Under the pieces are notes generated by a model. The model was not told the origin of the DNA. It saw nothing but the letters and a program-made list of their open reading frames with translations, and did no database searches. 64,000 nt of DNA from Microbacteriaceae bacterium. GTDB taxonomy: Bacteria > Actinomycetota > Actinomycetes > Actinomycetales > Microbacteriaceae. Within the stretch, counting starts at the first letter, position 1. Each line of letters begins with the position of its first letter. The stretch lies in the NCBI GenBank assembly GCA_027487865.1, contig JAIYCT010000002.1:1-64000 (forward strand). Direction: 5' to 3'. Positions 1-64,000 of this stretch are shown piece after piece. A program made the translations under genes and the position numbers.

Positions 1-1422
1 GGAACCTACAGCGTCAATACAACTTCTGGTCAGATCAGCTTCACTCCGCTATCAACCTTCACCGGAACCGCATCAGCAATTACTTACTCGGTTGCAGATA
101 ACTACGGTCAGAAGGCAGCGACCACCTACACCCCAGCAGTTGACCTTCCTCTTCCTGCAACGGCATCGCCTGACACTTCAATAGGTCAGTATGGCGCGAC
201 TCAGCAGATCAGGGCTTTGAACAATGACGCGGCTACCCAGGGGCAAACTTTCAGTATTTCATCGGTCGCACTCTGTGATCCAAACACCAGCCCTGCTCAA
301 GCGCCACCAAGCTGTTCGGCACTGGCAGTTACGGTTTCGGATGGCGTCTATACGGTTGACACCTACTCAGGTCACGTGAACTTCCAGCCAGGAGCTACCT
401 TCTCCGGTGTCGCTCAGTGGGTTCGCTACCAGGTCACAGACACCACCGGTGTGGTGGCGCACTCGCGAATCACACCGACTGTTTTGCCGGTGTATGTGCC
501 ACCACCACCTGCTCCAGAAGTGCCTCCGGTTGTGATCCCTGAGGTTCCAGTCGAGCCAGAGCCAGTGCTGCTTCCTTCAGCAACTCCGGACCGCAGGACT
601 GGACCCCTGAACAGGAACACCTTCTTCATCCCAGCTATGAATGACAACGGTGGCAGCTTTAGCCTGTCTCCAACCTCGGTTGTGCTCTGCGCTGGAAGTT
701 GCGTTGGCATCGAGCCGGTTCAGCGGAACCAGGTCGTATCAACGCCGCAGGGTAAGTGGAGCATCCAATCCGGATCTAGAGTCGTGACCTTCACGCCGAA
801 CTGGAACTGGCACGGAACCACCAGCATTTCATATGTGATTTTTGACTCGTTCGGTCATAAGGCCGATTCGACTATCACCGTCATCATCGCCGCTCCGCGA
901 CTACCAACCGTTCTGGTTTACACAAGTGTTGGTCCGAAGCTCAGCTCCACCGCTTCTGTTTCACTTCCTAAGCTTCCTGCAGCACTCAAGGAAGGCGATT
1001 ACATCGCAACCATCACAGCTCCGCGTCTTGGCAGCAACTGGGCACACAAGGTCTATGAGGGCACCAGCGTCAAGAAGATTCTCAACCCACTTGGTCTCGG
1101 TCACTATTCAATGACCCAGCTGCCAGGTGAAGCCGGCAACTTCGCGGTGGCTGGTCACCGACTCGGATCTGGCGGAATCTTCAAGAACCTGCAAACCTTC
1201 CAAAAGGGCGACATCGTCACTGTGAAGACGGCGAAGGGCACCTTCAAGTACCGCTATTTGGAAAAGAAGTACGTAAAGCCATCAATGGTGGGAGTGCTAT
1301 TACCGAACCCAACGGGGCTAACCGTCAAGCCAAAGTCTGGCTCGCTGCTAACCCTGCAGACCTGTACCGTGGGTAACTCAACCACTGACAGATTGATTGT
1401 CTGGTTCGAACTAATCGGCTAG
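1..1422 (+). CDS. Surface protein with CshA-like repeats and C-terminal class E-type sortase domain (5' end outside window)
   Basis: The frame is open from base 1, so this is the last 473 residues of a longer protein. The visible part has at least two beta-sandwich repeats of the CshA-fibril/Ig-like type (each with a TFSG or WHGT turn, a Y-x-V/I strand and a D-x-x-G motif), a Pro-rich linker near residues 160-185, and a C-terminal domain from about residue 310. That last domain has the sortase signature: catalytic His in AGHR, Cys in LQTCT and Arg in TDRLIV. Sortases normally join or anchor surface proteins by transpeptidation at the outer membrane face. Here the enzyme domain is the tail of a repeat protein rather than a short stand-alone enzyme. 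No LPXTG-type sorting motif is seen in the visible part. The substrate is unknown. Confidence 0.75.
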   Translation, partial: GTYSVNTTSGQISFTPLSTFTGTASAITYSVADNYGQKAATTYTPAVDLPLPATASPDTSIGQYGATQQIRALNNDAATQGQTFSISSVALCDPNTSPAQAPPSCSALAVTVSDGVYTVDTYSGHVNFQPGATFSGVAQWVRYQVTDTTGVVAHSRITPTVLPVYVPPPPAPEVPPVVIPEVPVEPEPVLLPSATPDRRTGPLNRNTFFIPAMNDNGGSFSLSPTSVVLCAGSCVGIEPVQRNQVVSTPQGKWSIQSGSRVVTFTPNWNWHGTTSISYVIFDSFGHKADSTITVIIAAPRLPTVLVYTSVGPKLSSTASVSLPKLPAALKEGDYIATITAPRLGSNWAHKVYEGTSVKKILNPLGLGHYSMTQLPGEAGNFAVAGHRLGSGGIFKNLQTFQKGDIVTVKTAKGTFKYRYLEKKYVKPSMVGVLLPNPTGLTVKPKSGSLLTLQTCTVGNSTTDRLIVWFELIG

Positions 1423-1475
1423 GCCTTTACGGCTGGAACACAACTGAAATTCGAGCAACAGGGAAATCTAGGCTT

Positions 1476-1502
1476 TTGCCAATTCGAGAAATCCGATAGA
1501 CT
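1476..1502 (+). promoter_or_regulatory. Possible promoter of tRNA-Arg copy 1
   Basis: TTGCCA (1476-1481) and TAGACT (1497-1502) are separated by 15 bp, about 18 bp before the tRNA 5' end. The same -10 hexamer TAGACT precedes the second tRNA copy, which supports it, but the short spacer makes the -35 assignment weak. Confidence 0.35.
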
Positions 1503-1519
1503 CCTCCATCGTTACCCAA

Positions 1520-1592
1520 GCGTTTGTAGCTCAACGGATAGAGCATCTGACTACGGATCAGAAGGTTGGGGGTTCGAGTCCCTCCAAGCGCA
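1520..1592 (+). tRNA. tRNA-Arg (anticodon ACG), copy 1
   Basis: The 73-nt sequence folds as a cloverleaf: acceptor GCGTTTG/CAAGCGC with one G-U pair, D-arm GCTC/GAGC, anticodon loop CTACGGA with ACG at its centre, T-loop TTCGAGT and discriminator A. CCA is not encoded. It is identical over all 73 nt to the copy at 45921-45993. Its 3' half is repeated at 16070-16112 and 48160-48201, marking it as an integration site. An insertion sequence begins 8 bp after its 3' end, where a terminator would normally be. Confidence 0.97.
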
Positions 1593-1600
1593 CTGTGTGA

Positions 1601-2849
1601 TGTCTCGGGACATGCTTCATGCATGTCTCGGGACATTATTCATTTAATGGCCTTGTTGTTTTGGCCAGTAGCTGTGGTTGTCGTCGATGATGTGGGTGGT
1701 TAGGACTTCGCCTGTTGTGGCGTGTGTGACGGTTGCGACGAATTCGTCGATTAGGACCATGACGGGTATTTTTGCGTGGACTATTCCAAGTCCCAGGTGG
1801 TGCATTTTTCCGGCTCTGCGGATGCTGATTTTTCCGAATTTGTCGACGTTATCGAATCTGACTCTGTAGTGTTCGGTGATTGTGTTGCCTTCTGGTTTTG
1901 CTTTGATGGTTGCGTTGTAGGCGTGTTGGGGTGTTTTCAGGCCGATGGCTTTGTGGGGTCTTTGGGTGTTGTAGATGTTTGTGAAGTCGTTTAGTTGTTG
2001 TTGTAGTTCTTGGATGGTGTTGCAGCGGACTTGTTGACTAAGCCAACGCTTTTGGGTTTGGTGAAATCTTTCGATTTTTCCTTGTGTTTGTGGGTGTCCT
2101 GGTGATCCGTTCTTTTGTTTGATTCCGAGTGTGCGAAGCAGGTATTCGAATTGGTTTCTTCCTTTGACGAATCTTGCTGTGTAAACGCTGCCGTTGTCGG
2201 TAAGGGTTGATTGCAGGAAGCCGTATTGGTTGGTGCATTCTTTGAAGGTTTCAACAACATCAACGCCGGTTACTGGTTTGAATGCTTTGCAGCTGAGTAG
2301 GAATCTGCTGTGGTCATCTAACCAGTTGAGTATTTCGATGTCTGTGCCATCGGCTAGGCGCCAGTGGGTGAAATCTGATTGCCAGGTTTCGTTTGGTTGC
2401 AGGGCTTCAAAGCGTTGGATGTAGGCTCTTGGTTTCTTTTTGGGTTGTGGTTGGACCAGCCCTGCGTTTTTGAGGATTCGCCAAATGGTTGAGATTGCTG
2501 GTGGCTGGATGCCTTGTTGGTTTAGGTGCCATGCGATTGTTGTGGCGCCCGCGTCGAGTCCTTGGGTGATCAGGGAAATTCGCAGGTCTTTGATTAGTTC
2601 GGCGGTTTCTGGCCCGGTTTGGTGTGGGTTGGTTTTGGGTCTTTTCGACTCAGGTTCCAGGCCTTCAAGGCCGTTTTGCCGGTATTTGCGCAGCAGGGCG
2701 TAAACCCAACGTTCTGAGACCCCGTATTTTCGGGCTACTTCTCGAATTGACTGGTTTTGGTGGGTTACAGAGAGCACAATTACGCGGTTTTTAGACATAT
2801 TTCATACTGAACGATGTCGCGAGACATCACTGCACTATGTCGTGAAACA
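1601..2849 (-). mobile_element. IS481-family insertion sequence
   Basis: A 1.25-kb element with one transposase gene. Each end carries two copies of a 13-bp word of the form TGTYTCRSGACAT spaced 10 bp apart: 1601-1613 and 1624-1636 at the left, and their inverted counterparts 2814-2826 and 2837-2849 at the right. The two ends are therefore inverted repeats built from a doubled binding site. No clear target duplication is visible next to either end, so the outer boundaries are inferred from the repeats. Confidence 0.8.
1644..2798 (-). CDS. IS481-family transposase
   Basis: This 384-residue protein starts with a helix-turn-helix (REVARKYGVSERWVYALLRKY) and a second HTH_32-like segment. An rve integrase core follows with a DDE triad: Asp in WQSDFTHW, Asp in LTDNGSVYT, Glu in KIERFHQTQ. 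It ends with a beta-rich tail, as is usual for IS481 enzymes. It catalyses cut and strand transfer at the element's terminal repeats. The frame is intact and full length, so the element may still be active. Confidence 0.93.
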   Translation of the reverse strand: MSKNRVIVLSVTHQNQSIREVARKYGVSERWVYALLRKYRQNGLEGLEPESKRPKTNPHQTGPETAELIKDLRISLITQGLDAGATTIAWHLNQQGIQPPAISTIWRILKNAGLVQPQPKKKPRAYIQRFEALQPNETWQSDFTHWRLADGTDIEILNWLDDHSRFLLSCKAFKPVTGVDVVETFKECTNQYGFLQSTLTDNGSVYTARFVKGRNQFEYLLRTLGIKQKNGSPGHPQTQGKIERFHQTQKRWLSQQVRCNTIQELQQQLNDFTNIYNTQRPHKAIGLKTPQHAYNATIKAKPEGNTITEHYRVRFDNVDKFGKISIRRAGKMHHLGLGIVHAKIPVMVLIDEFVATVTHATTGEVLTTHIIDDNHSYWPKQQGH

Positions 2850-2853
2850 GAAC

Positions 2854-2872
2854 AAACCTGTAGCAGGTGCAC
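2854..2872. repeat. Left 19-bp direct repeat of the GC-rich island
   Basis: AAACCTGTAGCAGGTGCAC recurs at 11773-11791 with a single difference and in the same orientation. The two copies bracket the GC-rich segment, as att sites of an integrated element would. The left copy begins 5 bp after the right end of the insertion sequence. Confidence 0.6.
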
Positions 2873-2988
2873 TGCTATTCCGTTCGGATGTACCGTTCGG
2901 GTGTTCGGTTCGGTAGGCCGTGCGGGCTTTCATAATGCGGGTCGGGGCAGGGCCCGAACTCATGCCGCCGCGATTTTTGGTCTGTCAT

Positions 2989-3010
2989 TAGTACACGTTC
3001 TGATGTACTA
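2989..3010 (+). promoter_or_regulatory. Palindromic operator of the CmtR-type repressor
   Basis: TAGTACA-N8-TGTACTA is a perfect 7-bp inverted repeat that ends 7 bp before the cmtR start codon. ArsR/SmtB-family metal sensors bind such palindromes over their own promoter and are released by metal, so autoregulation of the cmtR-efflux operon is inferred. Confidence 0.65.
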
Positions 3011-3017
3011 TGAGGGC

Positions 3018-3362
3018 ATGACCACTTCGACTGCTGTTCGACTTGACGCGATTCGTCGGGTCGGCAAAACCCTCGCCGACCCGACGCGTGCCGCCATCCT
3101 CTTGGCGCTCCTTGATGGGTCTCGCTACCCGGCGGAGCTGGTGGACGAGCTGGGCATAAAGAAGCAGAGCGTGTCGAATCACCTCGCCTGCCTTCGCGAT
3201 TGCGGCATCGTGGTTGCAGAGCCGTCCGGTCGACGAGTTCTCTACGAGATTTCGGATGCGCGGCTGCGTCATGCGCTCCAGGATCTAGTGGGCGTCCTCC
3301 TCGCTGTTGATCCGGTGGATGCGTGCGACGTGAACTCACCGGATCCGGGGGCACGCGCATGA
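3018..3362 (+). CDS. cmtR: ArsR-family Cd(II)/Pb(II) sensor, CmtR-like
   Basis: A 114-residue winged-helix repressor (DPTR in helix 1, HTH around residues 40-64). It closely resembles mycobacterial CmtR, with the three cysteines that bind Cd/Pb in that protein at equivalent places: Cys58 and Cys62 in LACLRDCG and Cys103 near the C-terminus. I chose the ATG at 3018 because it matches the CmtR N-terminus; the frame extends upstream into the insertion sequence without homology. It overlaps the next gene by ATGA and should repress the two efflux genes that follow until metal binds. Confidence 0.9.
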   Translation: MTTSTAVRLDAIRRVGKTLADPTRAAILLALLDGSRYPAELVDELGIKKQSVSNHLACLRDCGIVVAEPSGRRVLYEISDARLRHALQDLVGVLLAVDPVDACDVNSPDPGARA

Positions 3363-4051
3363 CGGCCGCGGTGAGAACCACACCTGACGCGAGCCGCACC
3401 GCTCTGCTGCGGCGACGAGTGAAGATCATCGTTGCCGTCACCATCGGGTACAACGTGATCGAAGGCATCATCGCCCTCATTGCCGGCAGCGCCGCGGACT
3501 CGGCTGCGCTCATCGGTTTCGGGCTCGACTCTGGCGTGGAGGTGCTTTCGGCGACTGCCGTTGCTTGGCAGTTCACGCGTCGCGACCCGGAGCGATTTGA
3601 GAAGCCGGTGCTTCGCGTGATCGCGTTCGCCTTTTTCGTTCTCGCCGCCTACACGATCGTGGGCTCCACCCTCTCGTTGACCGGGGTGACGACTCCCGAA
3701 TCCAGCAACGTCGGCATCGTGCTCGCTGCCGTCAGCGTCGTCGTCATGCCCTTCCTCTCGGTTCTTGAACGACGCACCGGTCGAGAACTCGGCTCCGCCA
3801 CTGTGGTGGCTGATTCCAAGCAGACCCTCATCTGCTCGTTGCTCTCGGCGGCGGTCTTGCTCGGCCTCGTCGCGAACGCCGCGTTCGGATGGACCTGGGC
3901 CGATGCGCTCGCCGCCCTCGTGATCGGAGCCTTCGCCATTCGAGAAGGCATCGAAGCGTGGAACGGTGACACCTGCGCTACCGCGATCGGCGAACTCATG
4001 GAAGGCTCCACCACCCACGACCACGACCACGATGAGGAAAGCCACCCGTGA
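3359..4051 (+). CDS. Cation diffusion facilitator-like membrane protein
   Basis: 230 residues with about six hydrophobic segments arranged as in CDF proteins, an acidic residue in TM2 (GLDSGVEV), one in the TM5 region (ADSKQT), and a His/Asp-rich C-terminal tail (HDHDHDEESH) that could bind metal. It lacks the long cytoplasmic domain of classical CDF exporters. It starts at the ATG overlapping the cmtR stop (ATGA) and its stop overlaps the next start (GTGA), so it is translationally coupled to both. Likely role: efflux of Cd/Zn/Pb under CmtR control. Confidence 0.8.
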   Translation: MTAAVRTTPDASRTALLRRRVKIIVAVTIGYNVIEGIIALIAGSAADSAALIGFGLDSGVEVLSATAVAWQFTRRDPERFEKPVLRVIAFAFFVLAAYTIVGSTLSLTGVTTPESSNVGIVLAAVSVVVMPFLSVLERRTGRELGSATVVADSKQTLICSLLSAAVLLGLVANAAFGWTWADALAALVIGAFAIREGIEAWNGDTCATAIGELMEGSTTHDHDHDEESHP

Positions 4052-4959
4052 GCGCCGACGGGCACACTCATGCCGGCGGCACGATTAATCGTCGGCGCCT
4101 CGCGATCGCTTTTGGCCTTACTGCCACCGTTCTCGTCGCTGAGGTGATTGGGGCGATCATCACCGGGTCGCTTGCTCTGCTCGTGGATGCGGCCCACATG
4201 CTGACCGATGCGGGTGGGCTGCTCGTTGCGTTGTTTGCGGCCAAGCTCATGGAACGACCCGCAACATCACGCCGCACCTGGGGTCTTCGTCGTGCGGAGG
4301 TGCTCGCTGCCACCGTGCAGGCTGCCGTGCTGCTGGGCGTGGGCGTGTTCGTGGTCATCGAAGCTGTGCAGCGATTCAGTCAACCGGCAGAGATTGCCAG
4401 CGTCGAGCTCCTCGTCTTCGGCATCGTCGGCCTCCTGGCCAACATCATCGCGATCATGGTCCTGTCGGGCGGTCGCGGTGACAACCTCAACATGCGGGCC
4501 GCGTTCCTCGAAGTGCTCAACGATGCACTCGGGTCGGTGGCTGTCATCGTCGCTGCCGTCGTCATCATGACGACGGGGTTCCAGCAGGCCGACTCGATCG
4601 CTGCGTTGCTGGTCGGGGTGCTCATCATTCCGCGCACGTTGCGCCTGCTCCGGGACGCCGTCGATGTGCTGCTCGAGTCAGTACCGCGCGGCATCGACCT
4701 CGCCGATGTGCGACAGCACCTGCTGGATGAGGATCATGTTGTCGACGTTCATGACTTGCACATCACGCAGATTGCTACTGGTCTGCCCGTACTGACTGCC
4801 CACGTTGTCGTAGAGGCAGGTTGCTTCCACGACGGCCACGCACCCGAAATCACACAAGCGCTGCAGCGCTGTGCCGCCGAGCACTTCCCGGTCGCGATCG
4901 ACCATGCAACATTCCAGCTCGAACCAGCAGGAGCGGCCCAGGCGCACGACATGCACTGA
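4048..4959 (+). CDS. czcD: Cation diffusion facilitator, CzcD/ZitB type
   Basis: A 303-residue CDF exporter with six transmembrane segments. The metal site is visible as HMLTD in TM2 and EVLND in TM5, and a cytoplasmic ferredoxin-like domain runs from about residue 205. His-rich ends (HTHAGG, AQAHDMH) fit Zn/Cd binding. It swaps cytoplasmic divalent metal for protons. The GTG start is inside the preceding stop codon. It is the third gene of the cmtR operon. Confidence 0.9.
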   Translation: MSADGHTHAGGTINRRRLAIAFGLTATVLVAEVIGAIITGSLALLVDAAHMLTDAGGLLVALFAAKLMERPATSRRTWGLRRAEVLAATVQAAVLLGVGVFVVIEAVQRFSQPAEIASVELLVFGIVGLLANIIAIMVLSGGRGDNLNMRAAFLEVLNDALGSVAVIVAAVVIMTTGFQQADSIAALLVGVLIIPRTLRLLRDAVDVLLESVPRGIDLADVRQHLLDEDHVVDVHDLHITQIATGLPVLTAHVVVEAGCFHDGHAPEITQALQRCAAEHFPVAIDHATFQLEPAGAAQAHDMH

Positions 4960-5054
4960 CAGACCCGATATCGCGCACCCGTCACCCCTGTTTATCCGTG
5001 CGCGCGGAATTCAATTCATTTACTTCTCTAGAATTGCGAGTTGAAATAGCGCTA

Positions 5055-6143
5055 ATGATTCACGATTACGAAGTTGTCATTATCGGGGGAGGTCAGGCAG
5101 GGCTCGCCGCCGGCCGTCACGCCCAGTCGCAGGGACTGAACTACATCATTCTGGAAGCGAGCAACGCTGTCGGGAATGCGTGGCGTGAAAGGTACGACAG
5201 CCTGACGCTCTTCACCCCACGATCGTTTAGTGGCCTCCCTGACCTTCCTTTCTCCGGCGACCAGGATGGGTACCCGACCAGGGACGAGGTCGTGGATTAT
5301 CTGCAGCACTACGTCAAGAGCTTCGACCTCAATGTCGTACTTGATCAGCCAGTGCGCAAGGTCACGAAAGATGGCGAACTGTTCACCGTCGCGACGAAGT
5401 CGGCAACCTACGCCGCACCGGCCGTCGTGGTTGCCACCGGCCCTTTCCAGTCACCTCGAGTACCGGCATGGGCTTTACCAACCGACGGCGTACGGCAGCT
5501 GCACAGCTCGGCCTACCGAAACCCCGCGCAGATCCAGGGGAAGAGAGTGCTTGTCGTGGGTGGTGGAAACTCCGGAGCTCAGATTGCAGAGGAGCTGGCC
5601 GCTGAGTACGAGGTCGATATGGCCGTCAATGCACCAATGCGGTTCATGCCCGCGAAGATACTCGGCGAGAGTTTGTTCTGGTGGCTCGACGCACTGGGCG
5701 TCCTCAACGCCCCCTCTGACAGCTTCAAGGCCACGATGCTTCGACGACGGGGAGACCCAGTCATCGGCACATCTCTCCGGCGCCTCCTTCAGCGCGGTGC
5801 CGTCAAGCTGAAACCTGCGGCGATGTCCATGACTGATGGAACGGTGTTCTTCGCTGACAAGACGAGTGGACGGTACGACACGATCATCTACTGCACCGGC
5901 TATACCGCTGACTACGGGTGGATGCAGATCCCGGACGCTCTCGGTCAGAACGGCATGCCCTCACACAAGGGTGGACAGTCCAAAACCGTCAGCGGGCTGT
6001 GCTTCCTCGGCTTGGGATGGCTTCGTTCACGAAACTCTGCCCTCATTGGTGGCGTCGGCACCGATGCAAAGATCATCATCGATCGGATCGCCGGCAGCGC
6101 TAAGACCGCCGCTGCGCGCGACACTTCGGACGCACGCAGATGA
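5055..6143 (+). CDS. CzcO-like flavin-dependent monooxygenase/oxidoreductase
   Basis: 362 residues with an N-terminal FAD Rossmann motif (IIGGGQAGLAAG, residues 8-19), a flavin-monooxygenase-type NAD(P)H-binding motif near the middle (VVGGGNSGAQIAEE) and a late ATG motif (YCTGYTADY). This family is often found beside czcD in metal-resistance clusters, but its substrate is not established. The frame is open further upstream, but homology begins at the ATG at 5055. The 95-bp gap after czcD could hold a second promoter. The stop overlaps the next ATG (ATGA). Confidence 0.8.
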   Translation: MIHDYEVVIIGGGQAGLAAGRHAQSQGLNYIILEASNAVGNAWRERYDSLTLFTPRSFSGLPDLPFSGDQDGYPTRDEVVDYLQHYVKSFDLNVVLDQPVRKVTKDGELFTVATKSATYAAPAVVVATGPFQSPRVPAWALPTDGVRQLHSSAYRNPAQIQGKRVLVVGGGNSGAQIAEELAAEYEVDMAVNAPMRFMPAKILGESLFWWLDALGVLNAPSDSFKATMLRRRGDPVIGTSLRRLLQRGAVKLKPAAMSMTDGTVFFADKTSGRYDTIIYCTGYTADYGWMQIPDALGQNGMPSHKGGQSKTVSGLCFLGLGWLRSRNSALIGGVGTDAKIIIDRIAGSAKTAAARDTSDARR

Positions 6144-6595
6144 AGGTCCACGTTTCCACCTTCCTCAACGCGAGCCCCACCACGGTGTGGAGCACGGTCA
6201 AGCGCAAAGAGTTGCTTCATTACGTCATCGCACCGATGGGCAAGTTCTCGCCCCTCGATGGGATAACCCGAGGCGCCTGGATCTCCGGAACGGCGTATGA
6301 CGGCCGAAGCTTCATGTTCTCGATCATCCCGGTGGGGACCAGGACAATCCTCATCGAGAGCGCCGATGACCGCTCGATGACAATTCAGTCACGTGAGCAT
6401 GGTGAGATCGGGTTGAAGAAGTGGGACCACCTGATCGCGGTCAAGCCAGAGGGCGACGGCTCGCGCTACTCCGACACGATTGAGATCGACGCTGGTGTAT
6501 TCACGCTTCTGTATTGGTGTTACGCAGAGATGTTCTATCGGCATCGTCAGCGCAAGTGGAGGAAGCTCGTCCGGCACGACTTCGCCGGCCTGTGA
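6140..6595 (+). CDS. SRPBCC (START/Bet v 1-fold) protein
   Basis: 151 residues. The N-terminus (STFLNASPTTVWSTVKR) is the first strand and helix of polyketide-cyclase/START-like folds, which bind hydrophobic ligands. It is coupled to the flavoprotein gene by an ATGA overlap, so the two may act on the same molecule. Parts of its C-terminal half reappear in damaged form in the pseudogene that follows. Ligand unknown. Confidence 0.7.
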   Translation: MKVHVSTFLNASPTTVWSTVKRKELLHYVIAPMGKFSPLDGITRGAWISGTAYDGRSFMFSIIPVGTRTILIESADDRSMTIQSREHGEIGLKKWDHLIAVKPEGDGSRYSDTIEIDAGVFTLLYWCYAEMFYRHRQRKWRKLVRHDFAGL

Positions 6596-7094
6596 ACAGC
6601 CCAAGTCGCGAAGGCTTGCACGACATGAGCTCGTCATCTAATGAAGTGCGGACTGAGCCAGGGCGGATCCAAACGCCGTGCCAACGTAAGCTTTCGAGCG
6701 CGAGCTTCGGATGCCCAGACGTCCGCTTCGCTGAGACCGGCTATCAGGAGCGCGGCGCAGACTTGCTCGCGAAGGCAACCGATCTAGGAGCAGTATGAGT
6801 GCCCGCACCAGCCGACCTACCCGCCGCCTCGTCGTCGCCATCGCGATCGCGAGCGCCGTCGTCCTGACCGGATGCACTGCCAACGAGGACCTCGCCGAAC
6901 AGTATCGCTCGGAAAGAAATAGGAGAGGTCGAAGCTTCATGTACACGATCATCTTCGTGGGGACCAGGACGATCTTCATCGAATGTCAAGAAACGGTGTT
7001 CCACCAAGGGGATCGTCAGCGTTGCTGGAGGAGCCTTGGCAAGAGTGACTTCCGCGATCTGCTCACTATCGATCATGGTCCGACACGCGAATGA
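6596..7094 (+). pseudogene. Decayed remnants: TlpA-type lipoprotein start fused to SRPBCC fragments
   Basis: No intact gene is seen here. At 6795 a typical lipoprotein start (Arg/Lys-rich N-terminus, VVLTGC lipobox, then NEDLAEQYRS) looks like the start of a TlpA/ResA thioredoxin. After about 37 residues it runs into fragments that copy the preceding SRPBCC protein (GRSFMYTIIFVGTRTIFIE against GRSFMFSIIPVGTRTILIE; RQRCWRSL against RQRKWRKL). Just upstream, a frame ending at 6798 (GYQERGADLLAKATDLGAV) could be the tail of the gene that usually precedes tlpA. A short chimeric open frame of 99 codons remains at 6795-7094. Confidence 0.6.
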
Positions 7095-7413
7095 CAAGAC
7101 CAGCGACGATGAACCCGGCGGCAGCCGCGTACTGCAACGGGAGCCAGACCGCATCCGCGAGTGCGAGCGGAATCACCGGGTTCCACACCACTGCGATCGC
7201 GGCCGGAAGTGGCAACCACCACCACTGGCGCGACTGGACCGCAAACCATCCGATAATGAGCGCGAGCACGGCGATCACGAAACTGACGACAAAAAACAGT
7301 TCATTGCCGATGGCGAAGACCCCGACAATAGCTGCGATGGCCCCCAGCAGGCCGGGTGCGAGCGCCATGCGGCGGAGAGGCTCAGGCTCGTTCGCGCGCT
7401 GCGACCGTGTCAT
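7066..7413 (-). CDS. Small four-helix membrane protein (DUF6804-like)
   Basis: 115 residues, mostly hydrophobic, with about four membrane segments and a conserved-looking QWWWLP...WNP stretch found in small actinobacterial membrane proteins of unknown function. Its start overlaps the stop of the ctaG-like gene (7410-7413), so the two are probably co-transcribed. Function unknown. Confidence 0.65.
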   Translation of the reverse strand: MTRSQRANEPEPLRRMALAPGLLGAIAAIVGVFAIGNELFFVVSFVIAVLALIIGWFAVQSRQWWWLPLPAAIAVVWNPVIPLALADAVWLPLQYAAAAGFIVAGLVIRVSDHDR

Positions 7414-8381
7414 CCGGGTTCACCAGCAGGAGAGGAATCTGAGCCACCGCGGCTGCGCAGACGCGCCAGGTACTCGTTGTAGGCGTCGAGGTCGGCATTT
7501 CCGTGCTGGTCTGCGCGAGCATCCGCCGCTGTCGCCTTGTCGGTGTCGTCTCGGAACCATCGATGGAAGATGTACAGCAGTATGAGAACCGTTGGGCCTT
7601 CACCGTATGACCACGCCAGGCCACCTGCCACGCCTTGATCGACGAGAGGGTCGATTCCGAGTGAGGTCGGTGGACTCGCGAAAGCGTCCGTGACAAGCGT
7701 GGGGCTGACCATGAGAAAAACACCGAAGAATGCGTGCAAAGCGACTTCAGCGACGAGGTCTAGAGCGCGTGCAGGATATGACATCCGAATCGGTAGGGGA
7801 TCATCGCTGAGAATCGGGAGAGTGAACACGATGCCCGCCACAAGGAACGCCACTTCGAGAGACACGTGTCCGGCTGGCAGGGCCAGAATCGGGTCGACGA
7901 GCTCGCCGAGGTAAAGCCCATAGAACAACAGAAGAAAAATCGCGACGCTTAGCACCGGATGCATCGCCCACCGGGCTGGCCTGCTCCGCAGAATAGAGAG
8001 GAAAGACACGAGCACCACTTTGCCCGCGCCTCGGTGCGGCAAGCTGCGCAGCAACAGGCGCCCGGGCGAGCCGAGCACGAGAAGCGGTGGCACGAGCATC
8101 ATCAATGTCAGCTGCTCGAACATGAACACCGACAGCATCACCTGGCTGTAGTCCTCAAGGGCTGAACCCGTCGTTGCCGCGATCACCGCACATCCGAGAA
8201 CGAAAGATACCGTGCGTGCGACCGACCAACGTCGGCCGCGAGCCCACATTGCGACCGCGCCGATGAGGTACCACACGGCTATCGTCAACGCGGCGATTGG
8301 CAGAGCGAACGATGACGTCGTTGACAGCCCCAGGAACTCGTCGAGCCCGGGTGGTGCCAGCGGAGTCGTCACGTGCATCAT
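7410..8381 (-). CDS. CtaG/caa3-type cytochrome c oxidase assembly protein
   Basis: A multi-pass membrane protein of the Caa3_CtaG family, with about seven to eight hydrophobic segments and family-like stretches MFEQLTLMMLVPPLLVLGSP and HAFFGVFLM. Members are linked to copper insertion into cytochrome oxidase or to copper supply. I chose the ATG at 8381 (MMHVTTPL...), 19 bp after the dsbA-like stop; an earlier ATG at 8444 would overlap that gene by 44 bp. The C-terminus is charged and probably cytoplasmic. Confidence 0.8.
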   Translation of the reverse strand: MMHVTTPLAPPGLDEFLGLSTTSSFALPIAALTIAVWYLIGAVAMWARGRRWSVARTVSFVLGCAVIAATTGSALEDYSQVMLSVFMFEQLTLMMLVPPLLVLGSPGRLLLRSLPHRGAGKVVLVSFLSILRSRPARWAMHPVLSVAIFLLLFYGLYLGELVDPILALPAGHVSLEVAFLVAGIVFTLPILSDDPLPIRMSYPARALDLVAEVALHAFFGVFLMVSPTLVTDAFASPPTSLGIDPLVDQGVAGGLAWSYGEGPTVLILLYIFHRWFRDDTDKATAADARADQHGNADLDAYNEYLARLRSRGGSDSSPAGEPG

Positions 8382-8400
8382 CAGAGTCGTCGCCTGATCG

Positions 8401-9072
8401 TCATCGCTGGAGCTCTGCCTCGATTGCCGCTCGCAAGTCATCAAACGATGTCAGCTGCACCGGCCGATCGTTGAGGAAGAAGGTCGGGGTCGATTGCACT
8501 CCGAGCGAAACGCCGTCCTCGAAGTCTGCTTTCACCCGCTCAAGTGTCTCGGGTGAAGCCACCGCCAGGTCGTACTCGACCAGGTCGAGTCCGAGCTCGT
8601 CGGCGTACTGGCGGAAGAGATCCGCCTTCGACTCTTGCGATTCGCCCCACTGGGTCTGCGTCTCGTACATACGGGCGAACATCTCTTCAAGTTTGCCCTG
8701 CTGCGCGGCCGCTTCCACTGCGAGCGCTGCGGTTGTCGAGTTGACGTGGCCCGGTAGAGGGAAGTAGCGGAAGGCGAATGTCACTTCGCCCGCGAACTCC
8801 TCGCGAAGCTCTTCGACGACGGGGTAGAAGGCGCCGCATGCCTCGCATTCGAAGTCGAGAAACTCGACGAGGGTCACAGCGCCCTCGCCGGCGTCATCGA
8901 GAATGTGGGTGTCGGGTTGGAGGACAGATTCACTCGGTGTGACCTCGTCGGTGCCGGGCGCCGCGGCGGGAGAGGGCGCTTGCACGATGGCGACGATGAT
9001 GAAGGCGACGACGACGACGATCATGAGGCCTGTCAGCAAGAGGGAGATCTTGACGTTGGTGTTGGTGTTCAC
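8401..9072 (-). CDS. Membrane-anchored DsbA-like thiol oxidoreductase
   Basis: 223 residues from the GTG at 9072, which follows AAGGTTCTTCC; the longer frame to 9156 has no ribosome site. One N-terminal membrane anchor (residues 10-32) is followed by an Ala/Pro linker and a thioredoxin-like domain with active site FECEACGAF (CxxC) and the cis-Pro loop QSTPTFFLN. It should oxidise or isomerise disulfides in exported proteins. A VKOR gene about 660 bp away on the other strand would reoxidise it. Confidence 0.87.
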   Translation of the reverse strand: MNTNTNVKISLLLTGLMIVVVVAFIIVAIVQAPSPAAAPGTDEVTPSESVLQPDTHILDDAGEGAVTLVEFLDFECEACGAFYPVVEELREEFAGEVTFAFRYFPLPGHVNSTTAALAVEAAAQQGKLEEMFARMYETQTQWGESQESKADLFRQYADELGLDLVEYDLAVASPETLERVKADFEDGVSLGVQSTPTFFLNDRPVQLTSFDDLRAAIEAELQR

Positions 9073-9188
9073 GGAAGAACCTTTCAGAGTATGGAGAGCG
9101 CAAGAAAGAGAGGCGCCGACTTCGACGGCGCGAGAGGAGGGTGCCGCTGGCGTCACGTGATGAGCGACGACGGACGGCCCGGTGGCTC

Positions 9189-9632
9189 TTAAATGCGAAT
9201 GACGCAGAGTGCTAGTCTGTCAGGTCCGTCGATATTGATGCGAAGGCGCGCGGACAGCAGATGCGTTGCGTGCTCGTGTATGCGTCGTCGCGGTGAGCCC
9301 ACAGTAGATCCAGCTCGAAAGATGTGGACAAGCAACACGAGCAGGGCGACGATCGAGCACGTCAGGAGTACCAAGTCACCGGTGGACCACTCATTACTCT
9401 CGCTGGCGGTGCCGGCCGTCGACATCGACAACTCGGTTGTGACGCCACTCGTGTCTCGAACGTCAAAGACCGTCGCAGAGCCGGGGCTAACTGATCCGCC
9501 GATGTTTTTGATGTGGTAGGGTGTCATAGCTCCGATAGCGAACAGGATCCCTGCGACAAAAACCAGAAGCAGGCGACGAGCGAAGACGAAAGCTTCGTGC
9601 GCCGCACGGCGCTCTCCGTTCAAGGCTTCCAC
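9189..9632 (-). CDS. Membrane protein of unknown function
   Basis: 147 residues with two membrane segments (about 18-36 and 86-106), an external Ser/Thr-rich loop between them and an Arg-rich cytoplasmic tail. It lies between the dsbA-like and VKOR genes, facing away from VKOR. I do not recognise the family. The composition is plausible for a real protein. Confidence 0.5.
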   Translation of the reverse strand: MEALNGERRAAHEAFVFARRLLLVFVAGILFAIGAMTPYHIKNIGGSVSPGSATVFDVRDTSGVTTELSMSTAGTASESNEWSTGDLVLLTCSIVALLVLLVHIFRAGSTVGSPRRRIHEHATHLLSARLRINIDGPDRLALCVIRI

Positions 9633-9735
9633 CGCTCTATCGTACCCGTGGACCTTCGAGTCGTCTGCGGAGGGGAAAACCTTAGACTCGAAGCGAGAGG
9701 TGAGGTGGCGAGTGGTCGCGACAAGAGAACCATCG

Positions 9736-10353
9736 ATGGTCGATCTTCAGGCTGATGTTCGTGCCGCGAGCGACGTGCGCTCATGGCTTCCATTGTCAAT
9801 CTTGTTGATCATTGGTGGAGCGATCGGCTGGTTGGCATCGACCGCACTGTTGATCGAGCGGGTTCGTTCTTTGCAGAACCCGCAGGAGGCTCTTGCGTGT
9901 GACATCAGCCCCTTCGTGTCGTGCGGTGCTCTCTTCGACCGTTGGCAGGCATCTCTGCTCGGATTTCCGAACCCTGTTATTGGGGTGGCGGGTTTCGTCG
10001 CCCCGATCGTGGTCGGCCTCGCGTTGCTTGCTGGTGCCAGGTTCGCACCGTGGTTTTGGCGAATCGTAGTTCTGGGGTTGTTCGGTGCGTGGGCCTTTGT
10101 TACGTGGTTGTTCGTGCAGAGCGCGTTCGTCATCGGAGTGCTGTGCCCGTACTGCTTGGTGGTGTGGGCGGCGACAATTCCCCTATGGTGGGCCACCTTG
10201 GTGTTCACCATGGCCAACGAGCAGTGGAGCGGAGGTTCCACGCGCACTATTGGCCTCGCCCTCAAGCCGTATGTGGTGGCCGTCATCGTCGCGAACTACG
10301 CGCTCATCGTCGTGACGATCGTCGTGCGGTTTCCCTACGTTTTCGTGATGTGA
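9736..10353 (+). CDS. Vitamin K epoxide reductase (VKOR) family protein
   Basis: 205 residues from the ATG at 9736. Four to five membrane helices carry the VKOR cysteine pairs: loop cysteines in CDISPFVSC and the active-site pair CPYC, plus the FGNP-like FPNPVIGV turn. In actinobacteria this enzyme replaces DsbB, passing electrons from DsbA-like proteins to quinone. The stop overlaps the next start (GTGA), so it is coupled to the ACR3-like gene. Confidence 0.9.
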   Translation: MVDLQADVRAASDVRSWLPLSILLIIGGAIGWLASTALLIERVRSLQNPQEALACDISPFVSCGALFDRWQASLLGFPNPVIGVAGFVAPIVVGLALLAGARFAPWFWRIVVLGLFGAWAFVTWLFVQSAFVIGVLCPYCLVVWAATIPLWWATLVFTMANEQWSGGSTRTIGLALKPYVVAVIVANYALIVVTIVVRFPYVFVM

Positions 10354-11348
10354 CCACCGTGTCGCTACGCCGCGTGATCTCTTGGTGGGACTCACATCAG
10401 GTCGCGCTCTATCTGCTGGCGATCGTTGTCGGCGGCATCATCGGACTTGTCACGCCGGGAGTCGCGCCAGTCCTCGAGACCGCGACGAACCCGGTGCTTG
10501 CTCTTCTCATCTTCGCGACGTTCCTTGGCGTGCCGATCATCGAGCTCGGCAGGGCCTTTCGTGACTGGAAGTTCCTCAGCACTGTGGTGGTCGTCAACTT
10601 CGTGATCGTTCCGATCGTTGTTTTTGGGCTATCTCGGTTTGTGGAAGATGAGCAAGGGCTGTTTTTCGGACTGCTGCTGGTGCTGCTCACGCCATGCGTC
10701 GACTACGTCATCGTCTTCACTGGTTTAGCCGGGGGCGCGAACGTGCGACTGTTGGCAGCTACGCCATTGCTGATGCTTTTGCAGATCATGCTGCTGCCGT
10801 TTTATCTCCTGGTGATCGCCGGCCCGGACCTCACCGGACTGGTAGAGATCGAGCCTTTCGTCGAGGCGTTCGTCATTCTGATTGTCATTCCGCTCGTCGG
10901 GGCGGCCATCGTGCAAGCCATTGCCCGTCGCTATGCGATCGGTCGCCAAATCGAAGAGGTGATGGCGGCAGCGATGGTACCCCTCATGATGCTGACCCTC
11001 GCCGTGATCATCGGATCTCAAATCGCCGCAGTCGGTAGCGAGGCGCTCACGCTTCTCAGGTTGCTGCCGCTGTACGCGGGTTTCGCGATCATTATGCTCC
11101 TCGTGGGAGTAGGTGCGAGCCGGGTTGCAAAGCTCGACACTCCGGGCACGGGAGCAGTGATCTTCAGTGGTGTGACCCGAAACTCACTTGTCGTACTCCC
11201 GCTTGCCCTCGCGCTCCCCGTAGAGCTGGCTATCGCTCCGCTGGCCGTCGTAACCCAGACGCTGGTCGAACTCGTCGTCATGGTGCTCCTCGTGCGTCTT
11301 GTTCCCAGGCTGACTCGGACGACTCAGAACCACGAGGCCGTGATCTAA
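10350..11348 (+). CDS. ACR3/bile acid:Na+ symporter superfamily efflux protein (arsenic resistance-like)
   Basis: 332 residues with about ten membrane segments. TPCVDYVIVFTGLAGG matches the Cys-containing TM4 motif of ACR3 arsenite permeases, where that Cys is essential, and a Glu in the C-terminal helix region is present. I placed the start at the GTG overlapping the VKOR stop; the frame is open much further upstream but only inside VKOR. Predicted role: arsenite/antimonite export. No arsC or arsenic-type arsR is nearby, so the substrate is uncertain. Confidence 0.75.
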   Translation: MTTVSLRRVISWWDSHQVALYLLAIVVGGIIGLVTPGVAPVLETATNPVLALLIFATFLGVPIIELGRAFRDWKFLSTVVVVNFVIVPIVVFGLSRFVEDEQGLFFGLLLVLLTPCVDYVIVFTGLAGGANVRLLAATPLLMLLQIMLLPFYLLVIAGPDLTGLVEIEPFVEAFVILIVIPLVGAAIVQAIARRYAIGRQIEEVMAAAMVPLMMLTLAVIIGSQIAAVGSEALTLLRLLPLYAGFAIIMLLVGVGASRVAKLDTPGTGAVIFSGVTRNSLVVLPLALALPVELAIAPLAVVTQTLVELVVMVLLVRLVPRLTRTTQNHEAVI

Positions 11349-11371
11349 CTTCGGCTTGAATGCCTCGTCGT

Positions 11372-11812
11372 TCACCGGCCGGGTTGCGGGCGAATCGGAG
11401 CACCGGCTCGCCGAAGCGCAATGAGTACCGTGTGGTTGTCGAACCCCAGCTGCTTGCCGATCGTGATGCTCGAGAGGCCCTCGGCGTACATCCGAACGGT
11501 ACGCTTCACGTCAGCTGGTTTCATGCTGCGTGATATGTCGATGCCCTGGACAGTGAGGATGCGAGAAACCGTCGTGCGGGAAAGGCGGAACTCGGCGGCG
11601 ACCGCTCGAACGTTGCGCACCACGAGGTAGCGTTCCGCCACAGCCTTGGCTTCGTCAGCTCGCAACTGGCGAGCTCGCCGAGGAGCTTCTCGAGTGGCAT
11701 CCTGGTGTTCGCGGGTTCTCGAACGGAAGAGTAGCTCTTGAGGAGTGACGGCCCCGGGTGCGGGGTTCGAGTAAACCTGTAGCAAGTGCACGAAAGCCCG
11801 GTTTCTTCTCAC
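11372..11812 (-). CDS. Helix-turn-helix protein resembling serine-recombinase DNA-binding tails
   Basis: 146 residues with two Hin/resolvase-like HTH units (NVRAVAAEFRLSRTTVSRIL and MYAEGLSSITIGKQLGFD). No catalytic domain is present, so it is either a small regulator or the leftover DNA-binding tail of a recombinase. Its first codons run across the right island repeat (11773-11791) and the terminator, so the true start may lie further in. It sits at the very edge of the GC-rich segment, as mobility genes often do. Confidence 0.5.
   Translation of the reverse strand: MRRNRAFVHLLQVYSNPAPGAVTPQELLFRSRTREHQDATREAPRRARQLRADEAKAVAERYLVVRNVRAVAAEFRLSRTTVSRILTVQGIDISRSMKPADVKRTVRMYAEGLSSITIGKQLGFDNHTVLIALRRAGAPIRPQPGR
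11773..11791. repeat. Right 19-bp direct repeat of the GC-rich island
   Basis: AAACCTGTAGCAAGTGCAC matches 2854-2872 at 18 of 19 positions. The bases just before it (11756-11771) match the tRNA-Arg T-arm at 14 of 16 positions, and CAAGTGCAC resembles the tRNA end CAAGCGCAC. The site may therefore be a scrambled tRNA attachment site. Confidence 0.55.
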
Positions 11813-11828
11813 GAGAACCGGGTTTTTT
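11797..11828 (+). terminator. Intrinsic terminator after the right island repeat
   Basis: CCCGGTT...AACCGGG forms the stem and is followed by TTTTTT. It lies directly after the repeat, in the same relative place as the terminators behind the other tRNA-derived copies. It marks the return to lower-GC DNA. Confidence 0.7.
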
Positions 11829-11933
11829 ACTACCCGGCGCCTCTAACTTAATTACTCGTGAGTCAGAAAAATCTTTTCGACAACTCCATTTACTAGCGTG
11901 CATAGACTAAAGAAGACAGAGTAGAGGAGCAAA

Positions 11934-12146
11934 ATGTCAAAAGTATTAGATCTCAAAATTGAGGGTATGACCTGCGGGCACTGCGAGATGTCGGTGACAA
12001 AAGAACTTGCAAAACTTGCTGGCGCAAAAGACATTAAGGTCACTGCCGCTGACGGAAGCGCACATGTAAGCGTTGACGAGTCAGTAACCACCGATGCAAT
12101 TGCGGCAGCCATTGACGAGGCAGGCTACAAATTAATCTCGAACTAG
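11934..12146 (+). CDS. copZ: CopZ-like copper chaperone
   Basis: A 70-residue single heavy-metal-associated domain with the metal loop GMTCGHC and the ferredoxin-like ending EAGYKLIS. It binds Cu(I) and passes it to CopA. GAGGAG sits 5 bp before the ATG. It ends at 12146, within the bases that would encode the first strand of the metal domain of the following ATPase in another frame (see copA). Confidence 0.93.
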   Translation: MSKVLDLKIEGMTCGHCEMSVTKELAKLAGAKDIKVTAADGSAHVSVDESVTTDAIAAAIDEAGYKLISN

Positions 12147-12157
12147 ATATCGAGGGC

Positions 12158-14230
12158 ATGACTTGCACCGCTTGTGCTCGTCGTGTTGAAAAAAACTTGA
12201 ACAAGGTAGAAGGCGTTTCTGCGTTTGTTGACTTTGCTTCAGAAAAGGCGCACATTACAGCAGCACCGCAGGTCACCCAGGATGCTCTTCGCAAAGCTGT
12301 TGAAGATGCCGGCTACAAGGTTGGATCTAACCGGAGCGAATTAACCTCGCTGCTTTGGCGGCTTTGGGTTGGTGCACTGATTGCGCTTCCGGTTGCAATC
12401 ATCAGCATGTTTCACCAGCTCGTGCCGCCAAATTGGCATAGCATCGCCGCAGTTGCAACTTTGCCAATTGCCACCTGGGTATCCTGGCCGTTTCACTGGG
12501 CCGCATTCAAAAACCTGAAACTCAAAACCAGCACCATGGACACTCTGGTTTCACTTGGTGTGATTGTGGCCTACGGCTACAGCGTGATTCGACTATTCAC
12601 CGGTGGGATGGATGTCTACTTTGAAGTTGCTGCCGTGGTACCAACCGTTGTGCTGTTTGGCCGCTGGTTAGAGGTGCGCACCCGCAGAAGCGCAACAGAT
12701 TCTGTTCGCGCCCTGCTTTCGGCTATTCCCGAAACCGCAGAAGTTCGCCGAGACGGTTCACAAGTAACCTTGCCAACCGCACAGGTAAAACTTGGCGACC
12801 TAGTTGTTGTTGCTACCGGTCAACGCATTCCAGTTGATGGTGAAGTGATTGAAGGCGTAAGCCAAATTGACAACGCGCTAATCACCGGTGAATCGGTGCC
12901 AGAAGAAGTATCGGCCGGTCACCAACTGCACGCCGGTGCGGTAAACCTAGGCGCAACCTTGGTAATCAAAACCACTTCGATAAGTTCATCAAGCCGCATC
13001 GCACAAATTGCCGACCTGGTGCGCGAAGCAACTGCACACAAAACCAAAATCACCTCACTCACAGACAAAATCAGTGAGGTCTTTGTGCCATCGGTGATTG
13101 CACTTTCTATCATCACGTTTTTAGTTTGGACATTCGCAATTGGTGATGCCCAGCGCGGGCTATCTGCAGCAATCGCGGTGTTGGTAATTGCCTGCCCGTG
13201 TGCACTTGGCATTGCAGTGCCAATGAGCCTGGTGGTTGCCACCTCACTGGGCGCCAAAAAGGGCATCGTGATTCGCGACCCAGACACCCTCAGTCTCTTG
13301 AACCGCGTGCGCAAGGTGGTGCTAGATAAAACCGGAACCCTGACCACCGGCAATCTTCGCGTTTCGCAGACCTACCCTCTGGCCGGTGCCAACCAAGCCA
13401 AGATTATGTCTATTGCGGCAGCAATCGAACGTTCATCGGTGCACCCAATCGCCAAGGCAATTGCTGCTCTTGATTCCTCGCAGACTGCAACCAATGTGGT
13501 CGAGACCGCCGGAAGCGGGGTTGAAGGAACCGTGGCCCTGGCCGCCGATCAGGTAGTCACCGCCAGAGTTACCCGATACTCAGCAAGTGGATTCACCAAC
13601 CAGGCAGAATTAGATGCGGCCGTTGCGCAAGCGGGACCCAAGTCTTTGGTGGTTGTTTCGACTAAGCAGTTGGCGCTGCTGCTAATTGCCCTCGAAGACG
13701 ACATTCGCGCAGAATCTATCGGTGCCATTGCCGAGCTCAAGGCGCTTGAGGTGGAGCCAGTTTTGATGTCTGGAGATGCAACTGCCAGAGTGGCTGCCGT
13801 TGCCCAGCAACTCGCAATCACCAATTACTTTGCCGAGGTAACCCCTGAGCAAAAGCTTTCAAAGATCAATCAGATCAAAGCAGACGGTTCAGTGACCGCC
13901 ATGGTTGGTGACGGCCTAAACGATGTTGCTGCACTGGCCGGTGCCGATGTTGGTATTGCCATGGGCTCCGGCACCCACGCCGCCCAATCTGCAGCGGCTA
14001 TCACAATCATCGACGACAACCCACAGGCCATTGCCTATGCACTTCAGCTATCGCGCCGCACATGGGCAAACATCAAGCAAAACCTTGGTTGGGCATTTGG
14101 CTACAACGTGATCTTGATTCCAATAGCCGCGTTGGGGCTACTGAATCCCATGCTTGCCGGTTCAGCGATGGCATTCTCCAGTGTGTCGGTTGTGGCAAAC
14201 GCACTTCGACTCAAACTCATTACACATTAA
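12158..14230 (+). CDS. copA: Copper-exporting P1B-type ATPase
   Basis: 690 residues: N-terminal metal domain (MTCTAC), about eight membrane helices, TGES actuator loop, CPC (about residue 346) in the ion path, DKTGT phosphorylation site (about 390), SVHPIA nucleotide-binding HP motif, GDGLND hinge, and YN and MAFSS motifs in the last helices typical of Cu(I) pumps. It exports Cu(I) using ATP. The start is problematic: this ATG lies after the first strand of the metal domain. The frame reads back through L-E-L-D-I-E-G to ATT at 12131 with no ATG, GTG or TTG, overlapping the end of copZ. Translation may start at ATT or follow a frameshift from copZ. Confidence 0.92.
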   Translation: MTCTACARRVEKNLNKVEGVSAFVDFASEKAHITAAPQVTQDALRKAVEDAGYKVGSNRSELTSLLWRLWVGALIALPVAIISMFHQLVPPNWHSIAAVATLPIATWVSWPFHWAAFKNLKLKTSTMDTLVSLGVIVAYGYSVIRLFTGGMDVYFEVAAVVPTVVLFGRWLEVRTRRSATDSVRALLSAIPETAEVRRDGSQVTLPTAQVKLGDLVVVATGQRIPVDGEVIEGVSQIDNALITGESVPEEVSAGHQLHAGAVNLGATLVIKTTSISSSSRIAQIADLVREATAHKTKITSLTDKISEVFVPSVIALSIITFLVWTFAIGDAQRGLSAAIAVLVIACPCALGIAVPMSLVVATSLGAKKGIVIRDPDTLSLLNRVRKVVLDKTGTLTTGNLRVSQTYPLAGANQAKIMSIAAAIERSSVHPIAKAIAALDSSQTATNVVETAGSGVEGTVALAADQVVTARVTRYSASGFTNQAELDAAVAQAGPKSLVVVSTKQLALLLIALEDDIRAESIGAIAELKALEVEPVLMSGDATARVAAVAQQLAITNYFAEVTPEQKLSKINQIKADGSVTAMVGDGLNDVAALAGADVGIAMGSGTHAAQSAAAITIIDDNPQAIAYALQLSRRTWANIKQNLGWAFGYNVILIPIAALGLLNPMLAGSAMAFSSVSVVANALRLKLITH

Positions 14231-14353
14231 ATTTTCCTAGTAGCCCATTTACCTCAGGGCTTAGCACTCCAGGCAGCCAAGATTCACATCCAGGAAACTC
14301 TCAGATAGCCGAGTTAAGCTTTAGGCAACCAGTTGAACAAAAGGATTCCACAC

Positions 14354-14956
14354 ATGAAGATTCTAAAAATTGTCGCAATCTCGGCCTCAACGGTCCTCGC
14401 TGCGGCCTTGCTTACTGCTTGCACAGTCAACGTTGGCACGAGTGACATGAAGTCCGATTCAGGAATGATGATGGACCATGGCATGATGGGCGATAGTTCA
14501 TCTGAGTTTTCAGGCGAAGACATAATGTTCGCCCAAATGATGATTCCTCACCACCAGCAAGCTGTGGACATTGGCACGCTGGCCGAAACGCGAGCTTCTG
14601 ACCCAGAGGTCAAGGCCTTGGCTGCGAAGATCAAAGGCGAGCAGTCTCCAGAAATAGCCCAAATGAAATCCTGGTTGAGTGCTGCAAACGCACCGATGGA
14701 GATGGACCATGACATGGGTATGGGTGGAATGGATGGAATGCTTGACGCGGCCCAAATGGACGCTCTGACAAATTCCAAGGGCGCCGCTTTTGACAAACTG
14801 TTTCTTGAAGCGATGATTGCCCACCATAAAGGCGCAATTCAAATGGCCAAAATGGTTGTCTCCTCAAAAAATGCGGAAGCAGCAGCTTTGGGTAAAGCAA
14901 TTATTGACTCTCAAACCAAAGAGATCACGCTCATGGAGTCACTCCTAGCGAAGTAG
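14354..14956 (+). CDS. DUF305 lipoprotein
   Basis: 200 residues with a lipoprotein signal peptide (lipobox LLTAC) and a Met/His/Asp-rich linker, followed by two DUF305 repeats whose hallmarks are MMIPHHQQAVDI and MIAHHKGAIQMA. DUF305 is a helical ferritin-like domain frequently encoded with copper genes, and the Met/His-rich segments could bind copper outside the cell. The ATG at 14354 starts the signal peptide; the earlier in-frame ATG at 14333 is less likely. It lies 123 bp after copA. Confidence 0.88.
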   Translation: MKILKIVAISASTVLAAALLTACTVNVGTSDMKSDSGMMMDHGMMGDSSSEFSGEDIMFAQMMIPHHQQAVDIGTLAETRASDPEVKALAAKIKGEQSPEIAQMKSWLSAANAPMEMDHDMGMGGMDGMLDAAQMDALTNSKGAAFDKLFLEAMIAHHKGAIQMAKMVVSSKNAEAAALGKAIIDSQTKEITLMESLLAK

Positions 14957-14982
14957 CAGAGACAAAATCTAAAGGCGTTGAG

Positions 14983-15828
14983 TTAGTGAGCGCCCGATGT
15001 TGAGTAAATGACTTTTGCCTCTTTACCCTTGATCATTACGATTCCACGATCATCGACCAGAACAACCTCACCTGATTCTGTTTCCAATAGGGCTTCAACC
15101 GTTCCGTTGACAGTTCCAAATTTTTCCCATGATGAATTCGCGAGTCTCCAAAGTGTTCCTTTTACATCAACACCGATTAACTCACCATTTGGTGAAGGTG
15201 CGAGGTTATATAGAGCTGGCGATCCGGCCAAGACCTTAAAAGAGAGCCCATTGTCTTGACTTACCTTCACCCCTTCAGGAGTTGCTGCAAACAACGAACC
15301 ACTAGGGGTTACTGCCAAATCCACTGCCTCTATCGGCGCTCCGTTGGCCCAAGTGTTTCCGCCATCCAGGCTGACTCGGAGGAATGTGGAGCTTGAACCA
15401 AGGCCGTAAATCTCATTTTTGATTCCTACAGTAAGCACGTGGAAGTCTTCTAACCCGGTGAAGGCAACCGGCGACCAGGCTTTGCCCGCGTTAACGCTCT
15501 GCACAACACCTAGATTTGGTGAGCCCAACTCCGATGGAGTGTTTGGACCAGGGTGGCCTGAGGCATATTGCACGCGGCTGTTACCAGTTATGCCCATGGC
15601 GTCAAAGTCATTACCACCTATCGGACCAGCAATCTCGCCGGAACTATTTAGAGAGTAAATGCCGGTGTGGGTGCCCATCAGCATCTTGCCACTTCCTAAA
15701 TCGACGATGCCGTGCACATGCCCAAAAGCCATTTCTTGATTTTGACCAGTAGAAACTGCGCAGCCGCTCAAAAGCAAGCTGAAGATTGCTAAGGTCACTA
15801 ACTGCATTTTTGGTTTAGAAGGAATCAT
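14983..15828 (-). CDS. Propeller-type lipoprotein (F510_1955/BNR-like)
   Basis: 281 residues from the ATG at 15828, with a lipoprotein signal (LLLSGC) followed by BNR/sialidase-like propeller repeats (SVNAGKAWSP, SLDGGNTWAN, SQDNGLSFK). It starts with FGHVHGIV, as in the F510_1955 family, which is often seen beside DUF305 and copper genes. No catalytic residues can be assigned. It converges on the DUF305 gene with 26 bp between stops. A role in external copper handling is inferred from context only. Confidence 0.7.
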   Translation of the reverse strand: MIPSKPKMQLVTLAIFSLLLSGCAVSTGQNQEMAFGHVHGIVDLGSGKMLMGTHTGIYSLNSSGEIAGPIGGNDFDAMGITGNSRVQYASGHPGPNTPSELGSPNLGVVQSVNAGKAWSPVAFTGLEDFHVLTVGIKNEIYGLGSSSTFLRVSLDGGNTWANGAPIEAVDLAVTPSGSLFAATPEGVKVSQDNGLSFKVLAGSPALYNLAPSPNGELIGVDVKGTLWRLANSSWEKFGTVNGTVEALLETESGEVVLVDDRGIVMIKGKEAKVIYSTSGAH

Positions 15829-15941
15829 GATTCCAAGCGTATCAAGCGCGAAAACATTGGTTCCCTGCACCGTTTGCGTTGCTTTTTAGTCCCGGCCATG
15901 ACGTTTTTCGGCCCAGCCTTTCTCTTACCTGGAGATCCTAG

Positions 15942-15988
15942 GATTCCGTTTAGATTCCGTTCAATGGACGGAAACGGACGGAAACGGG
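15942..15988. repeat. Paired inverted tandem repeats of a TTCCGTTY word
   Basis: GATTCCGTTTA and GATTCCGTTCA lie in tandem (11-bp period). They are followed at once by two tandem GGACGGAAAC words (10-bp period), which are the same word inverted. The spacing of about one helical turn suggests a multi-site protein-binding region. It lies in a 437-bp gene-free stretch (15829-16264), 80 bp before the tRNA-derived repeat. The rest of the stretch shows only a loose TTGACT near 16009. Confidence 0.5.
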
Positions 15989-16069
15989 CATATCTGCAAA
16001 AGGTGGCTTGACTAATAAAATACTGGGGTAAATTGCCACTCAGGCTTCACATAGAGGTATTGCAACATA

Positions 16070-16112
16070 ACTACGGATCAGAAGGTTGGGGGTTCGAGTC
16101 CCTCCAAGCGCA
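16070..16112 (+). repeat. tRNA-Arg 3'-half copy (attachment-site remnant)
   Basis: These 43 bases are identical to the tRNA-Arg sequence from the anticodon loop to the discriminator base. The 5' half is absent, so this is not a functional tRNA. Such a fragment is what site-specific integration into a tRNA leaves at the far end of an island. It separates the copper module from the carbohydrate island. Confidence 0.9.
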
Positions 16113-16115
16113 CCA

Positions 16116-16146
16116 AAGCCCAGCGTCTTCCTAGATGGCTGGGTTT
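16116..16146 (+). terminator. Terminator behind the tRNA-Arg fragment
   Basis: AAGCCCAGC pairs with GCTGGGTTT around a 13-nt loop and runs into TTTC. It begins 4 bp after the tRNA-derived fragment, like the terminators behind the other copies. Its sequence differs from theirs, so each copy seems to have arrived with its own terminator. Confidence 0.6.
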
Positions 16147-16264
16147 CGTCATTAGCAAGAGGCAACGAGTCAGCGAATTTCAATGTCGTGCCGGATTAGT
16201 GCATCTCATGAATTTGCTTTCGTCATAAAATTGGGGAAGTACCAGATTCGAAAGAGCGTGTCAG

Positions 16265-17005
16265 ATGGCAAGACCAGAGAATTCGATTCAGCTTTGGACA
16301 GTTCGAGACCAGCTCGAGCGTGACTTCGACGGCACGCTGGCCCGCCTGGCAGAGTTAGGTTTTCGTGCTGTTGAACCCTTTGGGCTGCCAGCAAATCTGA
16401 ACAAATTGAGCACGGCACTTTCTAACGCAGGCCTGGCCGCTCCAACCGCTCACGGTGATGTTTTGCTAAACCCCGAAGCGGCAATCAAGGCGGCCGTCGA
16501 ACTGGGCACGACTGTCTTGATTGACCCGTATCAACCGGAAGAAATCTTTCAGAGCGAATCAAGTATTCTGCGGCTAGCTGATCAGCTGTCCGCTGCAGCC
16601 GAGCTGGCTGCGCCGCACGGAATCAAGATTGGTTATCACAATCATGACCATGAGTTGAGAAACGAAGTTCGCGGAGTGCCTGCGCTGTTGGCTCTCGCGA
16701 GCATGGTTTCGCAAGATGTCGTCTTTGAGATTGATTTGTTCTGGTGTCAGGTCGCCAACATTGACCCGCTTGATGTTTTGAAAGAGCTGGATGGTCGCGT
16801 TGTTGCACTTCACGCAAAGGACGCACCGATGGATGGGCATGTGAAGGACCAGGTTTCGCTCGGCAAAGGATCGGTTGATGTTTTGGCGTGCGCAAGCCAA
16901 GCGCCAAGCGCTCGTCTGGTTGTCGAATTCGATGAATACAATGGTGACATTTTCGAGGGTGTCGCCGGTTCGCTGAACTATCTCAAAGAGAAAGGGTTCA
17001 ACTGA
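16265..17005 (+). CDS. Sugar isomerase/epimerase-like TIM barrel (AP-endonuclease-2 family)
   Basis: 246 residues. Family marks include a metal-site YHNHDHE, FEIDLFW and HAKD, as in xylose-isomerase-like TIM-barrel proteins (IolE/IolI/YcjR relatives) that act on keto sugars or inositols with a divalent metal. First gene of a three-gene operon; its TGA overlaps the ATG of the next gene. Upstream, TTTCGTCATAA at about 16218-16228 resembles half of the putative GntR operator found elsewhere in the island. Substrate unknown. Confidence 0.8.
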   Translation: MARPENSIQLWTVRDQLERDFDGTLARLAELGFRAVEPFGLPANLNKLSTALSNAGLAAPTAHGDVLLNPEAAIKAAVELGTTVLIDPYQPEEIFQSESSILRLADQLSAAAELAAPHGIKIGYHNHDHELRNEVRGVPALLALASMVSQDVVFEIDLFWCQVANIDPLDVLKELDGRVVALHAKDAPMDGHVKDQVSLGKGSVDVLACASQAPSARLVVEFDEYNGDIFEGVAGSLNYLKEKGFN

Positions 17006-18111
17006 TGACCGCAATGAAGATTGGCCTAATTGGTGCCGGTGTCATCAGTGAACAGTATCTGGAGAACCTAACCAAGGCGAAGTCTGTCTCGGTTGAGATG
17101 GTTTCCGATCTAGATGTTTCTCGAAGCGAGCAACGAGCAAAACAATATGGAATTGCAAGTTTTGGAACGCCCGAACAGTTGCTGGCGCGTGATGACATCG
17201 AGCTGATTGTCAATTTGACGATTCCCAAGGCGCACGAGCAGGTAACCGTTGCCGCGCTGAAGGCCGGTAAGCACGTGTGGAGCGAGAAGCCACTGGCGCT
17301 GGACAAGCTGGCTGCCGGACGAATCAGGCAGCAGGCCAAACAAAGTGGTCGAGAGGTGGGCTGTGCGCCCGACACTTTTCTCGGTCCCGGCATTCAAACG
17401 GGATTGCGATTGATCAGAGAAGGCAGAATCGGCAAGGTCACTGGCGCGACCACCGCTTTCGAAGTCTGCGGGCCCGAGAGTTGGCACCCCAACCCTGACT
17501 TTCTGTATGCCAAAGGCGGCGGGCCGATCTTTGACATGGGTCCTTACTATTTGACTGCGCTGGTTTGCGCCCTGGGTCCGGTGTCTCAGGTCGTGGCTCG
17601 CTCATCACAGGCACGCGACTTCGGAGTTGTCGGCTCTGGGCCAAGGCAAGGCGAAAAGTTTCCGATTGAAGTGCCAACCAACGTGATAGCGCTGATTGAC
17701 TTCTCAGGTGGCGAAACCGCGCAGAGCAGTTTCAGCTTCGACACCGCAAGGCCTAGAGAAGGAGTCCTTGAGATTCACGGCACCGAGGGTTCGCTGGTAA
17801 TACCTGATCCAAACATGCACTACGGATCGCTCCAACTTTTCAGAATCGACACAGGGAGTCGGGAGCCTGAAGAGATTGAATGTGCGGGCGAAGTCATGCA
17901 GCGCGGTGTTGGCGTTATCGATATGATCCACGCAATTGCTCAGGGTAAGCGTCCCAGGGCCGACATTGAGCTCGCTGCTCACGTGGTTGAGGTTATGCAA
18001 GCACTCGAAGAGGCCGCGACTTCAGGCAAAAACGTGAAAATCGAATCGACTACCAAGTCTCCAGAGTTGGTTGATGTTGGTTTCAATCCATGGAACAGTG
18101 TGGGCCAGTGA
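17005..18111 (+). CDS. Gfo/Idh/MocA-family oxidoreductase
   Basis: 368 residues: N-terminal NAD(P) Rossmann fold (IGLIGAGVISEQY), then the conserved SEKPLAL motif whose Lys is catalytic or binds cofactor, then the alpha/beta domain with FDMGPYYLTALV supplying the usual D-x-x-x-H/Y-type site. These enzymes oxidise or reduce a sugar hydroxyl. Coupled by overlap to the epimerase-like gene before it and to a second Gfo/Idh gene after it (GTGA). Confidence 0.87.
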   Translation: MTAMKIGLIGAGVISEQYLENLTKAKSVSVEMVSDLDVSRSEQRAKQYGIASFGTPEQLLARDDIELIVNLTIPKAHEQVTVAALKAGKHVWSEKPLALDKLAAGRIRQQAKQSGREVGCAPDTFLGPGIQTGLRLIREGRIGKVTGATTAFEVCGPESWHPNPDFLYAKGGGPIFDMGPYYLTALVCALGPVSQVVARSSQARDFGVVGSGPRQGEKFPIEVPTNVIALIDFSGGETAQSSFSFDTARPREGVLEIHGTEGSLVIPDPNMHYGSLQLFRIDTGSREPEEIECAGEVMQRGVGVIDMIHAIAQGKRPRADIELAAHVVEVMQALEEAATSGKNVKIESTTKSPELVDVGFNPWNSVGQ

Positions 18112-19199
18112 GTCAGACAGAAAAAACTAAGGTTGTCGCCGCACTCGTGGGTGCGGGATTTATGGGTCGCGTTCACTCGAGAGCATTGCGCGCTGCGGGA
18201 ATCACGATGCGCGGCATCTTGTCGTCTAGCCCGGAAAAGAGCAAGCTCGCTGCGCAAGAACTTGCGATCGAGAACTATTACTCGACTTACGAAGAGTTGC
18301 TAGCCGACGAATCTGTAAATCTTATTCACATTCTCACGCCAAACAGTTCCCACGTTGAACTATCCGAGCGTGCGCTAGCTGCCGGCAAACACGTCGTCTG
18401 CGAAAAGCCGCTGGCTACAACAGCTGCCGACGCGAATAAATTGGCCAAGCAAGCTGGAGAGCTTGGGTTAGTGGGAGCTATCCCTTTCGTCTACCGGTAC
18501 CATCCGATGGTCATAGAGGCCAGAAGCCGGGTTCAGTCTGGAAGCCTTGGTCGGGTGCTGAGCATCAAAGGCGAGTACCTGCAAGATTGGCTTTTGAATG
18601 CGAATGACACAAACTGGCGAGTTGCAGAGCAATCGGGCGGAGCGTCAAGGGCATTTGCCGACATCGGCATTCACCTCTGCGACTTGATTGAGTTCATTTC
18701 GGGCCAGCGAATTGTGAAACTGGTGGCAACCATCGACACAGCACACTCGACTAGAGCAGCACAAAAAGTATCTACCGAGGACATCGCTATGGTTTTGGCC
18801 AGGTTGGACGGCGGTGGCTCGGTCAGCCTCATGGTCTCTCAGGTTGCTGCCGGGCACAAGAATGGCCTTTCGGTTGAGCTGCACGGCACCTCGGAGTCTC
18901 TTCGTTTCGACCAGGAAACCCCCGAGAGCCTTTGGATTGGCCTGCAGGATGGCAGCCGCACAATCATGCGAGATCCAGCATTGCTTTCTGCCGATGCCAA
19001 GAGACTGACCGCTTTGCCCGCTGGTCATCCCGAGGGCTACTTCGACGCGTTTGTGTCGTTTATGCGCGATGTCGAGCAGGCATTGAAAGGCCAGTCACCA
19101 AGCGGACTGCCGGTATTCGAAGACGGTACTCGCGCCGCGGTGCTCACCGAAGCCGTGCTGCTTTCGGCGGCGCAGGGCGCCTGGGTCGAGATTCGCTAG
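18108..19199 (+). CDS. Gfo/Idh/MocA-family oxidoreductase, paralogue of the gene at 59002
   Basis: 363 residues from the GTG overlapping the previous stop. Rossmann motif VGAGFMGRVHSRA, then CEKPLA, then [20 protein letters not shown], which carries the conserved D and H. Long stretches ([21 protein letters not shown]) are shared with the oxidoreductase at 59002 in the ROK-regulated operon, so both probably act on the same or related sugars. It ends convergently, overlapping the SDR gene's stop by 4 bp. Confidence 0.87.
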   Translation: MSQTEKTKVVAALVGAGFMGRVHSRALRAAGITMRGILSSSPEKSKLAAQELAIENYYSTYEELLADESVNLIHILTPNSSHVELSERALAAGKHVVCEKPLATTAADANKLAKQAGELGLVGAIPFVYRYHPMVIEARSRVQSGSLGRVLSIKGEYLQDWLLNANDTNWRVAEQSGGASRAFADIGIHLCDLIEFISGQRIVKLVATIDTAHSTRAAQKVSTEDIAMVLARLDGGGSVSLMVSQVAAGHKNGLSVELHGTSESLRFDQETPESLWIGLQDGSRTIMRDPALLSADAKRLTALPAGHPEGYFDAFVSFMRDVEQALKGQSPSGLPVFEDGTRAAVLTEAVLLSAAQGAWVEIR

Positions 19200-19885
19200 T
19201 AGGTAGCGCGACCGCCACTGATGTCATAGACAGCACCGGTTGAGAAACTGACTTTGTCTGAACATAACCAGGCAACTAGCTCGGCCACTTCTTCAGCCTT
19301 ACCAATTCGCTTCATCGGAATCAGCGAGGTCAATCGCTCGAGCACTTCGCTAGAGGTGTCCTTGTTCATCGGCGTCTCGATAACAGCCGGTGCAATCGTG
19401 TTGACAAGCACACCGGTGGTTGCAAGTTCTTTTCCGACTGACTTCGTGAGCGCAACGACTGCTGCTTTCGTTGCTGAGTAAATCGACAGGTTTGGATTTC
19501 CATCCTTGGCGGCCATGCTCGCAAAGGTGACGATTCGACCCCAACCATTTTCAACCATTGATGGGGCAAACGCCTTTATGAACGATGCTGTGCCGAGAAC
19601 GTTGATTTCAAAAACTGACTTCCACTGCTCTTCGGTTGTTTGTAGAAGCGGGATGTTTGGCCCGACGATCCCTGCCGAAGTAATCAGAATGTCGATATGC
19701 GGCAATTGCTTTGGTAGGTTAGCCACCGCTTCATGGTCAGTTACATCGATTTGAAAATCAGCTCCGGCAGCTATGTCAACGGTAAACACCTTTACACCTT
19801 CTGCCCGGAGTCGAGTTGCGGCAGCCGCACCGAGACCGCTCATGCCTCCGGTAATAAGTGCGGTGCGTTTGACAGATTGCGACAC
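19196..19885 (-). CDS. Short-chain dehydrogenase/reductase
   Basis: 229 residues with the classical SDR marks: TGGMSGLG cofactor loop, NVLG strand, catalytic Ser in TFASMAAKDG, YSATK, and the C-terminal SGGRATY. Last gene of the minus-strand hydrolase operon, starting directly at the previous gene's stop. One of two SDRs in the island; either could be the aldose dehydrogenase or the 2-keto-3-deoxy-aldonate dehydrogenase of the proposed pathway. Confidence 0.85.
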   Translation of the reverse strand: MSQSVKRTALITGGMSGLGAAAATRLRAEGVKVFTVDIAAGADFQIDVTDHEAVANLPKQLPHIDILITSAGIVGPNIPLLQTTEEQWKSVFEINVLGTASFIKAFAPSMVENGWGRIVTFASMAAKDGNPNLSIYSATKAAVVALTKSVGKELATTGVLVNTIAPAVIETPMNKDTSSEVLERLTSLIPMKRIGKAEEVAELVAWLCSDKVSFSTGAVYDISGGRATY

Positions 19886-21145
19886 CTAGGTCCTCCTTGC
19901 AAACTCGACGATGTAGTCACTCAGATACAAGTGCTGGTCACCGGCCATATCTTTAAACCATAGCTTCGAGAACTTTCCAAGGTTGAGGCACGTGCGCTTT
20001 TTCGCCAGCGACTCTTCGGAGTCGTCCGGTTGTAGCGACGGGTACCAAAGGGTGTGGCCAGGTCGATCGACGATCTCAACCGGGGTAGACCACTTCTGCG
20101 AATTGTCTGCCACGCCCAGATCCCTGTTGGGGTTGATGCTCATGTAGAGCTTGCCGCCAACCCAGAATGGGCCGTCTACTCGACCCAGCATCATTACCCA
20201 GCACTGAATCTCATCATTCCAACTCACCGAAGGGCCCCAGTAGTAAAGCTCATCGCCCTGAGAAACACCGCCACCACCATCTTCAGCGGCAATCTGCAGC
20301 GACCTAATAGGCTGGCCGATTCCGTTCCAATCTGCGTTGAAACCCTTGCCATCCCAGCGCTTGGCCTTCTTTTCTGGATTGTCTAAGTCTGCGATTGCGA
20401 TGCGGCCCACGCTCACACATTGGCCGGATGCTTCTTCGGCTGAAGACCAAGTCTCAGGTGAGAAGGGTCCGGGGTAGGCATACTCGCCGAAGAACACGTA
20501 CAGGTACTCTCCGTTTGCAATGGCGCTCGGATCACCCACTCCACCGGGGAAACAGTAGTTCTTGTTGATCGGAAGCCTGATCATTCGATCGTTTCTGTCT
20601 TCGAGAATGATTCCGAGGTTCTTCCAACTGTCGCCACCATCGAGCGACTTCATGATTCCGATTCTTGGTGCGGCTTGAATTGAAGAGTCACCCAGGAGTC
20701 CGGGCGGCCAGTTGTCATCGCTCATGCCCTCGCCGGTTTCAGGCTTGTAAAGCAGAGTGCTCGGATAGTTCTCGTTGTGATAAAGCGAGTAGAGGGTTCT
20801 GCCCGATGCATCATGCGGTGATTGGTAGATGCTCTCGAACCACACGGCTCCGTGCAAACCCTCTTCCTCCGGCTTTACAACCTTAGGAAGATCCGGGCGC
20901 ACAAAAGCCTCAGGAGGAAGCGCAAAGGTCTCGCTCACCGTTGACCCTTCGCCAAACTTGAGTTCGTTGCCGTCACCCCACACCGGGTCTTCGCCGTACT
21001 TACCGGGAAAGATTCTGAACCTGTCCCCAACCCAGGCTGTCGACATGTTGCAGTCGATAAAACTGCCGAAAAGTTGGCGTTCAGTTTGGTGCAGGCGAAC
21101 CACGATGTTTTCAACACCGGTTTCGATTTCTCTGTGGTGACTCAC
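19886..21145 (-). CDS. Unrecognised propeller-like protein (possible glycosidase)
   Basis: 419 residues with no signal peptide. Features suggest a five-bladed propeller like those of GH43/GH117 or sialidase-type proteins: repeated W/Y-rich blades, IMKSLDGGDSWKNLG (Asp-box-like), GGVGDPSAIANGEYLYVFFGEY (blade start with an acidic residue) and YYWGPSVSWNDE. I cannot name the family with certainty or assign catalytic residues. It sits 17 bp after the GH2 gene in a hydrolase operon, so a sugar-active role is inferred. Confidence 0.6.
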   Translation of the reverse strand: MSHHREIETGVENIVVRLHQTERQLFGSFIDCNMSTAWVGDRFRIFPGKYGEDPVWGDGNELKFGEGSTVSETFALPPEAFVRPDLPKVVKPEEEGLHGAVWFESIYQSPHDASGRTLYSLYHNENYPSTLLYKPETGEGMSDDNWPPGLLGDSSIQAAPRIGIMKSLDGGDSWKNLGIILEDRNDRMIRLPINKNYCFPGGVGDPSAIANGEYLYVFFGEYAYPGPFSPETWSSAEEASGQCVSVGRIAIADLDNPEKKAKRWDGKGFNADWNGIGQPIRSLQIAAEDGGGGVSQGDELYYWGPSVSWNDEIQCWVMMLGRVDGPFWVGGKLYMSINPNRDLGVADNSQKWSTPVEIVDRPGHTLWYPSLQPDDSEESLAKKRTCLNLGKFSKLWFKDMAGDQHLYLSDYIVEFARRT

Positions 21146-21162
21146 TTGACTTCCCCTTTCGA

Positions 21163-24099
21163 TTAGCTTGCAAACTCAAACAAAACTTGGCCCGAGAAGT
21201 TCTGAGCGGGCAGTTGGTACTTTGGTAAGACGCCGGGTCCGCAGGCAGCTGTGCCAACCCCAGAGCAGGCGAAGTCGAACACAATGTGTGCGGTCGAGCT
21301 CGCGCCTAAGAAGTGATCGTGCGAAGTCTTAGCAACTTGGTATGGCGACCAAGGTCTGATGGTTAGCCCGACCGGCGAGAAGAACCTGGCCTTGAGCGAG
21401 TTAGCGATTTGAACCGAAGATACCGATGCCCGGCGGCTCGATTCCTGCGGCCTCACGGTGCGCTCTTGCAAATCCTCGATGGTCGACGAGAACCAGCCGA
21501 GCCTAGAGCCCTGCCCGGTGTCTGGGTAGGCGGGCGAAGGCCCTTTACCAAACCAGTGCACAGCGGAATCTGAAGGGGTCGAGATTGTGAACTCGACGCC
21601 CGCTCTAGCCCAGTGCGAAGGCCAAGTTTCCGGCCAGTGCTCGTTGATAATCGCATCGAGCTTGAGCTCGAGACCGGTTGGCTGCATGGTCCAGGTGTAG
21701 GTGCAGTCGACGGCGGCGTTAGTGGCGGCAGCGCCTACCCGAGTCTTTACCGCTATTTGACTTTCGCTGACCTGCTCAATCGAAACCAGGCGGGAAACTA
21801 GCCGGTCGAGACCCAATAGTCGCCAGCGTTCGGCGGCGGCCGGAAACGCGGCTTCTCGCCATGCGGTTCTGAGGTCGTTGTCAGTCGGTGCTCGCCACAG
21901 GCTGATTGCCCAATCGGCCACAGGGGTTTCGCCGATGCGAACCGGTCTTCCGGTTTCTCTGCAAATTTCAAGAACTTCAGAAAGCGAGTGAGACGAATGA
22001 GCTACCGGTGATTCTTGCAATGCGCCTTTGGATGAAACACACTGCGCGCTTGCAACAACCCAGCCTGCTGGAATTGCCCAGCTCGCTGTTTCGTTTGCGA
22101 GCCAAACCGTTAGCAATCCGGTGTTCTGCTTTAGCCCTGCAGAAACCTCCTCAGGCAAACGTAGAACTCTGGTTTCACGTGCGGTGAGAGGTTGGTAGGA
22201 GATGACGCCAGAGCCGACAGTTTTGTTTTCGCTTTCAATCTTCCACTGCAAACTCAGGTGCGAAGTGTCCATGAAGTCGAGTCGGCTGATCATGGTGAGT
22301 TCTGAACCCGAGTCGTTCAAGCTCAGCGATACCGGGGTGTAAACCGCGGCCAAGTCGAGCAACCCAGCGCGTGGTTCGCGAGTTGAACTAACGAGCCCGT
22401 CAATCACAAAGTTCCCGTCGTGAAGTGGTTCACCGAAGTCACCACCGTAATTGGTTTTAGTGATGCCGTTCTCGATTGTTGTGATGCCGTGCTCTAACCA
22501 CTCCCAAATAAACCCACCCATGAGTCGAGGGTGTTTGTCAAACTGTTCTTGGTACTCGGTTAGTCCACCCGGACCGGTTCCCATGGCGTGAGCATATTCG
22601 CAGAGCACGAATGGCATGTTTCTTCTGCGTGCATCAAGCGTTGGGTCTTCGAGCGGCTCTTCTGTGCCGAGACCAACTTGCTCAACGTGAGAGACCGGCG
22701 GATACATCATGCTCCACACATCAACGTGCTCGCAGTCTTGGTCACCCTCGTAGTGCAGCGGTCTTGAGCCGTCAATCAACTTCATAGCCTTGGCCATCGA
22801 ACCTAAATTACGGCCAACCCCGGCCTCATTACCCAGCGACCACATGATGATGCACGCGTGATTCTTATCACGCTGAACCATGCGAACCGCTCGGTCAACA
22901 ATCGCGGCTTCCCATTTTGGGTCGTCGGTTGGGTTGTCGACCCACCCAACGTTTCCAAATCCGTGGGTTTCAAGATCGCACTCATCGATGACCCAGAAAC
23001 CCATTTCGTCTGCCAAATCCAGCAGTAAAGTCGATGGCGGATAGTGCGAAGTTCGAATCGCGTTGATGTTGCTGCGCTTCATAAGCGCCAACTCTTTGCG
23101 CACCGTGTCTTCGTCGACAGCGCGGCCATATAGCGGGTGGTGTTCGTGTCGGTTGACTCCACGAAGTTGAATCGGCACATTGTTCACGGTAAAGACTGTT
23201 CCCTGAATTACAACGGTTCTGAATCCGACTTTTATCTCAACGGTTTCACCGTCTTGACTGTCAATTGAAGTGCTAACCCGCAACGTATAGAGGTTTGGCG
23301 TTTCGGCCGTCCAGGGCTTTGCTGCTTCGATTGTTGCAATTTGATCGTGCTGCAAAGTCGTATCGGTTTCAACCAGCTGCATGCTCACTGCACTGCCGGC
23401 AATGCTTGTCTTCACTCGCACGCGAAGTTTGGCTGCTCCGTTAATCCAGTCGGCTTCGACGGCAACATCTTCGATTGAAACCTTTGGGCGAGCGATTACC
23501 GAAACGTCACGGATGATTCCCGGTAGCCACCATTCATCTTGATCTTCAAGATATGACGCGGCGCTGAAAGTGTAGACGCGAAGCGTGAGGGTGTTGTATG
23601 TATTTGCGCGACCGCTGATATCAAATTCGCTCGGTAGACGACTGCCTCGAACAGAGCCCAGATATTCATCGTTCCACCAGATATCGGCAGCACCCTCGAT
23701 ACCGTCAAATCTCAGGACCGCGCTAGTCGGCGGCACATCCCAGCTAACTTCACGCTGATACTCACCGACGCCATTGCGATCTGGTGGGTAAGGAGGGTCG
23801 ATTGCAAAGGGGTAGTTGACGTTGGTGTAGCTAGGAAGGCCGTGGGGTTGCTTTAGAAACTTGTCCAGGTGCGGCATGACGAAACTTGCCGGCACCGGAA
23901 TGAGTTCGTTGTGACCCTGGTCAAACTTTGGTGCCGAGCTTGCGTCAACAACCCGAGGCAGCCAGCGAAAACGCCACATTCCGTTGAGGTTGGTGGTCGC
24001 GGCGTCAGTCCTAAGCGCAGCTCGGGGAGGAAGGGTGTTCCAACCCGGATCTCTACTTTCCAGTGGTTGAATCATCGTTTTGCCGACCTGGCTAGTCAA
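21163..24099 (-). CDS. lacZ: Beta-galactosidase, GH2 (LacZ type)
   Basis: 978 residues with the LacZ layout: jelly-roll start (SRDPGWNTLPPRA), two sandwich domains, TIM barrel, then the beta-sandwich tail including HWFGKGP (the LacZ motif WFGRGP). The acid/base Glu is at about 425 in GNEAG, the nucleophile at about 501 in CEYAHAMG, and RGVNRHEHHP is present. No signal peptide, so it acts on imported oligosaccharides. The start overlaps the GH38 stop by 8 bp; an alternative ATG lies 8 codons in. Confidence 0.9.
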   Translation of the reverse strand: MTSQVGKTMIQPLESRDPGWNTLPPRAALRTDAATTNLNGMWRFRWLPRVVDASSAPKFDQGHNELIPVPASFVMPHLDKFLKQPHGLPSYTNVNYPFAIDPPYPPDRNGVGEYQREVSWDVPPTSAVLRFDGIEGAADIWWNDEYLGSVRGSRLPSEFDISGRANTYNTLTLRVYTFSAASYLEDQDEWWLPGIIRDVSVIARPKVSIEDVAVEADWINGAAKLRVRVKTSIAGSAVSMQLVETDTTLQHDQIATIEAAKPWTAETPNLYTLRVSTSIDSQDGETVEIKVGFRTVVIQGTVFTVNNVPIQLRGVNRHEHHPLYGRAVDEDTVRKELALMKRSNINAIRTSHYPPSTLLLDLADEMGFWVIDECDLETHGFGNVGWVDNPTDDPKWEAAIVDRAVRMVQRDKNHACIIMWSLGNEAGVGRNLGSMAKAMKLIDGSRPLHYEGDQDCEHVDVWSMMYPPVSHVEQVGLGTEEPLEDPTLDARRRNMPFVLCEYAHAMGTGPGGLTEYQEQFDKHPRLMGGFIWEWLEHGITTIENGITKTNYGGDFGEPLHDGNFVIDGLVSSTREPRAGLLDLAAVYTPVSLSLNDSGSELTMISRLDFMDTSHLSLQWKIESENKTVGSGVISYQPLTARETRVLRLPEEVSAGLKQNTGLLTVWLANETASWAIPAGWVVASAQCVSSKGALQESPVAHSSHSLSEVLEICRETGRPVRIGETPVADWAISLWRAPTDNDLRTAWREAAFPAAAERWRLLGLDRLVSRLVSIEQVSESQIAVKTRVGAAATNAAVDCTYTWTMQPTGLELKLDAIINEHWPETWPSHWARAGVEFTISTPSDSAVHWFGKGPSPAYPDTGQGSRLGWFSSTIEDLQERTVRPQESSRRASVSSVQIANSLKARFFSPVGLTIRPWSPYQVAKTSHDHFLGASSTAHIVFDFACSGVGTAACGPGVLPKYQLPAQNFSGQVLFEFAS

Positions 24100-27000
24100 T
24101 TTTGAGTCCTGAAACTCGCAGTGTGATCACCTGAAAAGGCCTAAATTGCAAGTCAATAGCGTCACCGGCGATCCGATCGGATGAGGTTGGCAGCTCCAAG
24201 AAATCGGTAAGCCAAATCTCTTCGGCGACCCCGGCAAAGCTGATTCGACTGTCGGCGCGACCGCCCGTCGACTCATAGAGCCTCACGATCAGGTCACCGC
24301 TGCCATCCTCGGCAAGTTTCACAGTCTCGACAACTACTTGGTCGGCAGAACTATTCACCAGTGGCGCTACTGTTCGGTTGCCCTGTACCTGACGCGCTGG
24401 GTTGTTTAGGTCGTAACCCAGGCTCACCGCATCTTCGATTGTCGCCGCAGGGCGAAGCTTGAAATTCATCGTGTGCACACCCTGATCGGCTTCCGGGTCT
24501 GGAAACTTGGTTGAGCGCAGCAGTGAGAAACGCACGCTGGTGACTGTTGCACCGTTGGCCTCGGTGGTTCGTTGAACGTCAAATCCGTAGGTTGAGTCGT
24601 TGGCAATCGCAACTCCCCAGTCTTTCTCGTTCAAATACAGATACTTGTGCTGGCAGGACTCGAAGCGGGCAAAATCCCAACTTGTGTTTTCGTGAGTTGG
24701 GCGCTTGACGAAACCGAACTGCGTTTCTGCCGCGACTTCTTCTGCGTGAATGTCAATCGGAAAAGCGAGCTTGAGCATTTTCTCGCTCTCGTGCCAATCA
24801 ATTTCGAAACCGATGTCGATTGACTTTGCGCCCGGCTCGAGTCGAATGGTTTGCACAATCGTGCTGGCATTTTGCGAGGCAGAGCGAAGCACTCGCTTGG
24901 TTTGAATTACCGCGCTGCCATCGTTTTGCTGTCTAACATCGAACTGATCAACAGCGTCTAACACCTGCTTTGAGTTTCGGTAGTGTTCGTCGATGTCCCA
25001 AGCATCCCAGCGCGTTGGGTTGTCATTGTGCAGGTGCAACTCGTTTGCGGGGATACCCGTTGCAATTGCCTCGCGATTTGTTGCCAAAGACAACAGAGAC
25101 AAAATGCGACCCGATCTATCAACTCGCACGCGCAACTCTTCGTTCTCGAGAACTACAAATTCGTCCTGCTCAACGATTGAAGTCGCTTTGGCCAGTTTGC
25201 TCGGTGTGCCTAAGCCAAGCCCAGCAACACCATTTCGTGCAACCGACATCGCGTTCGCTGTTAATGTCTGCGTCGCTGCACCGGCTGATGGGTCGTTTGC
25301 CAAAGCGCTGAGCGATGAGTTGATAATCTCGAGCAGCTCGCCGGTGATCTCGGCATGCCGATTCTCAACCTCTTTGTAAACCCAAGCGATAGCGGTACCA
25401 GGCAAAATGTCGTGGAACTGCATCAGCAGAATGCTCTGCCAAATCTCTTCAAACTTGTCGCTTGGGTAGGTAATGCCCGCTTTGAGGGTTGCGTAGCTCG
25501 CCCAAAGCTCGGCCTCTCGAAGCAGTCCCTCGTTGCGACGGTTGCCCTGCTTGGTCCTGTGCTGTGAGGTCAACACCCCGCGGTGTAGTTCGAGATACAT
25601 CTCGCCGCGCCAGACCGGAGCATTGGCATACTCGCTTCGAGCCTTGGCGAAGAACTCATCGGCCGTCCCCATAGACACCTTTGGCGAACCCTCGAGATCG
25701 CCGGTGCGGTAAGCCGCGGCAATCATTTCGCGGGTTGGTCCGCCGCCGCCATCGCCCCAGCCAAATGGCACGAGCGAAATTGATGCGCGACCCTTTTCAG
25801 AGAAGTTCCTCTCAGCGTGAGCCAACTCTTCACCCGAGAGTTCAGAGATGTAGGTGTCTGCCGATGGGAAGTGTGAGAAGACTCTTGTGCCATCGATGCC
25901 TTCCCACCAGAAGGTGTGGTGCGGCATGCGATTGACCTGGTTCCACGACATCTTCTGACTTAGAAAAGCACTAATGCCCGACTGGGTAACAATCTGCGGG
26001 AGTGAACCCGAGTAACCAAAAGAATCTGGCAACCAGGCTTCGCGTGCGTGCATTGCAAAGTTCTCCTGAAAAAACTTTTGCCCGTAAACAAACTGTCTAA
26101 CCATCGCCTCAGAGCCGGGCATGTTTCCGTCACACTCGACCCACATGCCGCCGACCGGTTTCCATTGACCACTCACCACGCGCTTCTTGATGCCTTCGAA
26201 AACGCTCGGGTAGTGATCTTTGATCCACTTATAGTGCTGGGCAGAAGACGCCGAAAAGATGAAGTCGTCATGCTCATCCATCAGGCTGAGAACGTTGCTA
26301 AAGGTCCTGGCACACTTTCGAACTGTTTCTCGAATTGGCCATAACCATGCCGAGTCGATATGCGCGTGACCGGTTGCGATAATGCGGTGACTTGAAGCGC
26401 TTGCCGGTGAACTCAGCACGGCGGTCAGTTTCCCTCTGGCCTCACTCGCAGAGCCAGAAACATCGCTCGGATCGATCGCATCGAGCATGTCCTCGATGGC
26501 ACGGGTGATCAAATGTCTTCGGGTGCTGTCCTGTGGCAGGCTAACCATGAGGCCGCGTAGGGTGAAGATGTCTTGAGCTAACTCCCAGACCTCGATATCT
26601 CTATGCGCGAGGTGCAGTTTCTTCAGTTCATAAAGCGGCTGCTCAGAAGCGGTATCCCAGTCTCCAAGCGTTGTCGGTTCAAATGTGTATTCGCCGGCGA
26701 CATCGGGGTTCGCTGCAACTTCAAGGTAGAACTCGACCTTTTTGTTGGCGTAAGACCAGGGCAACCAAGAGTTTTTTGGCGCTATGGCCTTAATCGGCTT
26801 GCCGGCTAGGTCGTAGGCCAGGGCTTCGGCCTGAAAGCCCGAGCGAGATGTGTTATAGCCAAAATCGATCACGATTTCGGCGGCCAGTGAACCTTCTTGG
26901 CTAGTGCTCCAGCTTTCTGGAATCGAGCCCGAGACCTTCAACCAAATGGTCGACCAAGCTCGACCGAACCGCCAACCTAGGTCGACAGCTTCGTATTGCT

Positions 27001-27151
27001 GAGTGGTCGCCTCCGCGAATGGCACGGGTTCGCGCGGCGCCTGCCAAGCCGTTATCGAAAGCGCAATGTGATCGCGGTAAATCGCCGGCTGAATCTTGTC
27101 CCGAAAGAATCGATCCAGTCTCTCTTCAACGGCTTTGGTTCCTTGGTGCAT
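24092..27151 (-). CDS. Alpha-mannosidase, GH38
   Basis: 1019 residues from the ATG that overlaps the previous stop (TAATG). GH38 marks: the zinc-binding HAHID followed by WLWP, the nucleophile Asp in WLPDSFGY (about residue 376), the central three-helix part and the long beta-rich tail. It cleaves alpha-linked mannose, probably inside the cell because no signal peptide is seen. It is encoded between GH36 and GH2, an arrangement suited to trimming mixed galactose/mannose oligosaccharides. Confidence 0.9.
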   Translation of the reverse strand: MHQGTKAVEERLDRFFRDKIQPAIYRDHIALSITAWQAPREPVPFAEATTQQYEAVDLGWRFGRAWSTIWLKVSGSIPESWSTSQEGSLAAEIVIDFGYNTSRSGFQAEALAYDLAGKPIKAIAPKNSWLPWSYANKKVEFYLEVAANPDVAGEYTFEPTTLGDWDTASEQPLYELKKLHLAHRDIEVWELAQDIFTLRGLMVSLPQDSTRRHLITRAIEDMLDAIDPSDVSGSASEARGKLTAVLSSPASASSHRIIATGHAHIDSAWLWPIRETVRKCARTFSNVLSLMDEHDDFIFSASSAQHYKWIKDHYPSVFEGIKKRVVSGQWKPVGGMWVECDGNMPGSEAMVRQFVYGQKFFQENFAMHAREAWLPDSFGYSGSLPQIVTQSGISAFLSQKMSWNQVNRMPHHTFWWEGIDGTRVFSHFPSADTYISELSGEELAHAERNFSEKGRASISLVPFGWGDGGGGPTREMIAAAYRTGDLEGSPKVSMGTADEFFAKARSEYANAPVWRGEMYLELHRGVLTSQHRTKQGNRRNEGLLREAELWASYATLKAGITYPSDKFEEIWQSILLMQFHDILPGTAIAWVYKEVENRHAEITGELLEIINSSLSALANDPSAGAATQTLTANAMSVARNGVAGLGLGTPSKLAKATSIVEQDEFVVLENEELRVRVDRSGRILSLLSLATNREAIATGIPANELHLHNDNPTRWDAWDIDEHYRNSKQVLDAVDQFDVRQQNDGSAVIQTKRVLRSASQNASTIVQTIRLEPGAKSIDIGFEIDWHESEKMLKLAFPIDIHAEEVAAETQFGFVKRPTHENTSWDFARFESCQHKYLYLNEKDWGVAIANDSTYGFDVQRTTEANGATVTSVRFSLLRSTKFPDPEADQGVHTMNFKLRPAATIEDAVSLGYDLNNPARQVQGNRTVAPLVNSSADQVVVETVKLAEDGSGDLIVRLYESTGGRADSRISFAGVAEEIWLTDFLELPTSSDRIAGDAIDLQFRPFQVITLRVSGLKID

Positions 27152-29187
27152 TAGCGCTTTGCTCCCTCTGGTCGAATCTCCACGATCCAAGAATTCTTGC
27201 CGCCAGCAAGACCTGATAGCAAATCGGCGTTTAGTAGCTTTCCAAGCGCGGTCGATGTGTTTTTGGTCTCTAGGTCGATAACCACATAGTGTCGGTTTTC
27301 ATCTAGCTGTGTGGGTCTAAATTCAGCCGATGGCGCCGAGCTATCTAGCTTCAGCGACATCACTAGATGCACTTCATCTTCACTGTTCAGGTTTGCGGTT
27401 AGCTGCCAGGCGGAGTGTCTCTCGCCTCTGTTTCCGCGCAACGGCGAATCGGTGAGTGAAACCAGATTGGCTGTTGGCAGAACCGGAGCTATGTGATCTC
27501 TAAAGATTTGCAAGTGATATCCCAGCCGCTGACTGAGCCGGGCGGGCAACTTTGGCAACGGATAACTGACTCCAAGACGATGGAACATAGCGGCTCTCAT
27601 AATCACGTCGAAGGTTTCTACCTCGACATTCATCCAGTCGAGTTGCGAAGGCCCGTAGTCGTTTCTCCACCAAGACCATGGCCAGTGAAGAATCGCAAGC
27701 GGTGGCAGCATGTGAGCCGAACCCCAGAGCACCTGCAGGTGATGCTCGGTGTAGTCGGGATCACTCAAGAAGAAACAGTGAACGTGTTTTGCAAGACCAA
27801 GATCGACTCGTAAGCCACCCGAGGAGCAAGCCTCAATCAATAGCTGGGGAAAGTCTGCCCGAATTTGATCGAGCAGTTTGTAGAGACCCTCGTAGTGTCG
27901 CAACAGTCCATCCCCGGCACCGTGACCGTGATCAGTTCGAGTGCAACCGAACCCAGGATCGATGTTGAAGTCCATCTTCAGCCAGCGCGCTTGCATTGCC
28001 GAGACCACGTTCTTCACCGAGTTGTAGGTGTGTGACCAGCCCTCGGGCGAACCCAGGCAAACATAGCCAAGAAAGCCTGGATCGCTTTGGTCTAGCGAAA
28101 CTGTGCCAACCCGGTATGAAGGGTCTGGCCGAAGCCCGCTGTCATCACGAGCCATTGCTCCTGGGTTAGTTTTTCGCAACTCAGATTTAGCACCAACGGC
28201 CTCAAGCTCAATCCAAATCCCTGGCGACATTCCCTTTTCCAAGATAGCCGCACCAAGTTTTTCTAGGCCGTCAGGAAATCGGGCGAGGTTGACGCTAGCC
28301 CAGTCACCGCGCAGGTCTGTCCAGTTGGTGTCTAACTTTGATTCACCAAACCAACCGGCATCAACAACAATCGCGTCGATTGCCATGTGCTGGGCAAGGG
28401 TTGCGTTTTCGATGATTACATCTTGAGTCACTTCAGCATCTTCATAGGGCCACCAGTGATTCCACTCAATAGGAATCGCATCGGTCAATTTAGTTCGAGG
28501 CAGCCAATTGTCGCGAATTGCTGCTTGCAAGTTTCGCTGAGCCAACTCTTTGCTCTGCGCTGCAGCAACAATCACACTCGGAGCCTCCAGAGTTTCGTCT
28601 GGCGCCAACAGTACGTTTAGGTTCCAGGTTGAAATACCAGCACTGATGTGCGCGCCGGCTAGAACGTCGATGTGCCAGTTTCCGCTCCAGGCCGGCGAAA
28701 CTACCACGGTGTAGCCGTCAGACTCTCTGACGAAGTAAACGATCGGGCTCTCGCCATGCGAGGACCTTCCCGAGCGAACTCCGAAGAACGAGTCGTGCTG
28801 GGTTGTCACGGTCTTTGGTCGAAACTCATCCCCCCAGGCAGAGGCAAAAGACTCAACGCGCCACACCTCACCCTGTAGCGCTAGTGCAGCGCTGTCGAGC
28901 CTTGAAATCGAGATCGGGGCTGAGCTTTTGTTTTTGGCCGTCAACTTGAACTCCCAGACCGCCTGGTCCGAAAGTTGCAATGCCTGCCAGTCGAATTGCA
29001 AGCCCTGTGTCTCTGCGGTGGCAGATGCATAAGAGTCTTTGCAGTTCAGGCGAACTGAAGCTTTAAGGTCAATTTCTTGGCCGGCTAGTGCGGCTCTAAA
29101 AGGTATCGAGCTGCTGATCGAATCTGAGCCGAGCAGGAGATTAAGTAAGGGCGACGCATCAGATGAGGCTTGGAGTCGAAACTTCAT
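27151..29187 (-). CDS. Alpha-galactosidase-like, GH36
   Basis: 678 residues from the ATG at 29187, which follows AAAGGGTGTCC; the open frame further upstream is in the promoter region. GH36 marks: IPIEWNHWWPYED, the nucleophile Asp in WLKMDFN (about 406), EACSSGGLRVDLG, and the acid/base Asp in FLSDPDY (about 476). It should release terminal alpha-galactosides or related sugars. First gene of the five-gene minus-strand operon and divergent from the oxidoreductase at 29355. Confidence 0.85.
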   Translation of the reverse strand: MKFRLQASSDASPLLNLLLGSDSISSSIPFRAALAGQEIDLKASVRLNCKDSYASATAETQGLQFDWQALQLSDQAVWEFKLTAKNKSSAPISISRLDSAALALQGEVWRVESFASAWGDEFRPKTVTTQHDSFFGVRSGRSSHGESPIVYFVRESDGYTVVVSPAWSGNWHIDVLAGAHISAGISTWNLNVLLAPDETLEAPSVIVAAAQSKELAQRNLQAAIRDNWLPRTKLTDAIPIEWNHWWPYEDAEVTQDVIIENATLAQHMAIDAIVVDAGWFGESKLDTNWTDLRGDWASVNLARFPDGLEKLGAAILEKGMSPGIWIELEAVGAKSELRKTNPGAMARDDSGLRPDPSYRVGTVSLDQSDPGFLGYVCLGSPEGWSHTYNSVKNVVSAMQARWLKMDFNIDPGFGCTRTDHGHGAGDGLLRHYEGLYKLLDQIRADFPQLLIEACSSGGLRVDLGLAKHVHCFFLSDPDYTEHHLQVLWGSAHMLPPLAILHWPWSWWRNDYGPSQLDWMNVEVETFDVIMRAAMFHRLGVSYPLPKLPARLSQRLGYHLQIFRDHIAPVLPTANLVSLTDSPLRGNRGERHSAWQLTANLNSEDEVHLVMSLKLDSSAPSAEFRPTQLDENRHYVVIDLETKNTSTALGKLLNADLLSGLAGGKNSWIVEIRPEGAKR

Positions 29188-29213
29188 CGTAAGGACACCC
29201 TTTCGTTCATAAA

Positions 29214-29287
29214 CATCATACATTAGGTTTTTTTGGGCATAGAAAATTGATGTTCCTGAGGTCGATATCAGTCCTAATGGTATGATG
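29214..29287. promoter_or_regulatory. Divergent promoter region with inverted GTATGATG sites
   Basis: Between the GH36 gene and the Gfo/Idh gene, CATCATACATTAGG (29214-29227) and CCTAATGGTATGATG (29273-29287) form inverted arms about 45 bp apart. The GTATGA core recurs at 34434-34519 and 43991-44014, in other divergent promoters of the island, and is a candidate operator of the GntR/FCD regulator encoded at 35809. Confidence 0.5.
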
Positions 29288-29354
29288 ATAAGCATTAATC
29301 GCTACTCGCTCTAACATGTAGCTATAGACGATGTCTAACTCTAAGGAGCTAATT

Positions 29355-30437
29355 TTGACTGCAGAAGCACCCAAGTTGCGAGCGGCGGTGGTTGGTCTCG
29401 GCATGGGAACAGCGCACATGAAGGCCTTTTATCAAAACCCGCAGACCGTTCTTGCCGCAATAGCCGGAAAAGAGTTGGAGCGGTTGGCCGCACTTGCAAA
29501 AGAGTTCAAAGTTGAAAAGACGGCAGCTGATTGGCAAGAGCTGGTTGATGATCCAACCATAGACATAATCAGCATTGCCACCCCAAACGCTCTGCACCAT
29601 CCGATTGCCGTCGCAGCCCTCAATGCCGGCAAGCACGTCTTCTGCGAAAAGCCGCTAGCGATAACCGCCGAGCAGGCCGAAGAAATGGTGGAAGCAGCAA
29701 AGGCAAACAATCGCATTCTTGAAGTTGCTTTCAACTATCGTCGCCGAGCAGACATAGGCATGGCTAGGGAATTAGTTGCCTCGGGCAAGCTCGGTCGCGT
29801 CTATCACTCAAGAATCAGTTGGAAGAGACGAGCAGGTATTCCTGGCTTGACGTCTTGGTTCACCTCGGCCAACCTGGCCGGTGGCGGTGCGGCCATCGAC
29901 CTTGGCCCGCACATCATCGATTCACTTTTCTACATGTTGGGGGAGCCTCGAGTGGTTGCGGTCAGTGCGGTCACCTACGGTGAACTTGGCCGAGCCGGCT
30001 ACGGCGCCATGGATAACTCAAACTACACGCAGGGCAGTGCGGGCGAGTTTCAGGTCGAAGACCTCTGCAGCGCGCTGCTGAGACTCGATAATGGATCATC
30101 GGTGGCACTAGAGATTACCTGGGCTTCTCACGCGGTTGACAATGAAGACATTTCATTCGAACTCTTGGGCGTCGATTCGGGACTAAGAATTTTCATTCCG
30201 AGATATGCAACAGAGAACACGTTGAGCCTGTTCGGCGACGAGAATGGCAAGCAATACACTCGCAAACCGAAGGTTTCGTCTACCGGCGAGGGACACCTGG
30301 CCGTCATTAACGAGTTCATCGAACACGTCGTCTCTGGCGATTTTGCCTCACACGCCGGTGATTACGCTCTGCACCGCACGGCCATTATTGACGCCATGTA
30401 CAGATCGGCTAAAGCCGGGAAAGAGGTAACTCTCTAA
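29355..30437 (+). CDS. Gfo/Idh/MocA-family oxidoreductase
   Basis: 360 residues. Rossmann motif [18 protein letters not shown], then [18 protein letters not shown] with the conserved D and H. I chose the TTG at 29355 because AAGGAG lies 6 bp upstream; the ATG at 29331 has no ribosome site. Third Gfo/Idh enzyme of the island, coupled to a ThuA-like gene by a TAATG overlap. Substrate unknown; a sugar or 3-keto sugar is likely from family and context. Confidence 0.87.
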
Positions 30438-31174
30438 TGACACTCAGAGTCACAATCTGGAACGAAAACATCCACGAGCAGCAGAGCGACTCTGTGCCGG
30501 CAAAGATTTACCCGAATGGAATGCACGGCGCAATCAAGGCCCTTTTGGAAAACGAACTTGGTAGCGCTGTCGAAGTAGCGACCGCCACGCTAGACGAGCC
30601 TGAACACGGCCTAACCCAAGCGGTGCTCGACCGAACCGATGTTCTGATGTGGTGGGGCCACGAGGCACACCCGAGGGTTAGCGACGAGGTTGTGCAGCGC
30701 GTTTACGACGCCGTCTTGGGAGGCATGGGCTTGATTGTCTTGCACTCTGCGCACTATTCGAAAATCTTTAAGAAGCTAATGGGCACAACCTGTTCGCTCA
30801 GATGGCGCAGCTCTAGAGATCGCGAGCTGGTATGGAACGTCAACCCAAGCCACCCGATTACGCAGGGCCTTCCCGACCCGATTGTTATTCCGTTGCAAGA
30901 GATGTATGGCGAGTTCTTCGATATTCCAACCCCGGACGAGCTGATTTTCATCTCGAGCTTCACCGGCGGTGAAGTGTTTAGATCTGGCGCAACCTGGCGA
31001 CGCGGACTGGGCAAGGTTTTCTACTTCTCACCTGGTGACCAGGATTATCCGGTCTACCACCAGAAGGAAATCGGAAAGGTTTTGGCAAACGGCGTTCTTT
31101 GGGCGAAGCCAATTGTTCGCTCCGAACCTATCGATGCAACTTTCCACCCGGATGGCTGGATCGAAAAGAACTAG
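30437..31174 (+). CDS. ThuA-like protein (trehalose-utilisation family)
   Basis: 245 residues with the class I glutamine-amidotransferase-like fold of ThuA: WNENIHE near the start, [20 protein letters not shown] and a late [17 protein letters not shown]. ThuA proteins accompany Gfo/Idh enzymes in disaccharide catabolism, and ThuA/ThuB in rhizobia form 3-keto-disaccharides. The Cys nucleophile of true amidotransferases is absent. The stop overlaps the convergent permease gene by 4 bp. Confidence 0.85.
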
Positions 31175-32013
31175 CGGCTTAGGCCAACCTGCAGTCCTCG
31201 CATGATGTACTTCGATGCGAAGGTGAGTAGCAGCAGCGGAACGAGAGCGCTTATGAAAAGACCCGCTGAGGTTAGCGGCTGATCGCTAACGAAGCGCTTT
31301 CCGATTGTTGCCAGTGTCGGTGTGAGCAACCTCATCTGCGCGTCAGGAACCAGAATCAGCGCAAAGATCAGTTCGTTCCAAGTGCCAAGGAACTGCAGCA
31401 CAGCCAAAGTCGCAATTCCCGAAGCTCCCATTGGCCCAACAATCGACCAGAGCGTTCTAAAGAAGCCGGCTCCGTCAACTCTTGCTGCCTCAAGCAGCTC
31501 ATCTGGGATGGCCCTGAAAGTGAGGGTGAGAAAGAAGATGGCAAACGGCAAACCGGTGGCGACATAAACCAGTATCAAGCCGGAATAGTCACCGACGATG
31601 CCCAATCGAGCCAGCACCAAATAGATAGGAATGATTAGTACCGGACCCGGGAGCAGCATTACCGAGACGAAGGTCGCGGTGAAGAACTTGCTGCCAAAGA
31701 CCGGAAGCTTGGCAAGGGCATACCCCGCCAAAGTCGCGAGAATCAGAATCACCGCAACAGCGCTCGTCGAAACAAAAAGGCTGTTCAAAAATGCGCGACC
31801 AACACCGTATTCGTCCCAAAGTTCGATGTAGTTCGTTACTGTCCAGTCAACTGGCAGACCAAAAGGGTCACGCTTATAGTCGACGTTGCTGCGCAGCGAG
31901 GTAACCACCACAAAGAACAGCGGGTAGATGATGGTCGCCGCAACCAAGCACATACCGATGAAAATGGGCCACTTGGCGCGCGGTGTAAGTCTTGAGCTGA
32001 TCGAATCAGACAT
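31171..32013 (-). CDS. Sugar ABC transporter permease, MalG type
   Basis: 280 residues, six membrane segments, with the EAA loop near its C-terminal half ([24 protein letters not shown]). It pairs with the MalF-type permease directly upstream to import an oligosaccharide. It ends the three-gene ABC operon. No ATPase gene is present in the operon. Confidence 0.93.
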
Positions 32014-32014
32014 G

Positions 32015-32872
32015 CTAGTCGTCCTTTTGTAGCTTGAACACGCGGTTCTGCAGCAGTGTCAACAGACCGATAAAGAAGAAGAGCAGCACCGCTAGAGCGG
32101 CGCCCGAACCCAAGTTGTTGCTCGAGAAGGCTCGCAGGTAAACCAAGAAGTCGATCGTGGTTGTCTCATAGCCAGGGCCTCCAGCGGTTATCACAAAGAC
32201 GAAACCAAACAGCGAGGCGAAGGTGTAAAGAATGTTGATGATGAACACGAAGCCGAGTACTTTTCGAATGTTCGGCAACGTGATCGACCAGAGCCTGCGC
32301 CACCATCCCGCGCCGTCGATGGCCGCAGCTTCGAAAACTGCGGGGTTGATAGAAGTCAGACCCGCGAGAAGCAAGAGTGACTGATAGCCGAAGCCAGACC
32401 AGACCAGAGCCAGAATGATGATTAAAATGCTGTAATTCGAGTCGATGAAGAACTGCATCGGCTCATTGCCAAACAATCCTAGAAACTGGTTTACAGCTCC
32501 GTCGTAGCCAAACGCATTTCTAAAGATCAGACCGATTACGGCCACCGATAAAACGTTTGGAAGAAAGAAAATTACTCGAAAGAACTTCCATCCCTTGAAC
32601 TGCTCAAAAAGCAGAATAGAACAGACCAGTGCGGAAAAGATAACCAGCGGAACTGAAATCAAGAACTTGAAGTTGTTGAGAAAGACCTGGTGAACAATCG
32701 GGTCGCTGAAGATTGCGATGTAGTTGTCAAGGCCGCGCCAGTCGTATGTCAGGCCGTTGGTTTTCGTGAACGAAATGTAAAACGCAAACATAACCGGGAA
32801 CGCCATAAACCCAGCCACGATTACGAAGCTGGGAAGTACCGCGAGGGTTCCGACTAACTTTGATTGCCTCAT
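32015..32872 (-). CDS. Sugar ABC transporter permease, MalF type
   Basis: 285 residues, six membrane segments, with the EAA loop FEAAAIDGAGWWRRLWSITLP. It lies 1 bp before the MalG-type gene. A strong hairpin separates it from the solute-binding protein gene, as expected where the binding protein is made in excess over the permeases. Confidence 0.93.
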   Translation of the reverse strand: MRQSKLVGTLAVLPSFVIVAGFMAFPVMFAFYISFTKTNGLTYDWRGLDNYIAIFSDPIVHQVFLNNFKFLISVPLVIFSALVCSILLFEQFKGWKFFRVIFFLPNVLSVAVIGLIFRNAFGYDGAVNQFLGLFGNEPMQFFIDSNYSILIIILALVWSGFGYQSLLLLAGLTSINPAVFEAAAIDGAGWWRRLWSITLPNIRKVLGFVFIINILYTFASLFGFVFVITAGGPGYETTTIDFLVYLRAFSSNNLGSGAALAVLLFFFIGLLTLLQNRVFKLQKDD

Positions 32873-32898
32873 AATCCACTTCTTTGTGAATAGTGAGC

Positions 32899-32933
32899 CT
32901 GAAGGCTGGGAGAGTAAATCTCCCAGCCTTCAG
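32899..32933 (-). other. Intra-operon hairpin between binding-protein and permease genes
   Basis: A 15-bp perfect stem (CTGAAGGCTGGGAGA and its complement) with a 5-nt loop lies between the binding-protein stop and the permease start. It has no U-run, so it is more likely a partial attenuator or an mRNA stabiliser than a full terminator. Confidence 0.7.
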
Positions 32934-32950
32934 ACTTTGGTTCTAACTTA

Positions 32951-34303
32951 CTACTTGCCAGTCTCTTGCTCGTAGGAAGCTTTGAGCTGTGCCACTGCAT
33001 CGGCGGGCGTTATAGCACCGCTGAAGACACCGGCATTGACCCTGTAGAACAGGTCAATTGTTGCCTGTGGCATAACACTGTCGAAGGCAAAGGTGATGCC
33101 ATCGGTTGACTGTGCTAGCTGCTCGAACTGCTCCTTGAGTCTTGGGTTCTTGATAAACGAAGAGTCTCCGTCTTTGTGGTTTGAACCCTGAGTCTGGTAG
33201 ATCTCAACGAAGCGGTCCTGGTGCTCTGGGCGTGCAATGAACTTCAGGAACTCTGCTGCGAGTGCCTTGTTCTTGCTTGCCTTGGTGATTGATAGTGCGA
33301 TCTCAGGACCACCCGAACCAATCTTCGAGAACTTGGCACCCTCTAGCGTTGGAATGAAGAATGACGTTACTGGACCGTCTTCACCAAACGCTTCGGTCAT
33401 GCCGTTGTTCTCCCAGCTACCAACGAGGTAGTAACCAGCTTCACCGGCAACGAAGCCCTGACCACCGGCAGTTACCTGCGCGGCATCTGGGTTGTTGACT
33501 CCACTCTTACCCCAGTCGGCGAATGCCTGGTAGGCCTTCAACATTGCTGGGTCGTCAACTGGAATCTTGCCGCTGTACATGTCAGTGAAGGCAGTCTGAC
33601 CTAGCTCGCCACCAACCATGTTCGAGATGAACCATGCGCCAGGGTAGCCTTCCAAGTTTCCGGTGTAGAAACCGTTCTTGTCGGTCTTGTCGGAGATCTG
33701 CTTTGCGTTTGCAACCAGAGCTTCCCAAGTCGCAGGCTTAACGCTTGGGTCAATGCCAGCTTCCTTTAGAACATCGGCGTTCTGGAAAACAACAAATAGG
33801 TTTCCAGCACCGTAGGTCATACCTAGAAGTCTTCCGTCAGAAGCAAAGCCTTCACGGTTGACGTACTGTCCAGCCATCGAGTCGAGCATGTCCTTCGGTA
33901 GCAGAGGGTCTAGGTCTTCGAAGAAGTCAGCGAACGAAGTGGTTGGTCCACCTGCGTACTGAACTCGAATGTCAGGACCGGTTCCTGCAATTGCTGCAGC
34001 CTGGAACGCGGCGGCGTTAGAGGAGATGTCGCCACCCTGCTGAACGATGGTTACTGTGACGCCCGGGTTTGCTTCCTCGAACTCCACACCCATTTGGTTA
34101 AGGAATGCTTTGTCGGCGTATGGATCATCCGATGGGTCTTTTCCTAGAATTCCTGTGTCCCAGATGAGCAGTTCACCAGTTAGTGCTGCCGCTTCATCTG
34201 TTGGTGCCACCGGGTCAACAGTTGCTGCCGGGGCACAAGCTACAAGGCTGCCGGTGGTCAGCGCCAATGCTGCCAACACTCCAGCCAATTTACTTATTTT
34301 CAT
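32951..34303 (-). CDS. Sugar ABC transporter solute-binding lipoprotein (family 1)
   Basis: 450 residues from the ATG at 34303 (AAAGGAAAG upstream). Lipoprotein signal with lipobox SLVAC, then a two-lobed family 1 binding protein with typical GTGPDI, TWEALVANAKQI and GSWENNG stretches. Anchored outside the membrane, it captures the island's imported sugar, likely an oligosaccharide given the cytoplasmic GH2/GH38/GH36 enzymes. It is divergent from the dehydratase gene at 34584. Confidence 0.92.
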   Translation of the reverse strand: MKISKLAGVLAALALTTGSLVACAPAATVDPVAPTDEAAALTGELLIWDTGILGKDPSDDPYADKAFLNQMGVEFEEANPGVTVTIVQQGGDISSNAAAFQAAAIAGTGPDIRVQYAGGPTTSFADFFEDLDPLLPKDMLDSMAGQYVNREGFASDGRLLGMTYGAGNLFVVFQNADVLKEAGIDPSVKPATWEALVANAKQISDKTDKNGFYTGNLEGYPGAWFISNMVGGELGQTAFTDMYSGKIPVDDPAMLKAYQAFADWGKSGVNNPDAAQVTAGGQGFVAGEAGYYLVGSWENNGMTEAFGEDGPVTSFFIPTLEGAKFSKIGSGGPEIALSITKASKNKALAAEFLKFIARPEHQDRFVEIYQTQGSNHKDGDSSFIKNPRLKEQFEQLAQSTDGITFAFDSVMPQATIDLFYRVNAGVFSGAITPADAVAQLKASYEQETGK

Positions 34304-34433
34304 TCGCTTTCCTTTCATGGAGGTTTTGAACCACACGTGAAAACCGGAGGCCACCACGCGCTTCGTGAGGAAGGCAATTAATACCTAAATTTGCCCGTCA
34401 CACTTTTTACATTCTTGGACCACATTTCCATTA

Positions 34434-34519
34434 CATCATACGAACGGACCTTAATTGGAGGGCATTTGGCGAAAAAAAGTCAAGAAACGGTAACGATTCG
34501 TCGTAAAGGTATGACGAAT
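34434..34519. promoter_or_regulatory. Divergent promoter region with two putative GntR/FCD operators
   Basis: Within the 280-bp gap between the binding-protein and dehydratase genes, CATCATACGAACGG (34434-34447) and ATTCGTC-N10-GACGAAT (34496-34519) carry the same GTATGAY-GAAT word seen at 29214-29287 and 43991-44014. The second is a 7-bp inverted repeat. The regulator gene itself is the second gene downstream. Confidence 0.5.
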
Positions 34520-34583
34520 TGTTGTATTCTCTCAGAATGTTCTTGATAAGTTATGCAACTCGGGTCCCAAATGGAAGGCACCA

Positions 34584-35786
34584 ATGAGAATCGATTCGGT
34601 CGAGTTCTTCTATGCGGCTATGCCCGAAGTGACCCTCGAGGCCGACGGTAGCCAGGATGCGCTTCTTGTCCGGGTGATCGGCGAGGACGGCAGCGTTGGC
34701 TGGGGTGAGTGTGAGGCATCGCCGCTCACTTCGATAGCGGCATTTGTGACCCCGAGATCGCACGGGGTTTGCCAGCCGGTCTCAGCAAGCGTTATCGGTG
34801 AGCGGGTTAGCGATCCCAGGGACATTCTGAGGCTCAGCCAATTGGTTGCCAGAAACAGCATGGATCTTCTGCAGGCCGCACACACCTGGTCCGGAGTCGA
34901 AATTGCTCTCTGGGATCTTCTAGGTCGCAAGCTAGAGCAGCCGGTTTGGAAACTGCTCGGCTACCAGAAGAATTTTGCAAAGGTGCCCTACGCCTCGATG
35001 CTCATGGGTGACACACCGCAGTCAACACTCGAGCGCGCTCGCGATGCAAGGGCAAAAGGATTCAGAGCGGTTAAGTTCGGTTGGGGAAACTACGGCACTG
35101 CAGATGTTCAAGACGATGCAGATCACGTTGCCGCAGCCCGCGAAGGCCTTGGCCCTGATGCAGATCTGCTTATCGACGCGGGGCAAATCTGGGGTGACAA
35201 TGTCGAACTCGCCATCGCGAGAATTCCGGCGTTGCAAAAAGCCGGCGCTACCTGGCTCGAAGAACCTTTCTTTGCCCACGCCTTCAAGGCCTATGCAGAG
35301 CTAGCCAAGGTATCTGGCGGCGTCGGTCTTGCCGGTGGAGAAGGCGCGCACACCGAACACATGGCTATGAACCTTATCGACTTTGGCTCAGTGAAATTCA
35401 TTCAGGTTGATTCGGCGCGAATTGGCGGCATCGGCCCATCCAAGATTGTTGCCGAGCACGCTGTTCGGAACGATGCGACCTACGTGAATCACACCTTCAC
35501 CTCTCACCTTGCTCTGTCGGCTTCGATGCAGGCCTTCGTCGGTCTCGAGAATCACAGGATTTGCGAATACCCGGTCGAACCAAAGTCGGTTGCATGGGAT
35601 CTCTCGGTTGAACACATCGAGGTTGATGCCAACGGAGAAATCATGGCTCCGGATGCTCCGGGTCTAGGAATTCAGATCGACGAGCAAGCACTTCTGCCTT
35701 ACCTTCGAGAAGTCGAGATTAAGATCGATGGCCAGGTTGCTTACGAGAGCACTGCCCTCGACACAGCGACTAGGGTAGGACATTAG
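34584..35786 (+). CDS. Enolase-superfamily sugar-acid dehydratase (MR/MLE)
   Basis: 400 residues with the N-terminal capping domain (VGWGECEASPL) and the barrel metal ligands in order: LIDAGQIWG (Asp), WLEEPFFA (Glu) and LAGGEGAHT (Glu), with AVKFGWG placing the first Lys. Such enzymes dehydrate aldonates to 2-keto-3-deoxy acids. It opens a five-gene operon that encodes a regulator, mutarotase, SDR and lactonase, all fitting oxidative sugar breakdown. The exact aldonate cannot be read from sequence. Confidence 0.85.
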   Translation: MRIDSVEFFYAAMPEVTLEADGSQDALLVRVIGEDGSVGWGECEASPLTSIAAFVTPRSHGVCQPVSASVIGERVSDPRDILRLSQLVARNSMDLLQAAHTWSGVEIALWDLLGRKLEQPVWKLLGYQKNFAKVPYASMLMGDTPQSTLERARDARAKGFRAVKFGWGNYGTADVQDDADHVAAAREGLGPDADLLIDAGQIWGDNVELAIARIPALQKAGATWLEEPFFAHAFKAYAELAKVSGGVGLAGGEGAHTEHMAMNLIDFGSVKFIQVDSARIGGIGPSKIVAEHAVRNDATYVNHTFTSHLALSASMQAFVGLENHRICEYPVEPKSVAWDLSVEHIEVDANGEIMAPDAPGLGIQIDEQALLPYLREVEIKIDGQVAYESTALDTATRVGH

Positions 35787-35808
35787 CGCCCAACAATCCG
35801 AGGTGAAG

Positions 35809-36585
35809 ATGGACAATACCTACGAACCCCTCAGTGGTTCTCGGTCATCTATCCGGGGACTTCAAAAGACAATCATCGAGGGCATCGGCAGAACCATAGT
35901 CGGAGGCAAGATTTTGCCCGGTGAGTTTTTGCCTACCGAACCCGAGCTTGGTGCTAACTACAACGTCAGCCGCACCTCGGTTCGAGAGGCCATGCGCGTG
36001 CTTTCGGCCAAGGGCTTGATTGAGATTCGCCAGAAGGTTGGCACTCGGGTTCAAGAGCCCGAGCACTGGAACATTTTCGATTCCGACATTCTTCGCTGGC
36101 ATCACCAAGAAGGGCGCGGCGACGCAGTGATGCTCGATTTGATTGAGCTTCGTCAGATTCTCGAACCGGCAGCCGCGAAGCTGGCCGCAAACAGAGCAAA
36201 CATGGATCAGCACCGCAGCTTGAAGTTGGCTATTCAGACCATGCAAGACCAACTGGACAGCCCCGAAGACTTTGCGAGGGCAGATCTTGATTTTCACCTT
36301 GCGGTTTATGAAGCAAGCCAGAACTCATTCCTACTGCAGTTCGGTTCGGTAGTGAGTGACTTTCTTAGACGCGTATTCATTATTCAGCAGCAGGCCATTC
36401 GCGGTCGAGAGGCATTAGAGCTCGACGTCCAGTTACACAACGAAGTTTATGAAGCGATAAATCGCGGCGATGGCCAGTTGGCTGCCGACACAATGCTGAC
36501 CGTTGTTCTAGAGGGAAAAAATTCGCTTATCCAGGCTCTAAAGTCTGGCGCTAATTCAAACGACCTAAGCCGCCGAGGTGAGTGA
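35809..36585 (+). CDS. GntR-family (FCD subfamily) transcriptional regulator
   Basis: 258 residues: winged helix (EFLPTEPELGANYNVSRTSVREAMRVLSAKGLIEI) and an FCD ligand domain with metal-site residues (D/H in ARADLDFHLAVYEAS, later H in LDVQLHNEVY). The segment DSDILRWH...LIELRQILEP resembles sugar-acid regulators such as DgoR. An aldonate or keto-deoxy acid is the likely inducer. Starts considered: GTG 35803 and ATG 35809; I prefer the ATG, preceded by GAGGTGA. Confidence 0.88.
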   Translation: MDNTYEPLSGSRSSIRGLQKTIIEGIGRTIVGGKILPGEFLPTEPELGANYNVSRTSVREAMRVLSAKGLIEIRQKVGTRVQEPEHWNIFDSDILRWHHQEGRGDAVMLDLIELRQILEPAAAKLAANRANMDQHRSLKLAIQTMQDQLDSPEDFARADLDFHLAVYEASQNSFLLQFGSVVSDFLRRVFIIQQQAIRGREALELDVQLHNEVYEAINRGDGQLAADTMLTVVLEGKNSLIQALKSGANSNDLSRRGE

Positions 36586-37508
36586 TGGCAACATCGGTGA
36601 CTCTTCTCGTCGGTGATTCGCAGTTAGAAATCATTCCGCAAGAAGGCGCGGTGTTGGCCAACTTCCGAATCAACAAGGTGAGCTTCTTGGCGCAAACACC
36701 CTGGTCCGATTCAGTTCAACCTTCGCCAGTGCCTGCCGCTGATGAAAGCAGCTGGGTTGAAAACTGGCGCGGTGGTTGGCAGCTATGCGCACCAAACACC
36801 GGTTCAGCCACTGAGCAATCTGCAGAACCTGCATTTCACGGGGCGGCTTCGCAAACTGACTGGGCAATCACAGAAGTGAACAACGACAGCTTGGGATTGA
36901 ACTGGCTCGACAGCCGAGGCGAGATCGAATTGTCCCGTCGATGGAGCGTTTCGGCTGGGGTCGTCACCGCGGAAACTACCGCCACAAATCACTCGGCAAA
37001 TACCAAAGCGGTCGGCTTCGCAGAGCACCTAATCTTGGGCTCAGACTTTTTGCAACCGCTAAAAAACGGTGCCGTCGCGAATCTTAGTTTTTGCCCATCG
37101 GCCACCATTGTTGAACTTGACTATTCCGGCGCACCTCTGAAAGCCACAGGAAAGCCATCGCTGCCTGCATCGCAGTTCAGCCAGCTAACCATGCAACAAC
37201 ATGCAAAGGTGTTTGCGCTAGCGAACTCAAAAAACAAGAGCATTTCGGTAGAAGTTGCCGGCTGGGTGGCAAGGATTGACTGGGAGGGTCTCAGCCACGC
37301 ACTAATTTGGCAGGAGTTTGCCACGTCAACCGATTCACCTTGGAACAATCAGGTTTATGCGCTTGGCATCGAGCCGACCAATGTTCCACACGGGCTGGGA
37401 GCAAACGATTCGGTGGGGCCGTTTTTGGCTGCGGGCGAAACTATTTCTTGGAAAACTTCCCTGCAGTTTTTTAGAAAGGTGGATGATTCACTTGAACCAG
37501 CAGCTTAG
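36585..37508 (+). CDS. Aldose 1-epimerase-like protein (galactose mutarotase fold)
   Basis: 307 residues with the mutarotase beta-sandwich pattern: PQEGAVLANFRIN, WRGGWQLCAPN, FHGAASQTDW (His), FAEHLILGSDF (conserved His) and YALGIEPTNVPHG (catalytic-type Glu). Mutarotases interconvert sugar anomers so that the following dehydrogenase can use them. The ATG overlaps the regulator's stop (TGATG); a GTG 3 bp earlier is possible. Confidence 0.8.
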   Translation: MATSVTLLVGDSQLEIIPQEGAVLANFRINKVSFLAQTPWSDSVQPSPVPAADESSWVENWRGGWQLCAPNTGSATEQSAEPAFHGAASQTDWAITEVNNDSLGLNWLDSRGEIELSRRWSVSAGVVTAETTATNHSANTKAVGFAEHLILGSDFLQPLKNGAVANLSFCPSATIVELDYSGAPLKATGKPSLPASQFSQLTMQQHAKVFALANSKNKSISVEVAGWVARIDWEGLSHALIWQEFATSTDSPWNNQVYALGIEPTNVPHGLGANDSVGPFLAAGETISWKTSLQFFRKVDDSLEPAA

Positions 37509-38217
37509 AACTCTTGTCACAGGGGTCGCTAGCGGAATCGGACGAAGCGTTTCAGAATCACTTCGTAATCGTGGCGATGTGGTTTTCGGTGTTGACAATC
37601 AAGCTGGTGGAAACTGGCTGCAGGCAGACTTGTCGGTGCCTCAAGAACGCGAACGAGTGGTCAGCGCAGCGCTTGAGGAACTCGGTGCAATCGATGTGCT
37701 CGTAAATGTTGCTGGCATCTATCGCTCAACGCCGTTCGGTGATTCCTCACTAAAAGATTGGCAGTCGGTTTGGGCTGTGAATCTAGAGGGACCGATTGAC
37801 CTTATGTCGCAAGTTTTTGACTCGATGAAGTCGCAGGGTTTTGGACGCGTTGTTAACATCACCAGCGTGCACGCCAGGTTCTCAAGACAAGATGCTCTCG
37901 CCTATGACGTTGGTAAGGCAGGGCTCGAAGCGGCAACGCGATCTTTTGCTTTGGCCGGCGCAGAGTTCGGCATCTTGGCAAATGCGGTTGCGCCGGGTTT
38001 CGTGCGAACTCAAATGAGCCTTCTTGAAAGCGGCATCGACGAGGCAGACACCGAAGAGTTTCGTAAACAATATGTCGATTCCGGAAGGCTTCCACTTGGA
38101 CGAGCATCGACACCCGAGGAGATCGCCGAATCGGTGTTGTGGCTTAGTGGTCGCACAAATACCTACATCACCGGCCAGACCATCATCATTGATGGCGGAC
38201 TCACGGCAACCTTCTAG
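37483..38217 (+). CDS. Short-chain dehydrogenase/reductase (sugar or keto-acid dehydrogenase)
   Basis: 244 residues from the ATG at 37483 (GAAAGGTGG upstream), overlapping the mutarotase end by 26 bp. SDR marks: TGVASGIG, NVAGIY, catalytic Ser in NITSVHARF, YDVGK, and the final IIIDGGLTATF. It is a candidate for the aldose 1-dehydrogenase or the 2-keto-3-deoxy-aldonate 4-dehydrogenase of the pathway. The longer frame to 37318 lies inside the mutarotase gene. Confidence 0.87.
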   Translation: MIHLNQQLRTLVTGVASGIGRSVSESLRNRGDVVFGVDNQAGGNWLQADLSVPQERERVVSAALEELGAIDVLVNVAGIYRSTPFGDSSLKDWQSVWAVNLEGPIDLMSQVFDSMKSQGFGRVVNITSVHARFSRQDALAYDVGKAGLEAATRSFALAGAEFGILANAVAPGFVRTQMSLLESGIDEADTEEFRKQYVDSGRLPLGRASTPEEIAESVLWLSGRTNTYITGQTIIIDGGLTATF

Positions 38218-38219
38218 CC

Positions 38220-39062
38220 ATGGCCAATCCTCGGACTCTTAGATCCCTTGAGGGTTTGGGTTTTGCCGAGTCGCTGCGTTGGCGAGGTGAAGAGCTTTGG
38301 TTCAGCGACATGTTCAGGGGAGAGGTCATCGCCTGGAATCCGAATCTTGGTGCCACAGTGAAACTTTCCCAGTCGCAGGGCGGGCCAGAGATGCCAGGTG
38401 GTCTTGGCTGGACGCCCGATGGCGATCTACTGGTTGTTGATTGCCTCAAGCGACAGGTCTTGAAGCTAGCTACCAAGGGTGAGCTCTCGGTGTTTGCCGA
38501 CCTCTCGGGTTTTACCGAACACCCGCTGAACGATATGCACGTCGACACCGATGGAACTGCCTGGGTTGGCGGTTATGGCTTCGACCCCGAGACAGACAAG
38601 CCGGTTGCTTCGGCGCTGTATCGGGTTTCGCCAACCGGCGAGGTAAACCCAACCGCTGCCAGTTTTGTGTTTCCAAACGGGTGCGAACGACAAAGCGACT
38701 TGCTGGCTGTCGCTGAAACTTTTGCAGACCGCATCAGCTTTCTGGATGTCGATGGCCAGTTGGCCAAAACTTTCGCCTGCGAAACCGGTGCGGGGCCGGA
38801 CGGTTTATCTTTTGATGCCAACGGCAATCTTTTTGTTGCGATGGCCTTTAGGGCGGAGATACGTAAATTTAGTTCGACTGGTGATTCTCAGTTGCTCGTA
38901 AAACTGCCGACAGAAGAAAATCACGCCGGCGGGCCAAAGGGGATCTTTGACTGTGCGGTTCGCTCAAGCGATTCGACCATAGCTTTCAGCAGTGCGTGTC
39001 TGGATGAAGACTACGCAATGGTGAACAACACGGGTTCTATAACTCTCGCGAGTCTTCGCTAG
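38220..39062 (+). CDS. SMP-30/gluconolactonase family lactonase
   Basis: 280 residues of six-bladed propeller with the SMP-30 metal-site marks: first Glu in GFAESLRWRGEELWFSD, Asn in HPLNDMHVD and Asp near GPDGLSFDANGNLFVA. It hydrolyses aldonolactones to aldonates. It begins 2 bp after the SDR stop, as expected for dehydrogenase then lactonase. The 3' end overlaps the convergent epimerase gene by 26 bp. Confidence 0.85.
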   Translation: MANPRTLRSLEGLGFAESLRWRGEELWFSDMFRGEVIAWNPNLGATVKLSQSQGGPEMPGGLGWTPDGDLLVVDCLKRQVLKLATKGELSVFADLSGFTEHPLNDMHVDTDGTAWVGGYGFDPETDKPVASALYRVSPTGEVNPTAASFVFPNGCERQSDLLAVAETFADRISFLDVDGQLAKTFACETGAGPDGLSFDANGNLFVAMAFRAEIRKFSSTGDSQLLVKLPTEENHAGGPKGIFDCAVRSSDSTIAFSSACLDEDYAMVNNTGSITLASLR

Positions 39063-40071
39063 CTGCTGAATCTACCGAGAATGCTTCGTCGAACGAGCGC
39101 TCCGGGCTTTTCCACATCAGGCTCTTGATAAAACCAACAGCTTCGGCTGCGCCGTGAAGTCGATCCATACCGGCGTCTTCCCACTCAACTGAGATCGGGC
39201 CGTTGTATCCAATGGTTCGAAGTGCTCTAAAGCTCGACTCCCAATCAACATCACCGCGACCGGTAGAAACAAATGACCATCCTCGCCTCGGGTCTGCCCA
39301 GTTCAAGTGTGAACCCATGCGGCCCCTGCGACCGTCGTTTCTGAACACCCGAGTATCTTTGCAGTCAACGTGATAGATGCGGTCGGCAAAGTCGAGAATG
39401 AAGTTGACCGGGTCGATGTCTTGCCAAATCATGTGGCTTGGATCCCAGTTCAATCCGAATGCTTTTCTGTTGTCGATGGCATCCAGTGCGATGCGAGTGG
39501 TGTGGTAGTCGTAAGCAATCTCAGACGGGTGCACCTCTAGCGCGAAACGCACACCTTCCGAGTCGAAGACATCCATGATTGGGTTCCAACGCTTTGCGAA
39601 GTCTTCGTAGCCCTGGTCGATTGTCGACTGCGGCACCGGTGGAAACATAGCAACATACTGCCAAATCGATGAGCCGGTGAAACCAACTACGGTGTCGACT
39701 CCAAGCTTGCGGGCGGCGATCGCGGTGAGCTTCATTTCTTCGGCAGCACGCTGGCGCACGCCCTCTTGGTCGCCGTCGCCCCAAACTGCCGGCCGCACAA
39801 TACCGCGGTGGCGAAAATCGATCGGGTTGTCACAAACCGCTTGACCGGTGAGGTGGTTTGAGATTGCCCAGGTCTGCAGTGAGTGTCGCTTTAGAACTTC
39901 TTGGCGCTGCTTTAGGTAGCTGGGGTCCTCGGCAACTCGCCACACGTCTAGGTGCTCGGCGCTGCAGGCGATTTCGAGCCCGTCATAACCCCATTTTGAG
40001 GCCAAGCCGGCAACTTCATCTAGGGTTAGGTCGGCCCACTGTCCGGTGAAAAGCGTTATCGGTTGGTTCAC
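39037..40071 (-). CDS. Sugar isomerase/epimerase-like TIM barrel, close paralogue of the gene at 60128
   Basis: 344 residues. Metal-site motifs [26 protein letters not shown] and VEWEDAGMD identify the AP-endonuclease-2 fold sugar epimerase/isomerase class. Most of its length is nearly identical to the protein at 60128-61135 in the ROK operon; the last 13 residues differ. That makes it a recent paralogue or a transferred copy. Confidence 0.87.
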   Translation of the reverse strand: MNQPITLFTGQWADLTLDEVAGLASKWGYDGLEIACSAEHLDVWRVAEDPSYLKQRQEVLKRHSLQTWAISNHLTGQAVCDNPIDFRHRGIVRPAVWGDGDQEGVRQRAAEEMKLTAIAARKLGVDTVVGFTGSSIWQYVAMFPPVPQSTIDQGYEDFAKRWNPIMDVFDSEGVRFALEVHPSEIAYDYHTTRIALDAIDNRKAFGLNWDPSHMIWQDIDPVNFILDFADRIYHVDCKDTRVFRNDGRRGRMGSHLNWADPRRGWSFVSTGRGDVDWESSFRALRTIGYNGPISVEWEDAGMDRLHGAAEAVGFIKSLMWKSPERSFDEAFSVDSAASEDSREL

Positions 40072-40157
40072 TGCAAGCCTCCAGCATCAACGATGATTTA
40101 GAAAAACCTTAGCAAAACCCCAGGGCTCTAGCCTTAGAGTCCGAGCCAGAGAGCGCC

Positions 40158-41543
40158 CTAGTTGAACTTCTCCGGGTCGAAAACTTTTCCGGGGTTCAGA
40201 ATGTTGTTCGGGTCGAACACTTTCTTGATCTGCCATTGCAGCTTGGTCTGGTTCTGACCCAACTCGTCAATCAGCCACTGTCGCTTCAGTAGCCCAACTC
40301 CGTGCTCGCCGGTTAGAGTTCCGCCCAATGAAATTGCCTTTCGAAAAATAGCATCGGCAGCATCCCAGATGTGCTTTGGAACCTCTTCATCGTTGTAGAT
40401 GAAATTGGGGTGAAGGTTGCCATCGCCGGCGTGGGCGACGGTCGGAATCTCAATGCCATACTGCGTCTCGATGTCGCGCACTGCTTGCAGCATTTCACCC
40501 AGTTTTGAAATAGGCACCGCAACATCTTCGATTAAGACTTTTCCTTTGGCCTCAAGTGCTGGCAACATGGCGCGCCTAAAACTAAGCAGTTCTTCGCCGC
40601 GTTCTTCGACCTGCACATCAAGACCGAGGTCACGCCAAACCTGCGCAATCTTCTCTGCCAAATTTGCTGCACCGGCACCATCGGTCTGGGCGATCAGCAT
40701 GCTAAAGCTCTTCTCGAGCAGAACTCCCTCAAGATGCTCAGTTATGTAGCGAGAGCAAGTCTCATCGATTAGCTCAAAGACGCTCGGCTGTAGCCCATAT
40801 CTAATTGTTTCTTGAATCGCGCTCGCCGCAAGGGTTATGTCTGCCGCTTTTGCGCTCAGAGTTGTTACCGGATGCCCATCGACTGGCTTGAGTGAAACCT
40901 TGGCTTCGGTTATCACACCGAGGGTTCCTTCGCTACCAACTAGCAGACCAACCAGGTCGAAGCCGGTTACACCCTTAACCGTTTCGTGCCCAAGAGTCAT
41001 AACCTCGCCATCGGCCATCACCACCGTGAGCTGCCTAACCGCTTCTCGCGTCACGCCATACTTTGCGCACAGCAGACCGCCGGCGTTGGTGGCGATGTTG
41101 CCGCCCACGGTAGACCAGATTCGGCTGGCCGGGTCAGGCGCAAACCAGAGCCCAAGCTTCTGTGCCGCCAGGTTCAGGTCTTGGTTGATTACACCGGCTT
41201 GCACCTGAGCCCAGCGGTTCTCGGTTGAGATCTCGATAATCTTGTTCATTTTTGCCAGCGACAGCACAATCTCACCCGCGCTGCCGATCGCTCCGCCAGC
41301 CAGACCGCTCCCCGCACCCCTGGTCACAACCGGAGTTAGCGTCTGGTTGGCAATCTTCATAACGGCCACGACATCATCCGTGCTCGTGGCTGCGACAACG
41401 CAAATTGGGTCAAAGTCGCTGGTTTTCCCTGAGCGATCGGTTCTTGCTTCGGCAAGGCTCGTTTGGTCGGTGAGCACGGCATCGCCAAGGGCATCGATGA
41501 GTTGGCGCAGAACCACGCGGGGTTCTTCGGGTCTACTATTCAC
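40158..41543 (-). CDS. FAD-linked oxidase, GlcD/D-lactate dehydrogenase type
   Basis: 461 residues: N-terminal PCMH FAD-binding domain (TPVVTRGAGSGLAGGA, STVGGNIATNAGG) and C-terminal FAD-oxidase domain with PTVAHAGDGNLHPNF (metal His) and LTGEHGVGLLKR. Such enzymes oxidise lactate, glycolate or related 2-hydroxy acids. In the proposed pathway it would oxidise the hydroxy acid released by the FAH-type hydrolase encoded divergently at 41685. Confidence 0.9.
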   Translation of the reverse strand: MNSRPEEPRVVLRQLIDALGDAVLTDQTSLAEARTDRSGKTSDFDPICVVAATSTDDVVAVMKIANQTLTPVVTRGAGSGLAGGAIGSAGEIVLSLAKMNKIIEISTENRWAQVQAGVINQDLNLAAQKLGLWFAPDPASRIWSTVGGNIATNAGGLLCAKYGVTREAVRQLTVVMADGEVMTLGHETVKGVTGFDLVGLLVGSEGTLGVITEAKVSLKPVDGHPVTTLSAKAADITLAASAIQETIRYGLQPSVFELIDETCSRYITEHLEGVLLEKSFSMLIAQTDGAGAANLAEKIAQVWRDLGLDVQVEERGEELLSFRRAMLPALEAKGKVLIEDVAVPISKLGEMLQAVRDIETQYGIEIPTVAHAGDGNLHPNFIYNDEEVPKHIWDAADAIFRKAISLGGTLTGEHGVGLLKRQWLIDELGQNQTKLQWQIKKVFDPNNILNPGKVFDPEKFN

Positions 41544-41684
41544 AGAGGGTCCTTTGCGAAGTTATGCCAAGAATAACCGCTCGTCATCAAGCTACCAACC
41601 CCGACATTGTGCGCTTTCGGCGTCAGCGTTAGGCTTTTGACACCGGCCATCAATCACGGATACTGCGCGTCAGAGGGGCAAACA

Positions 41685-42551
41685 ATGAAACTAATGCGAG
41701 TCGGGCAACCAGGCAAAGAACGCCCGGCAGTTGCTATTGATGAGCACAACTACATCGACATCTCAGACTTAGTCGCTGACTTCGACGCTGATTTTTTTCA
41801 AAATGAAAAGTGGCTCGACATTCAGGCTGAGGTTGCAAATCGAATTGCGGCAAAAAACTTTCTAGAGGTCGCAGGCAACAGAATCGGTGCGCCATTTGTT
41901 CGACCTCATCAAATCATCTGCATCGGATTGAACTACGCAGACCACGCAAAAGAGTCAGGCGCAGAGGTTCCACCTGAGCCAATCATTTTCACAAAAGCGC
42001 CGAACACGCTCATCGGCCCAGACGATGATGTGATTATTCCGAAGGGGTCCCTGAAGTGCGACTGGGAAGTCGAGCTGGGAATTGTGATTGGCAAGAAAGC
42101 GAAGTATTTGGCTAGCCCCGCCGCGGCCGAAGCGCACATTGCCGGATATGTTTTGGTCAACGACGTGAGCGAGCGCGAGTTTCAACTAGAACGTCAAGGA
42201 CAGTGGTCTAAGGGAAAGAGTTGTGAAACTTTCAACCCTGCCGGGCCTTGGTTGGTAACTCGCGACGAGTTGAGTGACGTTTCAGATTTGAAGATGACAC
42301 TAAACGTCAGCGGTCAGCTCAGACAGAACAGCTCGACAGCGCAAATGGTTTTCAAGCCAGATTTTCTCGTTTACTACCTGAGCCAATTTATGGTTCTAGA
42401 ACCAGGTGACCTAATCAACACCGGAACTCCTCCTGGTGTTGGTCTTGGTCTCAAGCCACCGGTGTTCTTGCACGACGGTGATCTCATGGAGCTTGAGATT
42501 GAGGGTCTTGGTCGCCAAACTCAGCGCGCAGTTTCCTACCGCTCAAACTAG
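41685..42551 (+). CDS. Fumarylacetoacetate hydrolase-family protein (diketo-acid hydrolase-like)
   Basis: 288 residues from the ATG at 41685 (GAGGGG upstream). FAH marks: CIGLNYADHAKESG, DWEVELGIVIG (Glu metal ligands), NDVSEREFQ (Asp), KSCETFNPAGPW and INTGTPPGVG. Close in length and motifs to 2,4-diketo-3-deoxy-aldonate hydrolases and ureidoglycolate-lyase-like proteins. It would split the diketo acid into pyruvate and lactate or glycolate. Confidence 0.85.
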   Translation: MKLMRVGQPGKERPAVAIDEHNYIDISDLVADFDADFFQNEKWLDIQAEVANRIAAKNFLEVAGNRIGAPFVRPHQIICIGLNYADHAKESGAEVPPEPIIFTKAPNTLIGPDDDVIIPKGSLKCDWEVELGIVIGKKAKYLASPAAAEAHIAGYVLVNDVSEREFQLERQGQWSKGKSCETFNPAGPWLVTRDELSDVSDLKMTLNVSGQLRQNSSTAQMVFKPDFLVYYLSQFMVLEPGDLINTGTPPGVGLGLKPPVFLHDGDLMELEIEGLGRQTQRAVSYRSN

Positions 42552-42561
42552 AGCAACCGGC

Positions 42562-43959
42562 TCAATTCCCACCAAATTGCTGCTGCTTGAACCAGCTGAA
42601 GGCCGCGATGCTCCACCCCTGAAGCAGCTGCGGGGGTTGGCAAATTCGATTCGAGGTGCCTAATTGGCCATCTCGCACGTCAATGATGAAGCGGCTGACC
42701 CCGCACTTTTCGCTTTCGTCTGAGCGAAACAGCTCGGGGTAAGCGCCCACGCCCTCGATCGCTCGGATCGAGCGGTTTGCCACCAATCGAGCTTCGGCGT
42801 TAGCGCCATGCCTTAGTAGACCCCTTGTTATCAGGGCGGCATCCATGGGCCAACTGCTGCCGGTGTGATAGCCACCCGGGCGATATCTCGGGTTCGACCT
42901 ACCGAGCGTGCGAATGCCGTATGGGCCGAGAATCTCTTCGTCGGTGACCGACTCAACAAGTTGCTTCACAAAACTCGCGTGTTCTTGTTTGGCAAGAATT
43001 TCAGAATCGAGCAGTCGCCATTGGTTGCTCGCAATGGCATCGAGCAGCGTGTGTTTTTGTTCAATCACCCCGAGCCCCAGCGCGAATCGGTCTGAGAGCC
43101 ACCAGGAGTCAACCAAGCGCGAACGAACTTGCTGGGCTTCGGCAATCAAGTCGTTGGGGGTGTGGGACCAGCTGTGAGTCGATAACTTTGACAAACGTGA
43201 AGCAGCCAGCAGAGCGTCAAAAGTTTGACTAACTGTTTCAACCGAGACGGTTCCCGATTCAGCTGCAACTTTTCCATCGCTGGTTAGATAAGAGTCCCCC
43301 GAGTCTTTCCAAACCTGATTCAAGATTCCCTTCGAACTAGCGCGGGTGCTACGAACATAACCGTCACCCGATTGCAGCCGATCTAAAACCCAAGTCGCCG
43401 CCAACTCGGCCCGCTGAGCAAGTGATTGGTCGGCAATTTGTCTCTCGAGAATCGAAGGATCACGTTGCGCAACCTCGTCAAGCGCGATAATCCAGAGCAG
43501 GGTTGCATCTACCGATCCGTAGTAGGGAAACTTCCAGCCACTCTCAGCAGCAATTCTTGCGGCCTGCGGATCTCCAGCCTCCCTGACTTCGTGGGGTATG
43601 CGACCGGGCTCCTCTTCGCTCATCGGGTCAGCTGTCTTGCCCTGATAGGCCGCAAGCGCACAAACGGTGTTGAGCTGCAGCTGCGCATTTTGATGCTTCA
43701 AGAGCGAAGCGATGATGAGCGAGTCTCTGCCGAACAGACAGCGGAACAGACCCTGCTCAGGGACATCGGCGTGATGCTCGAAAGTGCCCGAGGCAAAAGG
43801 CACAATCCAGCCGGCGACCTCGCCGCTCGATAGCGCCAGTGCGGCCTCAATGGTTGGGCGGGAGCCCGGGTCGTATATGCGGTCATCCGTGTTTAGAATT
43901 TCTTCAGCCGCGAGAATCTCATCGCCGGCGAGCAGGTCGGCCCTAGGAATCATGCCCAT
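42562..43959 (-). CDS. Amylo-alpha-1,6-glucosidase/glycogen-debranching-like protein
   Basis: 465 residues with an (alpha/alpha)6 barrel pattern: FRCLFGRDSLIIASLL, the YYGSVDATLLWI motif typical of debranching-enzyme C-terminal domains, and GYHTGSSWPMDAALITRGL (acidic catalytic-type region). It hydrolyses alpha-glucosidic or related bonds; true specificity is unclear. The start at 43959 follows AAGAGG by 9 bp. It is divergent from the clan GH-D gene, sharing the promoter region that holds the 43991 site. Confidence 0.75.
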   Translation of the reverse strand: MGMIPRADLLAGDEILAAEEILNTDDRIYDPGSRPTIEAALALSSGEVAGWIVPFASGTFEHHADVPEQGLFRCLFGRDSLIIASLLKHQNAQLQLNTVCALAAYQGKTADPMSEEEPGRIPHEVREAGDPQAARIAAESGWKFPYYGSVDATLLWIIALDEVAQRDPSILERQIADQSLAQRAELAATWVLDRLQSGDGYVRSTRASSKGILNQVWKDSGDSYLTSDGKVAAESGTVSVETVSQTFDALLAASRLSKLSTHSWSHTPNDLIAEAQQVRSRLVDSWWLSDRFALGLGVIEQKHTLLDAIASNQWRLLDSEILAKQEHASFVKQLVESVTDEEILGPYGIRTLGRSNPRYRPGGYHTGSSWPMDAALITRGLLRHGANAEARLVANRSIRAIEGVGAYPELFRSDESEKCGVSRFIIDVRDGQLGTSNRICQPPQLLQGWSIAAFSWFKQQQFGGN

Positions 43960-43990
43960 GCCGCCTAACCTCTTGTGTCTTGAAGTTCAA

Positions 43991-44014
43991 ATTACTGCAT
44001 AAGGTATGACTAAT
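43991..44014. promoter_or_regulatory. Putative GntR/FCD operator before the clan GH-D gene
   Basis: This 24-bp site matches the site at 34496-34519 at 17 of 24 positions, including AAGGTATGAC and the flanking ATT/AAT ends. It lies in the short divergent region between the debranching-like gene and the gene at 44049. Confidence 0.45.
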
Positions 44015-44048
44015 GAAAACTCTGCCGAGAACATAGGAGTGGATGTCG

Positions 44049-45866
44049 ATGCAGAAGGTCCATTCTGGGCAGTTTGAAGTCGCCAAAGTTGAAGGCAAAG
44101 AATTGGGTGTGATTGCCCAGTCCTTCAGCCAGACCGGTTGGGCCAGCTGCACCGTAAGGTTGCTAAGAACCTTCAGTTGGGATGCCAAAGAACGCGCGTT
44201 CGAAATCGTCGACTTCAACCTCGAAGAAAAACATGAACTTATCGCTGTGTGCGGGCCCTACGCAACCGCTGACGCTGCAGCCTTCAATCTCGATCCAGAA
44301 ATGGATGTTGGTTTTCCAGAGCGCGATGACTATGACGGCGTGCTGTATCTGGTGCACGGGCAGCCGGCAGCCGCAAATGATCGATATCAAGACGCGGCCG
44401 GATGGATCGTGTTGGCGGGTACAGGGCTCAAGGGTGAAGACCGCTTCGTTGCGCTCGCCTTAGAGAAGAGCAACACCCAACTGGTGCACTTCAGTCTTGA
44501 CAATCAGCAGTTGGATATTTCGCTGATCTTGCCAAAACAGATTTACCCGATTGCAGCGTGCAGTGAACTGATTGATTTGCCCCAGATTCAAATCAAGACT
44601 GGCCTCGGTGATATCGAGGTAGCTCACGCCGAACTTCGGTCCATGATTTTGCAGGCAATTCCAGCTCGGGCGAGAGATTATTCTGCGCCGCTAATTGTTG
44701 ACACCTGGGGCTTCGGCACAAACGTCAATCAAGCATTAGTAGCTTCGGTTGCAAAAACCGCTAAGGAACTCGAACTTGAGGTTCTCACCATCGATAAGGG
44801 CTGGGAGAATATTGTGGGTGAGTGGCAACCAGGCCCGCACTTCGAAGACGGTATGCCTGGTCTTGCAGAGATTACTTCGCGCAGCGGCACACGGCTTGGG
44901 CTTTGGGCCTCTCTCGGTAATGCCGACCCGGCTTCGAGCGTTGCCCTCGCACATCCTGACTGGCTGGCAACCTGGCGGGGGAAGACGCAAGTTGTTTCAC
45001 ACCGAACCAGTTCGCTGTGCATGGGTCACGGCCCGGTAATCGAGTACCTATCAGGGCAACTCGCTAATCTCGCGAACAACGGGCTTACCTGGTTGCTGCA
45101 TGATTTTGAAACCATAAGTCGGTGCGACAGTGCGATTCACGATCACCCGCAGGGGCTCGGCGAAGACTGGGCAGTGCGTGGCTGGTATCGCCTGCTTTCT
45201 GAGTTTCGCTCCAGGTTTGAGAATGTTTGGCTCGAAAACTGTTGGAACGGCGGTCGACCACTAGATCTGCAAATGGTCGGGCACCACGACACAACAATCG
45301 GCGACGACTTTTGCGACGTGCGACACAACGCGGTTGCCAAAGTCGGCCTCGGCAAATACCTGCCAGCGCATTGGTGCTCGAGCTACATGTCAGACCAAAA
45401 CTCGCTCACGCTGAAATCGCAACTCGCAATCTATGCAGTTGGCGGCCCTTGGATTCTGATGGGGGACATTCCAAACTGGTCTGCCGAAAAGCTTGCACTT
45501 GCAAAGCGGGTCATGAATGTTTATCGAGCCTGGCGACCAATGTTTCCAACTGGTTCGGTTCGCTGGGCTAGCGTTAGCGGCTGGCAGGCAGATTCGAGAT
45601 GGAGAGCAGACCAAGAGGTCTTGCCAATTTCATTTATTCACGAATCGGGTAAAGAGTTGATGGCGTGCGTTGTCACCAACGCGCTTGAGCAGCGTGAGAT
45701 TCGCTGGCATCCCGCATACAAAGGCGCCATGGTAATCACCAACGAGTTCACCGGTGAAAGCCGCGACTATGAGGAGAGCGAAATCGCAGCAGGAATTACG
45801 ATTCCTACCGATTTTGCCGAGGGTCACTTGTTTGCAGCCGTTCCAAAATCGACAGTTGAGGGCTGA
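44049..45866 (+). CDS. Clan GH-D (GH36/GH31-like) glycoside hydrolase
   Basis: 605 residues without a signal peptide. TIM-barrel marks of the alpha-galactosidase/raffinose-synthase clan: LIVDTWGFG, LTIDKGWE, RLGLWASLG, WLLHDFET (candidate nucleophile Asp) and WLENCWNGGRPLDLQMV, with HHDTTIGDD as a candidate acid/base region. It is more distant from known GH36 than the enzyme at 27151. AGGAG lies 9 bp before the ATG at 44049; the ATG at 44043 is also possible. The tRNA promoter overlaps its end. Confidence 0.72.
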   Translation: MQKVHSGQFEVAKVEGKELGVIAQSFSQTGWASCTVRLLRTFSWDAKERAFEIVDFNLEEKHELIAVCGPYATADAAAFNLDPEMDVGFPERDDYDGVLYLVHGQPAAANDRYQDAAGWIVLAGTGLKGEDRFVALALEKSNTQLVHFSLDNQQLDISLILPKQIYPIAACSELIDLPQIQIKTGLGDIEVAHAELRSMILQAIPARARDYSAPLIVDTWGFGTNVNQALVASVAKTAKELELEVLTIDKGWENIVGEWQPGPHFEDGMPGLAEITSRSGTRLGLWASLGNADPASSVALAHPDWLATWRGKTQVVSHRTSSLCMGHGPVIEYLSGQLANLANNGLTWLLHDFETISRCDSAIHDHPQGLGEDWAVRGWYRLLSEFRSRFENVWLENCWNGGRPLDLQMVGHHDTTIGDDFCDVRHNAVAKVGLGKYLPAHWCSSYMSDQNSLTLKSQLAIYAVGGPWILMGDIPNWSAEKLALAKRVMNVYRAWRPMFPTGSVRWASVSGWQADSRWRADQEVLPISFIHESGKELMACVVTNALEQREIRWHPAYKGAMVITNEFTGESRDYEESEIAAGITIPTDFAEGHLFAAVPKSTVEG

Positions 45867-45884
45867 CTAACGGTCGGCTAGACT
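45856..45884 (+). promoter_or_regulatory. Probable promoter of tRNA-Arg copy 2
   Basis: TTGAGG (45856-45861) and TAGACT (45879-45884) are separated by 17 bp, 36 bp before the tRNA. The -35 lies inside the last codons of the glycosidase gene, so island DNA supplies the promoter of this tRNA copy. Confidence 0.5.
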
Positions 45885-45920
45885 CAAAGCCTCTTCACAA
45901 CGCAAATCTTTTTCAACTAA

Positions 45921-45993
45921 GCGTTTGTAGCTCAACGGATAGAGCATCTGACTACGGATCAGAAGGTTGGGGGTTCGAGTCCCTCCAAGCGCA
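45921..45993 (+). tRNA. tRNA-Arg (anticodon ACG), copy 2
   Basis: Identical over 73 nt to the gene at 1520-1592, with the same cloverleaf and anticodon. The bases before it differ from those before copy 1; the bases after it match those after the fragment at 48160-48201. This is therefore the active left end of the 2.2-kb mini-island as well as the right border of the carbohydrate island. Confidence 0.97.
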
Positions 45994-45998
45994 CTAAA

Positions 45999-46030
45999 CC
46001 CGAGAAGCCTTCACAACTTCTCGGGTTTTT
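45999..46030 (+). terminator. Terminator of tRNA-Arg copy 2
   Basis: CCCGAGAAG pairs with CTTCTCGGG around a 9-nt loop and is followed by TTTTT, beginning 6 bp after the tRNA. A slightly mutated copy follows the tRNA fragment at 48160. Confidence 0.88.
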
Positions 46031-46262
46031 ACTTTAAGTCGACTGCTCGCTCCAAGGTTTACAGCGGTCAGATCACTGCAACGGCAGAGGTACCTGCATA
46101 ACCTTGTCAATCTGAGACTGGCTCAGGCCGCGATTTGACTTACTTCATTCAACTAAATCCTTCATCTTCGACCAAGGCTTCAGCCCGTCACGTTTGGATT
46201 ATCACAAACTAGAGAAAGCGGTCCGGGAGACAAAGGTGAGCCGGTCCTTCTCCTCCAACCTA

Positions 46263-46309
46263 ACTACGGATCAGAAAGTTGGGGGGTTCAAATCCCCCCG
46301 TCTGCGCCA
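46263..46309 (+). repeat. Degenerate tRNA 3'-half fragment
   Basis: ACTACGGATCAGAAAGTTGG matches tRNA-Arg with one change. The T-arm (GGGGG-GTTCAAAT-CCCCC) and the acceptor end (GTCTGCGCCA) then differ. It looks like the 3' half of a tRNA-Arg allele from another organism. It lies in the 355-bp gene-free stretch 46031-46385, where I see no other feature. Confidence 0.6.
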
Positions 46310-46385
46310 GTTGTTTTCCGAGTCTTTGAACGCGGTTGTTTTTCGTTTCGCCATCCGTTCAGCTAGGCATCCCACCCTCTTTGCC

Positions 46386-48032
46386 ATGAAACGAACTATC
46401 TCTTCTTTATCCTCTGCAGCCCTTGTAATCACCCTGGGTCTTCAACTTCCCGCTAGCGCGGCAACCGAGTTCACCATTACCCAACTCGGTGTCTATGACT
46501 CTCAATCGGGAGCCACTGGTGCGGAAATAGCTTCCTACCACCCAGCCACCAAGCAGGTTTACATAACCAACGGAGCTAGGAATCGCGTTGACATCGTTTC
46601 GATTGCCGATCCAGCAAATCCGAGATTTGTCGGAGACATCAATGTCTCCAATTATGGAGACAACATAAATTCGGTCGCTGTTGGTAAGTATGTGGTGGCA
46701 ATTGCGGTGCACCGCTCGCCAACTTTTGCAGCCGATGGGACTCCCACTCTCCTCAGCGGAAAGCTCGTAATTGCCAGACCATCGGGGAGTGTGATTGGCT
46801 CGATTGACCTGGGCGGATCCCAACCGGATTCGGTAACCTTCACCCCGGACGGCCTCACGGCTTTGGTCGCAATCGAGGGAGAGCCGATATGCGCAAAGGA
46901 TAACGCTGCCACCACTTCGGTAAACGAGTCTCTCGACTATGCACTGGCAAAAGACCCTCGCGGCGCTGTTGCAGTGGTTGATCTTCGTAATCCAAAAACC
47001 GCCAAGGCCAAGCTGGTGGGATTCAGCAAGTTCACCACAGCCGAGGCAAAGAGTCTGGGGCTGGTTGTTTCTCTAACCTCTAAAGATCCCGTCGTTGATT
47101 TTGAGCCTGAATTCGTCTCGCCTGCCAACAACAACTTGGCCTATGTGTCTTTGCAGGAAGCCAATGCCATTGCTGAACTTGACATAAAGAGGGCGACAAT
47201 CACCAAGATTTATTCAGCCGGCACGACTGATTTAAGCAAGACACCTTTTGATCTCTCAGATAGAGATTCAAGCGGTGGACCCTCCACATTCAGCAATGTG
47301 ATTGGTCTTGCGATGCCAGATGCGCTGGCCGCTTTCACAATTGGTAAAGACAATTACTTTGTCAGCGCCAATGAGGGTGATGACAGAGCTGACTGGACCT
47401 GTTTCAAAGCCGTCGACGACAAGCGGGCAAAGGATCTGAAGGTCGATCCAGCTGCGTTTCCTAATTGGTCCTCGGAATCGGCTGACGCTCGCCTGGGAAG
47501 AGCAAAAGTCAATCCGAATATCGGTGATTCGAACGGCGATGGTCTGTATGAGAAAATCCACCTGCTATCGAACCGTTCCTTTTCAATCTTCAAGAATGGA
47601 ACTCGCATTTACGATTCAGGCAACCTCCTTGAGCAGCTACAGATCACAGCGCTGGGGGTCGCAAACATGAACGGCGAGTGGAACACCACCACCGGTGCGT
47701 ATGCCGGTCAGGCGAGATCTGACGATAAGGGTCCCGAGCCAGAGGGTGTGACGGTGGGCATGGTTGGAACATCCAGAATTGCGGTTGTCGGCATGGAGCG
47801 CATGAGTGCCCTGCTGTTTGTTGACATTACTAATCCTGCGGTTCCGACGGTCATAAAGTGGGAGCAGATGCTGCCCTTGAGCACCATTGTTCCTGGCAAA
47901 CCAGGACTCACTTGGTCTCCCGAGGGTCTGGTGTTTGTCAGCGCTAAGGACTCTCCCACTGGCAAGCCACTGGTGTTGACCGCCTATGAAGTCTCCGGGT
48001 CGCTCTCCATTCACCAGATAGAGAAGAATTAA
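46386..48032 (+). CDS. Secreted choice-of-anchor I/alkaline-phosphatase-like propeller protein
   Basis: 548 residues from the ATG at 46386, with a Sec signal peptide cleaved near LPASAA. The mature part is a propeller with repeated blade motifs (QVYITNGARNRVDIVSI, QPDSVTFTPDGLTALVAIEGEP, PEFVSPANNNLAYVSLQEANAIAELDI, PEGVTVGMVGTSRIAVVGMER) as in choice-of-anchor I proteins. Their biochemical role is unclear; some are annotated as phosphatase-like. The upstream frame to 46194 runs through the tRNA fragment and is not coding. Sole gene of the mini-island. Confidence 0.85.
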   Translation: MKRTISSLSSAALVITLGLQLPASAATEFTITQLGVYDSQSGATGAEIASYHPATKQVYITNGARNRVDIVSIADPANPRFVGDINVSNYGDNINSVAVGKYVVAIAVHRSPTFAADGTPTLLSGKLVIARPSGSVIGSIDLGGSQPDSVTFTPDGLTALVAIEGEPICAKDNAATTSVNESLDYALAKDPRGAVAVVDLRNPKTAKAKLVGFSKFTTAEAKSLGLVVSLTSKDPVVDFEPEFVSPANNNLAYVSLQEANAIAELDIKRATITKIYSAGTTDLSKTPFDLSDRDSSGGPSTFSNVIGLAMPDALAAFTIGKDNYFVSANEGDDRADWTCFKAVDDKRAKDLKVDPAAFPNWSSESADARLGRAKVNPNIGDSNGDGLYEKIHLLSNRSFSIFKNGTRIYDSGNLLEQLQITALGVANMNGEWNTTTGAYAGQARSDDKGPEPEGVTVGMVGTSRIAVVGMERMSALLFVDITNPAVPTVIKWEQMLPLSTIVPGKPGLTWSPEGLVFVSAKDSPTGKPLVLTAYEVSGSLSIHQIEKN

Positions 48033-48038
48033 CCAGAA

Positions 48039-48086
48039 AGCCCCCTTCCAAGCCCCAAATGGGGCTTGGAAGGGGGCTTACTTTTT
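48039..48086 (+). terminator. Strong intrinsic terminator
   Basis: A stem of about 18-19 bp (AAGCCCCCTTCCAAGCCCC and its complement) with an AAAT loop is followed by ACTTTTTC. It ends the secreted-protein gene 6 bp upstream and insulates it from the tRNA fragment. Confidence 0.88.
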
Positions 48087-48159
48087 CGCCTAGCCGACTA
48101 GACATTAGGTCGATTTCTTTGTGCTGCTCGTCGTCGATGGCTTTTGCGAGTGCAAGAAT

Positions 48160-48240
48160 CTACGGATCAGAAGGTTGGGGGTTCGAGTCCCTCCAAGCGC
48201 ACTAAACCCTAGAAGCCTTCACGACTTCTCGGGCTTTTAC
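48160..48240 (+). repeat. tRNA-Arg 3'-half plus terminator copy (right end of mini-island)
   Basis: 81 bp match 45952-46032 with three mismatches. The match covers the tRNA from the anticodon loop to the discriminator, the next bases CTAAACCC, and the terminator hairpin, whose stem now has one mismatch. It is probably the original chromosomal end of the tRNA displaced by insertions. Core-type genes begin 86 bp further on. Confidence 0.88.
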
Positions 48241-48326
48241 CCTTAAAGTCCGGTTCGCCTGTTTCCAGCCTCTTCTAGACTCTGGTTTGACGCATGCACC
48301 AGTTTTATTTGAAGTAAGGAGTCTTG

Positions 48327-48986
48327 ATGAGTGACTTGGGCTGGAAAGAGTTTCTTGCAGCTGAAGGCTTAGATGACTGGGTTGTGCTGCACGGCGGACC
48401 AACTGCTGTTTTTCAAACAGCGTCCCTTGCAGATGCTGCCACTCTGGCGCAGGCCATTTCTCAGCTGCCAGGACTTGATGGCACACCTGCCCACATGTCG
48501 ATCCTCACCAAGAGTCTGACCATCCGTCTCACCCGTGAGGTCTGGAACACTGAGGTAGAGCACATTGAACTTGCGCGTGAAATCTCCAAGATTGCAAACT
48601 CTCACGCTGCTGTTGCAGCTCCAAGCATGGTGCAGGAAGTGCAGTTCGCCATTGCGGCCAAACCAGATGCAATTGACGTTGGTTTTTGGAGAGCGGTTCT
48701 TGGGTACCAACCAATGCTCGATGATGCCGGTATCGACCCATTGGGAATCAGCTCCAATGTTTGGATGCAAGACCTAGATTTAAATAAGCCTCTGCGCCAC
48801 GCGATGCACATCGACGTATCGGTTTCAAAAGAGCACGCCCAGAGTCGAGTGGACGCTGCTGTCTCAGCTGGCGGTGTGATTGTTGATAGCTCAGAAGCCC
48901 CATCCTGGTGGGTGCTCGCAGATCGCTCCGGAAACAAGGTTTGCGTTGTGGCTTGGCCTGATGGAGCAAAAGCCTCTAAGGGCTAA
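48327..48986 (+). CDS. Pterin-4a-carbinolamine dehydratase-like plus VOC (glyoxalase-like) two-domain protein
   Basis: 219 residues from the ATG at 48327 (AAGGAG upstream). Residues 1-105 resemble pterin carbinolamine dehydratase (GLDDWVVLHGG, ISQLPGLDGTPAHMSI, LTREVWNTEVEHIELAREIS). Residues 110-219 form a Glyoxalase_6/VOC domain (FWRAVLGYQPM, DRSGNKVCVVAWP). This fusion is known in actinobacteria, but its substrate is not established. First apparently native gene after the island stack. Confidence 0.8.
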   Translation: MSDLGWKEFLAAEGLDDWVVLHGGPTAVFQTASLADAATLAQAISQLPGLDGTPAHMSILTKSLTIRLTREVWNTEVEHIELAREISKIANSHAAVAAPSMVQEVQFAIAAKPDAIDVGFWRAVLGYQPMLDDAGIDPLGISSNVWMQDLDLNKPLRHAMHIDVSVSKEHAQSRVDAAVSAGGVIVDSSEAPSWWVLADRSGNKVCVVAWPDGAKASKG

Positions 48987-49080
48987 TTCAACAAAGACTC
49001 AGGAATCTTTCGGGTTGGTGTGAGAGTTTTACCTACAGGAACCAAATCCCCCGCTTGCGCGGCTTATGAGAGAAGCAAAT

Positions 49081-50016
49081 ATGAAGAAGCGGCGTTGGCC
49101 TTGGATTATTGGAGTTACCGCAGTTGTGGCGGTCGTGGTTGGCGGATTTGTCTTTAGCGGACTGAACCAGGTAACCGAGTACGAGACCTATGAGGTCAAG
49201 CCGACCGAGGTCGTAAAGACCGTCTCTGCAAATGGCCAGCTGGCAGAGTCTCAACTTCTTGCCTATGGACCGAGTGAAGAACCGGTTCTGGTTTCCGCCA
49301 ATGGCTCTTCGGCATTGCCGGCGCAATTCGGGCTGAGCCTCGAGATTGAAGAGATTCAGGTTAAGGCCGGTGATGAGGTCAAGGCCGAGGATGTTTTGTT
49401 CTCCTACCTAAACCAAATGGGTCAAAGCGTTGAGGTTGTTGCTATCTCTGATGGCTTGGTTAGATCTGTCGACACCGCAGCAGGTCTTCGTACCTCCGGA
49501 TCAGTTTTGACCGTTGGAAGTGCGCAGCCGATTGTTTCTGTGTTTGTAAGTGAATACGACGCTGACCTTGTGACTTTGGGCCAGAAGGCAACCATCGAGC
49601 TAGACGCCATTAATGCCGTTTTCGACGGCGAGGTTGTCCGAATCGGACAGGTCGCACAATCTGTCAGCGGCATCAAACAATACGAAGTCTTGGTAGATGT
49701 CACTGCAATCCCAGAAGGTGCAAGGTTCGGCATGAGCGCTACCGCAGTGATCGAAGTCCAAAAGAAATCTGACGTTCTAGCGGTTCCAATGAGCTCACTA
49801 ATTGGTGATGTTCCAGAGGTCGAGATTTTGATTGTTGATGCCGAAGGTAAGCAGAGCGTTGAGATAGTAGAGGTCAAACTCGGTCTTGCTGGAGACAGCC
49901 TGGTTGAAATTACTTCAGGCCTAGAGTCAGGCGATCAAGTGATTACCGGTGTCAGTGGAACTATCCCTGCACCAGTGAACTTCGGACCTCCTCCAGGGGC
50001 TCGTAACAGTGGCTAA
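49081..50016 (+). CDS. MacA/HlyD-type periplasmic adaptor protein
   Basis: 311 residues: an N-terminal membrane anchor (WPWIIGVTAVVAVVVGGFVF) followed by a barrel-sandwich half (VLFSYLNQMGQSVEVVAISDGLVRSVD) and a beta-barrel domain (EYDADLVTLGQKATIELDAI). It should link the following ABC ATPase and permease to export of a substrate across the cell wall. The ATG at 49081 starts the anchor. The stop overlaps the next GTG. Confidence 0.83.
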   Translation: MKKRRWPWIIGVTAVVAVVVGGFVFSGLNQVTEYETYEVKPTEVVKTVSANGQLAESQLLAYGPSEEPVLVSANGSSALPAQFGLSLEIEEIQVKAGDEVKAEDVLFSYLNQMGQSVEVVAISDGLVRSVDTAAGLRTSGSVLTVGSAQPIVSVFVSEYDADLVTLGQKATIELDAINAVFDGEVVRIGQVAQSVSGIKQYEVLVDVTAIPEGARFGMSATAVIEVQKKSDVLAVPMSSLIGDVPEVEILIVDAEGKQSVEIVEVKLGLAGDSLVEITSGLESGDQVITGVSGTIPAPVNFGPPPGARNSG

Positions 50017-50701
50017 TCCAGTTGTCGAACTCGAAAATGTTCGACGCGAATACCTAGTTGGTGATCAAGTTACCGTCGCTTTGGACGGTGTGGATTTGGT
50101 CATTGAAAGAGGTGAGTTTGTAGCGATTGTGGGCCCATCCGGTAGCGGCAAGTCCACCATGATGAACCTCATTGGCTGCCTAGATCGCCCAAGTTCTGGA
50201 CTGGTGAAAATCGCTTCGGATCCAACCAGCGAGCTCAACGACAACCAGCTCACCAGCTTGCGCTCCAAGGCAATTGGCTTTGTGTTTCAGCAGTTCCAAC
50301 TGCTTCCAAACACCACCGCAATCGAGAACGTAATGGCTCCGCTTTTGTATCAGGGGGTTAGTTCCAAGCAGGCCAAGTTGACTGCCACCGAAATCCTTAA
50401 TCGTTTGGGTCTGGGCGAGCGTTTGAACTTTGATCGCAACCGCCTATCCGGTGGACAGCAACAGCGCGTTGCAATCGCTAGAGCACTAGTGGCCAGCCCA
50501 GATATCGTGCTGGCAGATGAGCCAACCGGAGCGCTTGACTCCAAGACTGGAGCCCAGGTCATCGAGCTTTTGAAGGAGCTCAATAAAGAGGGTCGAACCA
50601 TCATCTTGATCACTCACGATTTAGAAATTGCAGCGAGTGCGCCTAGGCGAGTTTTCTTGCGAGATGGCCTTATTGAGCGCGACGAAAGAGGCGCAAAGTG
50701 A
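50009..50701 (+). CDS. ABC transporter ATP-binding protein, MacB/LolD type
   Basis: 230 residues with Walker A GPSGSGKST, Q-loop FQQFQLLPNTTAIENV, signature LSGGQQQR, Walker B IVLADEPTGALD and an H-loop in ITHDLEIA. It powers the permease encoded next. The GTG start overlaps the adaptor stop, and its stop overlaps the next start (GTGA), so the three genes are one unit. Confidence 0.94.
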   Translation: MANPVVELENVRREYLVGDQVTVALDGVDLVIERGEFVAIVGPSGSGKSTMMNLIGCLDRPSSGLVKIASDPTSELNDNQLTSLRSKAIGFVFQQFQLLPNTTAIENVMAPLLYQGVSSKQAKLTATEILNRLGLGERLNFDRNRLSGGQQQRVAIARALVASPDIVLADEPTGALDSKTGAQVIELLKELNKEGRTIILITHDLEIAASAPRRVFLRDGLIERDERGAK

Positions 50702-51864
50702 AGCTTCTCGGCACCGCTCGACTAGCCCTAAACCGAATCTGGGCAACCAAGGTTCGCTCGCTACTAACAATGTTGGGTGTTGTTATTGGCGTGGCAGCAA
50801 TCGTTGCTTTGACCTCAATTGTTGATGGCGCATCGCAGGGAATCAATAAGTCTTTGGCCACCTTGGGCACCAATCAGCTCAACATCACCGCAATGGCTCC
50901 TGATGCTCTGAGTGAGCAGGATGCCTATGCACTTGCAGAGCTCGATGGCGTATCGGTGATGTTTGTGCAGACCCAAAATGAGGGCACAATTGCAACCGAA
51001 GATAAGCGAGTAAACGCTCGCTTGGTTGGCGTATCCTCGCAGTATTTTGAAGCTGTAAAGCCTGACATCGCACTTGGCTCATACCTCTCTGACAGCAAGT
51101 TCGCATCTTCCGCGAAGGATGTGGTTTTTGGAGCTGATGCTGCGAATGACCTAGGGCTAACCGCTTCGATGCTGGGTCAAAGCGTGAAGCTAAATGGTCA
51201 AGATTTTAGGCTCGTCGGAGTGCTAGACGACCAGGCTGGCTTTGGCACCAGCGGTCGGGTTTATGTCACCCTCGATGCCGCTAGAAAACTCTTTAGCCAG
51301 TACCCATACGTTTCTAGCATCGTGGTTCAAGCCGAGACTCCTGAGGCTGTTGATGCCTTGCAGCTTGCAACCGACAAGCTATTGCGAGAGCGCTATGGAT
51401 TGGGAGCCGACACTGACGCCCGCTACACCATCACCAACCAGGCTTCTTTGATTGCTGCCGTGAGCAGCATCACTGACACTCTTGGACTATTGCTGACCGG
51501 CATCGCCGGTATCTCGCTGGTGGTTGGTGGCATTGGAATCATGAACATCATGTTGGTTTCGGTTCGCGAGCGAACTCGTGAGATCGGTGTTCGAAGAGCC
51601 ATTGGTGCTAAGCAATCCAACATCCTTACCCAGTTCTTGATTGAGGCGATTGTGCTCTCACTCGCAGGTGGTGTTGTTGGTTTGATCCTTGGTGAAATTG
51701 CCGCCTACTTCTTGGCAATCATTGGCGATTGGGTCTTCTCGATTCAGTTAGAAACTGTGCTCTTGGCTCTTGGATTCAGCTTGGTGGTTGGAGTTGTTTT
51801 TGGTGTTTGGCCAGCAAGAACCGCTGCCAAATTAGAGCCAATCGACGCCCTTCGTTTCGAGTAG
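50698..51864 (+). CDS. ABC transporter permease, MacB/FtsX type
   Basis: 388 residues with one N-terminal membrane helix, a large extracytoplasmic MacB core domain (residues about 45-230) and three C-terminal helices (NIMLVSVRERTREIGVRRAIGA is the coupling motif). The protein acts by mechanotransmission rather than classical transport. Substrate could be a peptide, antibiotic or lipid. Confidence 0.92.
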   Translation: MKLLGTARLALNRIWATKVRSLLTMLGVVIGVAAIVALTSIVDGASQGINKSLATLGTNQLNITAMAPDALSEQDAYALAELDGVSVMFVQTQNEGTIATEDKRVNARLVGVSSQYFEAVKPDIALGSYLSDSKFASSAKDVVFGADAANDLGLTASMLGQSVKLNGQDFRLVGVLDDQAGFGTSGRVYVTLDAARKLFSQYPYVSSIVVQAETPEAVDALQLATDKLLRERYGLGADTDARYTITNQASLIAAVSSITDTLGLLLTGIAGISLVVGGIGIMNIMLVSVRERTREIGVRRAIGAKQSNILTQFLIEAIVLSLAGGVVGLILGEIAAYFLAIIGDWVFSIQLETVLLALGFSLVVGVVFGVWPARTAAKLEPIDALRFE

Positions 51865-51881
51865 AAAAGCGATCAGTTTGG

Positions 51882-53066
51882 CTAAACGCTCTCGAGCATC
51901 TTGTCGATGGTGTCGGCATCTAGCACATATTCAATGGCCATGACGTTCGCACCAATGATGCCGCCCTCTTTACCGGCTTTACTCTGCACGATTAGAAGGT
52001 TCTGGCTCGCGAGCGGCATGGAGCGCGCGTAAACGGCTTCGCGAACACCGGCAATCAAGTGCTCACCGGCGGAGGAAAGTGAACCACCAATCACAATCAC
52101 CGCAGGATTAATTAGGCTCACGCAGGTGCTTAGAACTTCACCAATATCGCGACCGGCCTGGCGAACAGCTTGAATCGCCTCAACCTTCGCACGCTTGGTT
52201 GCATCTATTAGGTCAGAGGTGTTTCTGATTGGGAGACCCTCGGCGACCAACTTCTTGATGATGGCAGGTGCGCTTGCAATTGCTTCAAGGCAGCCAAAGT
52301 TTCCGCAGTGGCAGGACACATCGCCGCCGCTTGATACCCGGACGTGACCTATGTCACCGGCGGTGCCCTGAGCTCCTCGCTGAAGCTCCCCGCCGGAGAT
52401 GATTCCAGAACCAATTCCGGTGGATGCCTTCAGGAAGATCAAGTGGTCGACATCCGGGTAGGAAGCATGACGCTCGCCGAGGGCCATCACGTTCACGTCA
52501 TTGTCGACTAGGACCTTTGCACTGAAATCTTGATTTACGCGAGCCGGCACGTCGAAGGCATCCCAGCCTATCATGATCGGTGGGCTCGCGGGCTTGCCGG
52601 TCGAGTGCTCCACCGGCCCGGGAAGGCCAATACCAATCGCCAAGAGGTTCTCTTCAGCTATGCCCTGACCGGCCAGCAGATGTTTCAATTCAGCGATCAT
52701 CCAACGGAGGCAAACCTCTGGGCCATCGGAAATCTGTCGCTTGGTTTCTATGGAGGCCAGGATCTTGCCGCTGAAATCCGCTAGCGATGCGACGGCGTGA
52801 GAGGCACCAAAGTCAACTCCCGCCACCACAAAAGCAGACTCATTCAATACCAGTTGAGTCGAAGGACGACCCCCGGTGGAGGAGTTCTCGGCGGCAGGAG
52901 AGATGATGCCCAGTTCAATAAGTGGGTCAAGCCTCAGTGAAATTGTTGATCGGGCAAGGCCGGTCAGTTCCGCCAACTCAGCCTTTGTGTGCGGCTGACC
53001 ATCGCGGAATAGCTGGAAAAGCCTCCCGGAACTGAGTCCAAAGCTGCGTCTGTTAATTTCGACCAT
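51882..53066 (-). CDS. ROK-family transcriptional repressor
   Basis: 394 residues: N-terminal winged helix (TKAELAELTGLARSTISLRLDPL), then the ROK sugar-kinase-like fold with VDFGASHAVASLADFSG, a GIGLPGPVE-type loop and the zinc motif CHCGNFGCLE. The ATG at 53066 has no clear ribosome site, so it may be leaderless or start upstream in the same frame. It is divergent from the sugar operon at 53215 and is its likely regulator, responding to a sugar. Confidence 0.88.
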   Translation of the reverse strand: MVEINRRSFGLSSGRLFQLFRDGQPHTKAELAELTGLARSTISLRLDPLIELGIISPAAENSSTGGRPSTQLVLNESAFVVAGVDFGASHAVASLADFSGKILASIETKRQISDGPEVCLRWMIAELKHLLAGQGIAEENLLAIGIGLPGPVEHSTGKPASPPIMIGWDAFDVPARVNQDFSAKVLVDNDVNVMALGERHASYPDVDHLIFLKASTGIGSGIISGGELQRGAQGTAGDIGHVRVSSGGDVSCHCGNFGCLEAIASAPAIIKKLVAEGLPIRNTSDLIDATKRAKVEAIQAVRQAGRDIGEVLSTCVSLINPAVIVIGGSLSSAGEHLIAGVREAVYARSMPLASQNLLIVQSKAGKEGGIIGANVMAIEYVLDADTIDKMLESV

Positions 53067-53129
53067 TGGTAAAGCATAAACAAAAACTTCCGAGGACTTT
53101 CGAGGAAAGAGTGTCACAAAACTATAACG

Positions 53130-53150
53130 TTATGACGAATATCGACATAA
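53130..53150. promoter_or_regulatory. Imperfect palindrome in the ROK/sugar-operon divergent promoter
   Basis: TTATGACGAATATCGACATAA is close to its own reverse complement over 21 bp, and it overlaps ATAACGTTAT (53124-53133). It lies between the ROK gene and the operon it faces, where a ROK repressor would bind. TTATGACGAAT also resembles the island's GTATGACGAAT word. Confidence 0.5.
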
Positions 53151-53214
53151 GTATGAAAGTTGGCGTCATTATTTACTCAGGTTAATTTTCTAGATTGAAA
53201 AAGGAGACCAACCA

Positions 53215-54036
53215 ATGAAGTTTGGATACCAAACAATTACTTGGGGCGGAGTTGTTGGACACCCTGGCGGTGTGACCAGCATCAAGGACCTGTTCTACTT
53301 GACCCGTGGCGACACCAAGGCCGCGATTCGCGACATTGCCAGTGCCGGCTACCAGGGTGTAGAGGTGTTCGATGGCAATCTTGCCGAATACGCCGATAAG
53401 GCCGAGGAGCTGCTGAGTGCGCTCTCTGAAAACAATGTCGAACTAGTTTCGGTCTATACCGGTGCAAATTTCATCTACGACGAGATCTTGGACGATGAGC
53501 TTTACAAGATCGAACAGGCTGCACTTTTGGCCAAGCGATTTGGCGCCAGTCGCATCGTTGTCGGCGGCGGAGCAAAACGTCCCGGCGGGGCAAAGTCGGA
53601 TGACTTTAAAAAGGTAGGTCGAGGATTAGACATGGCGGCTGACATTTGCTCTGCGAATGGACTCGAGAGCAGCTACCACCCACACCTTGGAACCATCTCC
53701 GAGACTCTTGATGGTTTTCACCAGATTATGGATTCCTGCGCAATTGGCTTCTGCCCAGATACTGCGCACCTCACCGCATCGGGCATCGACCCGGTTGCAG
53801 CGATTGACAAGTACGGCGATCGCCTGAAGCACATCCACTTCAAAGACCTTTCCAATAAAACTGGAAACTTCACTCCGCTCGGCGAGGGCGATATCAACTT
53901 CAAGGAAATCCTTTCGGCAATCAAGCGAGCTAACTATGACAGCTGGCTGATGGTTGAACTGGACTCTTATGAAGGAGACCCAAAAGCAGCGGCAGAAATA
54001 AGCAAGAGGTATCTAGAGAAGCTATTTGCCATCTAG
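53215..54036 (+). CDS. Sugar isomerase/epimerase-like TIM barrel (IolE/IolI type)
   Basis: 273 residues starting GYQTITWGG, with metal-site motifs SSYHPHLGT, FCPDTAHL, HIHFKDL and VELDSYEGD. Relatives include inosose dehydratase and inosose isomerase and 3-keto-sugar epimerases. AAGGAG is 8 bp before the ATG. First gene of the ROK-regulated operon. Confidence 0.83.
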   Translation: MKFGYQTITWGGVVGHPGGVTSIKDLFYLTRGDTKAAIRDIASAGYQGVEVFDGNLAEYADKAEELLSALSENNVELVSVYTGANFIYDEILDDELYKIEQAALLAKRFGASRIVVGGGAKRPGGAKSDDFKKVGRGLDMAADICSANGLESSYHPHLGTISETLDGFHQIMDSCAIGFCPDTAHLTASGIDPVAAIDKYGDRLKHIHFKDLSNKTGNFTPLGEGDINFKEILSAIKRANYDSWLMVELDSYEGDPKAAAEISKRYLEKLFAI

Positions 54037-54083
54037 AAGATCCACCCATCCATCAAAGCATTTCCCTATTCAAGGAGATATAA

Positions 54084-55241
54084 ATGAAAAAACTAATCAC
54101 AGGAATCGCGGTTAGCGCCGCGTTGATGTTTTCACTTACTGCTTGTTCAGTAAGCGGAACCACCACCGAAGAAGCAGTTGACAGCGACATCGCAGCAACC
54201 GTTGACGCAGCACTAGCTGCACTCGACGGACAGGTTCTAAGCCTTGGCCCAAACGGTGAGACTCCATCAGGATTCGAAACCACTGAGGTCAGCGACGAGG
54301 ACCTTGCAGCTATCAAGGCCGGCGGTTTCACCGCTGCCATTGTTATGCACTACGGCGGCAATGACTGGGCCACCGCTCAGATCGAGGGCCTAAAGAGCGA
54401 ATTTGCTCGCCTGGGTATCGAGGTTGTAGCGGTTACCGATGCTGACTTCAAGCCAGAGAAGCAGGTTTCAGACATTGAGACTGTTATGGCATTGAACCCA
54501 GACATCATTGTTTCAATCCCAACTGACCCAGTTGCAACCGCAGCAGCCTTCCAGAAGGCAGCTGCCGCCGGAATCAAGTTGGTATTCATGGACAACGTTC
54601 CAGCTGGCATGGTTGGCGGACAAGACTACGTATCTGTAGTTTCGGCTGACAACAAGGGTAACGGTGTGGTTTCTGCACACCTATTGGCTAAGGCTCTAAA
54701 CGGCAAGGGTCAGATTGGTCTGATCTATCACGACGCAGACTTCTTTGTTACCAAGCAGCGTTTCGACGGTTTCAAGGAAACCCTTACCCAGTACCCAGAC
54801 ATCGAGGTAGTTGAGGAAAAGGGCATCGGTGGACCTGACTTCGCCGGTGACGCACAAGCCGCAGCAACCGCTCTACTAACCAAGTACCCAGACCTAAGCG
54901 GTATCTGGGGAGTTTGGGACGTACCTGCAGAGGGCATCATGGCTGCAGCTCGCGAGGCAGGCCGCCTTGACCTGAAGATCGCAACCCAGGACCTAGGTAC
55001 TAACGTTGCAATCCAGTTGGCCAAGAATGAGCTAATCGTTGGTCTAGGCGCTCAGCGTCCATTCGACCAGGGAGTAGCAGAGGCACGCCTTGGTGCACTA
55101 GCAATGATTGGCAAGACTGGTCTTCCAATCTTTGTAGCTATGGGTGCACTACCGGTAAGTCACGAAAACGTACTTGAAGCATGGAAGACCGTCTACAGCG
55201 TAGATGCGCCTGACGCTGTCTCAAGCGTTTACAAGAAGTAA
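54084..55241 (+). CDS. Sugar ABC transporter substrate-binding lipoprotein (RbsB type)
   Basis: 385 residues with a lipoprotein signal (lipobox SLTAC) and a periplasmic-binding-protein-like I fold (IVMHYGGNDWATAQIEGL, NPDIIVSIPTDPVATAAAF, LIYHDADFFVTKQRFDGF, GIWGVWDVPAEGIM). It serves the RbsA/RbsC-type transporter encoded downstream. Its regular codon pattern suggests high expression. Confidence 0.92.
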   Translation: MKKLITGIAVSAALMFSLTACSVSGTTTEEAVDSDIAATVDAALAALDGQVLSLGPNGETPSGFETTEVSDEDLAAIKAGGFTAAIVMHYGGNDWATAQIEGLKSEFARLGIEVVAVTDADFKPEKQVSDIETVMALNPDIIVSIPTDPVATAAAFQKAAAAGIKLVFMDNVPAGMVGGQDYVSVVSADNKGNGVVSAHLLAKALNGKGQIGLIYHDADFFVTKQRFDGFKETLTQYPDIEVVEEKGIGGPDFAGDAQAAATALLTKYPDLSGIWGVWDVPAEGIMAAAREAGRLDLKIATQDLGTNVAIQLAKNELIVGLGAQRPFDQGVAEARLGALAMIGKTGLPIFVAMGALPVSHENVLEAWKTVYSVDAPDAVSSVYKK

Positions 55242-55248
55242 CAGAAAA

Positions 55249-55286
55249 CCAGGGAGGTTGGGAGCTTTCGCTTCCAACCTCCCTGG
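55249..55286 (+). other. Intra-operon hairpin after the binding-protein gene
   Basis: CCAGGGAGGTTGG pairs with CCAACCTCCCTGG (13 bp) around a 12-nt loop, starting 8 bp after the binding-protein stop. No U-run follows. It probably sets a higher mRNA level for the binding protein than for downstream genes, like the hairpin at 32899. Confidence 0.7.
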
Positions 55287-55333
55287 TACACCCATCCATC
55301 TGGGTGCTTCCAAGTTTATCGAAGGAGAGTTCA

Positions 55334-56530
55334 ATGAGAAAAATTAACGTAGGTCTTATCGGCGGCGGATTTATGGGCAAGGCCCACTCGCTTGCTTACT
55401 CCGCAGTTCCAATGTTCTTCTGGCCGACAGAGATTTTGCCGGTCAAGCACACCATCGCCGAGTTCACAGACAAGATGGCTCAGGATGCTGCCACTCGATT
55501 CGGTTTTGACAACTCCACCAGCGACTGGAAGAGCATTATTGAAAACCCAGACATCGATTTGGTTGACATTGCAACCCCAAACAACTCTCACGCTGAGATC
55601 GCGATCGCAGCCCTAGCTGCTGGAAAGCACGTAATCTGCGAAAAGCCACTGGCTAGAACCGTAGAGGAAGCTGCGGCGATGTACCAGGCCTCTCGCGAAT
55701 CCAACTCGGTAAACATGGTCGCGTTCAACTATCGACGCACCCCAGCTGTTGCGCTCGCCAAGAAGTACATCGAGGACGGCTCAATCGGCAGGATCATAAA
55801 TTTCCGCGCCACCTACCTACAGGATTGGTCAGCAGACCCAAACTCCCCACTTTCATGGCGCTTCCAAAAGTCCGTTGCCGGCTCAGGTGCGGTTGGGGAT
55901 ATCTTGACCCACGTGTTGGACATGGCTCGCTACCTAGCCGGTGAGGTAACTGAGGTTTCCGCAATCACCAACAACATCATCACCGAACGCCCAATTCAAC
56001 AATCCGGCTCTGACTCACTCGGTAACTCAAAGGGTGGCGCAGATGCTCCAAAGGGAGCGGTCGATGTTGAAGACGAGGTTATGTCCCTTTTAAAATTTGC
56101 CAACGGAGCAATCGGTTCTGTCGAGGCAACTCGCAACGCCTGGGGCCGAAACAACTTCATCACCCTCGAGATTCACGGTTCAGAAGGCTCTATCTATTTC
56201 AACTACGAAAACCGCGATGAACTGCAGGTTTGCTTCAAGTCAGACGAGGGCGACCGACGCGGTTTCCGCACGGTCTACACCGGACCAAACCACCCTAACG
56301 GTGCAGCGCTATGGCCAATTCCAGCGCTTGGCATCGGATACGGCGAAACCAAGATCATCGAGGCACACGATCTATTCACCGCGATTGCTGGTGGCGAACC
56401 GGTGCGTCCAGACTTTGGCGATGGCTACCAGGTCGCATTGATTGACGATGCGATTCTCAAATCCGCAGCCACCGGTCTATGGACCAAGGTGCCACAGCTC
56501 GATCGAGCAACGGGCAAGGTATCGAACTAA
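55334..56530 (+). CDS. Gfo/Idh/MocA-family oxidoreductase
   Basis: 398 residues from the ATG at 55334 (GAAGGAGAG upstream). Rossmann motif IGGGFMGKAHS, CEKPLART, then GSGAVGDILTHVLDMARYL with the conserved D and H. Longer than the other Gfo/Idh proteins here, with an insertion around GNSKGGADAPKGAVDVEDEV. Coupled to the ATPase gene by a TAATG overlap. Sugar substrate unknown. Confidence 0.87.
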   Translation: MRKINVGLIGGGFMGKAHSLAYSAVPMFFWPTEILPVKHTIAEFTDKMAQDAATRFGFDNSTSDWKSIIENPDIDLVDIATPNNSHAEIAIAALAAGKHVICEKPLARTVEEAAAMYQASRESNSVNMVAFNYRRTPAVALAKKYIEDGSIGRIINFRATYLQDWSADPNSPLSWRFQKSVAGSGAVGDILTHVLDMARYLAGEVTEVSAITNNIITERPIQQSGSDSLGNSKGGADAPKGAVDVEDEVMSLLKFANGAIGSVEATRNAWGRNNFITLEIHGSEGSIYFNYENRDELQVCFKSDEGDRRGFRTVYTGPNHPNGAALWPIPALGIGYGETKIIEAHDLFTAIAGGEPVRPDFGDGYQVALIDDAILKSAATGLWTKVPQLDRATGKVSN

Positions 56531-58041
56531 TGTCACAAGCTACTGTCAACGCTGTTCAGATGCAGGGGATTGAAAAATCCTTTGGATCGAATCCTGTTCT
56601 CAAGAAGGTGGACTTCTCCGTAAAGGTAGGAGAAGTTCACGCTCTCGCAGGAGAAAATGGCGCTGGCAAGTCAACCCTGATGAAGATCCTTCAGGGGGTT
56701 TACACCAAGGATGCCGGGACAATCTCTGTAGCCGGAGTGCCGGTTGAAATCACCGACACTTTTGACGCCCGCAAAGCCGGCGTCGGAATGGTTTTCCAAG
56801 AGTTCTCGCTGATTCCGACCCTGACAGTTGCTCAGAACATCTACCTCACCAATGAGCCGACCAAGTTTGGCTTGATTAGCGATTCCAAGGCGAAAGAAAT
56901 GGCTGCGGAGCTGTTTGAGCAGATGCAGGTTGTGGTTGATCCCTCAAGCACCGTGGAGAATCTTCCTACAGCGCTTTGGCAATTGACCGAGATTGCAAAA
57001 GCCCTGGCTCAGGATGCAAAAGTCTTGATCATGGACGAGCCAACTGCCTCATTGGCAAAGCACGAGGCAGAAGCACTATTTGACCTAATTGTGCGCCTCA
57101 AGGCCAAAGGCATCGCCATCATTTACATCTCACACCGCATGGATGAGGTTTACCGCATCGCCGACCGCATCACAGTTCTGCGCGACGGCGTGCGGGTCCT
57201 GACGGAGTCTTTGGCTCAGGTGACACCGGTGCAGATTGTTGAGGCGATTGTCGGTCGCACCTCTGCAGCACACCTGGTTCACCTAGATAGATCGAGCAAG
57301 ATCTCCAGGGAAATTGTGCTTGAAGTTGAGAACCTGAGCTCTGGCACGAAACTTGTTGATGTTTCTTTTAGCGTGCAAAAAGGAGAGATCCTCGGTCTTG
57401 CAGGGCTGATGGGCTCAGGCCGCACCGAGCTGCTGAACACGATCTTCGGCGTTGCCAAGGCAAATACCGGAACCATCAGAATCAACGGAAAGCAAGTCAA
57501 GATTTCTTCGCCTAGGGAAGCAATCAAAAATCGCATCGCACTAATACCTGAGGATCGCCGCTCCCAAGGGCTGGTGCTTGATCACCCGGTAACTGAGAAT
57601 CTGACCTTGCCAGTAATTGACTCTTTGAAGTCTCGAGGCTTTTTATCAACCAAGAAAATTCTGCAAAAAAGCTTGGAAATCATTCAGCAGTTTGCAATCA
57701 AAGCAGCACAGCCCTCAATTCGAGTCGGCGCTCTATCCGGTGGCAATCAGCAGAAAGTTGTGATTGGAAAGTGGTTGGCAACTGACCCGTCAATTTTGAT
57801 GATGGATGAACCGACCGCCGGTGTCGACATTGGAACCAAGAGCGAGATCTTGGATCTGGTTAGAGCTATTGCCGATAGTGGGAAATCCGTAATTCTGAGC
57901 TCATCTGAGCTTCCGGAACTGCTCGCCGTATCAGACCGAATCTTGGTTCTAAAGGACGGGAAAGTCTTGACGTCTTTGCAACGAAATGAAATACCAAACG
58001 AAGAATTTCTTCAATTAGCAATTCAAGGAGCCCAGAAATGA
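56530..58041 (+). CDS. Sugar ABC transporter ATP-binding protein, RbsA type
   Basis: 503 residues with two ABC domains. The first has Walker A GENGAGKST and Walker B VLIMDEPTASL. The second has a degenerate Walker A (GLMGSGRTE), the signature LSGGNQQK and SILMMDEPTAGVD, as usual for ribose-type importers. It couples ATP to import with the permease encoded next (ATGA overlap). Confidence 0.94.
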   Translation: MSQATVNAVQMQGIEKSFGSNPVLKKVDFSVKVGEVHALAGENGAGKSTLMKILQGVYTKDAGTISVAGVPVEITDTFDARKAGVGMVFQEFSLIPTLTVAQNIYLTNEPTKFGLISDSKAKEMAAELFEQMQVVVDPSSTVENLPTALWQLTEIAKALAQDAKVLIMDEPTASLAKHEAEALFDLIVRLKAKGIAIIYISHRMDEVYRIADRITVLRDGVRVLTESLAQVTPVQIVEAIVGRTSAAHLVHLDRSSKISREIVLEVENLSSGTKLVDVSFSVQKGEILGLAGLMGSGRTELLNTIFGVAKANTGTIRINGKQVKISSPREAIKNRIALIPEDRRSQGLVLDHPVTENLTLPVIDSLKSRGFLSTKKILQKSLEIIQQFAIKAAQPSIRVGALSGGNQQKVVIGKWLATDPSILMMDEPTAGVDIGTKSEILDLVRAIADSGKSVILSSSELPELLAVSDRILVLKDGKVLTSLQRNEIPNEEFLQLAIQGAQK

Positions 58042-58997
58042 CAAATTCAATTGTTGCGCCAGCACTAAATCTGCTGAAGCGCTTTGAATGGCAGAAGAAC
58101 ATCATCTACATCGGTTTTGTCGCCGTGTTTATCCTGTTCGCGGTCACTTTGGGCGACTCTGGCTTTACCAATCCAAACAACCTGCTAAACATATTTAGGC
58201 AGGTGGCGACCATTTCAATCATGGCTGTGGCAATGACCTTTGTGATTGCCGCCGCTGAAATTGACCTAAGCATTGGATCGATTGCTGGACTTGCTTCGGT
58301 AGTAACGGCAATGACACTAAATACTTTTGGTTTGATTCCCGGCATCTTGGCCGGATTGCTAGTTGGAGTCATTGCCGGAGCCATTAGCGGGGGCTTGGTT
58401 GCGTGGCTCAAAGTCCCATCGTTCCTAGTGACCTTGGGAATGCTCGGTTTGGTTGTTGGTATAGCGCGTTGGATCACTGCATCCGCACCGGTCCCAATCG
58501 CTGACATGACCTATGTTGCGATCTTTGGTGGCGGTGACTTTGGTCCAATTCCTGGGCTGTTGGTTTGGGCACTGGTTGCCGTCGTTCTAGGTGCTGTGGT
58601 GATGAATAAGACCAAGTTTGGTCGTCACGTTCGTGCTACCGGAGGAAACCTGGTGGCTGCCGGCTACACAGGCGTGAATACCGCAAAGGTGAAATTCACC
58701 GTGCTGCTAATGTCTGGAGTCTTTGCGGCGCTCGCTGGAATGCTTTATGCGGGCCGCCTACAATCCGGTCGCTTCCAGTGGGGCACTGGAGACGAACTAT
58801 CGGTTATTGCTGCGGTAATTCTTGGCGGAACCAGCTTGTTCGGCGGTCGTGGACAGGTCATTGGCACGCTGTTTGGGGCCCTGTTTGTTGGTTTGATCAA
58901 CAACGGATTGATTCTTGCCGGGCTCGATGTTAGCCAGCAGCAGGTTGTGCGTGGAGCCATCATCATTCTTGCTGTCGCACTATCCAGGAAGAAGTAA
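58038..58997 (+). CDS. Sugar ABC transporter permease, RbsC type
   Basis: 319 residues with about nine to ten membrane segments and the RbsC family stretches AAAEIDLSIGSIAGL, VPSFLVTLGML, RHVRATGGN and ILGGTSLFGGRGQVIGTL. It forms the membrane channel with the RbsA/RbsB-type proteins before it. The substrate is probably a monosaccharide or cyclitol. Confidence 0.93.
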   Translation: MTNSIVAPALNLLKRFEWQKNIIYIGFVAVFILFAVTLGDSGFTNPNNLLNIFRQVATISIMAVAMTFVIAAAEIDLSIGSIAGLASVVTAMTLNTFGLIPGILAGLLVGVIAGAISGGLVAWLKVPSFLVTLGMLGLVVGIARWITASAPVPIADMTYVAIFGGGDFGPIPGLLVWALVAVVLGAVVMNKTKFGRHVRATGGNLVAAGYTGVNTAKVKFTVLLMSGVFAALAGMLYAGRLQSGRFQWGTGDELSVIAAVILGGTSLFGGRGQVIGTLFGALFVGLINNGLILAGLDVSQQQVVRGAIIILAVALSRKK

Positions 58998-59001
58998 GAG
59001 C

Positions 59002-60111
59002 GTGAAAAGGCAGCTTCGAGCAGGAGTTATCGGCACCGGATTCATTGCACGGGTTCACGTGCGAGCCATTAGAGATTCCGGCCACCAAGTGGTATCAATC
59101 GCTAGTTCATCAAAGGAATCTGCCGAGAGAGCGGCTCAGGAGCTAAACATTCCTAAGGCTTTTGCTAGATGGCAGGAACTCATTGAATCGGACGAGGTTG
59201 ATGTAGTGCACATCTGCACTCCGAATGAGCTGCACGCTGAAATGGCTATTGCGGCTGCAAGAGCGAACAAGAGCATGGTCTGCGAAAAGCCAATAGCGGT
59301 GTCGCTAAGCGAAGTGCTAGAGATTGAATCCGAAGTTCTCCAAAGTGGAGTTGGCTTTGCAGTTCCACTGGCCTACCGCTTCTACCCGGTGGTTAGAGAA
59401 ATGCGCAGCCGTGTTCAAAGCGGTGAGGCGGGGGATATTCACCTGATTCACGGCTCATACCTTCAAGACTGGTTAGCGGCTCCGGAGTCTGATAACTGGC
59501 GAGTAGATTCGACCGCTGGCGGCGCATCCAGAGCATTTGCCGACATCGGAACGCACTGGTGTGATCTTGTCGAGTTTGTCTCGGGTGACCGAATTACGTC
59601 CCTGATTGCCAACACATCGATCGTTTATCAAGATCGAGGTGGCAAGAAGGTGCAGACCGAAGATGTAGCAAATATTTTGTTTGAAACCGCAAACGGCGCA
59701 TCCGGCTCCTTGACGGTCAGCCAAGTCTCATTCGGCAGCAAGAACAAGTTGCAAATTGAAATGGACGGTTCGAAGGCCTCTTATCTGTTCAACCAAGAGC
59801 AGCCAGATCTTCTTGTGGTTGGCGGGCAACATTCAAACCAATTGGTTACCCGCGGCGATGAGTCCTTGACCGCAGGCGATGCCAAGCGTTTGTCATTTGT
59901 GCCCTCTGGTCACCCACAGGGGTACCAAGATGCCTTCAACGCATTCGTCTCGGATGCCTACGCTAGTTTCCAGGGTGAAAATCGCGAGGGTGTTCCGGGC
60001 CTAAGCGATGGTCTTCGTTCGGCGGCTCTTATTGAAGCAGTGTTGGAGTCGGCCGCAACCAGAGCTTGGGTCCAAATCCAGGCTGTATCAAGTGAATTGA
60101 GCCTGCAGTAA
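59002..60111 (+). CDS. Gfo/Idh/MocA-family oxidoreductase, paralogue of the gene at 18108
   Basis: 369 residues from the GTG at 59002, 4 bp after the permease stop. Motifs: [22 protein letters not shown] and [20 protein letters not shown]. Strongly similar through the substrate domain to the island enzyme at 18108 (shared [21 protein letters not shown]). The longer open frame upstream lies inside the permease gene. Confidence 0.88.
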
Positions 60112-60127
60112 GCAGAAAGAGGATCCG

Positions 60128-61135
60128 ATGACTCGTCCAGTTACTTTATTCACTGGCCAATGGGCTGACCTAAAGCTTGAGGAAGTCGCCCGGTTAGCAA
60201 GCGAGTGGGGGTATGACGGCCTGGAGATTGCCTGCAGCGGAGAGCACCTTGATGTGTCACGTGCCGCAACGAATCCGTCTTACGTCACTGAGCGCCTTGA
60301 AATACTCAAGCGCTACAACCTCAAGCTTTTCGCAATCTCCAACCATTTAACCGGTCAGGCTGTTTGCGATAACCCAATCGACTTTCGCCACCAGGGCATT
60401 CTTAGCTCCAAAGTTTGGGGCGACGGTGAGGCAGAAGGTGTGCGCTCACGCGCATCCGAGGAACTGAAGCAAACTGCGATCGCCGCCCGAAACCTCGGTG
60501 TTGACACCGTGGTTGGCTTCACGGGATCCTCCATCTGGCAATACGTTGCTATGTTCCCGCCGGTGTCGGCGGCAGTGATTGAAGCTGGATACGAAGACTT
60601 TGCCAAGCGCTGGAACCCCATCATGGATGTTTACGATTCTGAGGGAGTCAGGTTTGCTCTTGAGGTGCACCCCTCAGAAATTGCCTACGACTACTACACG
60701 ACCGTCAAGGCCCTGTCGGCAATTGATAACCGCCCAGCCTTTGGGCTGAACTGGGACCCGAGCCATATGCACTGGCAAGACATTGACCCGGTAAACTTCA
60801 TTCTCGATTTTGCGGATCGGATTTACCACGTCGACTGCAAGGACACTTTTGTTAGAAAGAATGACGGTCGAGTCGGTCGTCTAGGTTCGCACCTGGGCTG
60901 GGATGATCCGAGAAGAGGCTGGACATTTGTTTCCACCGGACGCGGCCAAATCGACTGGGAATCCTCATTCCGCGCCTTGAACTCAATTGGCTACAACGGG
61001 CCAATTTCAGTCGAGTGGGAGGACGCCGGTATGGATCGCAAACACGGCGCTAAAGAGGCGGTTGGCTTTGTGAAGTCGCTGCTTTGGAACCTGCCAGAAA
61101 ACTCATTCGACGCTGCTTTCAAGCAAGAGAAGTAA
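60128..61135 (+). CDS. Sugar isomerase/epimerase-like TIM barrel, paralogue of the gene at 39037
   Basis: 335 residues with [26 protein letters not shown] and VEWEDAGMD. Near-identical to the protein at 39037 except for the C-terminal tail. GAAAGAGG lies before the ATG. In this operon it probably converts the product of the Gfo/Idh enzyme encoded just upstream. Confidence 0.88.
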
Positions 61136-61147
61136 CTGGAGAACAAA

Positions 61148-61486
61148 TTGTCAAACATTTGCACTGTGATCGCAATTTTCACGCCTAAGCCAGAGTTCGC
61201 ATCTGAGATTAGAGACCTGCTTTACAGAGTTACACCTGTAGTTCACGAAGAGCCTGGCTGCGAGTTTTACACCATGAATGAAGATGTCGATGGACGCTTT
61301 ATTCACGTTGAAGCCTGGACCACCCGTCAGCATTGGATTGATCACATTGAGCAGCCCACCGTGAAGGAGATTCTCGCTGGAGTCGAAGGCAAGCTGGAGC
61401 GAGATGTCGAGGTCTACGAGCTTTACAACGTCCCAACTGGCACAAGCGGCAAAGGTTCTTTGGCGCAAGCAGCAGCTAATGCGTAA
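61148..61486 (+). CDS. Antibiotic biosynthesis monooxygenase (ABM) domain protein
   Basis: 112 residues from a TTG start (GGAGA upstream). Residues 3-95 form a dimeric ferredoxin-like ABM fold (VIAIFTPKPEFASEIRDLL, EPGCEFYTMNED, IHVEAWTTRQHWIDHI). Last gene of the ROK-regulated operon, 12 bp after the epimerase. Its role could be sugar-related (mutarotase-like folds are similar) rather than monooxygenase; unproven. Confidence 0.78.
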   Translation: MSNICTVIAIFTPKPEFASEIRDLLYRVTPVVHEEPGCEFYTMNEDVDGRFIHVEAWTTRQHWIDHIEQPTVKEILAGVEGKLERDVEVYELYNVPTGTSGKGSLAQAAANA

Positions 61487-61517
61487 TTGAATCAGAGCTT
61501 GGTTCTAAACTAGGGAT

Positions 61518-61796
61518 ATGACCTGTCCACACTGCAATGAAGCAATTTCTCCAACCGATTACAACTGCCCTGCCTGCGGCAAGCTGGTCGCAAGAACCCG
61601 GGAAGAGCTAAACCGGATCGATGTCAGGACCTCCAAGGGCATCGCCTGGGCGCTGGTCGGCATGGGTTTGGCGGGCTATGCATTTGTTGTTGCAAATAGC
61701 CAAACCGACTGGTTCTCTGCTTTGGACTTCGTTGCTCCAACGGCTGTGCTATTAGCAGGCCTTGGCGGTCTGCTATGGGTCAAGCGCAAGGGCTAA
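61518..61796 (+). CDS. Zinc-ribbon membrane protein
   Basis: 92 residues. Two CxxC pairs at the N-terminus (CPHC, CPAC) make a zinc ribbon, followed by a charged linker and two membrane helices (about 41-58 and 69-87). Function unknown. It stands alone, 31 bp after the ABM gene, and converges on the UbiA gene. Confidence 0.7.
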   Translation: MTCPHCNEAISPTDYNCPACGKLVARTREELNRIDVRTSKGIAWALVGMGLAGYAFVVANSQTDWFSALDFVAPTAVLLAGLGGLLWVKRKG

Positions 61797-61802
61797 TTAC
61801 CT

Positions 61803-62630
61803 CTAAGCTCCAAGCATTAGCAGGATTACGTTTACCAGCGAAGCCAGAATCAATAGAAAAAAAGCTGTTCTCGGCGGCTGTCTCCTGAGCGATAGCAAAC
61901 TCGCAATTCCCACCAACAACACAGTTGCGGCAAGACCTGCAGTCGCAGCTTCCGCAGAGAGATTTCTCGACTGGGTCACAACCAACAGCGTTGCAAACAG
62001 AGCACTTAGCGAAATCACAATCGCCGACAGACGTTGACCCATCAGGTGGGGCAGGGCTCTGACTCCGGTGAGCTTATCTGCCTGCATATCGGGCAGAACA
62101 TTTGCGAAGTGAGCAGAAACTCCCAGTAGTGCTGCAGCCAAAACTATCCATGGCTCGACCCAGAAAGGTTCAGTGGCAGCCATGCCAACAAAGATTGGTA
62201 TGGTTCCAAAGCCAACTGCATAGGGAATCGGAGACAACCAATTGAGTTTCATCCCGAGGTTGTATGACCAGCCCGCAAGAAGCATTAGGAGCATCACCAA
62301 AACAGCGCTGCTGCCCAAAGAGAGGGAAGTGACTATGGCCAGAGCTACTGCGCAGAGAGAGCCGGTTCGTAGCCAGGAGACGTTCACCAAACCGGAAACG
62401 GTTGGCTTGTCAGTCCTGTTCGCCGCAACATCGCGCTCGTAATCAATCCAGTCATTAGAGAGACCAACAGATATCTGCTGCAAAAGAACCGCGGCGAAAA
62501 TCAGGCCAGCTCTTTCCATTGGTAATCCCAAGCCGATAGCTAACAGTCCAGAAAACAGCGCAACGGCCAAACAGGGTATTGGATGGCTTGATCTAATCAG
62601 GGCCAAGGCTTTGCTATTTGCAAATCGCAC
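61803..62630 (-). CDS. UbiA-family prenyltransferase
   Basis: 275 residues with about eight to nine membrane helices. The two Asp-rich motifs of UbiA enzymes are present: NDWIDYERD (first, with NRTDKP) and DMQADKLTGVRALP (second). They bind Mg-prenyl diphosphate and transfer the chain to an aromatic acceptor, as in menaquinone or related lipid synthesis. Acceptor unknown. Confidence 0.87.
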   Translation of the reverse strand: MRFANSKALALIRSSHPIPCLAVALFSGLLAIGLGLPMERAGLIFAAVLLQQISVGLSNDWIDYERDVAANRTDKPTVSGLVNVSWLRTGSLCAVALAIVTSLSLGSSAVLVMLLMLLAGWSYNLGMKLNWLSPIPYAVGFGTIPIFVGMAATEPFWVEPWIVLAAALLGVSAHFANVLPDMQADKLTGVRALPHLMGQRLSAIVISLSALFATLLVVTQSRNLSAEAATAGLAATVLLVGIASLLSLRRQPPRTAFFLLILASLVNVILLMLGA

Positions 62631-62656
62631 TTTGAACCCCTTTCAATGCCGAACAA

Positions 62657-62914
62657 CTACCTAAAGCTGATTTTCTTGGCTTCCATAATCACTTTGATGC
62701 GGGCGATTGCAGACTTGCCCATGCCATGCAGAGCGGTGAGTTCCGCAAGCGAAATCCTTCTTAGGTCTGAAACCTTGTAGAGCTTGGCATCCACCAGTGC
62801 GCGCCTGGCAGGGGCTGAAAGCCCAATTCTTTGCCACTCTTGATCATGCAGGTCGTAGTCGTCTCTGCCTGCAGTCACTGCACGCTTGATGGCCCTCTGA
62901 GGTTTTTGAGACAT
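62657..62914 (-). CDS. Small protein with helix-hairpin-helix (RNA polymerase alpha-CTD-like) domain
   Basis: 85 residues. A basic N-terminus is followed from about residue 30 by GLSAPARRALVDAKLYKVSDLRRISLAELTALHGMGKSAIARIK, which has the helix-hairpin-helix pattern of RpoA C-terminal-like and DNA-binding domains. Likely a DNA-binding protein; partner and role unknown. In line with the membrane protein and YCII genes upstream. Confidence 0.65.
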   Translation of the reverse strand: MSQKPQRAIKRAVTAGRDDYDLHDQEWQRIGLSAPARRALVDAKLYKVSDLRRISLAELTALHGMGKSAIARIKVIMEAKKISFR

Positions 62915-62919
62915 GTCAA

Positions 62920-63303
62920 TTACTTCCTAGCCAAAGCCCAGGCGTAGGCAGCGCTAAACCCAAACCCAACCAGCGCGTAAGCCTGTGCAAACCAGCTCCC
63001 GTTGGTATAAATCGTGAGCGTTACAACTCCAAGGGCGGCTGCACTCACCAGCATCAAACGGCCAGAAAACAGGACACCCTTGTCAGTGCCGTGCTTGGAA
63101 ACCGAATACATGTTTCCCGAAAGTGCGACCAAGGTCACTCCAATCATTCGCATGGCCCATTCAAGCTCTTGAGTGCTTGGCAGCCAAAGTAGATCGTTGA
63201 AGATGTTTGGCACGGCAATTAGCGCGATGGCGCTCAGACCAAATACCAAGGAGCCTGCGGCGAGGACTTTACGGATTGCTGCAATGGAACGGGGCTTTGT
63301 CAT
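62920..63303 (-). CDS. Four-helix membrane protein of unknown function
   Basis: 127 residues from the ATG at 63303 (MTKPRS), with four hydrophobic segments. Not recognised. Ends 5 bp before the HhH protein gene starts, so probably co-transcribed with it. Confidence 0.65.
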   Translation of the reverse strand: MTKPRSIAAIRKVLAAGSLVFGLSAIALIAVPNIFNDLLWLPSTQELEWAMRMIGVTLVALSGNMYSVSKHGTDKGVLFSGRLMLVSAAALGVVTLTIYTNGSWFAQAYALVGFGFSAAYAWALARK

Positions 63304-63365
63304 GATGACCACCTCTTCGTGCTCTGAGCCTTAGTTGGTGTCAGTCTAAAGCTAACTATTTTGCG

Positions 63366-63698
63366 CTACTGCCCAAGGTAGGGGCGCAGCTCTACCTTTC
63401 GGTTGCAAGCTTTAGAGCCGGCAAGCGCGAGCTCGTGAGCCTGCGCGTCTGACTCGGCTTGGATAAGCCAAAAGCCGCTGTAGAACTCCTCGGAGTCAAA
63501 TAACGATCCTGGCGTGACTAGCCTTGCGTCTTGGCGATTGTCGATGACCTTGGCGGTTGCAGGAGCTCCAATGCCAGCCGCGGTGATCCAGTGGCTGTTG
63601 GACTGCAGGTGATCGTTGAAGGCATCAATCGCTGCCATCTCTCCTGGGCCGCCGGTGTTGGTTGCGGTGTCAATCACATAAATCACGTAGCGCTTCAA
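63366..63698 (-). CDS. YCII-domain protein
   Basis: 110 residues with the YCII ferredoxin-like pattern (RYVIYVIDT..., GPGEMAAIDAFNDHLQ, FWLIQAESDAQAHELA, ELRPYLGQ). I chose the TTG at 63698, which follows AAGGA by 9 bp; the open frame reaches 63722 and would overlap the MFS gene. Function unknown; YCII proteins are small putative enzymes or binding proteins. Confidence 0.75.
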   Translation of the reverse strand: MKRYVIYVIDTATNTGGPGEMAAIDAFNDHLQSNSHWITAAGIGAPATAKVIDNRQDARLVTPGSLFDSEEFYSGFWLIQAESDAQAHELALAGSKACNRKVELRPYLGQ

Positions 63699-63703
63699 TT
63701 TCT

Positions 63704-64000
63704 CTAATCCTTCTTGGTCCAAGCTGTCTCTAAGTTCACGACGAATCTAAAGCCCCACAGGGCCAGTACTGAACAGGCAATACCGCCTGCGATAAATGGC
63801 AGGCGAAGATCGATACTTGCCAAAACACCACCTAATAGCGAACCAACAGGCATCAGACCCCAAACCAAGGTTCTTCTGGTTCCATGAATGCGACCAAACA
63901 GTTCACCCGGGATGATCTGGTGGTAGGTGGACATCAGGAGGATGTTCCAGCCGGTGATGACCAGCGAACTCAAGCCCATAAGCGCTGCCGTCACCAAATA
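63704..64000 (-). CDS. MFS transporter, C-terminal part (5' end outside window)
   Basis: Only about the last 99 residues are inside the window. GELFGRIHGTRRTLVWGLMPVGSLLGGVLA matches the loop between helices 10 and 11 of the MFS_3/enterobactin-exporter-like group. The frame runs off the right edge. Probable drug or metabolite exporter. Confidence 0.8.
   Translation of the reverse strand, partial: YLVTAALMGLSSLVITGWNILLMSTYHQIIPGELFGRIHGTRRTLVWGLMPVGSLLGGVLASIDLRLPFIAGGIACSVLALWGFRFVVNLETAWTKKD

Follow-up and report, generated by a model that had tools for sequence, protein, structure and literature searches.

The 14.5-kb metal cassette at positions 1594-16113 of the window (the whole stretch of 64,000 nucleotides analysed here) is a cargo-only element without an integrase, and it is a real insertion. 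It probably belongs, as a cargo-only member, to an element family that uses the 3' half of tRNA-Arg(ACG) as its insertion site, and it would have travelled as a passenger by means of the integrase of that family. Stacks of cassettes at tRNA genes are already known; the new part is the attachment arm at the right end of the cassette and the partners which share it. Integrase-less, tRNA-bounded cassettes are known in several streamlined aquatic bacteria and their route of movement has usually been left open, and an end signature shared with integrase-encoding relatives gives a hint of the way in which passenger blocks of this type move in a small-genome bacterium.

The features of the locus are as follows, with the strand where it was assigned.

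1520-1593 (+): tRNA-Arg(ACG) no. 1, full (ARAGORN, Rfam); left edge of the metal cassette
about 1598-2829 (-): IS481-type insertion sequence at the left edge of the metal cassette, its ends placed from near-identical inverted termini
1644-2798 (-): IS481-type transposase (Pfam rve, rve_3, LZ_Tnp_IS481)
3018-11348: metal/redox cargo block, GC 61%, with the next seven lines
3018-3362: CmtR-like regulator
3323-4051 and 4048-4959: two cation-efflux proteins
4821-6143: ArsO-like flavoprotein
7410-8444 (-): CtaG-like protein
8401-9156 (-): thioredoxin/DsbA-like protein
9700-10353: VKOR
10350-11348: SBF/ACR3-like protein
11372-11812 (-): small HTH protein lacking a catalytic domain (HTH_23 at only 25 bits; weak Cbp1-type HTH match)
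12158-15870: copper-type cargo block, GC about 52%, with the next three lines
12158-14230: P-type ATPase, copper-type
14333-14956: DUF305 protein
14983-15870 (-): F510_1955-family protein
15943-16070 (+): right attachment arm, 128 bp, non-coding, at the right end of the metal cassette and abutting the tRNA 3' half
16070-16113 (+): exact 44-bp copy of the tRNA-Arg 3' half (BLAST); right edge of the metal cassette
16113-45920: sugar-catabolism island, about 30 kb, between two full tRNAs in the window (G000) and in the genomes G013 and G018
45921-45994 (+): tRNA-Arg(ACG) no. 2, full, then a terminator-like hairpin to about 46035
46260-46309 (+): degenerate tRNA 3'-half copy (85% BLAST match at 46260-46299)
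46389-48032 (+): choice-of-anchor I family protein, the single gene of the mini-island (NCBIfam NF038117 above cut-off)
48160-48203 (+): exact 44-bp copy of the tRNA-Arg 3' half (BLAST), the right edge of the mini-island, directly followed by a terminator-like hairpin

The preliminary description, made from the letters of the DNA, had named two full tRNA-Arg genes plus three copies of the 3' half, two exact and one degenerate, all in one direction, unrelated accessory modules between them, no tyrosine integrase, and an IS481 transposase and a catalytic-domain-less HTH protein as the only recombinases seen, and these observations hold. ARAGORN and Rfam (gathering threshold) find exactly two RNA genes in the window, and a 121-bp query spanning the first tRNA-Arg has BLAST matches at five places in the genome's own assembly (13 contigs, 1,465,243 bases), all on the plus strand; an exact match of 44 bp in 1.5 Mb is far beyond chance. 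The repeat can exceed the tRNA half, since the mini-island pair extends over 91 bp at 93% identity and includes the terminator-like hairpin. In the degenerate copy, the alignment shows a T-arm different from that of tRNA-Arg and an encoded CCA, so that it possibly represents a 3' half from a foreign tRNA. Between the copies lie the IS481-type transposase, metal/redox genes, a copper-type P-type ATPase, sugar genes and the one-gene interval, and both the transposase and, weakly, the HTH protein were found by Pfam. The whole assembly yields only two PF00589 proteins, both on other contigs and of XerC/XerD size (299 and 296 aa), and presumably XerC and XerD themselves, and a profile search of the whole assembly (completeness 99.1%, so possibly incomplete) gives no match to the serine recombinase family PF00239.

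Empty sites in relatives mark the metal cassette as inserted DNA. When the flanks in the window are joined at the tRNA 3' half, they match G014 in a single alignment (3,080 bp, 95.2%, 2 gap openings), and the junction is also crossed in G013 (98.1% over 1,610 bp) and in G018 (94.7% over 1,584 bp). Single cassettes had been expected to be absent or swapped among relatives, and this is what was found: the metal cassette is missing in all three readable relatives (G013, G014 and G018), and the mini-island interval holds other DNA in two of two (2.7 kb in G013 and about 9.1 kb in G018). Fixation of the gene order in all relatives, which had been named as evidence against the idea, is not observed for these two cassettes. 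An empty site with the gene at 48327 lying right after a single tRNA had been predicted and was not found; this gene has two near-full matches (90-94%) and one fragment among the other 21 genomes searched, and is itself accessory in the genus. The sugar island together with both full tRNAs is present in G013 and G018 with amino acid identities of 94-100%, and is the oldest layer of the stack, which would have entered in the ancestor of G000, G013 and G018 (probably also of G014). Simple integration into a tRNA 3' half does not duplicate the whole tRNA, and because a full tRNA remains at each end of this island, homologous recombination with incoming DNA that contained a complete tRNA-Arg gene would explain it best. 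The sharing of the island and both tRNAs by three genomes would also suit a vertical gene order without mobility, in which the tRNA copies are ancestral tandem genes; most other members of the genus, however, have a single full copy, and the absences and replacements just described already contradict this reading for the metal cassette and the mini-island, leaving it hardly credible. The earlier idea that non-autonomous cassettes were added serially at one tRNA stands in part, in that there is no integrase of their own and they vary in presence, but the intervals are not of one kind. Only the metal cassette among the three bears a recognisable attachment arm; the sugar island and the mini-island have no such 128-bp sequence, and the latter is likewise an insertion, of a type with an unrecognised arm.

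Within the metal cassette, neither a panel of 38 tblastn queries nor an HMM built from them matched a recombinase, and the Pfam matches of the larger ORFs scanned contain no transfer gene. Actinomycete ICEs are characterized by an integrase, a replication module and an FtsK-like transfer protein, and the metal cassette lacks this set of features. The gene at 14983-15870, near the right end, was considered as a hidden integrase and was ruled out by its F510_1955-family assignment. The ORF at 7091-7585(+) is probably on the wrong strand, the likelier gene being at 7066-7413(-), and the IS481-type copy probably displaced the terminator which elsewhere comes after the tRNA. The metal genes matched 159 plasmid records, none covering 80% of the query; the best listed match is 69% over 19%, and actinobacterial plasmids show similar gene names. 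In-frame queries from 3020-3362 and 5053-6143 gave no match.

The arm contains two direct GATTCCGTT sites separated by 11 bp and two near-direct AAYGGACGGA sites separated by 10 bp, and its block against the tRNA 3' half ends in GCAACATAA. It is kept, whole or as its inner part, in all ten aligned loci, in which the median pairwise identity per 20-bp bin is 0.65-0.90 within 120 bp of the tRNA copy and falls to 0.50 at 120-140 bp and to 0.40-0.45 farther away; each value is the best of 13 shifts, hence a background of about 0.40. The arms of the window and of G031, from another genus, are identical at 126 of 127 positions. The arm pattern was found at nine places in 8 of 35 genomes and, in the sister genus, at eight places in 7 of 67 genomes. 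Three places were common to both searches, which gives 14 places in 12 of 92 genomes, the 12 belonging to two genera, and a reversed control pattern had no match in either search. Most of the tRNA-Arg 3' half is abutted at 12 of these 14 places, while only 13 nt of it are abutted in G017, and in G480 the arm adjoins an exact copy of the tRNA-Tyr 3' half, 4.8 kb downstream of the full tRNA-Tyr. The second copy in G011 and the locus in G017 show departures of 2 nt or more or lie away from a full tRNA. A search of the named genome collection with the arm gave at least one record, CANCKM010000018.1, containing a stretch of G474 contig 18.

Three of the 14 loci (the G011 second copy, G017 and G459) were set aside because their left boundary could not be placed. 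Among the remaining 11 elements with readable content, a tyrosine integrase (PF00589 above cut-off) is encoded in three, G135, G474 and G483, and is absent from eight, in which the same 38 queries and HMM detect no recombinase at all while finding the integrase in all three others. The G474 and G483 integrases are 90% and 45% identical to that of G135, respectively, and some arm elements carry a Prim-Pol/AAA module besides the integrase; integrase, Prim-Pol and AAA_25 were found in the G135 element, and no FtsK-like protein among 10 ORFs scanned there, a larger ORF (L135, 9330-10616) lying outside that scan. The cargo of arm elements includes metal resistance, β-oxidation, haem synthesis, toxin-antitoxin and reverse transcriptase genes, and a 3.8-kb element in G002 has the same metal genes as the window (71-81% amino acid identity) and the same arm. 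In G474, an integrase element, arm and tRNA half are followed in tandem by a cargo-only element, arm and tRNA half. This cargo and its arm recur in G483 (99.84% over 6,420 bp, ungapped), fused to another integrase module; there the inner tRNA half has disappeared, but its terminator sequence is retained.

Genomes with cargo-only elements, except G474, yielded no integrase of this family, the best matches being 28-29% (G011, G015). The strain of the window has no such integrase, so the metal cassette should be static there. The arm-sharing elements of the sister genus are the likely source of the integrase. An integrase beside tRNA-Arg at the edge of contig 19 in G017 is a doubtful partner: its left end has no TTCCGTT pair and the contig stops there. 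In phages and viral contigs, the arm patterns found nothing and a search with the G135 integrase gave no confirmed relative. A looser 16-base pattern gave at least 120 viral stretches; in 4 of 120 the match continued over two further arm bases, but these 4 showed no tRNA part, and the hits are taken as chance. Against phage and plasmid records, the best listed matches of the G135 integrase are below 31% identity.

The left ends distinguish the two kinds of element. A pair of TTCCGTT sites, at +48 and +59 downstream of the tRNA, is present in both complete integrase elements and, within 150 nt of the tRNA, in none of the eight cargo-only elements. In the window, the tRNA at the left end is intact but the end is broken by the IS481-type copy, and a lone TTCCGTT at 2878 is one of nine in 64 kb, near the chance expectation. 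The 40 nt after the left and right cores are 0.90-0.97 identical in four of eight cargo-only elements (G002, G031, G011 and G015), as against 0.72-0.75 in two integrase elements; the sequence after the left core in these four looks like native downstream DNA, which in G031 extends for about 100 bp and includes the 5' part of a tRNA-Pro. The left ends of integrase elements have a terminator of their own (0.97 identical between G135 and G483), not seen in any of the cargo-only left ends listed.

On these data, the arm would be the putative binding site of the family's tyrosine integrase, and the cargo-only cassettes would be passengers, recombined in trans when an integrase element shares the cell or, alternatively, accreted in tandem with such an element and moving or fusing with it. 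Movement itself is deduced from comparison of genomes. The missing left arm (0/8 vs 2/2) argues against simple mobilisation in trans; because of it, cargo-only elements may not be excisable by the integrase, and homologous recombination between tRNA copies, an alternative already raised in the preliminary description, gains weight.

Homologous recombination alone might even spread the cassettes, as DNA carrying the tRNA-Arg 3' half, the terminator and neighbouring sequence, with the arm as an old relic of a former element. The one-sided ends, the native-like sequence after half of the left cores and the two whole tRNAs flanking the sugar island agree with this, but the junction of arm and core is precise in two genera despite unrelated cargo, a single one of 127 positions separates the arms of the window and G031, the arm also occurs at tRNA-Tyr, and one cargo-only element recurs nearly unchanged beside different integrase modules in two genomes, so we regard recombination alone as rather unlikely. 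The cassettes could also be dead remnants of integrase elements which inserted and then lost the left half together with the integrase, that is, decayed cis-mobilisable elements in the strict sense. Left arm and integrase module are indeed absent together, and tandem decayed elements are described as common in the consulted portion of PMC5704250; the left terminator of integrase elements is, however, absent from the cargo-only left ends listed, and decay alone does not predict that G002 and the window share both metal genes and arm. We consider this origin improbable.

A bolder extension of the passenger reading, conceivable though on balance doubtful, is that one-armed cargo cassettes are a mobile class of their own, in which the right arm plus a tRNA 3' half suffices for any of several related integrases to paste them and the arm can be re-paired with another tRNA core, as with tRNA-Tyr in G480. 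If true, unrelated cargo passes between species and genera via integrases encoded elsewhere. The question of mobility can be put to the test in a laboratory strain, since the arm is defined, there are three candidate integrases, and two-armed and one-armed elements form a matched set.

Among known systems, the ssrA-specific genomic islands of Dehalococcoides are described in excerpts of PMC3146451 as a stack downstream of a single RNA gene whose 3' end recurs as direct repeats; an integration module is present in some islands and missing from 15, and a short conserved motif adjoins the repeat. They use a serine recombinase (DsiB/DsiA), a 20-bp tmRNA repeat and a 15-bp motif, whereas the family here has tyrosine integrases, tRNA-Arg and a 128-bp arm, and a cargo-only element that two genomes share at 99.84%, each next to an integrase module of its own kind. 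Cis-mobilisable elements (CIME) have no integration or transfer genes, are bounded by att-like repeats and stand in tandem with integrase-bearing elements (PMC5704250, in part); the metal cassette likewise has no integration genes and keeps attR (the arm and the exact 44-bp tRNA half), but the CIME definition needs both attL and attR, and the left arm is missing in all eight cargo-only elements. Additive flexible islands at tRNAs are reported in sections of papers on 'Ca. Actinomarinales' (PMC7771536), Methylopumilus fGI-2 (PMC10872708) and Alteromonas (PMC4119200); like them, the window locus has cassettes present or absent among relatives at one tRNA, with ends marked by repeats of part of the tRNA. 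Metal-resistance cassettes occur in the Alteromonas islands as in the window, and partial replacement by small cassettes in those of Actinomarinales; those sections mention neither an end sequence shared beyond the tRNA nor an integrase that partners the cassettes. Tycheposons are cargo elements with a tRNA border and a tyrosine recombinase (PMC10872708 and PMC11389934, in extracts), to which the G135, G474 and G483 elements are comparable; the metal cassette shares the tRNA border but has no tyrosine recombinase within it.

Whole traits are seen among cargo of this kind. In G245, the sole hemB of the genome lies inside such a cassette, accompanied by most of the remaining haem genes, and a hemB match is absent in 6 of 10 genomes examined of the same genus.

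Stacks of cassettes like that at the window's tRNA-Arg(ACG) are of an already known sort, and the arm described here, the 128-bp non-coding right end of the metal cassette, is a testable new handle on them. Passages of earlier papers describe, in Dehalococcoides (PMC3146451), stacked islands that follow an RNA gene, some of them having integration genes and others lacking them, and tRNA-repeat cassettes in streamlined marine Actinobacteria (PMC7771536), Methylopumilus (PMC10872708) and Alteromonas (PMC4119200); cis-mobilisable elements and accretion are treated as established ideas in parts of PMC5704250, and helper-dependent elements in parts of a review (PMC11389934). Among the open-licence PMC papers listed in literature searches, no title concerned the arm or such cassettes in these genera, and the word "island" is absent from the searched passages of an Aquiluna/Rhodoluna paper.

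The preliminary description had listed two tRNA-Arg(ACG) genes, two exact copies of the 3' half and one degenerate copy. All of these are real and run in a single direction, the exact copies being 44 bp long and the degenerate one 85% identical; the window covers bases 1 to 64,000 of a contig of 468,108 bases. The intervals and the arm are as follows.

1594-16070: metal/redox part, with an element of IS481 type, metal/redox genes (61% GC) and, after these, copper genes (about 52% GC)
15943-16070, + strand: the arm, abutting a tRNA-Arg 3'-half copy
16113-45920: sugar genes (54% GC)
45994-48159: a single secreted-type gene

The claim that the cassettes carry no tyrosine integrase also stands: the two PF00589 proteins of the assembly (299 and 296 aa) are located elsewhere, and PF00239 has no match in the assembly. 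The degenerate tRNA half (46260-46309) has a different T-arm and an encoded CCA, and the Rfam tRNA family gives no match there; its source may be a phage or some distant host.

The layers at this tRNA-Arg differ from each other. The metal cassette is absent from three relatives, G013, G014 and G018, in which the joined flanks of the window cross the junction (98.1% over 1,610 bp, 95.2% over 3,080 bp and 94.7% over 1,584 bp, respectively). The sugar island is found in G013 and G018 with protein identities of 94-100% and a full tRNA at both ends, and in G014 its first four genes are visible before the contig ends. In a whole-genome search of 25 genomes, its last gene has matches of 97-100% in the window's genome, G013 and G018 only, and the others give 26% or less or none, although the missing match in G014 may reflect that this genome is 50% complete. 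Because the sequence 5' of the first tRNA and the hairpin 3' of the second resemble the surroundings of the single tRNA in other members of the genus, the sugar island appears to have entered one tRNA and duplicated it whole. After the second tRNA, the mini-island (46036-48266), whose right edge has no arm of the metal-cassette kind, is replaced by other DNA, of 2.7 kb in G013 and about 9.1 kb in G018, the latter with a poor tRNA half (10 mismatches) about 1 kb in. G002 (L094:7223-10019) has a gene related to that of the mini-island (58-61%); it precedes, by about 1 kb, a fragment of tRNA-Arg that stands apart from the tRNA gene. In addition, about 9.6 kb of the window with a ROK regulator and sugar ABC genes (51882-61486) has no tRNA repeat; G013 and G018 lack this stretch and have the genes at 50698 and 61803 near one another.

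The DNA 5' of the copy at 16071 matches that preceding tRNA-Arg 3'-half copies in relatives, and alignment of 10 loci, the tenth of which (CANCKM010000018.1) covers only the inner part of the arm, gives about 120-128 conserved bp, beyond which the similarity ends. Within the arm are two pairs of short sites, GATTCCGTT with a spacing of 11 bp and AAYGGACGGA with a spacing of 10 bp, and both pairs look like putative arm-type integrase sites. Of 11 elements, 10 have TTCCGTT at -116 from the tRNA copy and 7 have it at -127. A short pattern taken from the end of the arm occurs in 5 of 398 family genomes (2 of 85 genera). With two mismatches allowed, a longer pattern matches 9 places among 35 genomes (8 of them positive) and, in the sister genus, 8 places among 67 genomes (7 positive), its reversed control matching in neither set; three places are common to both searches, which brings the total to 14 places, spread over 12 genomes. 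Every place was read. In 12 the arm borders on most of the tRNA-Arg 3' half, and mismatches or short deletions occur in some of these halves. In G480 the arm ends against an exact tRNA-Tyr copy of 51 nt, and its element of 4.8 kb lies at tRNA-Tyr(GTA) (L182:9186-14117). The arm of G017 (contig 15, L150, reverse complement, about 1400) is followed by just the first 13 nt of the tRNA-Arg half; this may be an insertion into a secondary site, in which case the crossover would lie near the anticodon. Contig 19 of the same genome (L081, reverse complement, 6584-8000) has a tyrosine integrase frame beside tRNA-Arg at the contig end, without a TTCCGTT pair.

Arm-ended elements with readable content

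Integrase elements (sister genus)
G135: 14.1 kb, integrase, Prim-Pol, AAA_25, type I restriction-modification
G483: 13.0 kb, with integrase
G474, first element: with integrase
Cargo-only elements
Window: 14.5 kb, metals
G002: 3.8 kb, cation efflux, DsbA-like and VKOR, 71-81% identical to those of the window
G031: 7.4 kb, beta-oxidation
G011: 3.0 kb, AbiE-type toxin-antitoxin
G015: 7.2 kb, a response regulator and a leucine-rich protein (10 ORFs scanned)
G245: 10.4 kb, hemL, hemB, hemC, hemE, hemQ and hemH above cut-offs, and weaker hemD-like and protoporphyrinogen-oxidase-like matches (9 of 10 listed ORFs scanned)
G474, second element: 6.4 kb, ABC transporter and two-component genes (one ORF scanned, the rest read from translations)
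G480: 4.8 kb, HTH-TPR protein and reverse transcriptase

Tblastn with 38 tyrosine recombinases, and an HMM made from these, matched all three integrase elements and none of the eight cargo-only ones; in whole-genome searches the g1 genomes have PF00589 matches outside these islands too. At the left end, G135 and G483 have a TTCCGTT pair at +48/+59 that all eight cargo-only elements lack, and the left flank is native-looking in four of the eight (0.90-0.97 to the right flank versus a mean of 0.71 between genomes), in G031 with the 5' part of a tRNA-Pro included. The missing pair and the native-looking flanks count against plain mobilisation in trans. Either the right arm alone would be enough for a cargo-only cassette, or the cargo would be brought by another route, such as accretion or homologous recombination within repeats.

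G474 has two elements in tandem, the first with an integrase and the second with cargo only, and both end in an arm plus a tRNA half. A stretch of 6,420 bp in G483 repeats the cargo and arm of the second element at 99.84% identity, and it follows an integrase module that differs from the one in G474; there the internal tRNA half is gone, but the hairpin found after it in G474 remains. The genome set has one genome per species, so the two are different species, and their flanks have just 49 bp in common. On our reading of these sequences, the cargo-only element would have spread recently and, lying next door to an integrase element, then fused with it.

As for the haem cassette, the 10.4 kb between tRNA-Arg and the arm in G245 (L148/L149) comprises most of the haem biosynthesis pathway and the genome's only hemB match. 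A hemB match is absent in 6 of 10 genomes examined of its genus, and in another compared genome, G035, the sole hemB is likewise near a tRNA-Arg match, at a distance of about 1.4 kb.
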